From Lysinibacillus sp. FJAT-14745 (lineage in GTDB: Bacteria; Bacillota; Bacilli; Bacillales_A; Planococcaceae), in the NCBI RefSeq assembly GCF_001275675.1, contig NZ_LITM01000005.1, positions 308,094-372,093 on the forward strand: a stretch of 64,000 nucleotides of DNA. Reading direction: 5' to 3'. This document shows positions 1-64,000 of this stretch, in pieces. Within the stretch, counting starts at the first letter, position 1, and each line of letters starts with the position of its first letter. Under the pieces are notes generated by a model. That model saw only the letters and a list, made by a program, of their open reading frames with translations, did not search any database and was not told the origin of the DNA. Both the position numbers and the translations under genes were made by a program.

Positions 1-304
1 AGACAATTTTACTAGAGTGCAATGCTGAATGGATTCAGTATGGCTCTTAGTCAAGCACATGTTTTGGTGAAGAGCCAGTTTTAAATTAAAGACTTTATTA
101 GATTAATAGTTCATCTCAGAGGTGTTAAAGAATCTTAATTTACTATAGAAGGAATTTATACGGAAGCATTTGCAATTAGCGATATTGATTTGCTCCTTCT
201 AATAATATTCGTTAGCGTGGAAATGTCTATATTGTAAAAAAAAAGAAAACAATTTATCATAAGTACAACTTCCTCTGATAAAAAATTAAAAAAGAATAGG
301 TGAA
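1..304. other. Leader region without a gene upstream of cls
   Basis: No gene is visible in this stretch. At 42-76 a 7-bp stem (GGCTCTT paired with AAGAGCC) is followed by AGTTTTAAATT and could be the end of a transcript that starts outside the window. At 24-37 there is a small hairpin (CTGAA/TTCAG). The rest is AT-rich and probably contains the cls promoter, but no pair of -35 and -10 boxes stands out enough to call. Confidence 0.4.
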
Positions 305-1843
305 ATGTTACATATGAAAAATCGCGTAGTCCAATTACTTTTTGTATTTACAATTGCAGCAATTATGCTCATCGTCTTCAATAAGTCCATCATTTCCTTA
401 TATACTTTAATCGGTATAATATGGCCTATCACACTTATAGGGATTGCCTTTGTTATTTTTATTGAAAATCGTTCCCCGCAAAGTACATTGGCTTGGTTTT
501 TAGTACTAGCCATTCTCCCTATTATTGGTGTACTTCTGTATTTACTTTTCGGAAGAAGTCGCTGGAGAAGAAAGAAACATTTACGCCGTTCTGAAGAACA
601 AAGGATGTTATTCCGAGAGATTTTAGCAGGGAAAAGTTTTAATTTAGAAACCTCTACCCCTTTAAATGAACGATCCACCTATTTGACTCAAGTTATCCAA
701 AAATTTGGTGGAGGTCCTGTTGCGAATGAGACAACAACAAAACTCTTAACAAACGGTGATGAAACATTTACTGAAATCATACAAGCAATTGAAAATGCTA
801 CACATCATATTCATATTCAATACTATATTTATCGATCAGATGAAATCGGTACAAAAATTCGAGATGCCTTAATCAGGAAGGCCAAATCTGGCGTTCTTGT
901 ACGCTTTCTTTACGATGGACTCGGCAGTAATAATTTACGAAGTAGTTTCTTACAACCAATGAAGGACGCAGGGATTGAAGTTGTCGAATTTGATTCTATT
1001 CTTTCACCTTGGCTATTAGAAACTGTAAATTATCGTAACCACCGAAAGATTGTTATTGTTGATGGGACAATTGGTTTTACAGGTGGACTCAATGTCGGGG
1101 ATGAATATCTCGGTCGTTCGAAGAAATTTCCTATTTGGCGAGATAGTCATTTAAAGATAGAAGGAAAAGCATTATATAAACTGCAGGCCATTTTCCTAGA
1201 AGATTTTCTCTATGCCACTAACAGTTTAAATGCTCATTCTTGGAATCAATTTATGGATAAAACATACTTTCCAGGTCAAGGAATTGATCAAGCAGAAGGT
1301 GCCGTACAAATCGTTGCAAGTGGGCCTAGCTCAGATGATACAAGTATTCGGAATGCTTTATTGAAAATTATGGGCTCTGCAAAAAAGTCCATTTGGATTG
1401 CCACTCCATACTTCATTCCTGATCAAGAAACATTAACATTATTACGTTTGAGTGCACTTTCCGGAGTAGATGTCCGCATTTTATATCCTGGAAAAGGGGA
1501 TAGTATCATTAGTGATCAAGCATCCCAATCATACTTTACACCGCTTCTAAAAGCGGGAGTCTCTATTTACTCTTATAAAGATGCTTTTATGCACGCTAAG
1601 ATTGTACTTGTTGATGATGAAGTTGCATCAATTGGTACAGCAAATATGGATATTCGTAGTTTTGAGCTTAATTATGAAATTATTGCAGTCCTATATGACT
1701 CTACAACGGTTCTAGATATAAAAAATGATTTTGAACAAGATTTTAAAGAATCCGTAGAAATTACATGGGAGTCATTTCAACAGCGCGGTATTCCAAAACG
1801 CATGCTTGAATCTCTTATGCGACTCATTTCTCCTCTACTGTAA
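305..1843 (+). CDS. cls: Cardiolipin synthase (phospholipase D superfamily)
   Basis: Membrane enzyme that joins two phosphatidylglycerol molecules into cardiolipin and glycerol. The 512-residue length is normal for the family. Two hydrophobic segments lie in the first 75 residues, followed by two catalytic HKD motifs: HRKIVIVDG near residue 248 and HAKIVLVDD near residue 426. Each is followed by the expected G-G/T-x-N-x-D segment (GGLNVGDEY and GTANMDIRS). The start ATG at 305 follows AGGTGA at close spacing; a second ATG at 314 is also possible. It stands alone, is transcribed away from the pyr operon, and has a hairpin with a T-run downstream (2159-2207). Several Cls paralogues are usual in Bacillaceae, so the exact paralogue is not certain. 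Confidence 0.95.
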   Translation: MLHMKNRVVQLLFVFTIAAIMLIVFNKSIISLYTLIGIIWPITLIGIAFVIFIENRSPQSTLAWFLVLAILPIIGVLLYLLFGRSRWRRKKHLRRSEEQRMLFREILAGKSFNLETSTPLNERSTYLTQVIQKFGGGPVANETTTKLLTNGDETFTEIIQAIENATHHIHIQYYIYRSDEIGTKIRDALIRKAKSGVLVRFLYDGLGSNNLRSSFLQPMKDAGIEVVEFDSILSPWLLETVNYRNHRKIVIVDGTIGFTGGLNVGDEYLGRSKKFPIWRDSHLKIEGKALYKLQAIFLEDFLYATNSLNAHSWNQFMDKTYFPGQGIDQAEGAVQIVASGPSSDDTSIRNALLKIMGSAKKSIWIATPYFIPDQETLTLLRLSALSGVDVRILYPGKGDSIISDQASQSYFTPLLKAGVSIYSYKDAFMHAKIVLVDDEVASIGTANMDIRSFELNYEIIAVLYDSTTVLDIKNDFEQDFKESVEITWESFQQRGIPKRMLESLMRLISPLL

Positions 1844-1879
1844 ATGATTAAATAAAGTATAGTTCTTGGTCAAAGCGAG

Positions 1880-2056
1880 GGGTTGATTTCCGTTCCGGCT
1901 GGGCGCTTTGTTGTTGCTGTCGCTTCGCTTTCGCACAGATAAAACATTTGCTGCCGCTACGTTAGCACTACGCTTTCGCACAGAGCAAAGCTTCCTGGGG
2001 GCGTCCGATGAGCCGCTAATCCCCAAGGAGTCGCCCAGCCTCCACTCCAATCAACC
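1880..2056 (+). repeat. Type A palindromic element, copy A1
   Basis: Starts GTTGATTTCCGTTCCGGCTG and ends with the imperfect inverse CCAGCCTCCACTCCAATCAA. Arms GTTGATT/AATCAAC and GGCTGGGCG/CGCCCAGCC pair, separated by an unpaired TCCGTTCC opposite TCCACTCC. The interior has two copies of the CGCTTTCGCACAG micro-element and the segment CTTCCTGGGGGCGTCCGATG. Upstream AGCGAGGGG matches the flank of other copies. It lies between cls and pyrE (convergent). Open frames across it are shared by all copies and are not genes. Confidence 0.85.
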
Positions 2057-2158
2057 ACTTCACATATCGTGTATCTCTTATTGCGTGATATTCTACTTTT
2101 TTAAGAAATCACCCTATCTCAAGCACTTCAACATTAGCAAAAATTCTTCTGACCTTCC

Positions 2159-2207
2159 AGACTGTAAACAAACTCGAAAAAATATTGAGTCTGTAGACGG
2201 TCTTTTT
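2159..2207 (+). terminator. Probable terminator of cls
   Basis: Imperfect hairpin from AGACTGTA to GACGGTCT with an internal ACTC/GAGT pairing, followed by TTTTTT. It sits about 315 bp past the cls stop, beyond repeat A1. Confidence 0.55.
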
Positions 2208-2235
2208 TATGACGCAATAGTTTTTCAACAAATGA

Positions 2236-2267
2236 AAGGGTTGTATGAAAAAATTCATACAACCCTT
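2236..2267 (-). terminator. Terminator of the pyr operon
   Basis: Perfect 14-bp stem AAGGGTTGTATGAA/TTCATACAACCCTT with a 4-base loop, 8 bp beyond the pyrE stop. It could act on both strands, although the T-run on the pyrE side is weak. Confidence 0.7.
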
Positions 2268-2274
2268 CGTTTAA

Positions 2275-2904
2275 TTAAAGCTCTCCTGCTTTTAATTTTC
2301 CATGCCAGTCTTTTAAGAACGGAATGTCTCCCTCTTGAATAGCGCCTGATTCATTAGCTGCTTCAATTAAATAATCGAAATTTGTTAGAGATACATATTT
2401 AATGCCTGCCTCTTCAAATGCTTGTTCAGCGCGTGGAAGGTTGTATGTGTAGACGCAAACTACGCCTAGTACCTCACAGCCAGCAGCGCGTAAGGCTTCT
2501 ACAGCTGTGATTGATGAGCCGCCTGTAGATACGATGTCTTCTACTACTACGACTTTTTGACCTGCTGCGTATTTTCCTTCGATTTGGTTGCCACGACCAT
2601 GTTCTTTTGCTTTAGAGCGTACATACACCATCGGTAATTCTAAAATATCACTTACCCAAGCTGCATGTGGAATGCCCGCTGTTGCTGTACCTGCTACGAT
2701 TTCAGTTGTAGCAAAGTTTTCTTTAATAAGAGATGATAAACCGTTTGCTAATTGCTTACGAATTACAGGGTCAGAAATTGTCAGACGTGTATCACAGTAG
2801 ATTGGGGATTTAATGCCTGATGCCCATGTGAATAGTTCTGTTGGATTTAATTCTACTGCGCCTACTTTTAACATAGCGTGTGCGATTTCATTTTGTAATG
2901 TCAT
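2275..2904 (-). CDS. pyrE: Orotate phosphoribosyltransferase
   Basis: Transfers phosphoribose from PRPP to orotate to give OMP, the fifth step of UMP synthesis. The 209-residue protein has the PRPP-binding loop VVVVEDIVSTGGSS near residue 115 and the KEHGRGNQIEG catalytic loop (near residue 98) typical of OPRTases. The ATG at 2904 is chosen because GGGAGGC lies just upstream and MTLQNEIA matches family starts; an in-frame start at 2919 has no better site. It is the last gene of the pyr operon, 2 bp after pyrF, and is followed by a strong hairpin. Confidence 0.97.
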   Translation of the reverse strand: MTLQNEIAHAMLKVGAVELNPTELFTWASGIKSPIYCDTRLTISDPVIRKQLANGLSSLIKENFATTEIVAGTATAGIPHAAWVSDILELPMVYVRSKAKEHGRGNQIEGKYAAGQKVVVVEDIVSTGGSSITAVEALRAAGCEVLGVVCVYTYNLPRAEQAFEEAGIKYVSLTNFDYLIEAANESGAIQEGDIPFLKDWHGKLKAGEL

Positions 2905-2906
2905 TG

Positions 2907-3610
2907 TTATGCCTCCCATAATTCACTTACGATTTTATATGCTGCTACTGGATCTTGTGCACCTGTAACGGCACGTCCAACGACGATTAACGAAGAACCG
3001 TCACGTTTTGCGCCATCTGGTGTTGCAATGCGTTTTTGGTCGTGTGCGTCGCCACCTGCTAATCGGATACCAGGTGTCACGCGTAAGAAATCTTCTCCAC
3101 ATACTTCAGCAATTGCTTTTGCCTCATGTACGGAGCAGACAACTCCATTTAAACCAGCTTGTTTTGTTAAGCTTGCGTAATGTAAGACAGATTCTTGTAA
3201 AGATAAAGCAATTTTTTGCTCTGCCTGCATTTGCTCTTCTGTTGTTGAAGTCAATTGTGTTACGGCAATTAATGCCGCACGTTCACGCCCTGCAGGAGTA
3301 CCCGCTTCAAGTCCCTCAAGTGCAGCCTCCATCATTGGACGACCACCTGCCGCATGAACGTTGACTAAATCTACTCCTAGTTTCGCTAGACCTTTCATTG
3401 CAGAGCCAACTGTATTAGGAATATCGTGTAACTTTAAATCAAGGAAAATATCATGGCCTAGATCTTTAACCTTGCGTACAATATCCGGCCCTTCTTGCAT
3501 ATATAATTCCATACCAATTTTCACGAAAAGAGGCTCATTAAAATGCTTTAGAAATTTAAATACTTCTGCTTCACCAGGAAAATCTAGTGCAAGTATTGGT
3601 TTTGTATTCA

Positions 3611-3611
<1 letters not shown>
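2907..3611 (-). CDS. pyrF: Orotidine 5'-phosphate decarboxylase
   Basis: Decarboxylates OMP to UMP, the last step of the pathway. The 234-residue single-domain TIM barrel begins MNTKPILALDF, where the Asp binds the substrate. It carries the signature DLKLHDIPNTV near residue 58, which supplies the catalytic Lys and Asp residues. The C-terminal VVGRAVTGA segment is the phosphate-binding end. Its ATG overlaps the pyrD stop (TAATG), so translation is probably coupled. It lies between pyrD and pyrE, as in B. subtilis. Confidence 0.97.
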
Positions 3612-5292
<1,681 letters not shown>

Positions 5293-5293
5293 A

Positions 5294-8200
5294 TTAGTGT
5301 ACTACCTCCGCTTTTGGCATTTGTTCTGCTGTAAATGTCATTGATTCAATAACTCGGACCATCGCTTCTGCTGTGTCTAATGAAGTTAAGCAAGGTACGC
5401 CGTTTTCAACTGACTCACGACGGATTCGGAAGCCATCACGTGCCGGTTGCTTGCCTTTTGTTAATGTGTTGACAACAAGCTGTGCCTCACCGTTTTGAAT
5501 TAAATCGATTAATGTTTGACCTTTTGCACCGATTTTGCCAACTACATCTGTGCGTACACCTGCTTCTTCAAATGCTTTAGCTGTACCTTCAGTAGCAACA
5601 ATACGATAGCCTACTGTTGAGAAGCGTTTTGCTAGTGCAATTGCTTCCTCTTTATCTTTATCGGATACTGTGAACAATACTGTGCCTTCTGTACGAATTT
5701 CCATACCTGCTGCAACTAAGCCTTTGTAAAGTGCTTTTTCTAATGTTGCATCTTTCCCCATTACTTCACCTGTTGATTTCATTTCAGGTCCTAAAGTAAT
5801 GTCCACACGACGTAATTTAGCAAATGAGAATACTGGCACTTTTACGAAGACACCTTTTTGCTCAGCTGCTAAGCCTGTTGGATAGCCTTGTTCTACGATT
5901 GATTTACCAAGAATCGCTTTCGTTGCAATATTCGCCATCGGAATGTTTGTAATTTTACTTAAGAATGGTACTGTACGAGATGAACGTGGGTTAACCTCGA
6001 TCACGTATACTTCGCCTTGTGAAATTACATACTGAATGTTCATTAAGCCTACGATGCCAAGACCTTTTGCAAGGCGAGTTGTATAATCCACTAACGTATC
6101 TTTTTGCGTTTGCGTTAATTTTTGTGGAGGGTATACAGAGATCGAGTCACCAGAGTGAACCCCTGCACGTTCGATATGCTCCATAATACCTGGGATTAAT
6201 ACATTTTCACCGTCACAAATGGCATCTACTTCAATTTCTTGACCAGTTAAGTAGCGGTCTACTAATACTGGGTGATCAGGAGATGCTTCTACTGCATTTT
6301 CCATATAGTGTTTTAGTTCATCTTGATTGTAGACGATTTCCATCGCACGTCCACCTAGTACGTATGAAGGACGAACTAGTACAGGGAAGCCTAGACGTTC
6401 ACTAATAGCAAGTGCTTCCTCCGTCGATACAGCTGTTTGACCTAGTGGCTGTGGAATGTTCAAGTCGCGTAATGCTTGCTCGAATTTATCTCGGTTTTCT
6501 GCACGGTCGATATCTTCAAGTGTTGTACCTAGAATTTTCACGCCATTGGCAGCTAATTTATCAGCTAGATTAATAGCTGTTTGACCACCGAATTGTACAA
6601 CTACTCCAATTGGTTGCTCCAGGTCGATAATATGCATAACGTCTTCGATTGTTAATGGCTCGAAGTATAATTTATCTGAAATCGAGAAGTCAGTGGATAC
6701 TGTTTCTGGATTCGAGTTAATAATAATCGCTTCGTAGCCCGCTTCTTGAATTGCCCATACTGAGTGTACTGTTGCATAGTCGAATTCAACCCCTTGACCA
6801 ATGCGGATTGGACCAGAACCAAGTACAACTACTGACGGCTTATCTGATTTAATTGATTCGTTTTCATCTTCATATGTGCCATAGAAGTATGGTGTTTCAG
6901 ATTCAAACTCAGCTGCACATGTATCAACCATTTTATATACCGGGATAATGCCATTTTCTTTACGGTATGCATATACTTCTTCTGGTGTTGTTTCCCAAAG
7001 CTCGGCAACTTTCTTATCTGCAAAGCCTAGACGTTTTGCTGTACGTAATACATCTTTATTGTTTTTATTGTCAGCAAGTGTTTGCTCCATATCTACGATG
7101 TTTTTAAATTTATTTAAGAAGAATAAGTCAATTGCAGACCATTCATGGATTTGCTCAATTGTTACACCGCGACGAAGTGCTTCACCGATGAAGAATAGAC
7201 GCTCGTCACCTGCTTTGCGAATACGTTTTTCAATCCAAGAATCAGTGTTTTCTTCGGCATGTTTCAGCTCTAAGTGAACTTGGCCTGTTTCAAGAGAGCG
7301 TACTGCTTTTAGCATAGCTTCTTCAAATGTACGCCCAAGTGCCATTACTTCACCAGTCGCTTTCATTTGTGTACCAAGATTACGCTTTGCTGATTCGAAT
7401 TTATCGAATGGCCAGCGTGGAATTTTCGCCACAATGTAGTCTAGAGCTGGCTCGAAGCAAGCATATGTTGAACCTGTTACAGGGTTTTTGATTTCATCTA
7501 ATGTTAAACCAACTGCGATTTTTGCTGCTAGCTTTGCAATTGGATAGCCTGTTGCTTTTGACGCTAACGCTGATGAACGTGATACACGAGGGTTTACTTC
7601 GATCACATAATAATTGAAGCTATATGGATCAAGGGCTAATTGTACGTTACAGCCACCTTCGATTTTCAGTGCACGGATAATATCTAGAGAGATATTACGT
7701 AGCATTTGGTTTTCACGGTCTGATAGTGTTTGTGTAGGTGCCACTACGATAGAGTCACCTGTATGAATCCCAACTGGGTCAACGTTTTCCATGTTACATA
7801 CAACGATCGCGTTGTCAGCAGCATCGCGCATTACTTCATATTCAATTTCTTTATAACCAGCGATTGATTTTTCTAGTAAACATTGTGTTACTGGTGAATA
7901 TTTTAGACCAGATGTCACAATTTCCTCTAGATCTTGATCGTTGTAGCAAATACCGCCGCCTGTACCGCCAAGTGTGAAGGCAGGACGAACGATTACTGGG
8001 TAGCCAATTTTCGCTACAAAGTTTTTCGCTTCGTCTAAGTTATGAATAATATCTGATTCAGGTACTGGAGCACCTAGCTCATACATTAAGTTACGGAATA
8101 GATCGCGGTCTTCCGCTTTATGGATCGCTTCTAATTTTGTACCAAGAATTTCAATATCAAGCTCATCTAGAATGCCTGATTTATCTAATTCAATGGCCAT

Positions 8201-8491
8201 ATTTAAACCAGTTTGACCACCAAGTGTTGGTAGGATGGCATCTGGACGTTCTTTACGTAGAATTCGTGATACAAACTCAAGTGTAATTGGCTCAATATAT
8301 ACTTTGTCGGCAATTTCTGTATCTGTCATAATTGTCGCAGGGTTTGAGTTTATTAAAATAACGCGATAGCCTTCTTCTTTTAGTGAAAGACAAGCTTGTG
8401 TTCCTGCGTAGTCAAATTCTGCTGCTTGTCCGATTACGATTGGACCTGATCCGATTACTAAAATAGTTTCAATATCTGTACGTTTAGGCAT
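5294..8491 (-). CDS. carB: Carbamoyl phosphate synthase large subunit
   Basis: Makes carbamoyl phosphate from bicarbonate, ATP and ammonia supplied by CarA. The 1065 residues show the usual tandem layout. Two halves each begin with a G-S-G-P nucleotide-fold motif ([20 protein letters not shown] near residue 10 and [20 protein letters not shown] near residue 554) followed by an ATP-grasp domain. A C-terminal MGS-like allosteric domain starts around residue 930. It overlaps carA by 8 bp. As part of a PyrR-controlled operon this is the pyrimidine-specific enzyme (PyrAB in B. subtilis). Confidence 0.97.
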
Positions 8492-9584
8492 GTTGTTTCC
8501 CCTTCCCTGCTTCTACTTCCATCATTTCGATAAATTCATCAAATAGGTGATTTGAATCCTCTGGACCTGGTGATGCTTCTGGGTGATATTGCACTGTGAA
8601 GATTGGATATTTCTTATGGCGTACACCTTCACAAGTACCGTCATTTAATGCGATATGTGTTAATTCTAAATCTGTATCTTTTAATGAATCGATGTCGACT
8701 GCGTAACCATGATTTTGAGATGTTAAATCAGTACGGCCAGTACGTAAATCTTTTACTGGATGGTTACCACCACGGTGACCGAATGGTAATTTGAAGCTTC
8801 GCGCACCGCATGCTAGTGAGAAGATTTGGTGGCCTAAGCAAATACCGAACATCGGCACTTTTCCGATTAAATTGCGTACTGTTTCAATACCCTCTTGCAC
8901 ATCTTCAGGGTTACCCGGGCCATTCGAAAGCATGATGCCATCTGGATGCCAAGCTAAAATTTCTGCTGCTGAAGTATTGTAAGGTACAACTAGTACATCA
9001 CAATCACGTTTGTTTAACTCACGAAGAATACCATGTTTCATACCGAAGTCTATTAATACTACGCGTTTGCCACGACCTGGTGATGGATAAGCTGCTTTCG
9101 GTGATACTTCATGTACATGGTTTGTAATTGCTGGTGTTGCCTGTAATTTTGCCACGATTTCATCCACATTCACTTCTTCATCAGCCGCTGTTAACATAGC
9201 TTTTACAGACCCTTTGCTACGAATAATACGTGTTAATTTTCGTGTATCGATCCCTTCAATACCTGGGATATCCTTTGAAGTTAAGTACTCATCTACCGTT
9301 AAATCACAACGGAAGTTTGAAGGTGTTTTTGCTAATTCACGAACTACAAATCCACGAATTGCAGGTGTGATCGATTCAAAATCATCACGGTTAATACCGT
9401 AATTACCGATTAAAGGGTAAGTTAACGTTACGATTTGTCCGTAGAATGAAGGATCTGAAATAGTTTCCTGATAACCTGTCATCCCTGTTGTGAATACAAC
9501 CTCACCTTGTGAAGCTCGCTCACTACCGAACGCTGTACCTGTAAATACTGTGCCATCTTCTAAAATAAGTAAACGTTTTTTCAT
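8484..9584 (-). CDS. carA: Carbamoyl phosphate synthase small subunit (glutaminase)
   Basis: Class I glutamine amidotransferase that hydrolyses glutamine and channels ammonia to CarB. The 366-residue protein has the N-terminal CPSase small-chain domain ([14 protein letters not shown] near residue 39). Its GATase domain has the nucleophile in [16 protein letters not shown] (near residue 245) and the His-Glu pair in [10 protein letters not shown] (near residue 332). The start overlaps the pyrC stop (TAATG). Confidence 0.97.
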
Positions 9585-10861
9585 TACTCTGCCTCCTGGT
9601 ATACGATATTGCCTTCAAAAATTGTAAGGACTGGCCATCCTTTTGCAGCCCAACCATTGAATGGTGTATTGCGTCCTTTTGATACAAAACCTTCTGCATC
9701 AATTGTTTGTTCTTTATTTAAATCAATTAAAATCATATCTGCTGAAGCGCCAACTTCTAATGTGCCATATGGTAAATCAAAAATTTGAGCTGCCTTTACA
9801 GACATCCAATCAATCAACTGTTTTAACGTCCATTTCCCTGTTTCTACAAACTGTGTGTAAAGTAGTGGGAAGGCTGTTTCAAAGCCTACAATGCCAAACG
9901 GTGCGCCTACCATGCCACAGCATTTTTCTTCTACTGTATGTGGAGCGTGATCTGTAGCGATACAATCGATTGTGCCATCCATCATAGCTGCGTGAAGTGA
10001 ATCTTTATCATCTATAGCGCGTAATGGTGGGTTCATTTTCCAGTTTGCATCATCTGATGGAATATCCATTTCTTCAAGTAATAAATGATGCGGACAAACT
10101 TCTGCAGTGACACGAATGCCTGCTGCTTTAGCGTCTCGTACTGCACGTACAGATTCCTTCGTTGATACGTGACAAACGTGGTAGCGTGCGCCAGCAGCTT
10201 CTGCTAATAGAACATCACGTGCAATTTGAACAGATTCGCAAATGGATGGAATTCCCGGTAAGCCAAGCTCTTTATTACGCTTCCCTTCATGCATCACACC
10301 GTCGTAAATTAATGAGTTGTCTTCACAGTGTGCGACAACTACCATATCGTGTTGTGCTGCATCCTTCATTTGCTCATACATTGTTGATGCAAGCTGGATC
10401 CCAACACCATCATCTGAAAATGCAACAGCTCCATGTGCTTTTAATTCTTCAATACTTGTGCGAACCTCACCTGAGATGTCCTTTGTTAATGAGCCGTATG
10501 GAAGTACTCGAATAACTGCACTTTCTTTAATAAGACCGTTAATCAACTGCATATTTTCTACTGAATCTGGCACTGGTTTTGTATTTGGCATCGCACAAAT
10601 TGTTGTGAAGCCGCCTTTTGCTGCTGATGCTGAACCTGTAGCAATTGTTTCTTTATGTTCAAAGCCCGGCTCACGTAAATGCGTGTGTACATCGACAAAG
10701 CCTGGTGCAACAACTAAACCATTTCCTTCAATAATTTCTGCGTCTGTAATATTTACGTTTTGACCTATTGCAGTAATTTTACCGTCTGCCATAGCGATAT
10801 TGACTGTTTGTAGCTCGCCTTGTTCATTAAGCATTTGTACATTTTGAAGAACCTTTGTCAT
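9584..10861 (-). CDS. pyrC: Dihydroorotase, class I
   Basis: Zinc amidohydrolase that cyclises carbamoyl aspartate to dihydroorotate. The 425-residue length and the motif [16 protein letters not shown] (near residue 57) are typical of the class I Bacillus-type enzyme. The second signature [12 protein letters not shown] (near residue 300) contains the catalytic Asp. It follows pyrB by 1 bp and overlaps carA, so it is tightly coupled within the operon. Confidence 0.97.
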
Positions 10862-10862
10862 G

Positions 10863-11744
10863 TTATTCTCTCCCCTTTAAAATTGTTTCAACAATAGCCA
10901 TTCGTGTATAAACACCATTTCGAACCTGCTCGAAAATTCGAGAACGCTCGCATTCTACTAGCTCTGAAGCAATTTCTACATCACGATTGACCGGTGCTGG
11001 ATGCATAATAATTGCCTTTTCCTTCATTTGTTTCTCACGTTCAATTGTTAAACCGTACTCATTATGATAGCTCTCTTTTGAGAAGCTTTTATTAACCTTA
11101 TGACGTTCATGCTGCACACGAAGTAACATAATCACATCGCTTATTTCGATTAAATCATCCCAAGAATGATGCGCTTCGAAATTGCCTGCCCACTCTTCTG
11201 GACAAAGGAAATGAACATTTGCCCCTAAGCGCTGTAACGCTAAGGCATTCGATTTCGCTACACGGCTATGGCTTATATCTCCAGCGATTGTCACATTCAA
11301 CCCTTCAAAAGAACCAAACTCTTTTCTAATTGTATAAAGATCTAATAATGATTGAGACGGATGCTGACCAGTGCCGTCACCTCCGTTAATAATTGACACA
11401 TTGATGCCTTCAAGTAGTTCATTGTAATATGCATCTTCCTTTGCGCGAATGACTACTGCGTCCATACCAATCATTTCTAACGTCTTTACCGTATCGTACA
11501 ATGTCTCTCCTTTAGTGACGCTTGAAAAGCTAGCATCAAATGGGATCACGATACAGCCAACTTTACGCTCTGCCATTTCAAAGCTTGTTTTCGTGCGCGT
11601 ACTTGGTTCGAAAAATAAATTTGCAACGTTGTATGGGCGAGATAATGATGATGCTTCACCATTCTCAAACGCTTGCGCACGATCTAGAATGTGGTTAATT
11701 TCTTCAATTGTTAAATGTTCCATTGATAATAAGTTCTTCATCAT
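10863..11744 (-). CDS. pyrB: Aspartate carbamoyltransferase catalytic subunit
   Basis: Condenses carbamoyl phosphate with aspartate, the committed step. The 293 residues include the carbamoyl-phosphate-binding motif [18 protein letters not shown] (near residue 46) and the HPSQSLLD segment (near residue 127). There is no pyrI regulatory subunit, as is usual in Bacillaceae, so control is by PyrR attenuation in the leader at 11815-11935. Two adjacent ATGs follow GGAGGCAC; the first, at 11744, is used. Confidence 0.97.
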
Positions 11745-11814
11745 GTGCCTCCATTAGATTGTGTTTCATGAACGTCTATGTATAAACGTTCCGTATTCAG
11801 TAAGCTGAATATAG

Positions 11815-11935
11815 TAAAAGCCCCGCTGATGTCATCAACGAGGCATAAGGAGGCGTGACAAACTAGAGCAGAACATATTCCTACGTTTAGCTTGTCTACA
11901 ACTTCCCTTTTTTTGCCTCTCTGGACAATTCATTA
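11815..11935 (-). promoter_or_regulatory. PyrR-dependent attenuator between pyrP and pyrB
   Basis: Read on the minus strand, the PyrR binding loop TTGTCCAGAGAGGC occurs at 11915-11927. It is followed about 70 bases later by a terminator stem GCCTCGTTGAT/ATCAGCGGGGC (11820-11844) and CTTTTA. This is the established B. subtilis arrangement: UMP- or UTP-loaded PyrR stabilises the anti-antiterminator and transcription stops before pyrB. Confidence 0.9.
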
Positions 11936-11954
11936 AAAGGTACTGCTTATTTAA

Positions 11955-13283
11955 TTAATCTTCTAAAACTTCTTTCTCTCTACCTGGTAATACTAAGTTT
12001 AAAATTACACCTATAATTGCTGCTAATGCCATACCTTCAAGGGCAAATGACTCAGAGAATCTAAGTGCAGCTCCGCCTATTCCTACTACTAAGATTACAG
12101 ATGCAATAACCATGTTTCGATTATTCCCAAAGTCTACTTTGTTTTCAACTAGCATACGTAAACCACTAGACGCGATAATACCAAATAATAAGATTGAAAT
12201 ACCACCAAGAACTGCAGTTGGGATTGTTGAAATTAATGCCATGGCTTTCCCAAAGAACGACACGACAATCGCAATGACTGCTGCTCCCATGATAACATAC
12301 ACGGAATAGACACGTGTGATTGCTAAAACACCTATATTTTCACCGTATGTTGTTTTCGGTGGTCCGCCGATTAAAGCACTCAGTAATGTCCCTAAACCAT
12401 CCCCTAAAATTGAGCGGTGAAGGCCTGGATCTTTCACATAATTTCGATTTACTACTTTCCCTAAAACTAATTGGTGGCCAATATGTTCTGAAATCGTTAC
12501 GATGACGATTGGTACCATCGCAAGTAAAATTTTAGCTGTAATATTGAATTCGTAGTCCACACCTGGAATCAAGAAGTCCGGTGCAGCGAAAAATGATGCT
12601 TCTTTTACTGGCGTGAAATCAACGATTCCAATAAACACTGAGTAGATATATCCAACAATTAGACCCATCAGAATAGGCATAGCACTTAAAATATTTTTAA
12701 AGTATACCGTAAATATAATCGCTGCTAATAACGTGACTAAAGCTGCTGAAAAATGTAATCCACTGTATTGAGATACTGTTTCAACAACTCCTGTTGTCTC
12801 ATTCACCTGTTCTACATTTATATTCATTGCCATATTTACTGCTGTACTTGACAGTCCTAAACCAATTACGATAATAACGGGTGCCACAACAATTGGTGGT
12901 AGCAAACGCATTAACCATTTATAGCCTGTTTTCCAAATGATTAAAGACACAATTCCGTAAACTAGACCGACTGCTAGTGCCCCAATCATAGCATTCCCCG
13001 GATTCACACTAGCTTTATTTGCATCTAATCCATTCGCTGCGATTAGAATTGGTGAGATGAAAGCAAATGATGAACCTAGATATGCTGGTACTTTAAACTG
13101 TGTTACTAATAAGAAAACAAGTGTTGCAATCCCACTCGTTAAAAGGGCGATTGCCGGACTAAGACCTACCAGTTGAGGGACTAAGATCGTTGACCCAAAC
13201 ATGGCAAACATGTGTTGGAAACTTAATGTCACTAGTTGGACTGGAGTCGGTTTATCCTGTATATCTAATACTGCATTTGACAT
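11955..13283 (-). CDS. pyrP: Uracil permease (NCS2 family)
   Basis: Proton-coupled uracil importer in the cytoplasmic membrane. The 442-residue protein has about 12-14 hydrophobic segments. It has the family pattern QHMFAMFGSTILVP at residues 28-41 and a substrate-site Glu region near residue 266 (VTISEHIGHQLVLGKVVN). The N-terminus MSNAVLDIQDKPTP resembles B. subtilis PyrP. It lies between pyrR and the second attenuator, 24 bp after pyrR with no attenuator between them. That differs from B. subtilis. Confidence 0.95.
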   Translation of the reverse strand: MSNAVLDIQDKPTPVQLVTLSFQHMFAMFGSTILVPQLVGLSPAIALLTSGIATLVFLLVTQFKVPAYLGSSFAFISPILIAANGLDANKASVNPGNAMIGALAVGLVYGIVSLIIWKTGYKWLMRLLPPIVVAPVIIVIGLGLSSTAVNMAMNINVEQVNETTGVVETVSQYSGLHFSAALVTLLAAIIFTVYFKNILSAMPILMGLIVGYIYSVFIGIVDFTPVKEASFFAAPDFLIPGVDYEFNITAKILLAMVPIVIVTISEHIGHQLVLGKVVNRNYVKDPGLHRSILGDGLGTLLSALIGGPPKTTYGENIGVLAITRVYSVYVIMGAAVIAIVVSFFGKAMALISTIPTAVLGGISILLFGIIASSGLRMLVENKVDFGNNRNMVIASVILVVGIGGAALRFSESFALEGMALAAIIGVILNLVLPGREKEVLED

Positions 13284-13307
13284 AATGTTTCCTCACTTTA
13301 TTTATAG

Positions 13308-13883
<576 letters not shown>

Positions 13884-13893
13884 TCATATGTCC

Positions 13894-14030
13894 ATAAAAA
13901 AACCTCTCAAGGCGAATGGCCTGAGAGGGTTATATACGTGTTTAAATAGTATGTTGAAAAATTTGCAGCACAAATTTTTTACAACACATTCACATGTACC
14001 TTCTCAGCCTCTCTGGACTGCCATTAAAGG
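13894..14030 (-). promoter_or_regulatory. PyrR-dependent attenuator upstream of pyrR
   Basis: Minus-strand RNA carries AGTCCAGAGAGGCTGAGAAG (14001-14020 region), the canonical PyrR-binding loop. Downstream is a terminator with stem CCTCTCAGGC/GCCTTGAGAGG (13900-13931) followed by TTTTTTTA. The promoter lies about 40 bp upstream. Confidence 0.93.
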
Positions 14031-14065
14031 TGAATATTTAGTTAAGTTGTTCATTCACTTTCGTT

Positions 14066-14094
14066 AGTATAGACCTTCTTTTACTATACGTCAA
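14066..14094 (-). promoter_or_regulatory. Sigma-A promoter of the pyr operon
   Basis: On the minus strand TTGACG (14089-14094) and TATACT (14066-14071) are separated by exactly 17 bp. The -35 box overlaps the stop codon of the upstream rluD-type gene, so the pyr promoter starts right at the end of the neighbouring transcription unit. Confidence 0.85.
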
Positions 14095-15002
14095 TGCATA
14101 TTTCTTAAATCATTTAATAATTGTTCATAATCAGCAGGAATTGGTGCTTCAAACTGCATATATTCACCTGAAGTAGGATGATCGAACCCTAATACACCCG
14201 CGTGTAATACTTGTCCACCAAAGTCTAATGTCTTTTTTGGTCCATATTTTGGATCACCAACAAGTGGGAAGCCAATATAATTCATATGCACACGAATTTG
14301 ATGTGTGCGTCCTGTTTCTAAACGACATTCTACAAGCGTGTAGTCGCCAAAGCGTTCGATTACTTGGAAGTGAGTTACTGCATGCTTCCCTTTATCAACA
14401 ACTGCTTGTTTTTGACGATCTTTTTGATCGCGTCCAATCGGTGCATCAATCGTTCCTTTATCATGTGCAATATGCCCGTGTACTAGCGCAGTATATTTAC
14501 GAGTTACTGTTTTATTGACTAGCTGATTCACTAACGATTCATGAGCTGCATCATTTTTAGCAACCATCAATAAGCCTGATGTATCCTTATCAATACGATG
14601 GACAATCCCCGGACGCATAACGCCATTAATACCTGATAAATCCTGACAATGATACATTAAGCCGTTTACAAGAGTACCCGTCATATGTCCAGGCGCTGGA
14701 TGGACAACCATGCCCTTTGGTTTATTCACAACAAGGACATCTGCATCTTCATAAACAATATCAAGATCTAAGTTTTCAGCAATAACATCTAATGGCTCTG
14801 CTTCGGGTACATCAATTTCTACAATATCCCCTACTTTTACCTTATACTTCGCCTTGACAGTCTCTCCGTTTACTTTGACAATTCCCTCAGTAATCCAATT
14901 ACCAATTTGTGTACGCGACCATTCTGATTGCACACTTGAAACTGCCTTATCAATGCGCTCTCCCTGTTGTTGTTCTTCCATTGTATATGATACTTGCTTC
15001 AT
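14091..15002 (-). CDS. RluD-family 23S rRNA pseudouridine synthase (YlyB-like)
   Basis: Isomerises uridines in 23S rRNA. The 303-residue protein has an N-terminal S4 RNA-binding domain (residues 15-70) and the family catalytic motif HRIDKDTSGLLMVAKN near residue 136, in which the first Asp is the nucleophile. The motif GRTHQIRVHM follows near residue 230. The ATGA overlap with lspA reproduces the lspA-ylyB-pyrR order of B. subtilis. The target uridines cannot be read from the sequence. Confidence 0.93.
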   Translation of the reverse strand: MKQVSYTMEEQQQGERIDKAVSSVQSEWSRTQIGNWITEGIVKVNGETVKAKYKVKVGDIVEIDVPEAEPLDVIAENLDLDIVYEDADVLVVNKPKGMVVHPAPGHMTGTLVNGLMYHCQDLSGINGVMRPGIVHRIDKDTSGLLMVAKNDAAHESLVNQLVNKTVTRKYTALVHGHIAHDKGTIDAPIGRDQKDRQKQAVVDKGKHAVTHFQVIERFGDYTLVECRLETGRTHQIRVHMNYIGFPLVGDPKYGPKKTLDFGGQVLHAGVLGFDHPTSGEYMQFEAPIPADYEQLLNDLRNMH

Positions 15003-15484
15003 TGTTTCACCTGTTTCTTTTCTTTTTTATCTTCAACGATTAAGCCAATCATTAATATTACTACCGCAAATGTTAAAGCTGCATCCGCAATATTGAAGAT
15101 TGGGAAATCATAATTAATCACTGGAATTAAGACATGTACAAAATCGACCACTTCACCTCTAAATATACGGTCAATAAAATTACCTACAGCTCCACCTAAT
15201 AAAAGCATTAAGCCAACTTGAAAAATAGGTTTACCCTTAGCCTCTTTATGATAAAAGTATAGGATGGCACAAATAACGCCTATCGTGACAAGGCTAAATA
15301 ACCACATTTGCCCTTCTAACATTCCCCATGCTGCTCCCCTATTTCGATGAGACAATATCCCAAACCACGGATCCCATACTGAAATTCGTTCACCAAACTC
15401 CATATTTTTCACAATTAGCCATTTAGTCCATTGATCTAAAATAACCACGAATGCGGCTAATCCATAATATTTATACACAGACAC
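14999..15484 (-). CDS. lspA: Lipoprotein signal peptidase (signal peptidase II)
   Basis: Aspartic protease in the membrane that cleaves signal peptides of diacylglyceryl-modified prolipoproteins. The 161 residues form four hydrophobic helices. The two catalytic Asp residues lie in GNFIDRIFRGEVVDF (near residue 116) and FNIADAALTF (near residue 136). In B. subtilis it follows ileS and ylyA; here about 4.7 kb of other DNA separates it from ileS and no ylyA is visible. Confidence 0.97.
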   Translation of the reverse strand: MSVYKYYGLAAFVVILDQWTKWLIVKNMEFGERISVWDPWFGILSHRNRGAAWGMLEGQMWLFSLVTIGVICAILYFYHKEAKGKPIFQVGLMLLLGGAVGNFIDRIFRGEVVDFVHVLIPVINYDFPIFNIADAALTFAVVILMIGLIVEDKKEKKQVKQ

Positions 15485-15609
15485 TCCTCCGTTCGCTCAA
15501 CATCTAACCTATTCTACCATAACAGCCCATATCAGAATAACTAATATAGCATGAAAATATGGCGCAACACCATTATGTAGGGGTGATTTTTGCTCCGATT
15601 CGGCCCTTT

Positions 15610-16447
15610 CTTGCGGATGTTTGTTGAGCTATCCGTCGTTTTGGCGGTTCTATTCACGATTTTGGTGGTTCTATCCACGATTTTGACGGGGCTATCCACG
15701 ATTTTGGCTGTTCTATCCAGGATTTTGACTCTTTTATCCGTCGCTTTGGCCCTTCATTCCGTCGCTCTCAGCTTTCTTTCCGTCACTTTGACCTTTCTTT
15801 CCGTCGCTTCGACTCTTCTTTCCGTCGCTATGATTTTCATCCGTCGCTTTAACCTTTCTTTCCGTCACTTCGACTCTTCTTTCCGTCGCTTCGACTCTTC
15901 CTTCCGTCGCTCTGATTTTCGTCCGTCGTTTTGGCCTTTCTTTCCGTCGCTTCGGCCATTCTTTCCGTCACTTCGGCTCTTCTTTCCGTCGCTCTCGGCT
16001 TTCTTTCCGTCGCTTCGACTCTTCTTTCTGTCGCTTTGGCCTTTCTTTCCGTCGCTCTGGTTTTCTTTCCGTCACTTCGGCCATTCTTTCCGTCGCTTTG
16101 GCCTTTCTTTCCGTCGTTTCGGCTCTTCTTCCCGTCGCTCGGCTTTTTTTCTGTCGCTCTGGCCTTCCTATCCCTCGCTTTGACTTCTATCCGTCACCTT
16201 TGCTCTTCCTTCCGTCGCTTCGGCTCTTCCTTCCGTCGCTCTGTCGGGACTATCCGCGATTTTGGCTGCTCTATCCACGACTTTGACGGTTCTATCCGTC
16301 ACTTCGGCCATTCTTTCCGTCGCTTTGGCCTTTCTTTCCGTCGCATCGACTCTTCTTTCCGTCGCTCTGACTCTTCTTTCCGTCGCTCTGACTCTTCTAT
16401 CCGTCGCTCTAGTTTTCATCCGTCACTTCGACTCTCCCATCCATCGC
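15610..16447. repeat. Degenerate tandem repeat with 21-bp period
   Basis: About 40 imperfect copies of a 21-bp unit, typically TTCTTTCCGTCGCTTTGGCC with one more base. Early copies (15640-15720) and one cluster near 16245-16290 use a variant with TATCCACGATTTTGG. A few units are 19 bp. Since 21 is a multiple of three, all three forward frames stay open for long stretches and read as heptapeptide repeats such as FLSVALA, FFPSLRP and SFRRFGL. The reverse reads as RATERRV-like heptads. No ribosome site or conserved family supports any of these as a gene. The tract fills the gap between lspA and the symporter terminator. Confidence 0.9.
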
Positions 16448-16457
16448 TGTCATCTCT

Positions 16458-16502
16458 ACAAAAAAAGCTATTACCATCACGTCATAAGTAATGGCAATAG
16501 CT
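16458..16502 (-). terminator. Terminator of the DUF485-symporter operon
   Basis: Minus-strand stem AGCTATTGCCAT/ATGGTAATAGCT is followed by TTTTTT. It lies 38 bp beyond the symporter stop. Confidence 0.85.
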
Positions 16503-16539
16503 TATCAATTTTTATTAAATGTTATACCGATGAATAAAT

Positions 16540-18108
16540 TTAGGCTGTTTCAGACTCTTTCGAATGTACACGCTTCATGAAATCATTGACATCAGCTGGT
16601 ACTTTTCGATCTAATAATGACACAATAACAACTGATAAGAAGCCTATTGGTACTGTTACTATGCCAGGGATTTTAAATTGTAAGAAACTTGGTAGTGTTC
16701 CTGGTAGGAAAATCATCCACATAGATACGCCAAGACCAATGAGTAAACCTGCAATGGCTCCTTTTTCTGTCATCCCTCTCCACCAAATGCCTAAAATAAA
16801 TATTGGTGTAAATGTACTCGCCGCAACAGTAAAGGCTAGTGCGACTAAATGTCCAATGGATGCATCCTTTACTAGTAAGCCCAATACTCCATATAAAATA
16901 CCTAATATAACAATTGCTACTTTTCCTGCAATCACTCGTTGTTTTTCGGTAATATCTTTTTTCATAATGCTTGCATATAAATCATGGGCTAATGCACCCG
17001 AGCTTGTAATAAATAACCCTGATAAATTTGAGAATATGGCTGCAAATGCACCTGCTATGACTAGCCCAAGTAGCCATTTACCTCCTAGTGCTAGTGCTGT
17101 TGTAGGAATAACCATATTGTTTCCGCCAAGCACTAGATCACGCATTACTTCCTCACTTGCTGTACCCGAGATAAAAATAGAACGACCTACAACACCTAAA
17201 TATACAGCTAATAAGAAAAACGTACTGGCAATCCCAATCGCCATTAATGCTGATTTACGAGCTGCCTTCGCACTTGGATTCGTATAAAATCTTAGTAATA
17301 TATGCGGCAGACCAATTGTACCTAATGCTAAACCTATTGTCATACTGATGGTTTGCCAAAATGTTGGGAAATAAAAGCCTGTTCCTGTCCAAGCAGCACC
17401 ATCAAAATTAACATCACTTCCATCTAAGGCATATGGTGAAGTTCCTGCAATCGGACCACTGAATGAATTAATGGCAGCTAAAATCTTATCGTAATGCAAA
17501 CCACCATAGATTGCAGTAATCAACATAACAATAAACGCTCCAAGGCGAATCCACAGCTCTAAAGCTTGGTTGATTGTTGTTCCTTTCATACCGCCTATTC
17601 CTACATAAAAAATCATTACAATACAAGTAAAGATGATGCCGAATTCATATGAAGTCCCAAAAAACATACTTAAAATTTGTGCTGCCCCTAATAATTGTGG
17701 CGCTGCATAAAAACCAGAAATCGCTAAAACCACGGCTACTGCTACTAGCCGAGCTCGTCTACTATGAAAACGATAGGCTAAAAAATCGGCAACGGTAAAT
17801 GCTCCAAAACGTCTTAATGGACCAGCCACAAAAATAGCTAATAACGTTAATCCAATGGAGAAGCAAAATGCATAATAAGCACCGTCGTAACCTAATTGAA
17901 AAGTTAAACCAGCTATCCCAAGAAATGTAGCTGCACTTAAATAGTCTCCTCCAATTGCAGAACCATTTGTAAACCATCCAAAACTTCGTCCCCCAACAAA
18001 GAAATCGGATGCCGTTGCATTTCTTTTCGTTAAATACGTAATGTATACAATTGTTCCCATTAAAGCAATAGTCATTAACATCTTCGGTTCTAATAGAGTT
18101 TTTATCAT
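16540..18108 (-). CDS. Sodium:solute symporter, ActP/YwcA-like (probable acetate permease)
   Basis: Secondary transporter of the SSS family in the cytoplasmic membrane. The 522 residues have about 13 hydrophobic segments, with the ActP-like stretch GNAT-SDFFVGGRSFGWFTNG and GGDYLSAATFLGIAGL in residues 30-70. The usual sodium-site region follows. Pairing with an upstream DUF485 gene is the standard context of acetate/short-chain carboxylate symporters (ywcB-ywcA, yjcH-actP). GGGGGT precedes the ATG. Acetate is inferred from context; other carboxylates are possible. Confidence 0.9.
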   Translation of the reverse strand: MIKTLLEPKMLMTIALMGTIVYITYLTKRNATASDFFVGGRSFGWFTNGSAIGGDYLSAATFLGIAGLTFQLGYDGAYYAFCFSIGLTLLAIFVAGPLRRFGAFTVADFLAYRFHSRRARLVAVAVVLAISGFYAAPQLLGAAQILSMFFGTSYEFGIIFTCIVMIFYVGIGGMKGTTINQALELWIRLGAFIVMLITAIYGGLHYDKILAAINSFSGPIAGTSPYALDGSDVNFDGAAWTGTGFYFPTFWQTISMTIGLALGTIGLPHILLRFYTNPSAKAARKSALMAIGIASTFFLLAVYLGVVGRSIFISGTASEEVMRDLVLGGNNMVIPTTALALGGKWLLGLVIAGAFAAIFSNLSGLFITSSGALAHDLYASIMKKDITEKQRVIAGKVAIVILGILYGVLGLLVKDASIGHLVALAFTVAASTFTPIFILGIWWRGMTEKGAIAGLLIGLGVSMWMIFLPGTLPSFLQFKIPGIVTVPIGFLSVVIVSLLDRKVPADVNDFMKRVHSKESETA

Positions 18109-18132
18109 TCCACATACCCCCCTTAGCTAAAA

Positions 18133-18468
18133 CTACTTATTAAATATTTCGTATTTCTTCAGGCGTTTTTCGTACAATGCTGTATGCACATACGCAATGA
18201 TAAAGGCCATTACCATCATAACGACGGTTGTCACAAACCATGTAACTGTCATACCACCAAAAATTTTCTTAAAAGCAAGCTCTGGAGCGAACCAGTTCAT
18301 AACTGGAATGCTAAAAATTAAAATGAAATAAAATACCGTTAAGCTAAAACCTGTAGTAAACTCATCTTTCATAATTTTGTTAGTAATTGCATCTAGTGGT
18401 GGAAGGTCCTTCACATCTACAGTTCCAGCTTCCACGTATTCATATTCATGACTTCCTACTTCTGCCAT
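18133..18468 (-). CDS. DUF485 membrane protein, partner of the symporter
   Basis: Small membrane protein of 111 residues with two hydrophobic segments (about 42-62 and 75-97) and an acidic N-terminal tail. This is the DUF485 layout found directly upstream of ActP-type symporters. GAAAGGGGGAGC precedes the ATG. It is 24 bp upstream of the symporter, so the two are one operon. Its molecular role is not established. Confidence 0.88.
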   Translation of the reverse strand: MAEVGSHEYEYVEAGTVDVKDLPPLDAITNKIMKDEFTTGFSLTVFYFILIFSIPVMNWFAPELAFKKIFGGMTVTWFVTTVVMMVMAFIIAYVHTALYEKRLKKYEIFNK

Positions 18469-18705
18469 ATTTCAGCTCCCCCTTTCTATATAAGTGAATA
18501 ATTGTCTGAAATTTCAAATTATTATTCACTACAATTATTCTATTCTATTTAATCTATAATATAGTTACAAAATATTGCTGTATTAGTACAAAAAATTGCT
18601 ATTTTAAGTTAAAATGTTTTTATTGTTTTTCATTTACAATAGAAGGGAGATGTTAGCATTTTAAATTTTGTTTGGTACATTGAAAATCCAAATGAAAAAC
18701 AACAA

Positions 18706-19884
18706 ATGGACTACTGGCTAGAAGAATTTCTACCTAATACCTTTATTAACTGTGAAGAACCCAAAACAGAAATTTCCGCCATCATTGTCTATGAAATCAA
18801 CCGTTTATTTGACTGGGTAAAGATAAATCGGTTAAAAAGAAATTATCCCAATAATATAATTATCCCTATTGTTGCAGAACACCTTACCTACTCAACTGGG
18901 ATAGCAATTGAACTAAGTTTGCCCGCACTTCTTATAAAACCATTACAGAAAGCAAAATTTCTACGAGTTGTTAAAAAGCTTTATACGTCCTACAAAGAAA
19001 AACAGGCAAGTACTCTTACAATGCTTGAGCTATCACAGCAAATTCCGCAAGACCATACTTCACCTTTCCGCGAAGCTTTTTTAAAACGACTTCTACGAGG
19101 AGAGGTTGAAAGTGAGCAGGAAATAATCCAGTCATCCTCTTTTTTATCGAGGCATTGTATCCCAAATATCGTGTTTTTAATCCAGGGCTATGTAGATGTG
19201 AATGAAGGTCGACCTATCCCTTATGATGCAAGTAGTGTTATCACAAATGTGTTTCACCAAAACTTTGCTAATAAAGCACCTCTATCCTTTTTACATTTTG
19301 AACGTTATTTACTGTTGCTTATGCGCATGCCTAATGAATACACATCATTTAAGCATTGGTCTGAGGGGCTAGCTTGTTTACTTGAGGTTATTGAAGTGTT
19401 AAAAAAGGATTATTGCATCCATCTTTTTATGGGAATTGGTGGAGTTTTTCAGGACGCCATGCAAGTCAAGGAATCCTATAGTCAAGCTCGAAAGGCACGG
19501 AGGAAACCGCCCGTTCATAGTATTCATATACGATTTTATGAAGATTTAACAAAGCAAGAACAGCTCCAAAAGGCGATCCAATATATCGAGGAACACTATG
19601 ATGAACAACTTACGATCAGTGATGTTGCCAAATATATCAACTTTAGTGCTACTCATTTTAGCAGATTGTTTAAAAAAGAGACTGGTCGCAATTTTGTGGA
19701 TTATGTAGCCTTTACACGTATCATCAAATCACTGCCGTATTTACGAAAATACGATTACACCATTGATAAAATCTCCTTCATCTGTGGCTTTAACACACCT
19801 AATTATTTCAGCCTTACGTTTAAAAAATATGTCGGTATTTCTCCAACAGACTACCGCAATACACAAGAAATATTATTTAAATAG
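18706..19884 (+). CDS. AraC-family regulator with a receiver-like N-terminus
   Basis: The last ~100 residues form a typical AraC/YesN double helix-turn-helix (YIEEHYDEQLTISDVAKYIN ... IDKISFICGFNTPNYFSLTF ... GISPTDYR). The first ~110 residues have the pattern of a response-regulator receiver ending in LLIKPLQKAKFLRVVKKLY. The position of the phospho-acceptor Asp reads IIVYEI, so phosphorylation looks unlikely. The ATG at 18706 has no good ribosome site. The frame is open upstream to an ATT at 18658 that follows AGAAGGGAGA, which may be the real start (408 residues). Divergent to the DUF485-symporter operon, which it probably controls. Confidence 0.85.
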   Translation: MDYWLEEFLPNTFINCEEPKTEISAIIVYEINRLFDWVKINRLKRNYPNNIIIPIVAEHLTYSTGIAIELSLPALLIKPLQKAKFLRVVKKLYTSYKEKQASTLTMLELSQQIPQDHTSPFREAFLKRLLRGEVESEQEIIQSSSFLSRHCIPNIVFLIQGYVDVNEGRPIPYDASSVITNVFHQNFANKAPLSFLHFERYLLLLMRMPNEYTSFKHWSEGLACLLEVIEVLKKDYCIHLFMGIGGVFQDAMQVKESYSQARKARRKPPVHSIHIRFYEDLTKQEQLQKAIQYIEEHYDEQLTISDVAKYINFSATHFSRLFKKETGRNFVDYVAFTRIIKSLPYLRKYDYTIDKISFICGFNTPNYFSLTFKKYVGISPTDYRNTQEILFK

Positions 19885-20048
19885 TTCATAACACGTAAAT
19901 GAAGCATTCAAGTCACTCCATTACAAAAAAGAATCTGCTAGACCTCAATGACAAAGTAAACAACGCAAGCCCCCCATCATTAAGGAGACTTGCGTTATTA
20001 ATTACATAGAATGCAGATTCTTATTTTTAGTTTGCATTACTGTTTGTT

Positions 20049-20168
20049 TTTATCCACCGGAGGCTTTGGGCCAACACGATGTTGGTCACTCAGTCGTTGC
20101 CACAGGACGTGGCGATCGTAGACTGAGTTCCGCTATTTCAGCGGATGTTTGGACACCCGCTAAAAGAA
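20049..20168. repeat. Palindromic element of the second family, copy F1 (partial)
   Basis: Starts CCGGAGGC, which is the right end of copies F2 and F3. It contains the shared module: hairpin CCAACA/TGTTGG (20071-20085), then nested stems ACTCAGTC/GACTGAGT enclosing GCCAC-AGGAC-GTGGC (20088-20128). A third hairpin, GCGGATGTTTGGACACCCGC, ends the element 2 bp before the ileS stop codon. No copy of the other end is seen. Confidence 0.8.
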
Positions 20169-20169
20169 C

Positions 20170-22938
20170 TTAAACGTAATACTTTTCTACAACTTCTGCA
20201 CAACGCGCACACACTGTTGGTTGTGCTTCATTTGAGCCGACTGTTTCAGAAATAGACCAGCAACGTTCACATTTTTCACCTGTCGCCTTTTCTACAACAA
20301 TCGATGCATGTTCTAGAGCTAATGCATCTGCAGGTGCAGCTTCAATTGATGCTACTTCAAAGGCAGAAACGATTGAAAGCTGTGCAAAATCAATGTTTGC
20401 ATCATTTAATAATGCTGCCACATCTTCTTTCGCATAAACTGTTACTTTCGCTTCAAGTGATTTACCAATTGTTTTTGCATTACGAGCTTCCTCTAATGCT
20501 TTTAAAATATCGTCACGAACATCAATAATATTCACCCATTTTGCACGTAGACTTTCGAAGTTTTCATGTTCAAATACCTCTGGGAAGTCTGTTAATTGGA
20601 CAGATACCTCTTCTACAACACCTTGAGCATGTAAGTAAGACCACATCTCGTCACTTGTATGAGGGATAATAGGTGACATTACTTTTACTAATGTCATTAA
20701 TGTGTCATAAATAACTGTTTGCATCGCACGGCGATTTTTGTTGTCATGGCCTTCGATGTACACAACATCTTTTGCAATATCTAAATAGAATGAAGATAAT
20801 TCTACTGCAACAAAGTTATTCACTGCATGATAAACAGCTGCGAAATCATAGCGATCATATGCAGCACTTACAGTTTTTAAAACATCTTGTAGACGCATAT
20901 AAACGTACTGATCCATTTCACGAAGATCTTCATATGCTACTCGATCTTTCGTTGCATCGAAATCAGCTACATTTCCGTGTAAGAAACGGAATGTGTTACG
21001 GATTTTTCGATAAACCTCAGATACTTGTTTTAACATATCCATTGAGATACGAACGTCGGCTGTATAATCTACAGAAGCAACCCATAGACGAAGAATATCT
21101 GCTCCGTATTGATCCATAACCTTTTTCGGGATAATTACATTCCCTAAAGATTTACTCATCTTACGACCTTCACCATCTAGCACGAAACCATGTGTTAATA
21201 GTCCCTTATATGGTGCATAGCCATTAATAGCTACAGAAGTAATTAATGATGAGTTAAACCATCCACGGTGTTGGTCAGAACCCTCTAAATATAAATCAGC
21301 TGGATATTTCATACCACGTTCTACTAGCACACCTTGGTGAGAAGAACCTGAGTCAAACCAAACGTCCATAATATCGTTTTCTTTTGTAAATTCACCGTTC
21401 GGGCTACCCGCATGTGTGAAGCCTTCAGGTAATAATTCTTTTGCTGTTTTTTGGAACCAAATATTTGATCCATGCTCACGGAATAATGCTGAGATATGGG
21501 CAATTGTTTCTGGTGTAATAATTGGCTCACCATTTTCAGCATAGAAAATTGGAATTGGAACACCCCATGCGCGCTGACGTGAAATTACCCAGTCTCCACG
21601 GTCACGAATCATATTATAAAGACGAGTTTCACCCCAAGCAGGTGTAAATGTCGTTGATTTTACTGCGTCTAGTAACTCATCACGGAATGCATCTATTGAC
21701 GCAAACCATTGTGGTGTTGCACGATAAATAACTGGTTTTTTCGTACGCCAGTCATGTGGATAGGAGTGTGTAAAGAAGTTAAGCTTTTCTAACGCACCGA
21801 CTTCTTTTAATTTTTCTGTGATTAATTTGTTTGCATCATTGTAGAATACACCTTCAAAACCAGGTGCTTCATCTGTATAGCAACCGCTATTATCAACAGG
21901 GCTAAGAATTGGTAGACCATATTGCTTACTAATATGATAGTCATCTTCCCCGTGTCCCGGTGCTGTATGAACACAACCAGTACCCGCTTCAGCAGTTACG
22001 TGCTCTCCAACCATCACAAGAGATTCACGATCATAGAATGGATGCTGTGCAACAATTCGATCTAAAGCTTCACCTTTAACTTCTTGAACTACTTCATACG
22101 ATTCCCACTCAAGTTCGTTAGCAACTGTTTCTAATAATTCTTTTGCAACGATGAATTTTTTATCTGCAACCGCAACAACTACATAGATAAATTCAGGGTT
22201 TACAGAAATCCCTAAGTTCGCTGGAATTGTCCAAGGTGTTGTTGTCCAAATGATAAATTTAGCATCAGTTGGTACAACGCCTTTAGAATCTTTAATCGCA
22301 AAGCTTACATAAATAGAAGCCGATTTAACGTCTTTATATTCAATTTCTGCTTCTGCAAGTGCAGATTCAGATGATGGAGACCAGTAAACTGGTTTTAAAC
22401 CTTTATAAATATAGCCTTTTTCAGCCATCTTTCCGAAAACTTCAATTTGACGAGCTTCAAATTCAGGCTTTAATGTAATATATGGATTTTCCCAATCACC
22501 ACGAACACCTAAACGGCGGAATTGTGTACGTTGGTTGTCGATTTGCTCGTAAGCATACTCTTCACATAATTTACGGAATTCAGCAACAGACATTTCTTTG
22601 CGCTTTACACCTTTGTTTGTAAGTGCTTGCTCAATTGGTAAACCATGTGTATCCCAGCCTGGAATATAGTTTACATGGTAGCCAGTCATTGAGCGATGAC
22701 GCGTAATCATATCTTTCAGCACTTTATTTAAAGCATGTCCGATATGGATATCACCATTTGCATATGGAGGTCCATCGTGTAACACATACTCAGGGCGTCC
22801 TTCTGTACGCTCCATTTGTAATTTATTAATGTCCATTTCATCCCATTTTTCTTGCATTTTCGGTTCATTTGCCGGTAAGTTTCCACGCATTGGGAAATCT
22901 GTTTTTGGCATTAATAATGTATCTTTGTACTCAACCAT
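20170..22938 (-). CDS. ileS: Isoleucyl-tRNA synthetase
   Basis: Class I synthetase that charges tRNA-Ile. The 922 residues have the HIGH signature (HIGHALNK near residue 66), the large CP1 editing domain ([12 protein letters not shown] near residue 234), the KMSKSLGN signature near residue 594 and a C-terminal zinc knuckle CERCW...CARC. AAGGAGGAATTG precedes the ATG. Expression is controlled by a T-box leader further upstream, separated from the gene by repeat A2. Confidence 0.98.
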
Positions 22939-23034
22939 TTTTTCAATTCCTCCTTTATTTTACAAACAAAGAACATATGCAAATAGGCGCTCATTCACAT
23001 ACGACAGTTATTAGGCTCATCATTATAACGTGTG

Positions 23035-23263
23035 GTTGATTTCCGTTCCGGCTGGGCGCTTTGCCGCTAACGCTTCGCTTTCGCGCAGAGCAGAGCTTCC
23101 TGGGGGCGTCCGATGAGCCGCTTCACTCGCGATGCTCGCTCCAGGGTCTCGGGCCAACAGGATGTTGGTCACGAAGGCGTTATCACAGGACGTGATGGTT
23201 TTAGCCTTCGTTCAGCTATATCGCTAATCCCCAAGGAGTCGCCCAGCCTCCACTCCAATCAAC
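23035..23263 (+). repeat. Type A palindromic element, copy A2
   Basis: Same inverted ends as A1. The interior holds a micro-element, CTTCCTGGGGGCGTCCGATG, hairpin CCAACA/TGTTGG, and nested stems CGAAGGC/GCCTTCG (23172-23210) enclosing ATCAC-AGGAC-GTGAT. It is followed by GTTTTAACAAAAGTCATCC, a flank also seen next to copies A3, A6 and A8. It lies between the T-box terminator and ileS, so it is transcribed into the ileS leader. Confidence 0.88.
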
Positions 23264-23394
23264 TTATTTACATAGTAGACGTTTTAACAAAAGTCATCCA
23301 TAACTTTTGATGATGAACCCACATTTTAACAACGTAAGTATAAGTTCAAACATAGCATTTTTCCACCAATAAAAATGGAAGCCTTCCGCCATTT

Positions 23395-23670
23395 GAACAT
23401 ACAAAAAGCCTCTCAATCCCACAAAGGGACGAGAAGCTTATACTCGCGGTACCACCCTAATTGTAGCACAATATTGTACTACCACTTAAAGCACGTTAAC
23501 GTTGTGCCTCACGAAATAACTTACTTCATTCAGTTATTTAGCTCCGAAGTGATGTTCATTGTTATTTGCTTGTTTGGGCTCACACTATCCCCAAATCGCT
23601 TAACTACGCCTAACAAATACTGTCTTCGTCTCTGCCTGTTTGCATATGTGTTCAAAATAATTACTATTAC
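23395..23670 (-). ncRNA. T-box leader of ileS (isoleucine specifier)
   Basis: Minus-strand RNA with the conserved T-box AGGGTGGTACCGCG (23447-23459 region). This is followed by a terminator stem AAGCTTCTCGTCCC/GGGATTGAGAGGCTT and TTTTT (23404-23440). In Stem I the bulge reads GAACATCACTTCGGAGCT, giving specifier ATC (23551-23553), an isoleucine codon, which agrees with ileS downstream. Uncharged tRNA-Ile is expected to stabilise the antiterminator. Confidence 0.92.
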
Positions 23671-23673
23671 CAT

Positions 23674-23702
23674 AGTATATGAAAATCAAACAATCACGTC
23701 AA
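23674..23702 (-). promoter_or_regulatory. Sigma-A promoter of the ileS T-box transcript
   Basis: Minus-strand TTGACG (23697-23702), 17-bp spacer, TATACT (23674-23679). The boxes are identical to those of the pyr operon promoter. It lies between divIVA and the T-box. Confidence 0.82.
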
Positions 23703-23738
23703 GCTTCACTTATTGCGTTCAAATGCTAATAATAGCGA

Positions 23739-24263
23739 TTAAACTTGATCGGCTTCCTGTGCTTCTTCAACAGATGTTTGAATTTCAGTAAGGTCAATAT
23801 CATATTGTAGCAAATGGTCCCAATCATCTGCATTTAGTAAATCCAGCTGTGCCTCTACAAGCATTTTAAAACGATTACGGAATACCTTTGATTGCTTTTT
23901 CAGCTCATCAATTTCAATTGTTACTTTTCGAGCTTTTGTTAAAGCCTCATTGATAATACGATCAGCATTTTTTTCTGCTTCCTTTACAATGAGTTTAGCC
24001 TCTTTTTGAGAATTTCTTCGCACTTCGTCAGCTGCCTCTTGTGCAACAACAATTGATTTTTGTAACGTTTCCTCTAATGAGTTAAAATGTCTTGCTTGTT
24101 CTAAAGAAATTTCTAATTGTCTGTCTACTTCCTTTTTTTCACGTAACAAAATTTCATAGTCTTTAATAATTTGATCTAAAAATTCATTTACTTCATCTTC
24201 AGCATAACCTCTGAAGGATTTAGTAAATTCCTTATTATGTATATCAATAGGTGATAACGGCAT
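23739..24263 (-). CDS. divIVA: Cell division initiation protein DivIVA
   Basis: Curvature-sensing coiled-coil protein that gathers at cell poles and septa and recruits Min and sporulation factors. The 174 residues begin MPLSPIDIHNKEFTKSFRGY, the conserved lipid-binding N-terminus (with Phe and Arg residues expected at the membrane). Two coiled-coil blocks follow (about 30-60 and 70-135). The ATG at 24263 is chosen over the longer frame because AAGGAGAGAAGG precedes it and the family starts here. It closes the ylm cluster, before ileS. Confidence 0.96.
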   Translation of the reverse strand: MPLSPIDIHNKEFTKSFRGYAEDEVNEFLDQIIKDYEILLREKKEVDRQLEISLEQARHFNSLEETLQKSIVVAQEAADEVRRNSQKEAKLIVKEAEKNADRIINEALTKARKVTIEIDELKKQSKVFRNRFKMLVEAQLDLLNADDWDHLLQYDIDLTEIQTSVEEAQEADQV

Positions 24264-24358
24264 ACGATCCTTCTCTCCTTTACATGTACATTCGTACTTT
24301 CTATTATACAATTGTTCCAACAACTTAGCAGTAAAAATTAATGAAATTCACTTGATTT

Positions 24359-25147
24359 TCAGCTTTTTTGAGTCAATCGACCGATTTGTAAACGAATTTT
24401 ATCTTTTTTTGTACGGCCTTCAGTCATCATAATTTTTATTCGACCGCTACCGCGCACAGATAAAATATCTCCTTCTTGTAATTCAAAAGCAACTGTATCC
24501 CGTTCAGTCCAATTGATACGTACCTTTTTACCTGTAATTAATGCTTGTGCCTTCTGGCGAGAAATTTTTAAAACAGTGGAGATAATAACATCTAAACGCA
24601 TAGAAGAAACAGTATGAGACTCTTCTAGCCACTCTTCCTCGTTTTGAAGCAATTGCTCCGTCTCTTTAATCGATTCTACATGTACCTTTACTTTGCCGAT
24701 GCCTGTTAAATGTAAGCGTACATATTCCGCTACCTCATTCGCTACTACAAATTGTACTAGATGGTCATTTACACGAATATCACCGAATTTACCACGATCC
24801 AATCCTAAAGATAATAAAGCTCCAAGAACATCTGGATGTCGTAGTTGGACAAATTTCACAGGATATTGAATTGTAAATACTGTAAGCTGAAAATCTTCCT
24901 CCATAGGCTCATAATAAGTAGGATAAATAAGCATGCGTTGTCTTTCTGCATCCTCAAAGAGCCCAGCACTAGCTATTTTTAAAATGTCATACTGTCCAAT
25001 TATCGATGCAACAATAAAGCGCTGTCGAGGGTCTAGAAAATCAGTAAGCTTTGGAGCATAACGATCCTCTACCTCATGCTGCCAGCCCACAACCTGTTCA
25101 ATAAAAGGCTGTTCATCTTTCCTAAAATGCTGTATTAAATGCTCCAT
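24359..25147 (-). CDS. ylmH: YlmH, S4-domain RNA-binding protein
   Basis: The 262-residue protein ends with an S4 domain (about 180-245: SMRLDVIISTVLKISRQKAQ ... GDILSVRGSGRIKI). The N-terminal part is of the YlmH type (FLDPRQRFIVASI near residue 38). It is conserved between ylmG and divIVA in Bacilli. From general knowledge, YlmH family members act on stalled 50S subunits in ribosome quality control. GAGGTGAAG precedes the start. Confidence 0.93.
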   Translation of the reverse strand: MEHLIQHFRKDEQPFIEQVVGWQHEVEDRYAPKLTDFLDPRQRFIVASIIGQYDILKIASAGLFEDAERQRMLIYPTYYEPMEEDFQLTVFTIQYPVKFVQLRHPDVLGALLSLGLDRGKFGDIRVNDHLVQFVVANEVAEYVRLHLTGIGKVKVHVESIKETEQLLQNEEEWLEESHTVSSMRLDVIISTVLKISRQKAQALITGKKVRINWTERDTVAFELQEGDILSVRGSGRIKIMMTEGRTKKDKIRLQIGRLTQKS

Positions 25148-25235
25148 ATAACTTCACCTCTATTATCTCTCTTTTACTGGTTCAATTTCATTGGTATTTT
25201 AAGGATTCAAAAAATACTCATAATCATAACGTGGG

Positions 25236-25533
25236 GTTGATTTCCGTTCCGGCTGGGCGCTTTGTAGCTGCCGCTTTGCTTTCGCTACAGAAAACATTTG
25301 CCGCTGACGCTTCGCTTTCGCGCAGAGCAGAGCTTCCTGGGGGCGTTCGATGAGCCGCTTCGCTGCAGGGTCTCGGGCCAACAGATGTTTTTTGCGCGAA
25401 AGCGTAGTGCTAACGCAGCGTCAGCAGCACCGATGTTGGTCACGAAGGCGTTATCACAGGATGTGATGATTTTAGCCTTCGTTCCTCTATTCGTTGATCC
25501 CCGAGGAGTCGCCCAGCCTCCACTCCAATCAAC
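25236..25533 (+). repeat. Type A palindromic element, copy A3
   Basis: Longest simple copy (about 298 bp), with the same ends. It contains the covarying micro-element TGTAGC...GCTACA (25263-25289). Its CCAACA...TGTTGG hairpin is split by about 50 bp of inserted micro-elements (GCGCGAAAGCGTAGTGC and similar). The nested stem reads CGAAGGC/GCCTTCG with ATCAC-AGGAT-GTGAT. The right flank again has GTTTTAACAAA and CATCCCAACTTTT. The rest of the gap, 25534-25835, holds nothing I recognise. Confidence 0.88.
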
Positions 25534-25835
25534 ATATATGCATTTCACATATGTTTTAACAAATGTTGTCATCCCAACTTTTAAATCTTCACTAAAATAT
25601 GTACATGATTACACATTATACTCCGGAAGACGCTCGCGGGTGAGGTCAAAGCGTCCTCATCGCTCATACTTCGAGATACCTTCATTTTTATTCAAGAACA
25701 GATTTTAGTATCGATCCTTAATTTCAGTTGAATTTGCTTTAGATTGCCAAAACACCGTTTCCTACTCACACTTATGAATTCTAGGGAATCATCACTAAAT
25801 TGCAACGGTTCTTGTTAAATTTATTATTCCCCATA

Positions 25836-25866
25836 AATAAAAAATCCCCACCGTTCGTGAGGATTT
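25836..25866 (-). terminator. Terminator after ylmG
   Basis: Minus-strand stem AAATCCTCAC/GTGGGGATTT with loop GAACG is followed by TTTTTATTT. It lies directly after the ylmG stop, so divIVA and ylmH are probably expressed separately or by readthrough. Confidence 0.85.
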
Positions 25867-25869
25867 CTT

Positions 25870-26151
25870 TTAAGCAAACATATCGTATATTTTTAAAATA
25901 ACAATAAAAAGCCCTTTTTGAATATAATTAAGAAGAAATATTGCTACGATAGGTGAAATATCAATCATGCCAATTGGCGGAATGAATTTTCTAAAGATGG
26001 CAAGATAAGGTTCGCATACTTTTGCTAATAAACGTCCAATTGATGAGTTTTGAATAGCTGGCACCCAAGACATTAAAACATATGCGACTAACATTAGTGA
26101 ATAGACATAAAATGCTATTGACACATACTTCAAGATTAAATAAAAAGTCAT
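25870..26151 (-). CDS. ylmG: YggT-family membrane protein (YlmG)
   Basis: A 93-residue protein with two hydrophobic helices (about 5-27 and 65-88) and the YggT pattern LMSWVPAIQNSSIGRLLAKVCEPYLAIFRKFIPPIGMIDISPIVA. It lies between sepF and ylmH as in B. subtilis. The exact function is not known; the position suggests a link to division. The gap to sepF is 20 bp. Confidence 0.92.
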   Translation of the reverse strand: MTFYLILKYVSIAFYVYSLMLVAYVLMSWVPAIQNSSIGRLLAKVCEPYLAIFRKFIPPIGMIDISPIVAIFLLNYIQKGLFIVILKIYDMFA

Positions 26152-26171
26152 ATAAACTACAATCCTCGCTA

Positions 26172-26669
26172 TTAATTATCGTCTAAAATAAAATTTGAAA
26201 TTTCGCCAGACACTTCTACATTATCAGGTGTGCATAGGAAAATGTCTTTACCGATTCTTTGAATATCACCGCCAAGTGCATAAACTGTGCCACTTAAAAA
26301 ATCAATAATCCGTACACCTTGCTCTCGCTCAATACGTTGTAAATTGACGATCGTTGCACGCTTATTTTTTAAGTGTTCAGCAATGTCCTGAGCTTCGGCA
26401 TAAACTCTAGGTTCAACTAATACAACTTTTGCGCCTTTAGAATTCATTGCTGCCTGTAAACTTACAATGTTGTTTGTAGGTGTTGAACTCTGCGGAAAAA
26501 TTTCCTGAACCGGTGCCTTACGCTCCTTCATGACTTTTTTAGGCTTCACTGATTGAATCTGTTGCTGTTGTTGAACGGGTTGTTGCTGCTGAATAGGAGC
26601 TTGCGTAATTTCTTCTTCTAGTTCTTCCTCTAGATAAAAGAAATTTTTAATTTTATTTTTCATGCTCAT
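26172..26669 (-). CDS. sepF: Cell division protein SepF
   Basis: FtsZ-bundling membrane anchor of the Z-ring. The 165-residue protein begins [11 protein letters not shown], the amphipathic membrane-binding helix. A glutamine-rich linker follows (about 25-50), then the C-terminal SepF domain ([25 protein letters not shown] ... [25 protein letters not shown]). The ATG at 26669 overlaps the ylmE end and follows AAGGGAACAGG. A longer frame upstream lies inside ylmE and is rejected. Confidence 0.95.
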
Positions 26670-27357
26670 CCTGTTCCCTTCTTTCATTTCCAACAAGAGC
26701 CGTTCCAACTCGAACAAATGTAGCCCCTTCTTCTACCGCAATTTCAAAGTCATTAGACATGCCCATTGATAACTCGGTACAAGGTGCGTGTGCGAATCCT
26801 TGCTCGGCTATTTGCTGTTGACATTGTTTTAATTGCTTAAAAACAGAGCGAATAATTGTATCCTCATCTGTGTTTGGTGCCATTGTCATTAAACCAACAA
26901 CTTGAATTTTTGTAAAATCCTTTAATGATTCAATAAAAGGCAGAACTTCTTCAATCGATAAACCATGTTTTGCTTCTTCACCTGATACATTAACTTGTAC
27001 AAAACATTTGACAGGTTTGTCTGCTCTTTTTTCAATTTCTTGCGCTAAACTCAAACGATCTAATGCATGTAAATAATCAATACTGTTAATAACTTGTTTG
27101 ACCTTCCGTGTTTGTAAAGATCCGATATAATGCCAATGTACATCAGCTTGAATCGCCTCAATTTTACGATTTAAGCCTTCAGGACGGTTCTCTCCTAAAT
27201 GAATTAGCCCCGCATCAATTGCTTCTTGTGTTCTTTCTACTGAAACTTCTTTTGTCACTGCAATAATTTGGACTTTCTCTGCTTCACGATTTGTACGTTT
27301 TTTTGCTGCTTGTATAAGTTCATTAATTTTCTTCAAATTTGTTAAGATTTTTATCAC
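26653..27357 (-). CDS. ylmE: PLP homeostasis protein, YggS/PLPBP family (YlmE)
   Basis: Non-catalytic pyridoxal phosphate-binding protein that balances vitamin B6 and amino-acid pools. The PLP Lys lies in IIAVTKEVS (near residue 35), with [10 protein letters not shown] near residue 77 and phosphate-binding [22 protein letters not shown] near the end. No ATG lies at the expected place. The GTG at 27357 gives 234 residues, close to the B. subtilis length, but its ribosome site is weak. The frame is open to 27420, so the start is uncertain. Confidence 0.9.
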
Positions 27358-27508
27358 TTTTTTTCCCAACTTTACAACAATAGTTTCTTTTATTGTAACA
27401 AGCAATGCTTGAATTATCAATGAATAGCCTGACCTATGTGAAAGTACATTTTACTTTACCAACGCTTTAAAGGTGCTTAATTTCTAATACGCATAGAAAT
27501 TTTGCTCT

Positions 27509-27745
27509 TTAGGATAATGCTTTCACTAAAATGACATCTTTGCCAACTACAAGTACATCTTTCATATACACTTTCCTAACAGATTCTTCCCCGCGAAAAA
27601 AGCCAAGATATTTACGGGGCTCTGCAATCATAAAAGCCGTTACATAGCCTGTTTCTTTGGATACCTCTGCATCTACCACAAATCCTAAAAAGCGTCCATT
27701 GCCTGCTTCAATAACTTCTTTTTGTTGTAACATTGAGAAACGCAT
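27509..27745 (-). CDS. ylmC: YlmC/YmxH-family PRC-barrel sporulation protein
   Basis: A 78-residue PRC-barrel-like protein (MRFSMLQQKEVIEAGNGRFLGFVVDAEV, then KYLGFFRGEESVRKVYMKDVLVVGKDVILV). The family is linked to sporulation in Bacilli. The ATG at 27745 is preceded by GGGAGGGAT and matches family starts better than the in-frame start at 27778. The neighbour ylmD, which lies between ylmC and ylmE in B. subtilis, is absent: only about 150 bp separate the two genes. Confidence 0.88.
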   Translation of the reverse strand: MRFSMLQQKEVIEAGNGRFLGFVVDAEVSKETGYVTAFMIAEPRKYLGFFRGEESVRKVYMKDVLVVGKDVILVKALS

Positions 27746-27880
27746 TTTATCCCTCCCTAAATCAATTACTCTCAACATCGTTTTATCTCAACAAACTATG
27801 TTTTCTCTTTATATTTATGTGTTTATTGTTGTTTAAATGAAAATGAAATGATTAAGGAATCTCTCTTTGGCAAAACGAAG

Positions 27881-27950
27881 GGGTGATTTCCGTTCCAGGC
27901 TACTCGCTTTCCTGTGGGCGAGCGTCGAGTAGCCTTCCACTCCAATCAGC
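27881..27950 (+). repeat. Type B palindromic element, copy B1
   Basis: Compact 70-bp version: GGTGATTTCCGTTCCAGGCT at the left, CCTTCCACTCCAATCAGC at the right. The inner stem is GGCTACTCG/CGAGTAGCC, where type A has GGCTGGGCG/CGCCCAGCC. The flank AAAACGAAGG resembles that of type A copies. Nothing else is seen at 27951-28117 apart from a decayed CGCATAGACAAAAC micro-element. Confidence 0.82.
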
Positions 27951-28117
27951 AATGGCGTAGAATTCCAATAGTGGACGATATTACAACAAACCTTAAGTTA
28001 ACACTTCGCCTTCGCACAGAAAAATTTGTTGCTGTCGCATAGACAAAACCCTTTTGCTAAAGACGTTTTATCACTTAAATTATAGCGATTGGAAGAACAT
28101 ACATGCTATATGAATTG

Positions 28118-28320
28118 GTTGATTGGAGTGGAGACTGGGCGACTCCTTGGGGATTAGCGATAGAGGAACGAAGGCTAAAACCATCACGTCCTGTGATAAC
28201 GCCTTCGTGACCAATTTCGTATTGGCCCGAGACCCTGCAGCGAAGCGAATGTTTTCTGTGCGAAAGCGTAGTGCTAACGTAGCGGCAGCAACAAAGCGCC
28301 CAGTCGGAACGGAAATCACC
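28118..28320 (-). repeat. Type A palindromic element, copy A5 (inverted)
   Basis: Same family read on the minus strand, from GGTGATTTCCGTTCC at 28320 to CCAATCAAC at 28118. It carries CGAAGGC/GCCTTCG stems with ATCAC-AGGAC-GTGAT. The first hairpin has become CCAAT-ACGA-ATTGG, a compensatory change from CCAACA/TGTTGG. It lies between sigG and ylmC. Confidence 0.87.
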
Positions 28321-28383
28321 CCTCGTTTTGCCGAAGAGCAACCTTAATCTTATATGACATTTTAATTTCATTGAAATAAATAA

Positions 28384-28412
28384 AATGCGCACCCAGCATT
28401 CGGATGCGCATT
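28384..28412 (-). terminator. Terminator of sigG
   Basis: Minus-strand stem AATGCGCA/TGCGCATT with further CCC/GGG pairing and a short loop, followed by TTATTT, 6 bp beyond the sigG stop. Confidence 0.8.
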
Positions 28413-28417
28413 GTTTT

Positions 28418-29191
28418 TTACTTATAATCTTTCTGCATTGTTTCTATTGCATTTTTTTCTAGACGAGAAATTTGCGCTTGAGAAATCCCCAACTCTTTTG
28501 CAATTTCTGTTTGTGTCTCACCGTAATAAAAACGCTTTGCAACAATCATTTGTTGACGATCATCTAACTTTTGCAAACTTTCCTTTACTGACACGTAGGC
28601 AACCCATTGATCTTCTGATACATCATCATCACGTAATTGGTCCATCATATAAACAGCGTCTCCACCATCTGAATAAATGGGCTCTTGTAAGGAAACTGGG
28701 TCTTGAATGGCATCTAAAGCAAATAAAACATCTTCCTTTTTCATGTCAATCATTTCAGCAATTTCTTCAATCGTTGGTTCTCGTAAATTATCGGTTATCC
28801 ATTGCTCTTTTGCCTGCATCGCCTTATACGCAATATCTCTTAGAGAACGAGAAACACGTAATGCATGATGATCACGCAGATGGCGACGAATTTCACCAAT
28901 GATCATCGGTACAGCGTATGTTGAAAATCGTACATTATGCTTCAAATCAAAATGATCAATGGCTTTCATGAGGCCAATACAGCCTACCTGAAATAAATCA
29001 TCTGCCTGCTCACCCCTGTAGGCAAATCTACCGACAATACTAAGCACTAACCTTAAATTGCACATAACAAGCTCTTCTCTAATCTCAGTTTCTCCAGCTT
29101 GTAAACGAATGAATAATTCCTTCATTTCCTCGTGCTTTAAAATTGGCAAAGTCGATGTATCTAAGCCGCAAAGATCTACTTTAGTTCGCAT
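28418..29191 (-). CDS. sigG: Sporulation sigma factor sigma-G
   Basis: Forespore-specific late sigma factor. The 257 residues show region 2 (DLFQVGCIGLMKAIDHFDLKHNVRFSTYAVPMIIGEIRRHLRD, residues 67-110) and region 4 helix-turn-helix (TQTEIAKELGISQAQISRLEKNAI) at the C-terminus. The N-terminus MRTKVDLCGLDTSTLPIL is the sigma-G type. It follows sigE as in B. subtilis. Confidence 0.97.
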   Translation of the reverse strand: MRTKVDLCGLDTSTLPILKHEEMKELFIRLQAGETEIREELVMCNLRLVLSIVGRFAYRGEQADDLFQVGCIGLMKAIDHFDLKHNVRFSTYAVPMIIGEIRRHLRDHHALRVSRSLRDIAYKAMQAKEQWITDNLREPTIEEIAEMIDMKKEDVLFALDAIQDPVSLQEPIYSDGGDAVYMMDQLRDDDVSEDQWVAYVSVKESLQKLDDRQQMIVAKRFYYGETQTEIAKELGISQAQISRLEKNAIETMQKDYK

Positions 29192-29305
29192 ATTCGATTC
29201 CTCCGGATGTTATTCTCTGACTAAACCGTTACATCAGTTTGTCCGAGAGAAACGAGAATATGCACAAAAGATACGACCAATTTTAGGTAGGGTAAATTTC
29301 CCTCT

Positions 29306-30013
29306 CTAAGATATTGGCTGATTCAGATTTTCACGTAAATCTTGAATAATTTTCTTCTCTAATCGGGAAATATATGATTGGGAAATACCTAAATGATCAG
29401 CAACTTCTTTTTGAGTCATTTCAATTTTCCCATTGAGACCAAAACGACATTCCATAATATATCGTTCACGCGCACCTAGTAAATTAATGGCATGAAACAT
29501 ATGTTGACGCTCAATTTTCTTCTCTACATTGTCTAAAATAATATGCTCTTCTGTTCCTAAAATATCAGACAATAACAACTCGTTTCCATCAGCATCGGAG
29601 TTTAATGGTTCATCTAATGAAACTTCACCCTTCATGCGACTTGTTTTACGTAAATGCATCAAAATCTCATTTTCAATACAACGTGATGCGTATGTGGCAA
29701 GTTTAATATTTTTATCAGTATTGAACGTTTCGATCGCCTTAATTAAACCGATAGAGCCAATACTTATTAAATCCTCAATCGGCGTTCCCGTATTATCAAA
29801 ACGTCTAGCAATATAAACAACAAGACGTAAATTACGTTCAATTAGTGTATCTCTAGCTCGTAAATCACCATTCATAAAGGATGCAATGACTGTAACTTCT
29901 TCTTCTCGACTTAGTGGCACTGGCAATGAATCATTTCCCCCTATATAGTACGTTTCACGACTCCGAAACTTACTCCAAAATTTTTTCAAGCTAGCAAGTA
30001 GCCTAAGAAGCAA
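29306..30013 (-). CDS. sigE: Sporulation sigma factor sigma-E precursor
   Basis: Mother-cell early sigma factor made as pro-sigma-E. The first ~25 residues (LLRLLASLKKFWSKFRSRETYY) form the basic amphipathic pro-sequence that SpoIIGA removes near YYIGG. Region 2 (DLISIGSIGLIKAIETFNTDKNIKLATYASRCIENEI) and region 4 (EMTQKEVADHLGISQSYISRLEKKII) follow. The start is a TTG at 30013 after GAGGGGGAG. It lies 13 bp after spoIIGA and forms the spoIIG operon. Confidence 0.97.
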   Translation of the reverse strand: MLLRLLASLKKFWSKFRSRETYYIGGNDSLPVPLSREEEVTVIASFMNGDLRARDTLIERNLRLVVYIARRFDNTGTPIEDLISIGSIGLIKAIETFNTDKNIKLATYASRCIENEILMHLRKTSRMKGEVSLDEPLNSDADGNELLLSDILGTEEHIILDNVEKKIERQHMFHAINLLGARERYIMECRFGLNGKIEMTQKEVADHLGISQSYISRLEKKIIQDLRENLNQPIS

Positions 30014-30026
30014 TAGTTCTCCCCCT

Positions 30027-30860
30027 CTATGAGTTATTTGAAAGCGCTGAAAAATGTAAAATTGCTGCTGTGCTATGTGGAAAATTTTTAGCCTTTTTTG
30101 TTAACACGATATATTCATTCGTTTTCACTTGTGAGTGCTCCCGCTGTATATGCCACTCATCAAAGCGGAAACCTAGTACAACCGATTGCTGTTGCACTGT
30201 ATTGACATGAATAAATCGAATATAACGCTGATAATCTTCTGAAAACATGGATACGTTATACGGATCAGTTTCTTGCCATTCTAACAAAGATTTGCAAAAT
30301 GCTGCAGGTAAATGTGGGCGTAATGCTGCATAAGAGACAAAGTGAACAGGTTTTCCTGATAGTGGCTCAATCGCTTGATTCCCCGTATCTACAAATGCAG
30401 AGAGTGGTATCTTGACATCAAAGACTTTTAACGTCGTAGCAAACACAAACTGACCACTCAACCGCTCAAGCTTTACAAACCCCCATTGCTTATAAAAAGC
30501 AACAAGATTACCAACAGCTAATAGTAGGCAAATGATGATAAAATGGACAACAGATAGATTCTTTAAATACGGTTGTAATGCTGTTAATAATCCACCAATA
30601 ATGATTGTTGCTGTTAAAACGATCGGTCCTTGTTTTTGAAAGCTTCGAGTCTTGAAGCGAAAAGCTATCCCGATTAGTAAGATAAAGCTCAGTACCGTCG
30701 TCAACAGCATTTGACCACCGATTACAGCTACAAAACTACTACAAATAGAACTCATTAATAATTTCGTGTTCTTTACAAAAACCCCTGTTACTTTTGCCGT
30801 AAACTTGAGTATCGCTAGATTAAAAAGTGTATTAATGAGCACCAGCCATTCTCCATACAT
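30027..30860 (-). CDS. spoIIGA: Sporulation sigma-E factor-processing peptidase
   Basis: Membrane aspartic protease that activates pro-sigma-E after a signal from the forespore (SpoIIR). The 277-residue protein has five hydrophobic segments in the first ~150 residues. The C-terminal protease half has the active-site motif FVDTGNQAIEPLSG near residue 160. The start follows TAGGAGGCGG. Confidence 0.95.
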   Translation of the reverse strand: MYGEWLVLINTLFNLAILKFTAKVTGVFVKNTKLLMSSICSSFVAVIGGQMLLTTVLSFILLIGIAFRFKTRSFQKQGPIVLTATIIIGGLLTALQPYLKNLSVVHFIIICLLLAVGNLVAFYKQWGFVKLERLSGQFVFATTLKVFDVKIPLSAFVDTGNQAIEPLSGKPVHFVSYAALRPHLPAAFCKSLLEWQETDPYNVSMFSEDYQRYIRFIHVNTVQQQSVVLGFRFDEWHIQREHSQVKTNEYIVLTKKAKNFPHSTAAILHFSALSNNS

Positions 30861-31075
30861 AACAGCCGCCTCCTACTTACAAAGTTAGCATGTTACACCC
30901 ACAAATATTGTCAAACAATCGCATCAATTCATTAAAATGTTTTGACAAAATACATCCTTTCCTTACACATTTGAACATAATTAATTTTTTAGACTCTGAA
31001 AATAGTCAAGGAAATTTTTATGAATGTTGTAGCGCTTTAAATGGGGATGTGAATCCTTTTTTGCTCTTTTGAAGG
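30861..31075 (-). promoter_or_regulatory. spoIIG promoter region with possible Spo0A boxes
   Basis: Two TGTCAAA heptamers in opposite orientation, at 30909-30915 (+) and 30941-30947 (-), each differ by one base from the Spo0A box TGTCGAA. On the minus strand TTTGACA at the first site could also serve as a -35 box for spoIIGA. Spo0A control of spoIIG is known in B. subtilis; its presence here is inferred. No gene is visible in this stretch. Confidence 0.4.
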
Positions 31076-31077
31076 TG

Positions 31078-31205
31078 AGTGTTGATAAAAATTAAAAGTT
31101 GGGAGATAAAACGTGAAAGTTTATCGATAAATTTAAAAAGTTGGGTGATAATTCCTGAAAATGTTTCGATAAAACTAAAAAGTTGGATGTCATTTTGTTA
31201 AAAGG
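31078..31205 (-). repeat. Short 21-bp-period repeat joined to element A6
   Basis: About five degenerate units of the AAAGTTGGGNGATAAAACGTG type with a 21-bp spacing. They end in AAAAAGTTGGATGTCATTTT, then GTTAAAA. The same block, in the same order, occurs at 54650-54835. The minus strand reads as LSPNFLNLSINFHVLSPNF but no gene is supported. Confidence 0.75.
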
Positions 31206-31221
31206 TATGTCATGTGAATTG

Positions 31222-31333
31222 GTTGATTGGAGTGGAGACTGAGCGACTCCTTGGGGATCAGCGTCACAGATGAGACCCTGCAGCGAAGCGAAGCGGCTCA
31301 TCGGACGCCCCCAGGAAAGCGCTCAGTCGGAAC
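31222..31333 (-). repeat. Type A palindromic element, copy A6 (inverted, short)
   Basis: Ends GGTTGATTTCCGTTCC (31333 side) and CTCCAATCAAC (31222 side). The core stem reads GACTGAGCG/CGCTCAGTC, another paired change from GGCTGGGCG. The interior is reduced to CTTTCCTGGGGGCGTCCGAT and GCAGGGTCTCATC; the AGGAC module is missing. It lies between ftsZ and spoIIGA. Confidence 0.83.
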
Positions 31334-31404
31334 GGAAATCAACCCCTCGTTTTGCAGAAAAGCCATACTTTATTTAATAGGACAGTCTGACATATCACCA
31401 ATAG

Positions 31405-31444
31405 AAAAAGCTCGTATTTCACATAATGTAAAATACGAGCTTTA
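31405..31444 (-). terminator. Terminator of ftsZ / dcw cluster
   Basis: Perfect stem AAAGCTCGTATTT/AAATACGAGCTTT with an 11-base loop; T-run on the minus strand. It lies 20 bp beyond the ftsZ stop. Confidence 0.9.
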
Positions 31445-31463
31445 TAGAAGTTCGGATGCTGAT

Positions 31464-32621
31464 TTATCCGCGATTTTTACGGTTACGTAAAAATGCTGGT
31501 ACCTCAAGCATGTCATCCTGCGCATAATTTTGTTGATTTTGACGTGGTTGCTCTTGCTGTACGTGCACATCTTGACGTTGCTCACGAATCGGAGCTTGCT
31601 GTTGCTGTACAGCTTGTCTATTTGTATTTAACGTCGGTCGTGTAGTATTACGCTGTTGCTGTAGAGCTTCCTCTGAGAAACCAGTCGCAATTACTGTCAC
31701 AATTATTTCATCCTTTAGATTTTCGTTAATAACAGAACCGAAAATCATATTTACTTCTTCATCTGATGCTGAAGCTACGATATCTGCAGCCTCTTGTACT
31801 TCAAACAAGCTAAGATTCGAGCCTCCTGTAATATTCATAAGGACACCTTTAGCACCATCAATTGATGATTCAAGTAAAGGACTTGAAATAGCTTTCTTAG
31901 CAGCTTCTGCAGCACGGTTTTCGCCTGTAGCAATACCAATACCCATTAACGCTGAACCTTTGTTAGACATAATTGTTTTTACATCTGCAAAGTCTAAGTT
32001 TATAAGACCTGGCGTTGCAATTAAATCTGAAATACCTTGTACACCTTGTCGTAAAACATTATCTGCTTCACGGAATGCCTCTAGCATTGGCGTAGATTTA
32101 TCGACAATTTGTAATAGCTTGTCGTTTGGAATGACGATTAAAGTATCAACAGACTCCTTCATGCCACCAATACCACCGATAGCTTGTGTTTGTCGTTTGC
32201 GACCCTCAAACGTAAATGGACGCGTTACAACACCGACTGTAAGAGCTCCTAAATCGCGAGCAATTTGCGCGATAACTGGCGCGGCACCAGTACCAGTTCC
32301 TCCGCCCATTCCAGCTGTAACGAATACCATATCTGCACCACGTAGAACTTCTTCTAATTGTTCGCGGCTCTCTTCTGCAGCTTTTTTCCCTACTTCAGGA
32401 TTTGCACCTGCACCTAATCCACGTGTAAGTTTTGTACCAATTTGTAGCTTTATTTCTGCTTTCGATAAATTTAACGCCTGTGCATCTGTGTTTACTGCGA
32501 TAAAGTCAACACCTTGTACACCATGTTCTATCATTCGATTGACAGCGTTGTTACCGCCGCCACCAACACCAATGACTTTTATTACTGCAAGTTGATCAAC
32601 ACTTGTATCAAATTCTAACAT
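31464..32621 (-). CDS. ftsZ: Cell division protein FtsZ
   Basis: Tubulin-like GTPase that forms the Z-ring. The 385 residues include the GTP-binding loop [15 protein letters not shown] near residue 17 and the tubulin signature [13 protein letters not shown] near residue 104. A variable Q-rich linker (about 318-370) is followed by the conserved C-terminal peptide [16 protein letters not shown], which binds FtsA and SepF. GGGAGGAAAAAG precedes the ATG. The 246-bp gap to ftsA holds palindrome F2. Confidence 0.98.
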
Positions 32622-32677
32622 TTCTTTTTCCTCCCACGGTAACTCGACTCTGTATCATTCATTACGCATTCAAGATT

Positions 32678-32873
32678 AATTATGCCTCGGTATAATTGCG
32701 TCCGGAATCGGCTTTGTGCTGGCACAAAGAACTCCTTTCCGATTCCGTGACATCCGCCGGAGGCATTAACTTCTTTCAGCAGGTGTTTGGACATCTGCTG
32801 AAAAGTAGCTTAAATCCGCATTCATCTCTCACCACCTATAGAGGTGGGAGACTTCTGCTGAAAGAAGTTAATC
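32678..32873. repeat. Palindromic element of the second family, copy F2, between ftsA and ftsZ
   Basis: Left part: GCCTCGG...CCGGAGGC and CGGAATCGG/CCGATTCCG enclose the hairpin CTTTGTGC-TG-GCACAAAG. Right part: a perfect 18-bp inverted repeat, ATTAACTTCTTTCAGCAG (32765-32782) with its complement (32855-32872). This encloses a local CAGCAG/CTGCTG hairpin (32777-32800) and a CACCACCT/GAGGTGG hairpin. The distal arm covers the ftsA stop codon (32868-32870). The whole element is in the ftsA-ftsZ transcript. Confidence 0.88.
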
Positions 32874-34151
32874 AAAAAACTTATCAAATAATTTTTTTGC
32901 TCTTCCGATTACGCTTCCTTTTGATTCTGAAGGTGCAGCATATTCTTGCTTTTTAGGTGTGGCTGCAGGAGATCCTACAACTGCATATTCAATAGGATGC
33001 GTATTAATACTTTTTCCATAAAAATCATCTTCTAAATAGGCGTAACGAATAAGTCCAACTGCCGTCGTAAATGAAGGCTCTCTAACGCCAATATAGTCAG
33101 GTGTATATATTCTAACACGCGTTTGCAGAATCTGGCGTGCCAGTTGAGCAATACCTTCAAGCTTTGCAACGCCACCTGTCAAAACAACACCGCCTGGTAA
33201 ATCCCTGACACCTAGACGGGCTAACTCGTCGATGACTAACTCAAATAATTCTTCCAAACGAGCGCCAATAATTTCTGATATAAAGCGCTGGCTGTACTGA
33301 TCTGTTGAATCTGTCCCTACAACTGGTACTTCGAAGAGTTCATCATCTGATGCGTCATCATAATAGGCATGTCCAAATTGATGTTTAATTTGTTCTGCCT
33401 GTTCTGTTGGTGTTTTTAAGACAATCGATATATCTTTCGTGATATGATCGCCACCAACAGGAATGACACCAGTATGTGTTAACAGTCCCTCTTCGAATAC
33501 TGTGATAGTAGTTGAACCGCCTCCTAAATCAACGAAAGCGGTACCTTGGTTTTTTTCATCCTCCGTTAATGCAAAAAAACCTGCTGCTAATGGTTGCAAA
33601 TATATTTCTCGAATACTTAGACCTGCACGTTCTACACAGCGTAGAACATTGTGTAAAAGTGTTTTGGAAGTTGTAATCATTGTGGCATCCATTTCTAAAC
33701 GAATACCAATCATACCTCGTGGATCTTTAATCTCATCTAAATTATCCACAATAAATTGTCTAGGAATAATATTTACTAATTCACGTTCAGGAGGTATTGA
33801 CATGACTTGTGCAGATTCTACCACTCTATCTAAATCATCATCTGTAATTTCTCTATTTTCACTATTTACAGCGACAACACCTTTAACTAGCTGTAACATC
33901 GTCTGGTTAGCCGGAACCCCTAAAACGACTTCATTTATTTGATATCCTGTCATTCGTTCAGCTTGATCTATCGCTTTTCGAATCGATTGAACTGTTGCAT
34001 CAATATCAACAATTGCACCTTTTCGAACTCCATTCGATTTTACATTTCCGACTCCAATTACATGTAATTGACCGTCGCTCATTTCACCTATTAATACCTT
34101 GATAGAGGATGATCCAATATCAAGAGAAATATATAAATCTTGCTGATTCAA
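32868..34151 (-). CDS. ftsA: Cell division protein FtsA
   Basis: Actin-like ATPase that anchors FtsZ to the membrane. The 427-residue protein has the phosphate-1 motif YISLDIGSSSIKVLIGE at residues 7-23, the phosphate-2 region FVDLGGGSTTITVFEEG near residue 207, and VVLTGGVAKLEG near residue 331. The C-terminal amphipathic helix VIGRAKKLFDKFFD binds membrane. Its stop codon is formed inside repeat F2. GGAGGTGCAG precedes the ATG. Confidence 0.97.
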   Translation of the reverse strand: MNQQDLYISLDIGSSSIKVLIGEMSDGQLHVIGVGNVKSNGVRKGAIVDIDATVQSIRKAIDQAERMTGYQINEVVLGVPANQTMLQLVKGVVAVNSENREITDDDLDRVVESAQVMSIPPERELVNIIPRQFIVDNLDEIKDPRGMIGIRLEMDATMITTSKTLLHNVLRCVERAGLSIREIYLQPLAAGFFALTEDEKNQGTAFVDLGGGSTTITVFEEGLLTHTGVIPVGGDHITKDISIVLKTPTEQAEQIKHQFGHAYYDDASDDELFEVPVVGTDSTDQYSQRFISEIIGARLEELFELVIDELARLGVRDLPGGVVLTGGVAKLEGIAQLARQILQTRVRIYTPDYIGVREPSFTTAVGLIRYAYLEDDFYGKSINTHPIEYAVVGSPAATPKKQEYAAPSESKGSVIGRAKKLFDKFFD

Positions 34152-34247
34152 TTCACTGCACCTCCTTGAAAAAATGCTCTTATCTTCATTCTATTGTAAA
34201 TTCGGCATAATGTCTAAGCAAATCGAGTATTTTGCTCAATTTTTCTC

Positions 34248-34619
34248 TCATTCTATGGAATTTTTGTTCCTTTTATGACGTTTCTCATCAAACCGAGTTA
34301 GTAAAATACGCCTAATTATTGCTATATTCTGGAATAAACGCACTCCGAAAGCGAATATAGCAGCTAAATATAAATCTATTCCTAAATACACACCTAAAAA
34401 GGCTAATCCCGCTGCCAGAATTATATTAAAAAAGAATCCTGAGACAAATACTTTATCGTCATACACTTGCTGTAATTGAGCACGAATACCGCCAAATAAT
34501 GTATCTAAAGCTGCTAAAACAGCTATTGACAGATAATTTTCATATATAGAGGGTATTTGTATATTTGTTAACAAGCCAAGGGCAAGTCCAAATATCAAAC
34601 CTAAAAATGGTAGCCACAT
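34248..34619 (-). CDS. sbp: Small basic protein Sbp (DUF1290)
   Basis: A 123-residue membrane protein with about four hydrophobic segments and a basic C-terminus (LTRFDEKRHKRNKNSIE). It belongs to the Sbp/DUF1290 family found just upstream of ftsA in Bacilli. GIRAQLQQVYDDKVFVSGFFFN is the conserved middle. Function unknown. It follows ylxX by 3 bp. Confidence 0.9.
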   Translation of the reverse strand: MWLPFLGLIFGLALGLLTNIQIPSIYENYLSIAVLAALDTLFGGIRAQLQQVYDDKVFVSGFFFNIILAAGLAFLGVYLGIDLYLAAIFAFGVRLFQNIAIIRRILLTRFDEKRHKRNKNSIE

Positions 34620-34622
34620 ATA

Positions 34623-35342
34623 TTATTCTCCTTTTTTCACCTCTGTTAAATAATCATTTGTCAATGGCTGATCAAATGCTGGGATTGTTAAATGCTCAGT
34701 TGGTTCCTCAATTATTAAATTAAAGTTGTCCAAATAAAAAGAATCGATAAATGTTGAAGCTTGTAACGAATTGTACATTTTTTGAGCTTCCTTAAAAGAG
34801 CTTGTCCCAACATAAATTTCAAAGAGTGGTGAGGACAGTGGTACACTGTTCACTGTAGTCTTTCCATTTATGTCTCGAATGGCTGTCTTCTGGACAACGC
34901 GATTTCCATCTATCGAGACACTCGCTGCATTGTTTTTAAACAGTCCATTTAGTAATTGGGTTAGTAAATCAGGTGAAATTTCTTTGATTTCATACCCCAT
35001 TTCTACTAATTCGGGTGCTGGTTCAACACGAAGTATAACTCCTGGCCCCGTGACTTCCGTTAGCCCTGCCTGTAGCTTTAAATGATGCAGCGTTTCATAT
35101 AATGCTGACTGTAAATTTGCTTTCTCAGATTGCTCATAGCGACCCACTACTTCATTAAGTGAACGAATTTCTGCTAATAATGTGGAATGCCTTTGCTTTT
35201 CTTCTGCTAATTCCTCTCTTATGGCCCAAATATCTCGTGTATCTCGCTCAGCTGGTTTCTTTATGGTATTGTATTGTACCGCTATCATCAAACCGATAAT
35301 AAATAGCACGATCGTTATTCGGGTATACATATTTTTTTTCAA
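34623..35342 (-). CDS. ylxX: DUF881 protein YlxX
   Basis: A 239-residue protein with an N-terminal membrane anchor (8-22), a coiled coil (about 35-75) and a C-terminal DUF881 domain (LTEVTGPGVILRVEPAP ... NAASVSIDGNRVV). DUF881 proteins lie between divIB and ftsA in sporulating Bacilli; their role is not established. It is a paralogue of YlxW, 322 bp upstream, from which repeat F3 separates it. Confidence 0.9.
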   Translation of the reverse strand: MKKNMYTRITIVLFIIGLMIAVQYNTIKKPAERDTRDIWAIREELAEEKQRHSTLLAEIRSLNEVVGRYEQSEKANLQSALYETLHHLKLQAGLTEVTGPGVILRVEPAPELVEMGYEIKEISPDLLTQLLNGLFKNNAASVSIDGNRVVQKTAIRDINGKTTVNSVPLSSPLFEIYVGTSSFKEAQKMYNSLQASTFIDSFYLDNFNLIIEEPTEHLTIPAFDQPLTNDYLTEVKKGE

Positions 35343-35418
35343 AATAGCCCCTCCTAGACGTATCGTAACCCCTCTCAGATTTACGCCTTAGATCTTGAAT
35401 TATGCAAAATACTTGATC

Positions 35419-35630
35419 AATTATGCCTCGACATAATTGCGTCCGGAATCGGTTTGTGCTTAGGCCTGCACGAGGGCCAACACGATGTTGGTCATTTCGG
35501 TAATGCCACAGGACGTGGCGCTTTTACCGATGCAGGTCAGTTAGCCGTTATCGCATGGATGCGATGATTTTAGGCTAACATCCTTTCTTAACGCCTTTCC
35601 GATTTCGTGACATCCGCCGGAGGCTATAAC
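35419..35630. repeat. Palindromic element of the second family, copy F3, between ylxW and ylxX
   Basis: Ends GCCTCGACATAATTGCGTCC and GACATCCGCCGGAGGC. Stem CGGAATCGG/CCGATTTCG (one G-U). The interior is cloverleaf-like. CCTGCA/TGCAGG encloses hairpin CCAACA/TGTTGG and nested stems TCGGTAA/TTACCGA around GCCAC-AGGAC-GTGGC. A second nested hairpin, GTTAGCC/GGCTAAC around ATCGCA-TGGA-TGCGAT, follows. No reading frame spans it. Confidence 0.86.
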
Positions 35631-35664
35631 TAAATTTAATCTGTAAATATTGACTATAAATTGT

Positions 35665-36396
35665 TTAACTCTCTACTTTTGCTTTGGGCATTGTAAGCTT
35701 TTGATCTGCTTCCAAAGATACAACAATATTGTCATTTAATAATTGATCCACAACGCCACCGTTTAAGTTTAAGGAAGCTATTAAAGTTGCTGAATTTCCT
35801 ACAGCCTCGATGACGAATGGAGCTGGATACTGTTTGCCATCAATAGTAATGACTGGTCCATTACAGCGGATATAAGAATTCGCCAAAACACGTTGACCAT
35901 TAATAGCAATTGCTTGAGCACCGGAAATTTTAAGCTCATTGAGCAATTTAAAAATATGGCTTTCATGCACGATATAATCATTAGGATTAGCAGATTTCGG
36001 ATCGTAATCACCATCTTGCAGAGTTATACGTATCCCTTTTCCTTCTGAATTTAAATCGCCTAATAACAAGCGTAAATCCTCCGCTTCTGCAACAAGCTTT
36101 GTATAATCCTTTTTGCTAGCGACAAATGACTTTTCATACTTGCGAATTTTTTCTTGTAAAGCATTCGCCTCATCTGTCAATTCTTTATTGCGCTCTTGCT
36201 GTACAATTAACTCCTCACGATATGAATCCTCTTGCTCGAAAAGCTTTGTATTAGTCGAAGAACCTGCATCTCGATTTTCTTTTGCCTGGTTGTAGGAATA
36301 GCCAATGATAAACCCCATAGTTATACAAACAATAAGCAACTGAAATTGTTTTCTTGAAAAGAAATTTTCTTTGCTATTCTTTTTCTTGTTGTCCAT
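35665..36396 (-). CDS. ylxW: DUF881 protein YlxW
   Basis: A 243-residue protein with a membrane anchor (about 16-35), a long charged coiled coil (about 48-115) and a DUF881 domain (GKGIRITLQDGDYDP ... GAQAIAINGQRVLANSYIRCNGPVITIDG). It overlaps divIB by 23 bp. Together with YlxX it forms the paired DUF881 genes seen in this cluster in Bacilli; function unknown. Confidence 0.9.
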   Translation of the reverse strand: MDNKKKNSKENFFSRKQFQLLIVCITMGFIIGYSYNQAKENRDAGSSTNTKLFEQEDSYREELIVQQERNKELTDEANALQEKIRKYEKSFVASKKDYTKLVAEAEDLRLLLGDLNSEGKGIRITLQDGDYDPKSANPNDYIVHESHIFKLLNELKISGAQAIAINGQRVLANSYIRCNGPVITIDGKQYPAPFVIEAVGNSATLIASLNLNGGVVDQLLNDNIVVSLEADQKLTMPKAKVES

Positions 36397-37195
36397 CTTT
36401 TTTCACTTCCTGGTTGGCCGCATCTTTATCCATATCAAGGTTTGCTTGATTGTACTCATTATTGAAAGGGCGATAATACGAGCCGACCTCTAAATCGATA
36501 ACTCCCTTTTCCAAATTTGGAATTTGTGCTACAAGTGAGGGGTAATGATTTAGCTTTTCTGCTAAAGTTTGAATAACAGCACGAACTTCGTAGCCATCGT
36601 TCATGAAGAGCCTGATTGCATTAGGATTTGTTTCATTACTGTTTGTATTGACTTGAGAAATTAATGCTAATACTTCTGGATTTAGTTGTGCTAATTGCTT
36701 TACAAGCTTCTTAATTGTTTTTTCGCCAGTTATGCCGATAAATACAGGTGCATCAATCGGGATGTCATCCCCAGCTTGTTCAAAGCGCTTGCCATTTTCA
36801 AGCAATGGATAATAAGTTCCGTCACCCGCTAAGTACGCAACCTTTTTCCATTCTTTAATTTCAATTGTCACGCCTTGAAGCCAATTACGTTTAACATGTG
36901 CTTCTTTCACCCATTTATCCTTTAGTAATAATTTCTCTACATCTTCTACTTTAAATCCCCACATTGACTTTCCAATTGCAAGAGTACTTGCCTTCGAATA
37001 ATATTGTTCTTCTACTAATTGAGCACCGTTGACTGTAATGTTGTTGATTTTACTGTAAGGAGATTGAAAATAAAGGAGTACTGCTAACACGATAAAGAAA
37101 AGTAATATTAGCACTATAAATTTCCGATTTGTACGCTTTTTTCGTCGCTTTTTTAGCGTAGGTATGCGATCTTCTATGTCAATTACTTTCTCCAA
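36374..37195 (-). CDS. divIB: Cell division protein DivIB (FtsQ homologue)
   Basis: Single-pass divisome protein that works with FtsL and DivIC. The 273-residue protein has a basic cytoplasmic N-terminus (KKRRKKRTNRK), one membrane helix (27-44) and a POTRA domain beginning YSKINNITVNGAQLVEEQYY. The beta domain follows. A charged tail (about 250-273) is typical of Gram-positive DivIB. murG and murB, which precede divIB in B. subtilis, are missing here. Confidence 0.94.
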   Translation of the reverse strand: MEKVIDIEDRIPTLKKRRKKRTNRKFIVLILLFFIVLAVLLYFQSPYSKINNITVNGAQLVEEQYYSKASTLAIGKSMWGFKVEDVEKLLLKDKWVKEAHVKRNWLQGVTIEIKEWKKVAYLAGDGTYYPLLENGKRFEQAGDDIPIDAPVFIGITGEKTIKKLVKQLAQLNPEVLALISQVNTNSNETNPNAIRLFMNDGYEVRAVIQTLAEKLNHYPSLVAQIPNLEKGVIDLEVGSYYRPFNNEYNQANLDMDKDAANQEVKKDGQQEKE

Positions 37196-37216
37196 AAAAG
37201 TACTCCTCCTTTATAT

Positions 37217-38296
37217 TTATTTCGCTAATTGATAAATAATACCTATTATTAGCCACATTGTTACTAAAGATGTTCCTCCATAGCTGATAAAAGGCAATGT
37301 GACACCTGTTACAGGAACTAAGCCAATTACTACTGCTATATTTAGAAATGCTTGTACGGCCAGCATTGTTACAAGTCCAATGATCGCGTAATAAGATGTT
37401 CTTGTCTTAGCCCGCACTGCAAATTTATAGCCTGCATAAATCGCCAGTACGAAAAGTGCTAAAATAACAAGTCCACCAAACAAGCCAACCTCTTCAAGAA
37501 TTATTGCGTAAATAAAGTCATTTTGTGGTTCAGGTAAATATAAAAACTTTTGCCTACTTTGTCCAAAACCATGCCCGAAAATCCCAGCAGGACCTATAGC
37601 CATTAACGATTGTACAGCCTGAAACCCACTTCCTAAAGGATCGACCCACGGATCAATAAATGCCTGAATCCGCTTTAGTCGGTATGGTGCTGTGACGATC
37701 AAGCCAACTAACCCAGCAATCCCAGCAACCATAAATATTGCATAAAGCTTTAAAGGATACCCTGCCACAAAAAACAATAAAAACACAGAAACAACGAGAA
37801 TAAAAACTGAACCAAAATCAGGCTGTAGCATAATAAGTACAACTGGCAATAATAAGATAAATCCATGCCGCCAATTAATAATCGAAGTACCCGTTTTATG
37901 CTGCGCTAAAATATGGCTCATGTATACAATGACTGTAATTTTCGTTAGCTCTGCTGGCTGAATTGTTAAAGGACCTACACCAATCCAACTTTGAGAACCA
38001 TTTCGCACAAGTCCAATTCCTGGTATAAGTACAAGGACTAGTAAAATTAACGAAAATATATAGGCCATTTTCCAAAAGGACTGCTCTTTCAAAATATTTA
38101 ATCGAATAGTGATTAAAAACACTACAATGGCTACGGCAAAGTATAGACTTTGCTTCATATAAAACGGCATTTTCCCACTATAATGAACGGCACTCCAATA
38201 GGTACCTGCAGAATAGACGAAAATAATGCCGATTATAGAAAGCATCAATGTTGTGACGAGCAATAAATAGCTTTCTTTCCCTCTCAGTAATGCCAT
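37217..38296 (-). CDS. spoVE: SEDS-family peptidoglycan polymerase SpoVE/FtsW
   Basis: Multi-pass glycosyltransferase of the SEDS family that polymerises lipid II. The 359-residue protein has about 10 hydrophobic segments, FGHGFGQSRQKFLYLPEPQNDFIYAIILEE in the large extracellular loop (the conserved catalytic Asp region), and ending GVTLPFISYGGTSLV. Length and position after murD match B. subtilis SpoVE (spore cortex). It could also serve as the vegetative FtsW, so the symbol rests on context. Confidence 0.88.
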   Translation of the reverse strand: MALLRGKESYLLLVTTLMLSIIGIIFVYSAGTYWSAVHYSGKMPFYMKQSLYFAVAIVVFLITIRLNILKEQSFWKMAYIFSLILLVLVLIPGIGLVRNGSQSWIGVGPLTIQPAELTKITVIVYMSHILAQHKTGTSIINWRHGFILLLPVVLIMLQPDFGSVFILVVSVFLLFFVAGYPLKLYAIFMVAGIAGLVGLIVTAPYRLKRIQAFIDPWVDPLGSGFQAVQSLMAIGPAGIFGHGFGQSRQKFLYLPEPQNDFIYAIILEEVGLFGGLVILALFVLAIYAGYKFAVRAKTRTSYYAIIGLVTMLAVQAFLNIAVVIGLVPVTGVTLPFISYGGTSLVTMWLIIGIIYQLAK

Positions 38297-38336
38297 CCTT
38301 CCAAGTCAAGTATATTCTAAAATAGTTACAGGCTTA

Positions 38337-39686
38337 TTACAGCTTCATTACAGCATCAATAAAAACATCGCCTCGTATTTCAAAGCTGTCATATTGATCC
38401 CAGCTTGCACATGCTGGAGATAATAGAATAACATCGCCTTCTGCTGACATCGGCGCCGCATAATGTACTGCATCCTCAACATTTTGGGCAATGACAGTTT
38501 GTTGTACACCACATGACTTCGCAAATTCTACAAAGCGTAGTCCTGTTTCTCCAAAGGCAACAACACCCTTTACATGGCTCATGCATGGACGTAATTCTTC
38601 AAACGAATGTCCTCGATCTAAGCCACCTGCAAGTAAAATAACAGGTGCTTGGAATGCATCTAAAGCACTTTTTGTAGCTAAGCAGTTTGTTGCTTTTGAG
38701 TCATTGTAAATCTTGCGTCCGTTCCATTCACGCACGAACTGAGTACGGTGACGAACTCCTCCAAATTTCGCTAAAACTTCTGCCATTTTAGCTTTGTCAC
38801 AGCCGACTAAAATACAAGCTGCGACAGCTGCTAAAATATTTTCTAAGTTATGCTTACCAGGCAAAGCGATATTTGCTCGATCTAGATACGGCTCACCTTG
38901 CCAGTAAATTGTTGTGTCATCCGCACTAATTCCTTCATTCGTACGTCCGTTAGAACTAAATGGTACCTTTTTAGCATTTGATTTTGTTGCATAGCCAACA
39001 ACAATCGGCTGATCAGCATTATAGATAAAATAATCGCTTTCATCTTGATGACGTGTAACACCAAATTTCGCCTCTGCATAGTTATCAAATGTCCCATGAT
39101 AATCAAGATGCGCATCATAAAGATTTGTTAATATAGCAATTTTTGGCTTAAATGTTTTAGTCCCCATTAATTGGAAAGATGATAACTCTGTAACAATTAC
39201 ATTATCCTTTTGTGCTTCTCTTGCAACACCACATGCAACTGTTCCTATATTCCCTGCAATTAACGGTTCTAAACCACCGTTATTCAACATGTCGAAAATT
39301 AAGGTTGTCGTAGTTGTTTTCCCGTTAGACCCTGTAATACCGATAAACGGCGCTTCACTAATTAAATAGGCAAGCTCAATTTCTGTCCAAACGGGGATTC
39401 CACGGCTTATTGCATCTGCTACTATTTTGTTGCTATAAGGAATCCCTGGATTTTTTACCACTAATTCAAAGCCTTCATCGAGTAAATCCTCTGGGTGACG
39501 TCCACAAATAACCGTAATTCCCTTTTGCAATAGACCTTGCGCATCTGGGCTGTCGTCAAATGGTTTTGAATCATTGACCGTCACAAAGGCGCCAAGCTCA
39601 TGTAAAATCTCAGCTGCAGCCACACCACTTTTTGCTAAACCTAAAACAAGGACTTTTTTATGTTGTAAATCTGTAAAGTTTCTCAT
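38337..39686 (-). CDS. murD: UDP-N-acetylmuramoylalanine--D-glutamate ligase
   Basis: Adds D-glutamate to UDP-MurNAc-L-Ala in the cytoplasm. The 449-residue protein has the ATP loop [15 protein letters not shown] near residue 117 and the central motif HNLENILAA near residue 283. The ATG at 39686 overlaps the mraY stop by 4 bp (ATGA) and has GGAGGCG upstream; the frame extends 28 codons further but lies inside mraY. Confidence 0.96.
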
Positions 39687-40657
39687 AAGAACGCCTCCGA
39701 TAAAACTGCAATCAATGCTACTGCTAAAGCAGTTGACCAAAAGACAAGTACTACCTTCCATTCTGACCAACCTGATAATTCAAAATGATGATGAATAGGA
39801 CTCATTTTAAAAATACGTTTTTTACGAAGTTTGAAGCTACCTACCTGTAAAATAACAGATAATGTTTCAATAACAAACACCAATCCAATTAATAACAGTA
39901 AGAATTCTACTTTTTCTAAAACAGAGACCATGGCTAATGCTCCACCTAATGCTAACGAACCCGTATCTCCCATAAATACCTTTGCAGGGTTTGCATTGAA
40001 AAGTAAAAATCCTAATAAGGCACCTGTCACCGCAAATGCAAATAAGGCAATATCAGCTTGATCTTGGAATAGAGCAATAACACCAAATGCTGCAAAGGCA
40101 ATGGATGCAGTACCTGCCACAAGCCCATCTAATCCATCTGTTAAATTCACTGCATTCGAGAAGCCAACTAACCAGAAAATTAAAAAGGCTACATAGAAAT
40201 TACCAAGCTCGATCGTCCAATCTGTAAATGGTATAGCAAGCGTTGTATCAAAAGATCCTACATGTAGTAAGAAATAAGCCAAGACCGCAATGACAATTTG
40301 ACCGATAAGCTTTTGCAGTGATGTTAGTCCTAAATTACGTTTAAAAACAACCTTTAAGCTATCATCTAACAAGCCGATTAACCCAAACCCTACTAATACT
40401 AATAACAGTACGACGGTTTGTGTTGTAAATAAATCTAAAAAGCTACCTACACCAACAGTAGTAAGGATAATGGCAAGTAAGAAAATAATGCCGCCCATTG
40501 TTGGTGTACCAGCTTTTTTCATATGGGATTTTGGTCCCTCTTCACGAATACTTTGACCGAACTTTAATCGGCGAAGAAGTGGAATACTAATTGGTGCAAG
40601 GATAACTGTTACTATAAAAGCAAGAGCTAAAATGGTAAGCGTTGTTGCGAGTTTCAT
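39683..40657 (-). CDS. mraY: Phospho-N-acetylmuramoyl-pentapeptide transferase
   Basis: Membrane enzyme that makes lipid I by moving phospho-MurNAc-pentapeptide to undecaprenyl phosphate. The 324 residues have about 10 helices, [16 protein letters not shown] near residue 41, the catalytic aspartates in [12 protein letters not shown] (near residue 168), and the end motif [10 protein letters not shown]. There is no murE between it and spoVD: only 125 bp separate the genes. Confidence 0.96.
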
Positions 40658-40782
40658 TGAAAAATCTCCTTTAAATCTTGTTTCACTTTCTTCTTAAAGA
40701 AAAAAGCACAAACTTTCATGTATTTATTACTACCCTTCATAATAATAGTGGTTCTTTCTCATTTTTTAAAGGTAAAGTTAAA

Positions 40783-42699
40783 TTAGTTGTCTAAATAAAG
40801 ATGAATGGTGCCATCTTGTTTGATAACACTATCCACTTCAGGCAGTTGATTGCCAATTTTAGTTCCTTCTCCATGCCATACAATACGGAATGGATATTGT
40901 TGCTTGGCAATTTCAGCCTTCGTTTGACCAATAAAACTTGGCACCTTCACAGTGATTGGGTCACCCCAACGATAATCCTTTTCAAGCTGTTCCTTCGATT
41001 TTTCAATGCCAACAAAAGGCGCAACATCTTCAATAATTTGACCAACGATTGGAGCTGCTATCACACCGCCAAACTGTGTTCCCTTTTTTGGGTTATCTAC
41101 TGCTACATAAACGACAATTTGCGGATTATCCGCAGGTGCGAAACCAATAAACGATACGATATATTCGCCGTCTTTATAACGGCCATTCTCTACCTTTTGT
41201 GCTGTACCTGTTTTGCCGCCAATCCGTAATCCATCTCGGTAAGCTTGACGTCCTGAGCCCTTCGCTACAACAGATTCTAATGCACCTCGAACCTTTGCAG
41301 ACGTCTCCTCACGAATAACCTGTTTTTTAACTTCCGGTTTAGTCTCTTCTATAACTTCTCCAGTATTAGGATTAAGAATTTTCTTCACAACATATGGCGT
41401 ATAAAGCTTGCCCCCATTTATTGCTGCGGCTACTGCTTGCACTTGCTGAATTGGTGTAACGGCAACACCTTGGCCAAATGAAGTTGTGGCCTGCTCAACA
41501 GGTCCAAAAGAATCCTTGGAAAATAAAATCCCTGAAGCTTCGCCAGCGATATTAGACCCTGTTTTTTTACCAAAACCAAAATCTTTAATATACTGTAATA
41601 GTTTTTCATTCCCTATTCGCTGACCTAATTCAATAAAGCCTGGGTTACAAGAATTTTCTACAACTTCAAGGAAGGTTTCAGAGCCATGACCCTCACGCTT
41701 CCAACAACGTAATCTTGCTCCAGCAACCATTGAATAGCCTGGATCATAAAAAGTATCCTTCTCTAAATCCACTACATTTTCTTCTAAAGCAGCACTAAGA
41801 GTTATAATTTTGAACGTTGACCCGGGCTCATATGTCATCCAAACTGGTAAATTCCGATTGTAGATAGCAGGCTCTACCGTTTGATATTCCGCTGGATTGA
41901 AGGTTGGATATGAGGCTAACGATAAAATCTCGCCAGTGTTTGGATTCATGGCAATCGCCATTGCTTGGTCTGCATCATAACGCTCCATTGCCTGTGACAA
42001 TTCACGCTCGACGACCTGTTGTACATCTACATCTATCGATAGCTCGATTGTTGCGCCATCTTCACCAGCCTTCCAGGCGCTCTTTACGTTTGGTAAATTA
42101 TTTCCTTTCGCATCTGTAAAGATCCGTATTGCCGAAGAATTAGCCTGTAACAACTTATCGTATTCATATTCAATTCCCGCTAAACCTTGAGCATCATAGC
42201 CTGTGAAACCTAAAAAACGAGATAATAGGGTACCGTATGGATAATCCCTTGAATAATCGACACCACTATATAATCCCTCAATCTGCAAACCTTGCAACTC
42301 CACTGCTTTTTCATAGGGAATATTTTTTCCTTCAGGTGCCAGCTTTACTAAGTATGCTTTTTTCTTCATTTTTTCCAAAAGCTTTTGTTCATCTACTCCC
42401 AAAACTTGTGCAATTTTCGCTGCTGCCCCTTCAATATCCTTACTTTGTGAAGGCATGAAATATAAAGTTGGTGCAAGCTTATTTGTGACAATATTTTTCC
42501 CCTTACGGTCAGTAATGTGCCCTCGCTCATTGGCAAAAGGAATTTCTCGGTCCCAATTCTCTTCAGCTTTCTTTGTCAGATCTTTTTGATCTAATACTTG
42601 CAAGAAGACAAGCCTAACAATAATCGCAACGGCTACAAACATAAACAATACGTATAAAATACGCAATCGCTTTTTGGAATGGATAGAAATCCACTTCAT
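40783..42699 (-). CDS. spoVD: Stage V sporulation protein D (class B penicillin-binding protein)
   Basis: Transpeptidase for spore cortex peptidoglycan. The 638-residue protein has a membrane anchor (13-32), a PBP dimerisation domain, and the penicillin-binding motifs STFK (EPGSTFKIITLSAAL near residue 295), SCN (VENSCNPGF near residue 351) and KTG (GGKTGTAQKV near residue 493). One PASTA domain lies at the C-terminus (VKVPSFIGQTKAEI). It follows pbpB as in B. subtilis and differs from it by the single PASTA. Confidence 0.92.
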   Translation of the reverse strand: MKWISIHSKKRLRILYVLFMFVAVAIIVRLVFLQVLDQKDLTKKAEENWDREIPFANERGHITDRKGKNIVTNKLAPTLYFMPSQSKDIEGAAAKIAQVLGVDEQKLLEKMKKKAYLVKLAPEGKNIPYEKAVELQGLQIEGLYSGVDYSRDYPYGTLLSRFLGFTGYDAQGLAGIEYEYDKLLQANSSAIRIFTDAKGNNLPNVKSAWKAGEDGATIELSIDVDVQQVVERELSQAMERYDADQAMAIAMNPNTGEILSLASYPTFNPAEYQTVEPAIYNRNLPVWMTYEPGSTFKIITLSAALEENVVDLEKDTFYDPGYSMVAGARLRCWKREGHGSETFLEVVENSCNPGFIELGQRIGNEKLLQYIKDFGFGKKTGSNIAGEASGILFSKDSFGPVEQATTSFGQGVAVTPIQQVQAVAAAINGGKLYTPYVVKKILNPNTGEVIEETKPEVKKQVIREETSAKVRGALESVVAKGSGRQAYRDGLRIGGKTGTAQKVENGRYKDGEYIVSFIGFAPADNPQIVVYVAVDNPKKGTQFGGVIAAPIVGQIIEDVAPFVGIEKSKEQLEKDYRWGDPITVKVPSFIGQTKAEIAKQQYPFRIVWHGEGTKIGNQLPEVDSVIKQDGTIHLYLDN

Positions 42700-42756
42700 T
42701 CGACATCACACCTTGTTTTTTACAACGTATGAAATAAAGTGGGCTTCTATTCAGGT

Positions 42757-44964
42757 TTATTCTGTTGTTTCACCCTCGGGTGGTGTCTCTACATCTTGCT
42801 TAAAGCTTTCAGCTGGCGTTTTCAGCTTCACGACAATCGGTGAACGATCTGAGATTACAGTACCTGCCGAGACACTCTGACTAGCTACAAAGCCCTCACC
42901 AACGACTTCAATTTCTAAATTTGCCATCGTCTTAAAGGCAAGTACATTACGTAACGACCAATTGGTGAAGTCTGGCAGTGTTACATCGCCTGCTGTCTTT
43001 AAAAACACAAAATTACCTTTCACAAGTTTTTGAGGACCTTTTGGATATTGGTCAATAATTTTACCGCCACCACCAACAATAATTGGCTTCAGACCATCAT
43101 TTTGAAGCTCTACTTGTATAGCTTCAGCACTTTTACCTGTGTAATCTTGTATTTTTGCATCGTCAACATGCTTTACATCTTCAGGATTCACATTTAAATA
43201 CTTTAAACTATTCAACATAACTGGGTTAAATACTTTTGAAACTGGTATAGAACCAGCATCACCCTTTAATTTTGGCCTTTTTACTGAGACGTACATAATG
43301 AGCTGAGGGTCATTCACAGGAGCCATCCCTAAGAAAGAGTACAGAAATTCATTTGATCCCCATGAATACCTACCATTTCCTAAAGGAATTTGGGCAGTAC
43401 CTGTTTTCCCTGCAACTTCATATTCATCAAGAATAAAGTCCTTCGCCGTACCATCTTTAACTGTTAACGTAGATGCAAGAATTTCTTTTACTTGCTTCGC
43501 TGTATCGGCTGAAACTGGTTGTCCCTTTACAATCGGCTCATGCTTTTTAATCGTTTTTCCTGTTGAAGGGTCAACAATATGATCTATCACATACGGTTGC
43601 ATCATTTTCCCGTTATTCGCAATCGCTGTTAATGCTTGAATTAACTGAATCGGAGTTACCGTAGATCCTTGACCAAAAGTTGTTGTCACTCGTTCTACTG
43701 GATAATTCGATAAAAGTGTACCCGACGCTTCATTCGGTAAATCAATGCCTGTTTTTTTACCAAACCCAAATCGATCTAGATAGTCAAAAAAGACATCCTC
43801 ACCAATAAGCTTTAATAAGTGTGCCATTGCAGTATTAGATGATCGTTGGAAGCCTTGTAAATAAGTAATCTGACCCCAACCAACTTTATTGTAATCTTTA
43901 ATTACACGATCAAGAACTCTGTATTGACCTGACATATACTTGGCATTAGGTTTCCACGCCCCTGTATCAATAGCCGAAGCGAGCGTGAACGTTTTCATTG
44001 TCGAACCTGGTTCTATGGTCTCTTCAATAGCCTCGTTCAGCCACTTCATATTATTACCTTCACGTGTATCAGGATTAAACGTCGGTCGCTGTGACATCGC
44101 TAGGATTTTACCAGTTTTCGGATCTGCCACAATAGCTGTCATCGCTTCAGGATTATATTCCTTTGCAACCGATGTCATCGCTTCCTCTAAAAAGCTTTGA
44201 ACTGTTTTATCAAGTGTTAAATAAATGTCATCACCATTTTTCGCAGGTGTCACCATTTTTTCACTATTCGGTAATAAATAATGGAAAGCATCTGTCTCAT
44301 ATTCAACCTTACCGTCTTTTCCAGTTAGCTCTTTGTTATAAGTAAGCTCAAGACCCATTTTCCCTTTTGTCGTGAACGTACCATCTTTATTTTCCTCTTT
44401 TAGCGCGAAACCAATTAAGTGCGAGGCAAAGATACCATTTGGGTAATAACGTTTTAAATCGTTGATAAATAAAATCCCCGGTAATTTCTCCGCTTTGATT
44501 TTACTCATAGTTTCATGACTTAATCCACGACCCGCACTTCCAAATTCAACTTGATAAGGCTTTTCGCCTTTATCATTTACTCTAGTAAGCTGCTTATAGA
44601 TTTTTTCTTCGCTCATGTCAGGCATATATTCTGCTAATATTTTTGCAGTTTTTTCTGGATTTACTACATGTCGAGGGTTTTTTGCATCCGTCGTGGCCTT
44701 TTCATTGACGATTGCGATTAGTCGATAACTAAGTGTATCCTCAGCGATGACTTGACCATTTGTATCGTAAATTTTCCCACGGCTTGCTGATATTACACTT
44801 TCTTTGCTATATTTCGCAGCTGCTTTTGCCGCAAGCTCTTGCCCTTCCACTTCACCTGTCGCCTGTAACATAAACATTCTTGAGAACAATAGAAAAAAGA
44901 GCCCTCCATAAAAAAATAATAATAGAAAGGCTCCCCATTGGAATCGAAATCTCTTTTTTTTCAT
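42757..44964 (-). CDS. pbpB: Penicillin-binding protein 2B (septal transpeptidase)
   Basis: Class B PBP that cross-links septal peptidoglycan. The 735 residues show a membrane anchor (about 10-30) and a dimerisation domain. Catalytic motifs are STMK (IEPGSTMKTFTLASAI near residue 317), SSN (QRSSNTAMAHL near residue 375) and KTG (VAGKTGTAQIPLG near residue 518). Two C-terminal PASTA-like repeats follow (about 595-655 and 660-720). It overlaps ftsL by 4 bp. Confidence 0.95.
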   Translation of the reverse strand: MKKKRFRFQWGAFLLLFFYGGLFFLLFSRMFMLQATGEVEGQELAAKAAAKYSKESVISASRGKIYDTNGQVIAEDTLSYRLIAIVNEKATTDAKNPRHVVNPEKTAKILAEYMPDMSEEKIYKQLTRVNDKGEKPYQVEFGSAGRGLSHETMSKIKAEKLPGILFINDLKRYYPNGIFASHLIGFALKEENKDGTFTTKGKMGLELTYNKELTGKDGKVEYETDAFHYLLPNSEKMVTPAKNGDDIYLTLDKTVQSFLEEAMTSVAKEYNPEAMTAIVADPKTGKILAMSQRPTFNPDTREGNNMKWLNEAIEETIEPGSTMKTFTLASAIDTGAWKPNAKYMSGQYRVLDRVIKDYNKVGWGQITYLQGFQRSSNTAMAHLLKLIGEDVFFDYLDRFGFGKKTGIDLPNEASGTLLSNYPVERVTTTFGQGSTVTPIQLIQALTAIANNGKMMQPYVIDHIVDPSTGKTIKKHEPIVKGQPVSADTAKQVKEILASTLTVKDGTAKDFILDEYEVAGKTGTAQIPLGNGRYSWGSNEFLYSFLGMAPVNDPQLIMYVSVKRPKLKGDAGSIPVSKVFNPVMLNSLKYLNVNPEDVKHVDDAKIQDYTGKSAEAIQVELQNDGLKPIIVGGGGKIIDQYPKGPQKLVKGNFVFLKTAGDVTLPDFTNWSLRNVLAFKTMANLEIEVVGEGFVASQSVSAGTVISDRSPIVVKLKTPAESFKQDVETPPEGETTE

Positions 44965-45329
44965 TCTCCCGGCACTACCTTTACATTTTTCTCATTTTGA
45001 GTTAAACCGAGTTCTTTAGCTTTTTTCCATATGTTATCGTATGTAGAAAGTTCACTTACACGAACTGTCAAGTCAACATTCTTTTTAGCAATCTCTTCTG
45101 CTTCATTTTCGATTTTTTGAATGTCTATGCTTGTTGTTTGAATTGCTGCTTGCTTATTTAAAGCTAGTACTGATAATACAGCAATAATGCCAACTAAAAC
45201 AATTAGCATTGTCTTTTCAAACTTCTGGTTCGTTTTTTTGCGACGGATGATAGTGGGTTGTGGGCTAGGGGGTGTTATCGGTTGTTGCACTTGTTGTTGC
45301 TGGTGCTGCCTTACACGAACTGCTGCCAT
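44961..45329 (-). CDS. ftsL: Cell division protein FtsL
   Basis: Small bitopic divisome protein. The 122-residue protein has a Q/P-rich cytoplasmic tail (1-35), one membrane helix (about 40-58) and an extracellular leucine-zipper-like coiled coil (about 65-105) that pairs with DivIC/DivIB. The ORF starts directly after rsmH and overlaps pbpB. Confidence 0.92.
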   Translation of the reverse strand: MAAVRVRQHQQQQVQQPITPPSPQPTIIRRKKTNQKFEKTMLIVLVGIIAVLSVLALNKQAAIQTTSIDIQKIENEAEEIAKKNVDLTVRVSELSTYDNIWKKAKELGLTQNEKNVKVVPGE

Positions 45330-46280
45330 TTACTCACGCCCTTTGTCGTTAATTTTCTCAACCACTCTAAGCTTTGCTGAACGAGAACGATTGTTTACTG
45401 CCAATTCTTCATCAGAAGGAACGGTCGGCTTTCTCGTGATAAGCTTTAAGGTTGGCTTCATGTCATCAGGAATCACTGGTAAATTCGGTGGTAATTCCGG
45501 TAATGATGACGCTTCCTTAAAAATAGTTTTGCATAGGCGGTCCTCCAATGAATGGAACGTAATGACACTAATGCGTCCACCTACGTTTATCATATCAATC
45601 GCATCGACTAATGAATCCTCTGCCGCGCCTAGCTCATCGTTAACAGCAATTCGTATTGCTTGGAATATGCGCTTCGCTGGATGTCCACCTTTACGGCGAG
45701 CCGCTGCTGGAATACCCTCTTTAATAAGTTCTACAAGTTGGCCGGTTGTTTCGATTGGCGCCACCTTACGTGCCTCTTCGATTTTACGAGCAACTTGCTT
45801 TGAAAACTTCTCTTCTCCATAACGGAAAAATATACGTACTAAATCTTCATATGCCCATTCATTTACGACATGAAAAGCTGTCAGTGTTGCCGTTTGATCC
45901 ATGCGCATATCTAGCGGTGCATCATGGTGGTAACTAAAACCTCGTTCTGGTGTATCTAGCTGTGGTGAAGATACGCCTAAATCATATAAAACACCATCAA
46001 CTTGCTCAATACCAAGCGCTAATAGCTCTTCTTTTAAATAGCGGAAATTCGAATGAACAAATGTCACACGCTCAATATATGGCGCCAATCGAATTTTTGC
46101 ATTGTTAATAGCTGTCATATCTTGATCAAAGCAAATTAAACGCCCTTTTTCAGATAATTGTTGTACTAAATATTCACTGTGTCCTGCTCCGCCTAACGTA
46201 CAGTCCACATACACACCATCAGGATCGATGTTCAACCCATCAACAGTTTCTTTTAATAGCACGGTTGTATGATCGAACAT
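45330..46280 (-). CDS. rsmH: 16S rRNA (cytosine(1402)-N(4))-methyltransferase
   Basis: SAM-dependent methyltransferase of the 30S subunit. The 316-residue protein has [15 protein letters not shown] near residue 24 (SAM loop), [15 protein letters not shown] near residue 100 and the conserved [13 protein letters not shown] near residue 239. It is the second gene of the dcw cluster after mraZ. Confidence 0.96.
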
Positions 46281-46313
46281 ACCACTCGCTCCCTCCAGGC
46301 CTTAACTAAAAAA

Positions 46314-46745
46314 TTAAAAATCAAAGCCAATCATATTTTCTGCAATTTCATTAAAGGATTGTTCCGACTCACTAAAGTAAGCCTCCCAAGCATCTTTCGC
46401 CCATATTTCAATTCGATTCGAAACTCCTAATACGATACATTCTTTCACAAGATGTGCATATTGCATAAGAGTTGAAGGAATATTAATGCGCCCCTGCTTG
46501 TCTATTTCTACTTCCGTTGCTCCAGAAAAGAAAAACCTTGCAAAAGCACGTGTATCCTTTTTGGTCATCGGTAAGCCCTTTAATTTTTCTTCGAGTTTTC
46601 GCCATTCATCCATAGGATAGCCAAATAAACAATTATCAAGTCCGCGTGTCACAACAAATGTTTCACCTAAGGCGTCACGAAATTTTGCGGGCACGATTAA
46701 TCGTCCTTTTGCATCAACAGAGTGTTGATATTCTCCCATGAACAT
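46314..46745 (-). CDS. mraZ: Transcriptional regulator MraZ
   Basis: DNA-binding regulator of the dcw cluster. It is 143 residues, the same length as in B. subtilis, with two AbrB-like DxxGR half-sites ([16 protein letters not shown] and [16 protein letters not shown]). The ATG at 46745 is chosen because [11 protein letters not shown] is the family start; a GTG three codons earlier is rejected. Candidate binding boxes lie upstream (46756-46799). Confidence 0.96.
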
Positions 46746-46755
46746 GCTATTCACC

Positions 46756-46799
46756 CCACTTTATTAAATAATGTACCACATCCCCCCACTTTCCTCCAC
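46756..46799 (-). promoter_or_regulatory. Candidate MraZ binding boxes
   Basis: On the minus strand GTGG occurs at 46796-46799, 46786-46789 and 46776-46779, exactly 10 bp apart, and again at 46756-46759 on the same 10-bp register. MraZ is known to bind TGGGN-type direct repeats of this spacing upstream of its own gene. A TTGTCA (46817-46822) lies just upstream, but no convincing -10 box could be fixed. Confidence 0.65.
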
Positions 46800-46886
46800 T
46801 TTTTTTAAAAAAAACTTGACAATTTACCATTTAAAGTGCGAATAGACCTTTAACAAATTATTGAACCCATGCTAAATGACATAAGA

Positions 46887-46915
46887 AAAGAGCTATCCTT
46901 AGTAGGATAGCTCTC
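46887..46915 (-). terminator. Terminator of bshC
   Basis: Stem AGAGCTATCCT/AGGATAGCTCT with a 4-base loop, then TTTTC on the minus strand. It separates bshC from the dcw cluster. Confidence 0.85.
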
Positions 46916-46999
46916 TATTTACTATTTGAGTCGAACATTGTTTATCAAATCAATATTGTATTAAATTGTTAATTGGGTATAAAGTTACAAACATTGGAA

Positions 47000-48616
47000 T
47001 TATAAATAAATTAGATAGTGGTGATTGCCAATGCTATAATTTTGTTTCAGCATTTCAGTAATTAACATAGGTCCAAACTCATTGAAATATTGATAAGGAT
47101 TATAAGTTCTTTCTTGGAATCCTTCATTTGGATATAACTCATTTTGTAGCGTCATAAATTTTCGAATTGTCGTTTCATGCTTGTTAAGAACTGTTTGTTC
47201 AACCTTTTGCTGTAAATACTCAAATTGCTTTAGATGATTCTCTTTATTTTTTACAAGAATTTTATCTAGTAATAGATGTTGCTCCTCTAAATAAACTTGT
47301 AGTGCATCATATTTTTCTAAAAGCTCACGTTGAATCGTCTGAATTTGACGTGTCGCCTCAGTATCTTGTACTTCAGCAATAAACTGTTCTTTAAGCTGCA
47401 ACGCTTTCCCATCCCAAACTTCAGCAACATTTAAACGATATTCACGTAACAGTTGTTCTACGTGACGTGTGACAATCGTGATATGAAGACGCGGAGCAAA
47501 AATCGGCATTTGTAAGCCTAATACCGCAAACGCATCCTTCAATGTCGCCCAGTACGCAAGCTCTCCTGGTCCACCAACAAACGCTAGCACAGGCAATGTC
47601 ATTTCCTGCATTAACGGACGCGTCACAACGTTATTACTTAACTGCTCAGGATGTTTTTCAGCAATTTTTAAAACTTCTTCACGAGATAGCTTGATATTAG
47701 CAGCTAGATTGACAAATTGCTGATTTTTTCTTTCTAAAAGATGTCGCTCCCCATCTTCTACATAGAATAAATTGGCCGCTTCGTTTGTTGCCAAAATAGG
47801 ATTGCCATAGCCCGCACGTTCAAGCTCCACTTCTTTTGCTGTTACCACTTTAGCAATTTCTTCATTTTTATGAATGATACGGGTAAAATTCTCACGCTCA
47901 TATTGACGGAATTTAAAGTCCGCTGCATCAATCATCAATAAACCTTCATCTTTAAACAATTGGTTCATAAGTTGCGCAAAGAAGTCCGTAAATGTGTCAC
48001 ACTTATTAAGAGTATCCACTAATTGTTTCATAAGCGTCTCAGTGAATTCTGTTTCACCCATATCTTTCGCAATCGTATTTATTAATTGTGTCATTGTTTC
48101 TTTGTTTATACTTGTTTCTGAAGCCATTGTTTTACGTCTTGAACGTTCACCGTAAACTCGTTTTTTAATAGCTTCACCACGTACTGTATACGTATGGTTA
48201 ATTTCCTCTAAATCATGATCTTCACCAGCTATCCAAAAAACAGGAACAACCGGTCGCTGAAGTTTTACACTTTGCTCTTTCGCTAATGCAATGACCGAAA
48301 TCGCCTTATGCACCGAGTAAAGAGGGCCTGTTAAGATACCCGCTTGTTGTCCACCGACAACTGCAACAGCACCTTGTTCTAGTTGTTGCAAATGTTCATT
48401 CGCTTTCTTTGATATACCGAGCGGCTTCATAAATTGACTTATGATAGCTGTTAATTCTTTTTGATCATACATATGCTGATCTAAATATTGTGCTCGTTTT
48501 TCAAAAGATTTATCGTTATATTCGTATTCAAAAAACTCATGGATGGCAGTATTCGGCGACCAATAATCTGCTAGCAAACGATTTTTTATGGGCGATTGGA
48601 TTGACTCCAGTTTCAT
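47000..48616 (-). CDS. bshC: Bacillithiol biosynthesis cysteine-adding enzyme
   Basis: Adds cysteine to GlcN-malate to finish bacillithiol, the low-molecular-weight thiol of Bacilli. The 538-residue protein has the family N-terminus and the nucleotide-fold segment AVAVVGGQQAGILTGPLYSVHKAI near residue 83, followed by FWIAGEDHDLEEINHTY near residue 127. A long coiled coil follows at 380-475. This is the YllA position of B. subtilis, just upstream of mraZ. Confidence 0.95.
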   Translation of the reverse strand: MKLESIQSPIKNRLLADYWSPNTAIHEFFEYEYNDKSFEKRAQYLDQHMYDQKELTAIISQFMKPLGISKKANEHLQQLEQGAVAVVGGQQAGILTGPLYSVHKAISVIALAKEQSVKLQRPVVPVFWIAGEDHDLEEINHTYTVRGEAIKKRVYGERSRRKTMASETSINKETMTQLINTIAKDMGETEFTETLMKQLVDTLNKCDTFTDFFAQLMNQLFKDEGLLMIDAADFKFRQYERENFTRIIHKNEEIAKVVTAKEVELERAGYGNPILATNEAANLFYVEDGERHLLERKNQQFVNLAANIKLSREEVLKIAEKHPEQLSNNVVTRPLMQEMTLPVLAFVGGPGELAYWATLKDAFAVLGLQMPIFAPRLHITIVTRHVEQLLREYRLNVAEVWDGKALQLKEQFIAEVQDTEATRQIQTIQRELLEKYDALQVYLEEQHLLLDKILVKNKENHLKQFEYLQQKVEQTVLNKHETTIRKFMTLQNELYPNEGFQERTYNPYQYFNEFGPMLITEMLKQNYSIGNHHYLIYL

Positions 48617-48894
48617 TTAACACAAACTCCTCTACTCACTAAATCATCTTCTTACTCTTCATAAGCAAACTTGAAATAAAATAAATCCCTTTACTGTTAC
48701 CCTTAGAACGTATATTCAAAATGACATTCCCTAACAAGTTTCGGAAAGACAATAATACGATTTTTGTTAGATACTCAAACGTTGTCGTACATTGGAATTT
48801 TATTTATTTTTTTGCACATATAGAGTTATTACTAAAAAACAATATTTAATGCTATTATTTTAACGCTTATGGCTTCAACATGAAAAGAAAATGC
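48617..48894. other. Intergenic stretch without visible features
   Basis: AT-rich DNA between bshC and the DUF3397 gene. It probably carries the bshC promoter, but I see no clear box pair, hairpin or repeat. Confidence 0.4.
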
Positions 48895-49290
48895 TTAGAC
48901 TACCTGTAAATATTCTATAACAGATTGAATAACACCTACTATACAAATAACAATATACGCCGTACTTAATACTAAAAATTGAAAGCGCCAAATTTTCCTA
49001 AGTAGCGATTTCACTTCAATTTCTTTTTTTGTTTGCCAATCAATATATGTAAAAATCATTGCCATCATTATCGCCAACGTTACTAATAGTGCACTAACAT
49101 TGACATTCCATAGTACACCAATTGCTAGTGGTACTGAAAAAAACAAACACAATGTTGTCACGTCCGATGCCATACCAAAAGCATGAGTGCCTCGAATTTT
49201 AACCTTTCGACTAATTAAATAGACAATCACAAAAAGGACGATTGGACAAAAAATAATGATACTTATAACAATATGTAAAAAATCTTTCAA
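48895..49290 (-). CDS. DUF3397 membrane protein
   Basis: A 131-residue protein with four hydrophobic helices (about 5-27, 40-60, 66-85 and 105-127) and a short charged loop before the last. The pattern and the place next to panE and bshC match the DUF3397 family of Bacillaceae. No function is known. It overlaps panE by 4 bp, so the two are co-translated. Confidence 0.8.
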   Translation of the reverse strand: MKDFLHIVISIIIFCPIVLFVIVYLISRKVKIRGTHAFGMASDVTTLCLFFSVPLAIGVLWNVNVSALLVTLAIMMAMIFTYIDWQTKKEIEVKSLLRKIWRFQFLVLSTAYIVICIVGVIQSVIEYLQVV

Positions 49291-50189
49291 CGTCTTTCAC
49301 CGCTCTCCTCTATCGCAAGTACTTGGTGATATAAAGTACGTAAAGTAGGCAAATTATGACCATTTGCTAGAGCTTTTTCTAGTATTACTCCTACAATCGT
49401 GTCAATTTCACTTTTTCTCCCCTGTATCCGATCCGCTAGCATAGATGATGTATTATTTGCTGTTTTTTGACATAAGTCTATCACCTTGAAAAAAGGTATA
49501 GCTTGTTCTATACCTTCATAAGCATCCGTTAATTCTTGATAGATAGTTTGCATTAACAAAAACGCTTGTTTAGTCGTTACTAATTCTCCATTCTTCACTT
49601 GCAATATAGCCGTTAATGGATTAATCAAGCAGTTGAATACGGCTTTCTCAAATAACATTTGTTCAGCATTAGCAACCAATTCAACTGGGTATAGGGAATT
49701 TCTTACTTGTAACAAATCGTTAAACGCAGCACTATTCCCTCGCTCTATCGCAATTTTGCAAACTCCTACACCTCTATGTTGCACAGTTGACTGATTTATC
49801 ATTTGAGCACCGAATGACACAGAACAAAAGGCAATATTTTTTTGTGGCAAACGTAGTGCTTCGTCAAAATGCGCTAAACCATTTTGCATAAACAACAACG
49901 ATACTGTACTAGGTAACGCAGATAATTGTTCGTAAAGTTCTTGTAATTGACCGTATTTAACAGCAATTACAACTAAATCTTGCTGTGGCAGCTCCACTAA
50001 TTTCGTAGTTGAAGCAATTTTTTGTACAGTTTTCGTTCCATCAACATTCACGCGTGTTAAATATTTCTTATTAAGTTCATCTACTTGTCCCTGTCTTCTT
50101 GCAACCAACGTTACAGACATACCAGACTCAGCCAAAAAACTTGCCGTCAACTGACCTACAGCCCCTGCACCAATAATCGCTACATCCAC
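49287..50189 (-). CDS. panE: 2-dehydropantoate 2-reductase
   Basis: NADPH-dependent reduction of ketopantoate to pantoate in CoA synthesis. The 300-residue protein begins with the nucleotide fold MDVAIIGAGAVGQLTASFLAE. The catalytic Lys is expected in the FEKAVFNCLINPLTAIL segment (near residue 170), and the conserved Ser/Glu region is TSSMLADRIQGRKSEID near residue 248. It occupies the ylbQ position of B. subtilis. Confidence 0.9.
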   Translation of the reverse strand: MDVAIIGAGAVGQLTASFLAESGMSVTLVARRQGQVDELNKKYLTRVNVDGTKTVQKIASTTKLVELPQQDLVVIAVKYGQLQELYEQLSALPSTVSLLFMQNGLAHFDEALRLPQKNIAFCSVSFGAQMINQSTVQHRGVGVCKIAIERGNSAAFNDLLQVRNSLYPVELVANAEQMLFEKAVFNCLINPLTAILQVKNGELVTTKQAFLLMQTIYQELTDAYEGIEQAIPFFKVIDLCQKTANNTSSMLADRIQGRKSEIDTIVGVILEKALANGHNLPTLRTLYHQVLAIEESGERR

Positions 50190-50309
50190 AATCCATCACA
50201 CCTCCCTCATTCACAACGGACGATCTAACATAAGAGAACGCCCTCCTAAACAGTTCTATCGCCAATTCAACCGTCAATCATTTTTACGCCTTTTCTACAG
50301 AAGGAGGTG

Positions 50310-50337
50310 CCTTAGAAATCGTTCTAAGGCACCTCTT
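50310..50337 (-). terminator. Strong hairpin between the rsfA-like gene and panE
   Basis: Stem AGGTGCCTTAGAA/TTCTAAGGCACCT with a 4-base loop (CGAT). The following minus-strand bases are CCTTCTG, so it is a terminator with a weak U-run or simply a stable hairpin. Confidence 0.55.
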
Positions 50338-50397
50338 ATGCAGGTTAATTTTATTATACAGGATTGACTAAGCGTTTACGATAATAATCGAGCTTCT

Positions 50398-50501
50398 ACG
50401 GGCAGTTAATCTCACACCTCCCCCCTTTGTTTTTACTGTATGTTTAGGTGTGAGGTTTGTACTTGCCGCTTCGCTTTCGGTACAGATAAATGGCTGCCCG
50501 T
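50398..50501. repeat. Nested palindrome with micro-element
   Basis: Outer arms ACGGGCAG (50398-50405) and CTGCCCGT (50494-50501) enclose CTCACACCT (50411-50419)/AGGTGTGAG (50446-50454). Beside it is the micro-element TGTAC...GTACA (50458-50484) with CGCTTCGCTTTCG in its loop. A short frame crosses it but has no support as a gene. It lies between panE and the rsfA-like gene. Confidence 0.78.
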
Positions 50502-50615
50502 TAATAACTGTTGAAACACTTAGCGCAGCATGCAGCATTATGTTTTCGTTCAAGTTTACATTTTTTCTAAGTAACTTACTCTTCAATACTTTTACCTTTC
50601 GTCAGCTTCCTTATT

Positions 50616-50993
50616 TTAATCTTTCATTAAAGAATATCCTTGCTGCAACCATTTCACTAGTTTATCGTGCTCATTTTGTAATTCACGGTGCCTTACTTCG
50701 AGACTTTGATAGGCCTCTGTTAATTCATCAAAACTCGTTAACGCCAATTTCAAATGGCTTCGCATAGATTGTTGTGGCTGATTCCGCACAGCTAGTAGTG
50801 ACTGACTATATTGACTACGTAATGTTTTATTCCAACGGAAACCACAGGCTTGTTTTGTACGACCTAATTCAGTAGCAGCCATTTCAAAAGCTTCTAACTG
50901 CGTTTTGCCATTTTGCACATTATGCAACACAATTTCTGCTAATCTTTCATCGTCTTCCTTCGTCCATTGATCTTTTCTTTTTTTCAATTCCAT
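50616..50993 (-). CDS. RsfA-family (YlbO-like) prespore regulator
   Basis: A 125-residue DNA-binding protein. A Myb/SANT-like domain fills residues 5-62 (DQWTKEDDERLAEIVLHNVQ ... KQACGFRWNKTLR), followed by a coiled coil (about 85-118). The B. subtilis homologues RsfA and YlbO are longer and tune sigma-F/sigma-G-dependent genes; this protein is shorter at the C-terminus. Its position next to rpmF and ylbN fits YlbO. Confidence 0.82.
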   Translation of the reverse strand: MELKKRKDQWTKEDDERLAEIVLHNVQNGKTQLEAFEMAATELGRTKQACGFRWNKTLRSQYSQSLLAVRNQPQQSMRSHLKLALTSFDELTEAYQSLEVRHRELQNEHDKLVKWLQQGYSLMKD

Positions 50994-51058
50994 AATCTAT
51001 CACCCTCGCATTTTTTACTACTATATGCATGAGCGAGCAAAATAGAATCATGGAATTC

Positions 51059-51093
51059 AAAAAGACAGTGATTATGTTTTGCTATAATCACTG
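51059..51093 (-). terminator. Terminator of the crotonase gene
   Basis: Minus-strand stem CAGTGATTAT/ATAATCACTG with an 8-base loop, then TCTTTTTG. Confidence 0.85.
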
Positions 51094-51103
51094 CCGTTAT
51101 ACA

Positions 51104-51871
51104 TTATTTATTGTTTTTCTTTGTTAGGAAATTAGCAACTGCCTCGTGGTGAGCTTCACTTTCCCACAATTTCGCACATGTACGAACTTCCTCCATAACA
51201 CGTTCATACATATTACGCTCACGCCACTTACGAAGCTCAATTTCTTTATAAGCCTTATGAACAGAAGGATGAATTTTACGCATATGTTCGATAAAATCAT
51301 TCAACGCCGCTTCTTTTGAACCTTCAAAAACACGCATCGCCCAGCCAATTTCATATAGTAATTCCGCTGGATAAGGCTTCGCATCGACTAGCATCTTCAT
51401 CGCACGATCATGACGAAGTCCTCGTTCGAATAAGTATGTACCGCCTCCCCATCCGCTCGTAATTGCTAATGTCCCCTGTATAAAACCACACTTCGCATGA
51501 CTTGCCACTAGACGAAAATCACAAGCTGTTGCAATTTCACAGCCTCCCCCAACCGCTGTTCCGTTAATCAACGCAATCGTTGGTACAGGCAATGTTGCCA
51601 GGTCATATAATATTTTACCCATCTTACCTAACATCCCGAACGCCTCATCCTCTGTTTCGAGCGAATGAAACTCAGATAAATCGCCTCCTGAGCAAAATGA
51701 TTTATCCCCCGCACCCGTCACGACTAAAAAACGTACATCATCATGATTTCGAATATATGTAATGACTTCTTGGAGCCCATTCATAACCTCATCATTAACC
51801 GCATTCCGTTTTTCTTCTCGATTAATCGTAAACGTCATAATACCTTCTTTGTTATCAATTATGTAAGCCAT
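51104..51871 (-). CDS. Enoyl-CoA hydratase/isomerase family protein
   Basis: Crotonase-fold acyl-CoA enzyme of 255 residues. The oxyanion-hole segments are present: FCSGGDLSEFHSL near residue 60 and ALINGTAVGGGCEIATACDFR near residue 100. The first catalytic Glu of hydratases is kept (GGGCEIA), but the second position reads GFIQGTL where hydratases have a Glu, so Gln or a shift replaces it. Simple hydratase activity is therefore doubtful. The ATG at 51871 is chosen because AAAGGGGGAATT precedes it; the longer frame is rejected. It has no counterpart at this spot in B. subtilis. Confidence 0.88.
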   Translation of the reverse strand: MAYIIDNKEGIMTFTINREEKRNAVNDEVMNGLQEVITYIRNHDDVRFLVVTGAGDKSFCSGGDLSEFHSLETEDEAFGMLGKMGKILYDLATLPVPTIALINGTAVGGGCEIATACDFRLVASHAKCGFIQGTLAITSGWGGGTYLFERGLRHDRAMKMLVDAKPYPAELLYEIGWAMRVFEGSKEAALNDFIEHMRKIHPSVHKAYKEIELRKWRERNMYERVMEEVRTCAKLWESEAHHEAVANFLTKKNNK

Positions 51872-51974
51872 ACTAATTCCCCCTTTGTCCAGATGGATAA
51901 ATTGTATCATACAATTATTATAGTACTATATATCTTTTTGTTATTGGCGAAAGATTCCGTCTTTTTAAGCCAAC

Positions 51975-52016
51975 AAAAAGGCTAGTAAAGAGCCATGGTC
52001 TCTCTACTAGCCTTTT
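51975..52016 (-). terminator. Terminator of ylbN-rpmF
   Basis: Stem AAAAGGCTAGTA...TACTAGCCTTTT with GAGAG/CTCTT extension, 19 bp beyond the rpmF stop, T-run on the minus strand. Confidence 0.88.
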
Positions 52017-52034
52017 AAGTGAGCAAACACTGTA

Positions 52035-52208
52035 TTATTTGCTTACTACTTCTTTACCTTTGTATTGTCCGCAAGCTTTGCAAACACGGTGTGATAATTT
52101 TGCTTCCCCACAGTTTGGGCAAGCTACCATACCAGGTACAGATAGTTTGAAATGCGTACGACGCTTTCTTTTTGCAGTTTTAGAAGTTCTTCTAAATGGT
52201 ACAGCCAT
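52035..52208 (-). CDS. rpmF: 50S ribosomal protein L32
   Basis: Large-subunit protein of 57 residues, [20 protein letters not shown] at the start. It has a zinc-binding pattern [18 protein letters not shown], so it is the zinc-containing (C+) form. AAGGAGGTG precedes the ATG at 52208. It follows ylbN by 24 bp, the usual order. Confidence 0.97.
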
Positions 52209-52232
52209 TGATGGCACCTCCTTACAGATCGT

Positions 52233-52766
52233 CTATTCGTCTGTTTGATCAAAATACTTAGCTAAATTAGCTAGTCTTGGATCCACTTTTTGTGTGTCAG
52301 CTTTTTTGTGTAGTTCAACGTCTTCATCTGTTGCGTAAGACCAGTTTTTACCACCTTGCACTTGTCCTTCGGTATTCTCCTTGAACACTTGCAAAGGTAT
52401 TTCAAGAAGCACTAACTCCTCGATAACCGGCTTCATGTCGATTACTTCACCATCAATATAGTGAATTTCTCCGTCATCTTCCCCTTGTTTATCCTCGTCA
52501 ATCCAGCTGAAAACTTCAACTGTCTCAACTTCGATAGGAAACTCAACATCTTCCCACGTGCGTGCACATGGTAGTGTTAACGTCGCTGTCACAGTTAGCT
52601 GACATGTCATTTGCGATGCACCGAAAGTACATAGCCCTTTTACATGAACGGGCGAAATTGCTCGAATATCCTGGTTTCGCTCCATCACCTCGTCCAACTG
52701 GACATAGGCATCGATTGGCATCCCGTTTTGGCGGTATTTAGATAATTGATGAATTGACCATTTCAT
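52233..52766 (-). CDS. ylbN: YceD/DUF177-family protein YlbN
   Basis: A 177-residue acidic protein of the DUF177 family, which is almost always next to rpmF and is linked to 23S rRNA accumulation. It has CTFGASQMTCQLTVTATLTLPCARTWEDVEFPIE in the middle and the C-terminal VDPRLANLAKYFDQ. The ATG at 52766 follows GAGGTGATT and matches the family start; an in-frame extension to 52856 is rejected. Confidence 0.92.
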   Translation of the reverse strand: MKWSIHQLSKYRQNGMPIDAYVQLDEVMERNQDIRAISPVHVKGLCTFGASQMTCQLTVTATLTLPCARTWEDVEFPIEVETVEVFSWIDEDKQGEDDGEIHYIDGEVIDMKPVIEELVLLEIPLQVFKENTEGQVQGGKNWSYATDEDVELHKKADTQKVDPRLANLAKYFDQTDE

Positions 52767-52971
52767 TCGTTTAATCACCTCGAGACAACAATGTTGATTA
52801 TATAATGTGTAAAAATAGATGTCAAGATAATTTCTTGTCACCACAATAAAACCCACCTATAATTATATATTATAATAAGTGAATTTGCTCCAAATCGTTC
52901 TATAAATAAGCAAAATGCTCCAAATTTACAAGAACGAGAAGCAAATGATATTGATAAAGGGGGGCTTAAAT

Positions 52972-54183
52972 TTGCAAGCAGTCGGAATAGTTGTTGAATA
53001 CAATCCTTTTCACAACGGACATGCCTATCATTTGGAACAGGCAAAAAAAGTAGCACAAGCGGATATTGTCATCGCCATCATGAGCGGGGATTTTTTGCAG
53101 CGTGGTGAACCAGCCATGGTCGATAAATGGACACGTACAAAAATGGCTCTAGCAGGTGGTGTTGATATAGTCATTGAGCTACCCTACATTTATAGTACCG
53201 CACCTGCAACTGATTTCGCAAAAGGAGCGATTTCCTTACTATCTGCAATCGGTTGCGATTCTTTTGCCTTTGGAAGCGAAGATGGTTCCATTCAACCCTT
53301 TATGAATACGTTTCAGCTCATTAATAGTCATCGCACTGAATATAACGTTCTTATTAAAGAAAGCCTTAAAACGGGTGCAAGCTATCCTAAAAGTCTACAT
53401 TACGCCTATGAACAGCTTTCTCAAAAGTTCCCTGCTACATACATTGATTTGGGACAACCAAACAATATACTTGGTTTTCATTATATTGAGGCTGCCAAGG
53501 CGCTAGGTAGTAACATTAAGCCTTTAACGATCCCTCGCATTGTTGCAGGTTACCATGACGCTTTACAAGAAGGTGCATCCATTGCTAGTGCCACAGGAAT
53601 ACGCAAGGCTCTAGCAACAACCAACGCGCTACAAAGTGTGGAAGATTTTCTCCCTAAAGCATCGTTTGATTATTTAGCTGATTGGCACGAAAAATATAGT
53701 AAATTTGCAAGTTGGGAAACTTTTTGGCCGTTTTTACAGTTTACACTTATTCGTCACACACCTAATGAACTTACGCGCTATGCTGAAGTAACAGAAGGCA
53801 TTGAGAACGCTCTTATTAAAGCAGCGAAAACAAGTCATTCATTCAGTAGTTTTATGGAGAAAATCAAATCTAAGCGCTATACTTGGACAAGACTTCAACG
53901 TATGCTCACACACATTTATACCGGGTTTACAAAGGAACAGTTGCAAAGCTTTGAAGCCCCATCCAGTATACGCTTACTAGGTATGAGTAAGAAGGGACAA
54001 GCCTATTTAGGGATGCATAAAAAAGATATACCTTTACCTTTAATCAGTCGTGTTGCAGCTATGGATGATGCAATGCTTGCTGTAGATATTCATGCAGCAG
54101 AGGTATACAATTTAAGTATAGAACATGGAACAAAAGAGCAAAGTCTTCCTAAAGATTATCAAACACCGCCGATTCGGTTTTAA
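52972..54183 (+). CDS. tmcAL: tRNA(Met) cytidine acetate ligase TmcAL (YlbM)
   Basis: Makes N4-acetylcytidine at the wobble base of elongator tRNA-Met from acetate and ATP. The 403-residue protein begins QAVGIVVEYNPFHNGHAYHL, the HxGH nucleotidylyltransferase motif. It continues with DIVIAIMSGDFLQRGEPAMVDKWTR near residue 31. The start is a TTG at 52972 with GGGGGG 8 bp upstream; the ATG at 52915 lies upstream of this site and is rejected. It is divergent from ylbN. Confidence 0.93.
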   Translation: MQAVGIVVEYNPFHNGHAYHLEQAKKVAQADIVIAIMSGDFLQRGEPAMVDKWTRTKMALAGGVDIVIELPYIYSTAPATDFAKGAISLLSAIGCDSFAFGSEDGSIQPFMNTFQLINSHRTEYNVLIKESLKTGASYPKSLHYAYEQLSQKFPATYIDLGQPNNILGFHYIEAAKALGSNIKPLTIPRIVAGYHDALQEGASIASATGIRKALATTNALQSVEDFLPKASFDYLADWHEKYSKFASWETFWPFLQFTLIRHTPNELTRYAEVTEGIENALIKAAKTSHSFSSFMEKIKSKRYTWTRLQRMLTHIYTGFTKEQLQSFEAPSSIRLLGMSKKGQAYLGMHKKDIPLPLISRVAAMDDAMLAVDIHAAEVYNLSIEHGTKEQSLPKDYQTPPIRF

Positions 54184-54189
54184 GTAATG

Positions 54190-54225
54190 AAAAAGGATGC
54201 CAGAAATTCTTCTAGCATCCTTTTA
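54190..54225. terminator. Terminator after tmcAL
   Basis: Stem AAAAGGATGC/GCATCCTTTT with a 14-base loop that itself pairs (AGAA/TTCT), 7 bp past the stop. Confidence 0.85.
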
Positions 54226-54275
54226 TGTTGTTGACAAACAAAATGGTCAAGAAATGTCGTGGCGCTTTAAATGAG

Positions 54276-54421
54276 GGTGATTTCCATTCCAAGCTACTTG
54301 CTTTGTCGCTGACGCTTCGCTTTCGCGCAGAGCAGAGCTTCCTGTGAGCGAGCGCTCCGCCGCTTACGTTGCTGCCGCTTTGCTTTCCCACGGGAGTCGA
54401 GTAGCCTTCCATTCCAATCAA
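54276..54421 (+). repeat. Type B palindromic element, copy B2
   Basis: Ends GGTGATTTCCATTCC and CCATTCCAATCAA. Here the left CCGTTCC has become CCATTCC. Core stem AAGCTACTTG...CGAGTAGCC (imperfect). The interior has CGCTTCGCTTTCGCGCAGAG micro-elements, CTTCCTGTGAGCGAGCG and a TTTGCTTTCCCACGGGAG piece. Confidence 0.8.
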
Positions 54422-54570
54422 TGATAGCGCAGTACTTTTCATTTATACAATTAAGAATGAACCCATAATCAATAGAATAGAGAATGTTATTGTACATCTG
54501 CTGCACAAACATTTTGCATACTATCACTATAAATTAAAGAGTGAAATGCTAAAAGACACTTACTAATAAA

Positions 54571-54922
54571 TTGATTGGAGGCGAGACTGGGCAACATAAT
54601 AAAGTAAAAGGATTCACTCACAGTTTTGTGTGTGAATCCTTTTTGTTCTTCTAAAGGTGGATGTCGATAAAAATTAAAAGTTAGGTGATAAAACGTGAAA
54701 GTTGGTAGATAAAATTTAAAAGTTGGTAGATAAAACGTGAAAGTTGGTAGATAAAATTTAAAAGTTGGGCGATAATTCCTGAAAAGGTCCCGCTCAAACT
54801 AAAGAGTTGGATGTCATTTTGTTAAAACGTAAAAGCGGCTCATCGGACGCCCCCAGGAAGCTTTGCTCTGTGCGAAAGCGTAGCGTCAGCAACAAAGCGC
54901 CCAGTCGGAACGGAAATCAACC
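54571..54922 (-). repeat. Type A element A8 with an internal 21-bp repeat block
   Basis: On the minus strand it starts GGTTGATTTCCGTTCCGACT (54922 side), goes to GTCCGATGAGCCGC, and then, instead of its right arm, runs into TTTTAACAAAATGACATCC and about eight 21-bp units of the AAAGTTGGTAGATAAAA type (54660-54825). After a hairpin it ends with CCAGTCTCGCCTCCAATCAA at 54571. The right arm thus appears displaced by the repeat block. Confidence 0.75.
54607..54645 (-). terminator. Terminator of ylbL (bidirectional hairpin)
   Basis: Stem AAAAGGATTCAC/GTGAATCCTTTTT with inner TCACA/TGTG, inside element A8. It is about 300 bp past the ylbL stop and could end transcripts from either side. Confidence 0.6.
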
Positions 54923-54941
54923 CTACGCTACAGAAAAAACT

Positions 54942-55988
54942 TTATTTCGGCTGTAACTGTTTTAAATATGCGATTGCATCGTCAACCGTTTTAACCGGAA
55001 CTATTTTCATTTTTGTTTCAATATCTTTAGCAGTCTTTACTGCTGTAGCATAATTAGATTCCAGGTCAGGATATTTAGCTTTCATTTCTGGAGTAATTTC
55101 ATCATCTGGTGCAAAAAAGATTTCCATACCATCACGATCAGCAGCAATGACTTTATAGTCTATTCCACCGATTCTTCCAACAGAGCCATCAACCAGCATT
55201 TCCCCTGTCCCCGCAATAGCATAGCCTTTCGTTAAATCTTCATCGAGAAGTTGGTCCAAAATTTCTAAAGTAAACATTAGTCCAGCAGACGGACCTCCAA
55301 TATCCTCGGTTTTCATAGACACATTTGGATTTGTTTCAATAGATTTACTTTCAGTATAAGTAATACCTAAACCAGCTCTTTTCTCTTCTGATTTAGGGAT
55401 TTCCTTTAATGTAATCGTTACCTCTTGTTCTTTTTTATTACGTATAAATTTAATTGTCACTTTATCTCCAAGTTGCTTTGGCTTTAAAAGATCTACAAGC
55501 ATTTGTTGGTTTGTAATTTTTTGTCCGTCAACTTCAATAATTTTATCACCAGCTTTTAATAAATTATCCGAAGCACCGCCATCAAGGACATTTAATACAA
55601 AAACACCGTTAAAAAGAATTTTTGTTTGCATACCAGCTCTCTGAAAAGCTACATACTTTGCATTAAATTGAGAATCAGACATTAATTTAAGCTGTCGGAC
55701 ATTATATTCCTCTTCATCCTCCAATGGATTTCGAACTTGGGCAATATCCATTAGTTTTTGATATTTTTGAGTTTTCGCCCACAGATATGAAAAAGGCGTA
55801 GCTTGCTGCATAGCCACCGTCATTAAACTCATGGAACCTTTATCATCGGTGTGGTTATTGTCCACGTTAACAAATTTACTGACATCATAAGCACTTCCTG
55901 GCTTCATGATATAAGCGTCTAGTCGGTATAACATTAAAAAACAAATCACGACTAATAACACTGCATAAATACTAATTTTTTTCTTCAT
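54942..55988 (-). CDS. ylbL: PDZ and Lon-type membrane protease YlbL
   Basis: Membrane-anchored serine protease. In B. subtilis YlbL degrades the SOS division inhibitor YneA; the same role is inferred here. The 348-residue protein has an anchor (about 5-22), a PDZ domain (about 120-190: FVLNVLDGGASDNLLKAGDKIIEVDGQ) and a Lon-like domain with the Ser in GGPSAGLMFTLEIL and the Lys in YKVIAADRDGMEIFFAP. The ATG at 55988 follows TAGGAGG. Confidence 0.94.
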   Translation of the reverse strand: MKKKISIYAVLLVVICFLMLYRLDAYIMKPGSAYDVSKFVNVDNNHTDDKGSMSLMTVAMQQATPFSYLWAKTQKYQKLMDIAQVRNPLEDEEEYNVRQLKLMSDSQFNAKYVAFQRAGMQTKILFNGVFVLNVLDGGASDNLLKAGDKIIEVDGQKITNQQMLVDLLKPKQLGDKVTIKFIRNKKEQEVTITLKEIPKSEEKRAGLGITYTESKSIETNPNVSMKTEDIGGPSAGLMFTLEILDQLLDEDLTKGYAIAGTGEMLVDGSVGRIGGIDYKVIAADRDGMEIFFAPDDEITPEMKAKYPDLESNYATAVKTAKDIETKMKIVPVKTVDDAIAYLKQLQPK

Positions 55989-56106
55989 TAGAAAAAACCT
56001 CCTAGGACGCTCGCAAAACCATACGTTCATGTTTTTGCCTTTTTTACATATATTGATTTTAGCATTTGCCTATGTGAATGACAAAAAGTTGAAACGAGAT
56101 GATAAC

Positions 56107-57006
56107 ATGTATGCGATAATTCAAATAGCGATTTGCATAGTTCTTATTCTATTACTCTTGTTATTCCCACAAACTGCTCATAACGGTACTGATTTAGGTT
56201 TAAATCTTTTTATGGAGGCCCTTTTCCCGTATTTATTACCTTACCTTATTTTAACGCAATGGCTTCTCCGTTTAACGGCTCCTATGCGAACGAAAACAAA
56301 AAGAGCTTCTTTATACGTACAAGCCTACATTATCAGTGCGCTCGGGGGATATCCATCTGGAGCAACAACCATTGTTTACTTAAAAAACAGTGGGCAACTA
56401 CATCCTAAAGAAGCAAATTTTTTATTAGCCGTATGTCACGCACCAAGTCCTCTTTTCGTGCTAGGCTTTGTAAGCCTTGATTTATTACACAGTAATACGT
56501 TCGGATGGAAGTTTTTATGTTTACTACATAGTTTTAATATTTGTTGTTTAATAACTGGTTACTTCTTATTTCGTAAAACGGATCCTCCTAGCATCTCCAT
56601 CCACAATACACCTTTGCATACAGCACCATTTTCTGAAAGCATTAAAGAAACAGCACCGACAATACTATTAGTTGGAACTACAATAATTTTTTTCACTACC
56701 ATCCAGACGATTGTCCAGCAAGGCTTAGATTCACTGCTACCTAAACTACCCTATACAGCTGAGCTTTCCATAGCTGCAATTCTTGAAGTTACAAATGGTC
56801 TTAAAATGACTGTCTCAGCTTTTCCAAATCTCACCTATTTACCATTGCTAGTTGTAATGTTGTTAACCATGCAAAGCATAAGCATTCACTTACAAATTTT
56901 TGTTATTGCGAAATCAGCCAAGCTTTCCGTTCGACCATATCTAAAATTCCGCCTACTTAGCATAATCATTGTACCCACTATTTATGCTCTTTTTTTCTTA
57001 AAATAA
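56107..57006 (+). CDS. ylbJ: Sporulation membrane protein YlbJ, short form
   Basis: A 299-residue protein with about 8 hydrophobic helices. The nucleoside-recognition-type pattern ISALGGYPSGATTIVYLKNSGQL (near residue 77) and the ANFLLAVCHAPSPLFVLG segment are YlbJ-like. B. subtilis YlbJ is about 408 residues, so this copy is shorter. The ATG at 56107 follows GAGATGATAAC; the frame is open further upstream to 56029 but this would overlap the ylbL leader. Confidence 0.85.
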   Translation: MYAIIQIAICIVLILLLLLFPQTAHNGTDLGLNLFMEALFPYLLPYLILTQWLLRLTAPMRTKTKRASLYVQAYIISALGGYPSGATTIVYLKNSGQLHPKEANFLLAVCHAPSPLFVLGFVSLDLLHSNTFGWKFLCLLHSFNICCLITGYFLFRKTDPPSISIHNTPLHTAPFSESIKETAPTILLVGTTIIFFTTIQTIVQQGLDSLLPKLPYTAELSIAAILEVTNGLKMTVSAFPNLTYLPLLVVMLLTMQSISIHLQIFVIAKSAKLSVRPYLKFRLLSIIIVPTIYALFFLK

Positions 57007-57243
57007 ATAATCATCTGCCTCCTCATTGTTAGCGTAAAGTTGAGATGATGTGTTTTTTAGATTGGCGTAAAGACTGGACTTAGGAGCAAGACAACAGAGG
57101 AATTCAATTATTTTTCTACTATACTAAATTTTATCAATTATAACAGTAAATAACAGCATAAAATATTATGATAGTTCCTAAATCCATCTTTTTATCAAAA
57201 AAAAAGGAGATGTCTTAAAAATAAGACATCCCCCTGTTTTGAT
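57007..57243. other. Intergenic region between ylbJ and coaD
   Basis: Contains a loose ATCATCT...AGATGAT hairpin followed by GTGTTTTTT (57008-57056), possibly the ylbJ terminator. The rest has no feature I can name until the coaD terminator. Confidence 0.4.
57198..57234 (-). terminator. Terminator of coaD
   Basis: Stem GGGGATGTCTT/AAGACATCTCC with TTTTTTTT on the minus strand, 9 bp past the coaD stop. Confidence 0.92.
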
Positions 57244-57812
<569 letters not shown>

Positions 57813-57838
57813 GCAAACATGTGTTGATGACGCTTCGT

Positions 57839-58399
57839 TTACACTCCACTTTCGCACAGATAAACTGAAATAATCGTTCCACCATATGTTTCTTGTCTTT
57901 TTAATACAAAGTCCCCAAATCTCTGTGGTAATTCTACTTCTTTTGCATGCTCACATAAAATAATGCCATCATGTTGAATTTTATCATTGTCGACAAGAAT
58001 CTGCACTAAGTCATAATATTCTTTGAGATGATATGGTGGATCTAAAAATACTAATTTAAACGTTATATCACGTTTTAATAACGCTTTCACAGCACGTTTC
58101 GCATCTATACGAAATAGCTCAGAACAATCCTCGTAACGACATTTTTTTATGTTTTCCTGTAGCACTTGGAACGCCTTTGCATCCTTTTCGATAAAAACTG
58201 CGTGCTCAGCCCCTCTACTTAAAGATTCGATACCTAAGCCACCGCTCCCTGCAAATAAATCGAGCGCTATACCGCCATCAAAGAATGGACCAATAATATT
58301 AAATATGGATTCCTTTACTTTATCTGTTGTTGGTCTCGTTGTATTCCCTGCAATCGCCTTTAATGGCATCCCTTTACGTTCTCCTGCTACAACTCTCAT
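57839..58399 (-). CDS. rsmD: 16S rRNA (guanine(966)-N(2))-methyltransferase
   Basis: Methylates G966 of 16S rRNA. The 186-residue protein has MRVVAGERKGMPLKAIAGN at its start, the SAM-binding ALDLFAGSGGLGIESLSRGA near residue 44 and the catalytic FLDPPY near residue 118. The last codons (LCESGV and stop) fall inside a CACTTTCGCACAG micro-element, so the end was probably supplied by the repeat. The ATG at 58399 is chosen over a frame running into the upstream repeat. Confidence 0.94.
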   Translation of the reverse strand: MRVVAGERKGMPLKAIAGNTTRPTTDKVKESIFNIIGPFFDGGIALDLFAGSGGLGIESLSRGAEHAVFIEKDAKAFQVLQENIKKCRYEDCSELFRIDAKRAVKALLKRDITFKLVFLDPPYHLKEYYDLVQILVDNDKIQHDGIILCEHAKEVELPQRFGDFVLKRQETYGGTIISVYLCESGV

Positions 58400-58590
58400 A
58401 GGCAAATCACCGTACTTTCTTATTCCATATATCAATTTCGCCTTGGCGTAATTGTTGTTGTTGCTGTCGCTTTGCTTTCGCACAGACAAAACATCGTTGC
58501 AATCGCTTCACTCTCGCTACAAAAAAAACATGCTAAATGAAGATAAAAGCATTTTTGCAGCGAAAGACGAACCTCCGCTGCAAAAAAAAT

Positions 58591-60024
58591 TTATTTTTGT
58601 TCTTGTTCTTGCGTTAACATCTTGATATTAATACGACCATCACTTTTTTGTAATTCTACTAAAAATAATCGTTGTAGCCAAGCTTCTTCAACATAATAAT
58701 TATTGGCAATTTTAATAATCGGTTCTGAAATAGTAGAATATCTACGTTGATTAAATACATAAAACCCTGGTTCTTTCGGGAATCGGAAAGTACGATTATC
58801 ACCATTGATATAATATCCATTTTCACCTTCACCAGCAGTATAGCCTAGATAAGGCAACAATGTATCAGCAGAATATAATACTTGTCCTTCACGAAGAATT
58901 ACATGAACATTTTCTCTCAAAACGTCATTAACGTAAACACTTCGATCATCCTCAAATAATAGTGGATATGTGCCATTTTCTTGAGCCGCATTCAACTTAA
59001 AATATGATGTTTTTGCATCTAACACTTCGGATAAAAGATCGTCCATTGATGCAGGGGAGATCGGCTCTTCCCCAAGTTTATTCAAAGCTTCTAGCCATGC
59101 TGACTCTTGATTAGCTGTCATATACTCTTTTAACGTTTTCACGATTTCTTTTGCTTTATCTGAACCAATCGTATCCTTCACTAAATAGGATGCCACAACT
59201 TCCGACAACCATGTTGGTGAATCTTCAAACTTATATTGAGACTTTATTTGTGATAGTATAACTTCTTGTTCAATAGCTTGTTCAGTTAGCTCCGGCAAAA
59301 ATAAAAGTCGATCATCATGTTCTTTCACTGGATTCTTTTCTTGAATAATAGCAATGTGTTGATCATTCAAAAACTTTAAATTTTCCAATGATTTCAAGAA
59401 ATCCTTCGAAATAGCTTCCGGGGCATAAATAGATAGTACAGGGGTTTGCTCTTGTACTTTTAAATTACCCGTTTGCCAATAAATATCACGAACTGTACCA
59501 TATCCACTAAACATTGTATAGTTAACAAGTGATAGTTTTTGCTGACCTACTAAAGGCAAGCCCGTTATCCACTGACCAACAATTTTACTATCAGTTGAAA
59601 TATGTACAACAGAATAAGATGCTTCACCATTCGTTAATGTGGCGAAAACATTTTGGATGAGCATTTTATCTTTTAAGCCACCCTTAATTGGAATTATGTA
59701 TGAAACAGATTGTGATTTAGTCTCTCCTTTTTTAAAATGCGAGACTTCTTTTGATAAGCGATCACAGCTTTTTTCGTTATCAATAAAGCAACTTGGATTT
59801 ACCGCATTTTCTGGCCACTTTATTTTCACTTTTTGGTTTGGTAAATTTTTAAAATGTTGACGAATATCCAAGCTATTTTCACGATAGACAATTTCTATCT
59901 CTTGAGAATAATGGAATTCACCATCGCCAGTTTCTAAGTCAGACGAATAAGCATGGTACTGGAAAAATATCGTTCCGGTAATAATTAGTGCTAGAATAGA
60001 AAAAAAACTCATTGCAAATTTCAT
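58591..60024 (-). CDS. Exported protein of unknown function, possible stalk-like C-terminus
   Basis: I do not recognise a named family. The 477-residue protein begins MKFAMSFFSILALIITGTIFF, a signal or membrane anchor. A lysine-rich middle contains CFIDNEKSCDRL near residue 75. The last ~120 residues (VYVNDVLRENVHVILREGQVLYSADTLLPYLGYTAGEGENGYYING) resemble a copper-amine-oxidase-type stalk domain. GGGAGGTC precedes the ATG at 60024. It is divergent from ylbA, 56 bp apart. B. subtilis has no such gene at this place as far as I recall. Confidence 0.75.
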   Translation of the reverse strand: MKFAMSFFSILALIITGTIFFQYHAYSSDLETGDGEFHYSQEIEIVYRENSLDIRQHFKNLPNQKVKIKWPENAVNPSCFIDNEKSCDRLSKEVSHFKKGETKSQSVSYIIPIKGGLKDKMLIQNVFATLTNGEASYSVVHISTDSKIVGQWITGLPLVGQQKLSLVNYTMFSGYGTVRDIYWQTGNLKVQEQTPVLSIYAPEAISKDFLKSLENLKFLNDQHIAIIQEKNPVKEHDDRLLFLPELTEQAIEQEVILSQIKSQYKFEDSPTWLSEVVASYLVKDTIGSDKAKEIVKTLKEYMTANQESAWLEALNKLGEEPISPASMDDLLSEVLDAKTSYFKLNAAQENGTYPLLFEDDRSVYVNDVLRENVHVILREGQVLYSADTLLPYLGYTAGEGENGYYINGDNRTFRFPKEPGFYVFNQRRYSTISEPIIKIANNYYVEEAWLQRLFLVELQKSDGRINIKMLTQEQEQK

Positions 60025-60080
60025 GTGCTTGACCTCCCGCAGCATGATACTATGTGTATTGGAAAGGATGTGCAATTATT

Positions 60081-60470
60081 ATGCCACAACAATTTATAGA
60101 ATTAGGTGAGGGCTATGGTGATGTTTATGAGCTACTTGAAATAGTGAGAACCAATCAAGATCGCTTCCACCAAGCCTTTATACTAACATCCACTAAAGAA
60201 GAAAAAAAGGTTGCCTCTTTAGCAGTTGCTTTAAAACCAGTCGGTGAAAGTAAATTCATGCCGATTTATATTTGTCGAGAAGGCATCCCTTATCATGAAG
60301 AGCAGCCTTCACAGCGACAAAAAATATTTGAAGAAAGTATTAAACGACTAGATAGAAAAGCGGTTGTTGTAGAAATAAAGCACTCTTCTATATTTTCGGA
60401 ATCAAAACTATTTTATCAATACTTAATCGGAATAATGAGACTTCATCACTATATCCCAGCATTAACTTAA
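60081..60470 (+). CDS. ylbA: YlbA-like protein (DUF7147)
   Basis: A 129-residue cytoplasmic protein starting MPQQFIELGEGYGDVYELLEI, with FMPIYICREGIPYHEEQPSQR in the middle and FYQYLIGIMRLHHYIPALT at the end. This matches B. subtilis YlbA as I remember it. Some databases call the family methylthioribose kinase, which the small size does not support. The start follows AAAGGATGTG; it converges with ylbG, 2 bp apart. Confidence 0.8.
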   Translation: MPQQFIELGEGYGDVYELLEIVRTNQDRFHQAFILTSTKEEKKVASLAVALKPVGESKFMPIYICREGIPYHEEQPSQRQKIFEESIKRLDRKAVVVEIKHSSIFSESKLFYQYLIGIMRLHHYIPALT

Positions 60471-60472
60471 TA

Positions 60473-60745
60473 TTATAGACCTGCTTTATAGTCATATTCT
60501 TTCGCTTTATCTGGTTTAGCATTTTCAAACTCAGTTTTAACAAATGGACGATAAGACTTTACAACGTCTTTCACGAATGGAAGGCGTTGAAGTTTTGTTG
60601 TCATTGATTCAATTTCCTCTCGCTCGCAATAAAGCAATACATATTTTTGCCTCCGAGAAATATAAAGAACATGACCATATTTTCGAAGAGACTTCGCATG
60701 TTTTAATTGATGGACGTAAACGATTAGTCCTTGTCGTTCGTTCAT
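60473..60745 (-). CDS. ylbG: YlbG family protein (DUF2129)
   Basis: A 90-residue cytoplasmic protein with the DUF2129 pattern [43 protein letters not shown]. Function unknown; in Bacilli it lies next to ylbF (ricF), but here a glycerophosphodiesterase and a toxin locus separate the two. GAGGGGAATACT precedes the start. Confidence 0.92.
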
Positions 60746-60985
60746 ATAGTATTCCCCTCATTTCTTACATAAAAGAATACCATAGACCGGAAAATGATAG
60801 CAACAGAGTTTAGCTGACAGAACGCTCAATTTTCCGTTATAATGGAAAAGCATACAACGTTGACTAAGAGTTTTACATTCACTTATGCAAGTTATAGAGT
60901 ACTAGTTTTTTGTTTACTCACTGAAAATTAAAAAGTGAAATTGCCAGTACTATTTATATTAATTTAATTGTTAAGGAGGACGAAA

Positions 60986-61885
60986 ATGGGTAAGAAAACA
61001 AAGATTGCGCTTGCAATAGCAGCGGCAAGTGCAGCTGCATGGGCAGGTAGTAAAGCTATTTCTAAACCTCAACAACGAGAAGGTAAACAGGCATTACAAT
61101 TTGATCACCCAATTATTCTCGCACATCGTGGCGGTGCTCATTTAGCACCTGAGCATACTATGCCTGCTTTTGAAAAAGCCGCACAGTTAGGTGTTGAGGG
61201 TTTTGAAATAGATATTCGCTTAACTAAAGATGAGGAAATTATCGTTTTCCATGATGATACTGTTGATCGTACGACAGATGGTTATGGACTTGTTGCAGAT
61301 ATGACTTTAGCAGAAATAAATGCATTAAACCACGGTTATCAATTTGAAGATTTGGATGGAGAATTTCCTTATCGAGATGAAAAAATAGATGTTGTCACAT
61401 TACGTGAACTATTAGAAACTTATCCAAACATGTTGGTAAATATTGATATTAAAGATGCCCCAGATACGTATGAAGGAAGTTTAATGCCTTCTAAACTATG
61501 GCGTTTAATTGAAGAGCTTGGTGCTGAGAATCGAGTAGTTGTCACAAGCTTTCACGGTGAACAGATAGATCGTTTTAATTTATATGCGCAAAATCAAGTA
61601 GCACTCGGTGCAGGTGAATCAGATGTTCGTAAAGCATTCGCTTCTTTCTCAAGCCAGTTCGGACATTTATATCATCCAAAGGTAGATGTATTCCAAATAC
61701 CACCTAAATCAGGAGTCATTACATTAGAATCTCCTAAGTTTATCCAGTTTTTAAACAATTTAAACATCCCTGTTCATTATTGGACTATCAACGACGTAAC
61801 AACAATGAATAAATTAATTCACAACGGCGCAAAAGGTATTATTACAGATCGACCTGATATTGCTGTAGAATTACTACAAAAATAA
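60986..61885 (+). CDS. Glycerophosphodiester phosphodiesterase
   Basis: Releases glycerol-3-phosphate from glycerophosphodiesters or teichoic-acid-like substrates. The 299-residue protein has a basic, Ala-rich N-terminus (MGKKTKIALAIAAASAAAWAG), a probable membrane anchor. The GDPD motifs are HRGGAHLAPEHTMPAF near residue 43, GFEIDIRLTKD near residue 66 and VFHDDTVDRTTDGYG near residue 83, which hold the catalytic His and metal ligands. GGAGGACG precedes the ATG at 60986. It is an extra gene within the B. subtilis ylb order. Confidence 0.92.
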   Translation: MGKKTKIALAIAAASAAAWAGSKAISKPQQREGKQALQFDHPIILAHRGGAHLAPEHTMPAFEKAAQLGVEGFEIDIRLTKDEEIIVFHDDTVDRTTDGYGLVADMTLAEINALNHGYQFEDLDGEFPYRDEKIDVVTLRELLETYPNMLVNIDIKDAPDTYEGSLMPSKLWRLIEELGAENRVVVTSFHGEQIDRFNLYAQNQVALGAGESDVRKAFASFSSQFGHLYHPKVDVFQIPPKSGVITLESPKFIQFLNNLNIPVHYWTINDVTTMNKLIHNGAKGIITDRPDIAVELLQK

Positions 61886-61981
61886 GAACTATGGACCGCC
61901 TCCCCCCATTTTAATTAGGTAAGCGCCGCATTCTAACACCCTTGCCTTTTGTTTTATCAATTTGAGTAAAAATTGTTCTAT

Positions 61982-62011
61982 TTGAACAAACTCGTATCTA
62001 CATGTTATAAT
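61982..62011 (+). promoter_or_regulatory. Promoter of the antitoxin RNA
   Basis: TTGAAC (61982-61987), 18-bp spacer, and the extended -10 TGTTATAAT (62003-62011). Transcription would start near 62017 and run to the terminator at 62119-62166. Confidence 0.8.
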
Positions 62012-62016
62012 TCTTA

Positions 62017-62166
62017 GTGAAGATGTATATAAAAAATATAAGACCATTCAGTGTGTCAGCACCAAATGGTCTTAGTAACAAGATGAATCGCTTCAAAGGC
62101 GATTTGCAAAGTGATCAAGTAAACCGACTCACATGCTTCGGAGGGCAAGGGCGGTTTACTTTTTTT
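62017..62166 (+). ncRNA. Predicted antisense antitoxin RNA of a type I system
   Basis: About 150 nt between the promoter above and a strong terminator, GTAAACCG (62119-62126)/CGGTTTAC (62152-62159) followed by seven T. It contains the hairpin AAGACCATT/AATGGTCTT (62040-62073). The 3' end overlaps the end of the toxin gene and its 3' UTR on the other strand, as in the BsrG/SR4 and BsrE/SR5 pairs of B. subtilis. No protein frame is visible. Confidence 0.72.
62031..62073 (-). terminator. Terminator of the toxin mRNA
   Basis: Minus-strand stem AAGACCATT/AATGGTCTT followed by ATATTTTTT (62031-62039). It would give the toxin mRNA a long 3' UTR overlapping the antitoxin RNA over its whole length. 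Confidence 0.72.
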
Positions 62167-62251
62167 GTGTAAAAGTAAATGACAATGCAAGTACTGACAC
62201 TATAAGAATTGCAAAATTTATAGTGATCGCCATTGCTTCGAAAATAGTCAT
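62156..62251 (-). CDS. Type I toxin, small hydrophobic peptide
   Basis: Too short for usual ORF cut-offs. A 31-residue peptide starting MTIFEAMAITINFAILIVSV and ending TFTQKK: a polar start, one membrane helix and a basic tail. This is the pattern of BsrE/YonT/putative holin-like toxins of Bacilli. AAAGGAG stands 9 bp before the ATG at 62251 (the ATG at 62257 is too close). The last codons lie inside the terminator hairpin of the antisense RNA. Activity has not been shown. Confidence 0.78.
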   Translation of the reverse strand: MTIFEAMAITINFAILIVSVLALSFTFTQKK

Positions 62252-62344
62252 TGGCATCAACTCCTTTCCCTTCAATCACTTGAAGAAAATAGGTGAAAAT
62301 TTGATTGCCAACCGCCCATGAAACCTCTATCTAGTTACCTCTTA

Positions 62345-62378
62345 ATTATAATATAAGAAGAAATCGTTTTTCTGAACA
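62345..62378 (-). promoter_or_regulatory. Probable promoter of the toxin gene
   Basis: Minus-strand TGTTCA (62373-62378), 17-bp spacer, TATATT (62350-62355); an overlapping TATAAT lies at 62345-62350 with less good spacing. This gives a 5' UTR of about 90 nt before the toxin ATG. Confidence 0.55.
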
Positions 62379-62428
62379 TATTTAACTATCCCGCTTAATC
62401 TACTTTAATCATTGAGAATTAACAACTA

Positions 62429-62640
62429 TGCTATAATTCTTACTTGAAGGCTAAGAGTGTTTCCAGAACTTCAAAATTTACGATAGCCGTATCTAAATCC
62501 TCGAATCACAAATTAGGCCAAGACAGCCGACTAACTCTCTTGTTTCAAAGGTTGTTTTACTGTCATTTATGTCAACGCTAATAAAAGTATTGCTTCATTT
62601 TTGATATTGATGGCTTAATTATTCCAACAACTGTTTCTAC
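62429..62640 (+). other. Unassigned region with an extended -10 promoter
   Basis: TGCTATAAT (62429-62437) is an extended -10 similar to that of the antitoxin. Downstream is GAAGG...CTTC and AAGAGTG/ACTCTCTT potential pairing but no T-run terminator. It may be a decayed second antisense RNA. No reading frame with a ribosome site is visible. Confidence 0.3.
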
Positions 62641-62754
62641 TTCTTTGTGTTCAATCTCTTTTTTGTATTCAGTCAAGATTTGGCCACATACTGTTTACCA
62701 GTAGCCGTCATGGAAATCGTACATGACTTGATCATATGGTCTTGTAGTATTTCT

Positions 62755-62870
62755 CTAGCTGACGCTTTGCTTTCACTACATAAAACCTTTGTAGCTGACG
62801 TTTCACTTACGCTACAGAAACCCCTTGTACCTGTCGCTTTGCTTTCGGTACAGAAACCCCTTGCTGAAAG
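62755..62870 (+). repeat. Three tandem hairpin micro-elements
   Basis: Three 30-35-bp copies: a decayed CTAGCTGACG...CACTACA, then TGTAGC (62790-62795)/GCTACA (62811-62816), then TGTACC (62826-62831)/GGTACA (62847-62852). Loops are of the GCTTTGCTTTC type, and each copy is followed by GAAACCCCTTG. The change C-G to G-C between copies keeps the stem. Confidence 0.82.
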
Positions 62871-62872
62871 AA

Positions 62873-62919
62873 GGTAAAAAAAGACTGTATAAAAACCCCT
62901 TCGAGTTTGTATACAGTCT
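62873..62919 (-). terminator. Terminator of ricF
   Basis: Minus-strand stem AGACTGTAT/ATACAGTCT with a 20-base loop, then TTTTTTT. Confidence 0.88.
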
Positions 62920-62939
62920 ATGAAAAAGTATTACCTTGT

Positions 62940-63386
62940 TTATGCAGAACAAGAGCAAGAACCGCCTGAGCCACATCCTCCACCACATGAAGAACCTGCT
63001 GCAAAAAACGGATTACTTACAGGAACTTTTACCGCTTCTGAAACAGTTTTCCCTATAAGTAAGCTTATTTGATCAAGCAAATCTTGAAAATCATTCTCAG
63101 CAATTTTCAAAGCCGAAACCTTTTCATCTAAATCGAGCGCGCGCTTTTGCTGACGAATCGATTTCATAATTGTATGATAGTCCGGATGATATTTTCCGAA
63201 ACGTTGTACATCTTCGTACTGCTCTTTCATGCGATTAAATGCGTAAATAGCTTCAACTATTTGGACATCGCTGTACACAGCATCATACGCTTGCTGCAGC
63301 GTTTTCGCAGGCTCAGAGGAAAGAATCATCTCACAAAGCGCATCGGCCTCATCCAAAATGATTGCCCAGTCAGAGGTCATCATCAT
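62940..63386 (-). CDS. ricF: RicF (YlbF), subunit of the Ric/Y-complex
   Basis: RicF works with RicA and RicT in RNase Y-dependent RNA maturation, competence and sporulation. The 148-residue protein is mostly helical (TSDWAIILDEADALCEMILSS ... YDAVYSDVQIVEAIYAFNRMKEQYED). It ends with a Gly/Cys-rich tail CGGGCGSGGSCSCSA, likely Fe-S cluster ligands as in B. subtilis. The first ATG at 63386 follows GGGGGAA; three consecutive ATGs occur. The length matches B. subtilis YlbF. Confidence 0.93.
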   Translation of the reverse strand: MMMTSDWAIILDEADALCEMILSSEPAKTLQQAYDAVYSDVQIVEAIYAFNRMKEQYEDVQRFGKYHPDYHTIMKSIRQQKRALDLDEKVSALKIAENDFQDLLDQISLLIGKTVSEAVKVPVSNPFFAAGSSCGGGCGSGGSCSCSA

Positions 63387-63473
63387 ATTTAATTCCCCCA
63401 ATCTCTTTCCCATCATAACAGATTTTATGGTAATTTTACATTATTGATAATTTTTAATGAAGGAGTTTTTTAA

Positions 63474-63980
63474 TTGGTACCATCATCTAAAGGACAACTA
63501 GAACAATTACTAGCAGAGATTTTACAACATAGTACAGCTGAAGATGAGGAAGTATTATTACATTTATTGTCTGGTCTTCGCGATAAACAGGAAGGGATTC
63601 ATCGACGTTATATTAATGCTGCCTTACACATGGTTGGCAAATTTGAGACTGAAGTTAGTGAAGTTCGTATTCCCATTACACCCGTCATCCATAATACCAT
63701 TAAGGTACCTCACGGTGGGATTATTGCAACAATTGCAGATGCAGCGATGGGAGGACTTGCTTCGCGTTCGGTACCAGAAGGCTACAATGTTGTCACAACA
63801 AATATGAATATCTCTTATATTGCTACTACGACTAACAAGGAACTAATCGCTCGTGGACGTTTCGTACATAAAGGGCGTCAGACACTTGTGATGGAATGTG
63901 ATATCGAGGATGAGACTGGACGAAAACTTGCTATTGCGACTGGTTCTTTCTTTGTCATTCAACGACGTCCTCAGACATAA
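63474..63980 (+). CDS. PaaI-family hotdog thioesterase
   Basis: Acyl-CoA thioesterase-like protein of 168 residues. The hotdog motif is IKVPHGGIIATIADAAMGGLASRS near residue 79, in which the H-G-G-x(8)-D arrangement fits PaaI/YbgC-like enzymes. ISYIATTTNKELIARGRFVHKGRQTLVMECDI follows. The start is a TTG at 63474 after AAGGAG. It is divergent from ricF. The substrate cannot be read from the sequence. Confidence 0.88.
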   Translation: MVPSSKGQLEQLLAEILQHSTAEDEEVLLHLLSGLRDKQEGIHRRYINAALHMVGKFETEVSEVRIPITPVIHNTIKVPHGGIIATIADAAMGGLASRSVPEGYNVVTTNMNISYIATTTNKELIARGRFVHKGRQTLVMECDIEDETGRKLAIATGSFFVIQRRPQT

Positions 63981-64000
63981 GATTTAAAAAGTAATCTCGA

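Follow-up and report, generated by a model that had tools for sequence, protein, structure and literature searches.

The closest described relative of the element that we analyzed is the Bacillaceae-1 RNA, whose reverse complement was proposed in 2014–15, by authors whom we take to be Gardner and Eldai, to bind CsrA. In Bacillus subtilis, CsrA binds a hairpin upstream of the flagellin gene. The BOX elements of pneumococci are short structured non-coding repeats with a variable number of internal modules. Bacillaceae-1 was published in 2010, in the consulted portion of the source without a function (PMC2864571), and eight such structures are annotated in B. subtilis according to PMC8208703. The CsrA proposal was for an sRNA and drew on motif matches, and the same paper has it that the discoverers of Bacillaceae-1 were reportedly not confident of its strand (PMC4333381). 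As for what CsrA recognizes, the repeats of CsrB are described as CAGGA(U/A/C)G, located in the loops of hairpins (PMC7652899), and SL3 and SL4 of RsmZ have five-base A-GGA-X loops, a weaker class of CsrA/RsmE site (PMC4005645). As stated in the consulted part of a 2020 review, the joint action of FliW and sRNAs on CsrA was still undetermined for any species (PMC7652899).

We analyzed a stretch of 64,000 nucleotides from Lysinibacillus sp. FJAT-14745 (the window). A preliminary description of this DNA had listed five copies of a nested-hairpin module whose stems are swapped between copies, and had placed them in no named family. Motif searching and reading of the stems bore out the five copies and their swaps, but the family does have a name: covariance-model scoring with Rfam identifies the module as RF01690, Bacillaceae-1 RNA. 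There are five matches in the window, with scores of 46.9–75.3 bits (all at or above the gathering score of 35 bits), and four of the five listed copies are matched directly. The motif CACAGGAYGTG occurs five times (at 20101, 23184, 25455, 28185 on the minus strand, and 35507), as compared to a mean of 0.05 in 100 dinucleotide shuffles of the window, which never reached five. The outer stem ACTCAGTC/GACTGAGT is found with the inner stem GCCAC/GTGGC, as is TCGGTAA/TTACCGA, and CGAAGGC/GCCTTCG goes with ATCAC/GTGAT.

Copy 1 (20071..20137) has its AGGA loop on the plus strand and its Rfam match on the minus strand (71.3 bits); the inner hairpin, CACAGGACGTG, is at 20101–20111 and contains the motif, and the host element is an outer repeat of type B. 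Copy 2 (23154..23220, plus strand, 75.3 bits; inner loop at 23184–23194) lies in an outer repeat of type A. In copy 3 (25372..25491, plus strand), alignment shows that a cassette of about 45 nt splits the first hairpin; the Rfam match (62.2 bits) covers 25424–25491, and the inner loop at 25455–25465 reads AGGAT. Copy 4 (28159..28225) is inverted, with the AGGA loop on the minus strand and a 68.7-bit match on the plus strand; it lies in a type A repeat, and its first hairpin is CCAAT/ATTGG. Copy 5 (35474..35535, end approximate, plus strand; motif at 35507–35517, repeat family D6) has no match by itself. It is a Bacillaceae-1-like module lodged within the first hairpin of another, previously unlisted module (35523..35589, plus strand, with a six-base AUGGAU loop on AUCGC/GCGAU), and this enclosing module carries the Rfam match (46.9 bits, minus strand). 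The same nesting is seen elsewhere in the genome (locus L051). The copies had been called intergenic, which is broadly right, although short ORFs overlap copies 3 and 4 (25298–25708 and 28075–28392).

In the whole genome, we found at least 147 matches to RF01690, 146 of them above the cut-off, among the 150 of 655 candidates that were scored; the count is a lower bound, and the window's own match at 35523 is not among the 147. Of these copies, 34 overlap an ORF of at least 80 amino acids, and most of the overlapping ORFs (80–150 amino acids) are probably spurious.

The five copies in the window come down to two or three lineages and so offer little scope for counting compensatory events. In a wider set of 345 unique copies, found through their loop sequence and free to vary in the stems, 92–98% of the pairs in the outer and inner stems are Watson-Crick, and the first hairpin pairs less well (78–84%). 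(The set omits copies with more than three mismatches in the loop or interrupted by the end of a stretch. Also, retrieval by loop favors intact loops, so loop conservation in this set is no evidence.) If the partners in the outer and inner stems are slid by one or two positions, only 16–27% of pairs are Watson-Crick (225 copies from other genomes). Among 131 copies from outside Lysinibacillus, two or more Watson-Crick types occur at 11 of the 12 base pairs of the outer and inner stems. The stems covary strongly, as the preliminary description had held from their compensatory changes, and its suggestion that a structured single strand is under selection is supported.

Mismatched pairs indicate which strand is structured. 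Across these 131 copies (45 groups, assigned manually on the basis of record titles and genus codes, some of which may be the same genus; 32 unlabelled copies, L243–L272, some of them from Lysinibacillus, were left out), the 12 pairs of the outer and inner stems, read on the Rfam strand, include 4 G·U versus 62 A·C cells, or 4 versus 23 for the 11 pairs that remain when the terminal pair is excluded. If each combination of group, column, and pair is counted once (11 pairs), there are 4 G·U versus 21 A·C (p = 0.0009). The first hairpin has 8 G·U and 17 A·C on the Rfam strand. Copies from Lysinibacillus lean likewise (17 versus 37 cells), and for these alone the collapsed asymmetry is not significant (12 versus 21, p = 0.16). 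The excess of A·C over G·U on the Rfam strand implies that it is the complementary strand, the one with AGGA(C/U) loops, that is structured. This is the AGGAC strand of the preliminary description and not the strand of the Rfam model.

Mutational strand bias is unsupported as the source of this asymmetry because, between co-directional genes outside Lysinibacillus, the sign is the same in both orientations (G·U:A·C of 0:4 and 1:10); between divergent genes outside Lysinibacillus, the count runs against the asymmetry (2 G·U to 1 A·C). By folding energy, too, the AGGA strand comes out ahead, in 151 of 182 copies labelled Lysinibacillus and in 154 of the 163 without that label, but this measure partly depends on the wobble count and the loop energies and so was not used as evidence.

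We lean toward the reading, from sequence, that the reverse strand of Bacillaceae-1 is a putative CsrA site and that it is a cassette spread by non-autonomous mosaic repeats. The structured RNA would be the reverse complement of the Rfam entry: a first hairpin with the loop A(G/C)GAU, and then an outer stem that encloses a short hairpin with the loop AGGA(C/U) on CAC/GUG. The AGGA hairpin is probably a site for the translational regulator CsrA that mimics the flagellin-leader hairpin. We infer both transcription of the AGGA strand and its binding by CsrA; copies that are transcribed would sequester CsrA or bring an mRNA under its control.

In 131 of the 147 copies from the genome, there is an A(N)GGAX hairpin closed by four pairs (AGGAC in 77, AGGAU in 50, AGGAA in 2, and AUGGAU in 2), and in one copy this is the first hairpin. 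Just 21 of 126 copies have GGA in the first hairpin (21 of the 147 are not exactly 67 nt and were left out of the first-hairpin counts), so most copies carry one candidate site rather than two. GGA is present in both loops in 20 of 126 copies versus 86 of 131 elsewhere, where retrieval favors intact loops. The flagellin leaders of the same bacteria offer a comparison. Of 21 usable stretches around csrA, 15 contain a flagellin-like ORF, and in 14 of these 15, there is an ANGGAX hairpin about 45–62 nt upstream (L430 and L436 were read by eye); 11 of the 14 are on CAC/GUG.

Within the window, outer repeats of type A, recognized as sequence repeats, accompany copy 2 (23010..23300), copy 3 (25205..25570), and copy 4 (28080..28335), and two more lack Bacillaceae-1 (1850..2085 and 31195..31385); a type B repeat with the two nested modules is at 35415..35632 (repeat families D17 and D18). 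All of these ends are approximate. The repeat with copy 2 lies between a T-box leader (23422–23641) and an IleRS-like ORF of 922 amino acids that starts at 22938, a candidate judged by its size and the T-box. Genome-wide, type A has at least 41 left ends (40 of 203 candidates were scored); the module abuts 22 of these and is absent from 19. In otherwise matching elements, the module replaces 9 bp, as GATTAGC-GTCACAGAT-GAGACCC becomes GATTAGC-module-GAGACCC. Of 11 displayed pairs of loci, the whole element is absent from the relative in three (L013/L188, L015/L232, and L021/L189), and in one, cassettes alone are missing within a shared element. Modules also nest within hairpin loops, and the loop of the first hairpin is a recurrent insertion point. 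The ends of type A are imperfect inverted repeats (GTTGATT...CTGGGCG), with no clear target duplication at empty sites. On this reading, the module is carried as a cassette by at least two kinds of mosaic repeat, which move as non-autonomous elements through an enzyme whose existence we infer. Carriage by phages was considered and rejected, as viral contigs had no exact matches to the loop pattern. In a scan of 19850–28500 for promoters and terminators of the module's own, we found 35 promoter-like sites (24.9 expected, sd 5.2) and 5 terminator-like sites (5.8 expected). Neither a 9-of-12 promoter-like match inside copy 1 (20097–20124, plus strand) nor a weak terminator-like match in the type A repeat of copy 4 (28297–28311, minus strand) is convincing.

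The main alternative is that the module is only the structured part of a mobile repeat, a site that some transposase binds or processes, as RNA or single-stranded DNA, and that its likeness to a CsrA site is coincidental. The nesting and the repeated invasion of the first-hairpin loop are as this would predict, and the genome's copies with flanks listed are mostly in recognizable mosaic repeats. Also, within one genus, the number of Bacillaceae-1 copies ranges from 0 to at least 112 (at most 112 candidates per genome were scored in this survey, 12 in the survey of Bacilli, and 18 in another). The distribution of csrA bears on both readings. The genome under study has csrA (G000:C28:22182-22337), as do 80 of 83 module-bearing genomes of Bacilli versus 234 of 398 overall (compared by eye). 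Within the family, the module is present in 191 of 234 genomes with csrA versus 11 of 27 without it; the latter 11 include three incomplete assemblies (G060, G214, and G249; 75–87%). Among genera with both states of csrA, there is an effect only in g12 (28 of 36 versus 3 of 10), and none on module presence in g8, g11, or g17. Nor did the loss of csrA, as a natural experiment, relax the first-hairpin loop in G073, which has 66 matches and keeps GGA there in 11 of 12 unique copies read. In G069, the loops are mixed (8 of 16 for the first hairpin and 3 of 16 for the inner one), and they are also mixed in genomes with csrA (15 of 15 and 4 of 15 in G072; 7 of 13 and 8 of 13 in G076). Intact copies persist in some genomes without csrA, which favors the alternative. 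Against this, nearly all module-bearing Bacilli have csrA, the loop and its closing pairs agree with the flagellin-leader hairpins, and the Y1 transposase is missing from five high-copy genomes. We consider this alternative somewhat unlikely.

It is improbable that the Rfam strand, with UCCU loops, is the functional RNA, as a stabilizer or attenuator in the mRNAs of neighboring genes. In the genome under study, between co-directional genes, the Rfam strand is sense in 80 copies and the AGGA strand in 19 (32 versus 1 for type B; a crude string rule was used to sort the repeats into types A, A2, B, and C). With the AGGA strand usually antisense to its neighbors, most such copies would not be read into neighboring mRNAs as AGGA hairpins. 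But this bias could equally reflect the removal of AGGA-sense insertions from mRNAs; it is absent outside Lysinibacillus (35:33 between co-directional genes), and wobble pairs are preserved on the AGGA strand.

That the module is a REP-type palindrome mobilized by a RAYT/IS200-like Y1 transposase is very improbable: the copies are short intergenic palindromes in high number and the genome has two Y1_Tnp matches (both partial), but copy number is not associated with Y1, there is no Y1_Tnp match in genomes G027, G045, G048, G056, and G057, whose copies number from 109 to at least 112, and Y1_Tnp is present in 7 of 8 genomes without the module. The earlier idea of a non-autonomous part of a hairpin-recognizing transposon stands with regard to mobile carriage, given presence or absence at orthologous sites and nested insertions, but not with a Y1 (REP/IS200-type) transposase as the recognizer.

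If the AGGA strand does bind CsrA, then the strand in Rfam needs correcting, and a widespread repeat would be a regulator spreading by transposition. The copies in B. subtilis would be concrete RNAs for the question of whether FliW and sRNAs jointly act on CsrA. More tentatively, and we rate this as unlikely, mobile mosaic repeats captured a mimic of the CsrA site and scattered it across the genome. Transposition, together with the insertion of cassettes into hairpin loops, would then determine the load of CsrA decoys and CsrA-controlled mRNAs, and there would be a Gram-positive counterpart of CsrB, in over 100 dispersed parts, alongside FliW.

The pneumococcal BOX elements resemble the module by description, in other hosts or sequences. 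The module is like RF01690 in sequence and structure, and a UCCU loop on the Rfam strand is AGGA on the other; however, the Rfam entry is typed as an sRNA gene and runs on the other strand, whereas the genome under study has at least 147 copies, carried as a cassette by mobile repeats, and nested forms and six-base loops occur. Bcr1 and other intergenic repeats of Bacillus are likewise short, structured, and non-coding, in other hosts or sequences, and bcr1, going by a reference title, has mobile behavior; the likeness is by description, and a CsrA-type hairpin is not mentioned in the consulted part of that source (PMC2267715). CsrB/RsmZ-type sRNAs share A(N)GGAX loops and short stems closed by C-G, but as described each is one gene with multiple sites whose binding is established, whereas here one or two putative sites per copy, known from sequence, are scattered in over 100 copies (PMC7652899, PMC4005645). 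The earlier CsrA proposal has the same function and, as consulted, rests on motif models (PMC4333381). Beyond it, we add csrA co-occurrence with its exceptions, and new here are the quantitative strand test from wobble pairs, the match to flagellin leaders, and the evidence for a cassette carried in mobile mosaic repeats.

The preliminary description listed five intergenic copies of the hairpin module in the window, and these are real and far above chance (five motifs versus 0.05 expected). It knew of no named family with this build. By database match, however, the module is the Bacillaceae-1 RNA of Rfam (RF01690): the model scores above its gathering score five times in the window, at four of the listed copies and at a module that encloses the fifth, so the build already has a name. 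It thus belongs to a family already described, for which a functional guess is in print. The 5.16 Mb genome of Lysinibacillus sp. FJAT-14745 has at least 147 matches, 146 of them above the cut-off (a lower bound, as scoring covered 150 of 655 candidates and did not include the match at 35523 in the window). Across 32 Lysinibacillus genomes, copies range from 0 (eight genomes) to at least 112 per genome. Within the family, 202 of 261 genomes have the module; of 398 genomes sampled from the class, 83 do. A copy was also found in a record titled Pseudomonas sp. ISL-84 (JAGGRA010000031.1, locus L216), in flanks resembling those of Cytobacillus copies; this record may be mislabelled or contaminated.

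So that the retrieval would not favour stems, the pattern used to search a genome collection constrained the loops and not the stems. Among the matches listed, the same loop pattern (up to 3 of 21 mismatches) gave 397 matches on the retrieved stretches, of which 345 were unique (120 from the window's own genome and 225 from others). Watson-Crick pairing in these 345 copies was 92–98% for the outer and inner stems and 78–84% for the first hairpin. As a control, sliding the partners in the outer and inner stems by 1–2 positions gave 16–27% (225 other copies). Among 131 copies from 45 non-Lysinibacillus groups, 11 of the 12 outer and inner pairs had at least two Watson-Crick types; the exception was the closing pair of the AGGA loop.

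Where selection acts on a stem as RNA, G·U is tolerated and A·C is not; every A·C on one strand corresponds to a G·U on its complement. On Rfam's strand, which is the reverse complement of the AGGA strand, the outer and inner stems of the 131 strictly labelled non-Lysinibacillus copies had 4 G·U versus 62 A·C cells. Without the terminal pair, whose A (position 49) may be conserved on other grounds, the counts were 4 versus 23, and for the first hairpin, 8 versus 17. With one count per group, column, and pair, they were 4 versus 21 (p = 0.0009). In this set, A·C:G·U was 4:0 and 10:1 for the two orientations between co-directional genes, 5:1 between convergent genes, and 1:2 between divergent genes. 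Lysinibacillus copies lean the same way but more weakly (17 G·U versus 37 A·C cells; 12 versus 21 if collapsed, p = 0.16). From the excess of A·C on Rfam's strand, we conclude that it is the opposite strand, the AGGAC strand on which the module had originally been read, that is structured. PMC4333381 reports that the discoverers of Bacillaceae-1 were unsure of the strand.

The modules in the window's own genome occupy at least two larger repeats, plus a third, A2, judged from its flanks. With the window's repeat A as the query and 40 of 203 candidates scored, we found at least 41 left ends; of these, 22 abut a module and 19 do not, and the window itself has repeat A both with and without one. 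The three A elements inspected without a module read GATTAGC-GTCACAGAT-GAGACCC. Of four inspected with a module, three place it between GAT(T/C)AGC and GAGACCC, while in the fourth the module joins AAGCGGCTC instead. We inspected 11 of the 290 locus pairs that match between this genome and its relatives (many of the 290 match through repeats alone). The entire element is absent from the orthologous site in three of these pairs (383, 211, and 255 bp), and a 130-bp pair of modules is absent within a shared B element in another; in the remaining seven, the element is in both, rearranged, or ambiguous. Identical modules recur at several sites in the genome (e.g., C9:132933, C21:545699, and C25:31379) within a third kind of outer repeat, TTTAACTGATTGTAGCG...GGGAAAGC, which suggests recent spread. 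A literature search found no paper combining Lysinibacillus, intergenic, and miniature inverted-repeat.

The loop of the first hairpin is an insertion point in its own right. Among the 147 copies, the first hairpin is intact in 85, flagged as possibly interrupted in 36, and in neither class in 26. Eleven of the 36 have at least one cassette of about 45 nt directly between the arms (inserts of 41–129 nt) and one has another Bacillaceae-1 module there; the remaining flagged hairpins include degenerate or chance arms. The fifth listed copy (35474–35535) is of the nested type. The cassette, with a core like TTGCTGTCGCTACGTTAGCACTACGCTTTCGCGCA, occurs at 25376–25430 and at several other loci in the genome, sometimes in tandem, and has an ACATC-like direct repeat on its flanks.

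A type A repeat with a module (23010–23300) lies between a T-box leader (23422–23641, minus strand) and a 922-aa ORF (start at 22938, minus strand; probably isoleucyl-tRNA synthetase), so the leader transcript would include Rfam's strand. Elsewhere in the window are a 21-bp periodic repeat (15611–16470, families D1 and D2) and an Rfam match to the PyrR binding site (RF00515; 13895–14034, minus strand), which may be upstream of a pyr operon.

Between co-directional genes, Rfam's strand is sense for 80 copies in this genome and the AGGA strand for 19, where genes are ORFs of at least 100 aa picked by length, not annotation (at 80 aa, 74:19); 45 copies lie between convergent or divergent genes. 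The ratio is 32:1 for type B and 37:17 for type A. Other Lysinibacillus loci have 29 versus 9, and orientation is balanced outside Lysinibacillus (35:33). The bias could be an insertion preference. Alternatively, AGGA-sense insertions may be purged from mRNAs because each brings a putative site for CsrA, a translational regulator.

For 126 copies in the window's own genome, GGA is in the inner hairpin in 122, in the first hairpin in 21, and in neither in 3. Non-Lysinibacillus groups have GGA in both hairpins in 86 of 131 copies (retrieval was biased toward intact loops). First- versus inner-hairpin counts in genus g11 were 15 versus 4 of 15 copies (genome G072), 11 versus 0 of 12 (G073), 8 versus 3 of 16 (G069), and 7 versus 8 of 13 (G076). 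The GGA-bearing hairpin varies by lineage, being the first in three of these four genomes (loci L361–L419) and the inner in Lysinibacillus, and the other hairpin often reads ACGA instead of AGGA.

Of the 83 module-bearing genomes in the class sample, 80 have csrA, versus 234 of 398 overall (compared by eye; the exceptions are G112, G204, and G334), an association that phylogeny confounds. In the family as a whole, the module is in 191 of 234 csrA-bearing versus 11 of 27 csrA-less genomes; assembly completeness is only 75–87% for three of the 11. Among genera of mixed state, only g12 has a clear effect (28 of 36 with csrA versus 3 of 10 without); g8, g11, and g17 retain the module in csrA-less genomes. 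One of these, G073, has 66 matches and keeps the first-hairpin GGA in 11 of 12 unique copies read, a point against dependence on CsrA unless csrA was lost recently.

The AGGA strand, once transcribed, would most likely be a CsrA site, and the copies would most likely serve as CsrA decoys or place nearby mRNAs under CsrA. A CsrA proposal for the reverse complement of Bacillaceae-1 already appears in PMC4333381 (December 2014); our literature search, judged mostly from bibliographic entries, found no paper apparently testing it. As far as these searches show, three results are new here: the test of the strand, the match to the flagellin leader, and the module's carriage by cassettes that are mobile and nest.

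An A(N)GGAX loop with four closing pairs is present on the AGGA strand in 131 of the 147 copies. CsrB repeats are CAGGA(U/A/C)G within hairpin loops, and CsrA represses flagellin in B. subtilis via two leader sites (both from PMC7652899). Of 21 usable stretches around csrA, 15 hold a flagellin-like ORF. An ANGGAX hairpin lies about 45–62 nt upstream in 14 of the 15 (L430 and L436 scored by eye), with a CAC/GUG stem in 11 of the 14; at L437, the flagellin-like ORF has no upstream ANGGAX hairpin of the same kind. In the window's own genome, the flagellin-leader hairpin is UAUUCCAC-ACGGAU-GUGGAAUG, and the inner hairpin of the module (CCAC-AGGAC-GUGG or UCAC-AGGA(C/U)-GUGA) is the flagellin-leader hairpin minus one loop base; two of the 147 copies have a six-base AUGGAU loop. 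The inner loop has the same five-base A-GGA-X form as stem-loops 3 and 4 of RsmZ, which PMC4005645 describes as a weaker class than six-base ANGGAX.
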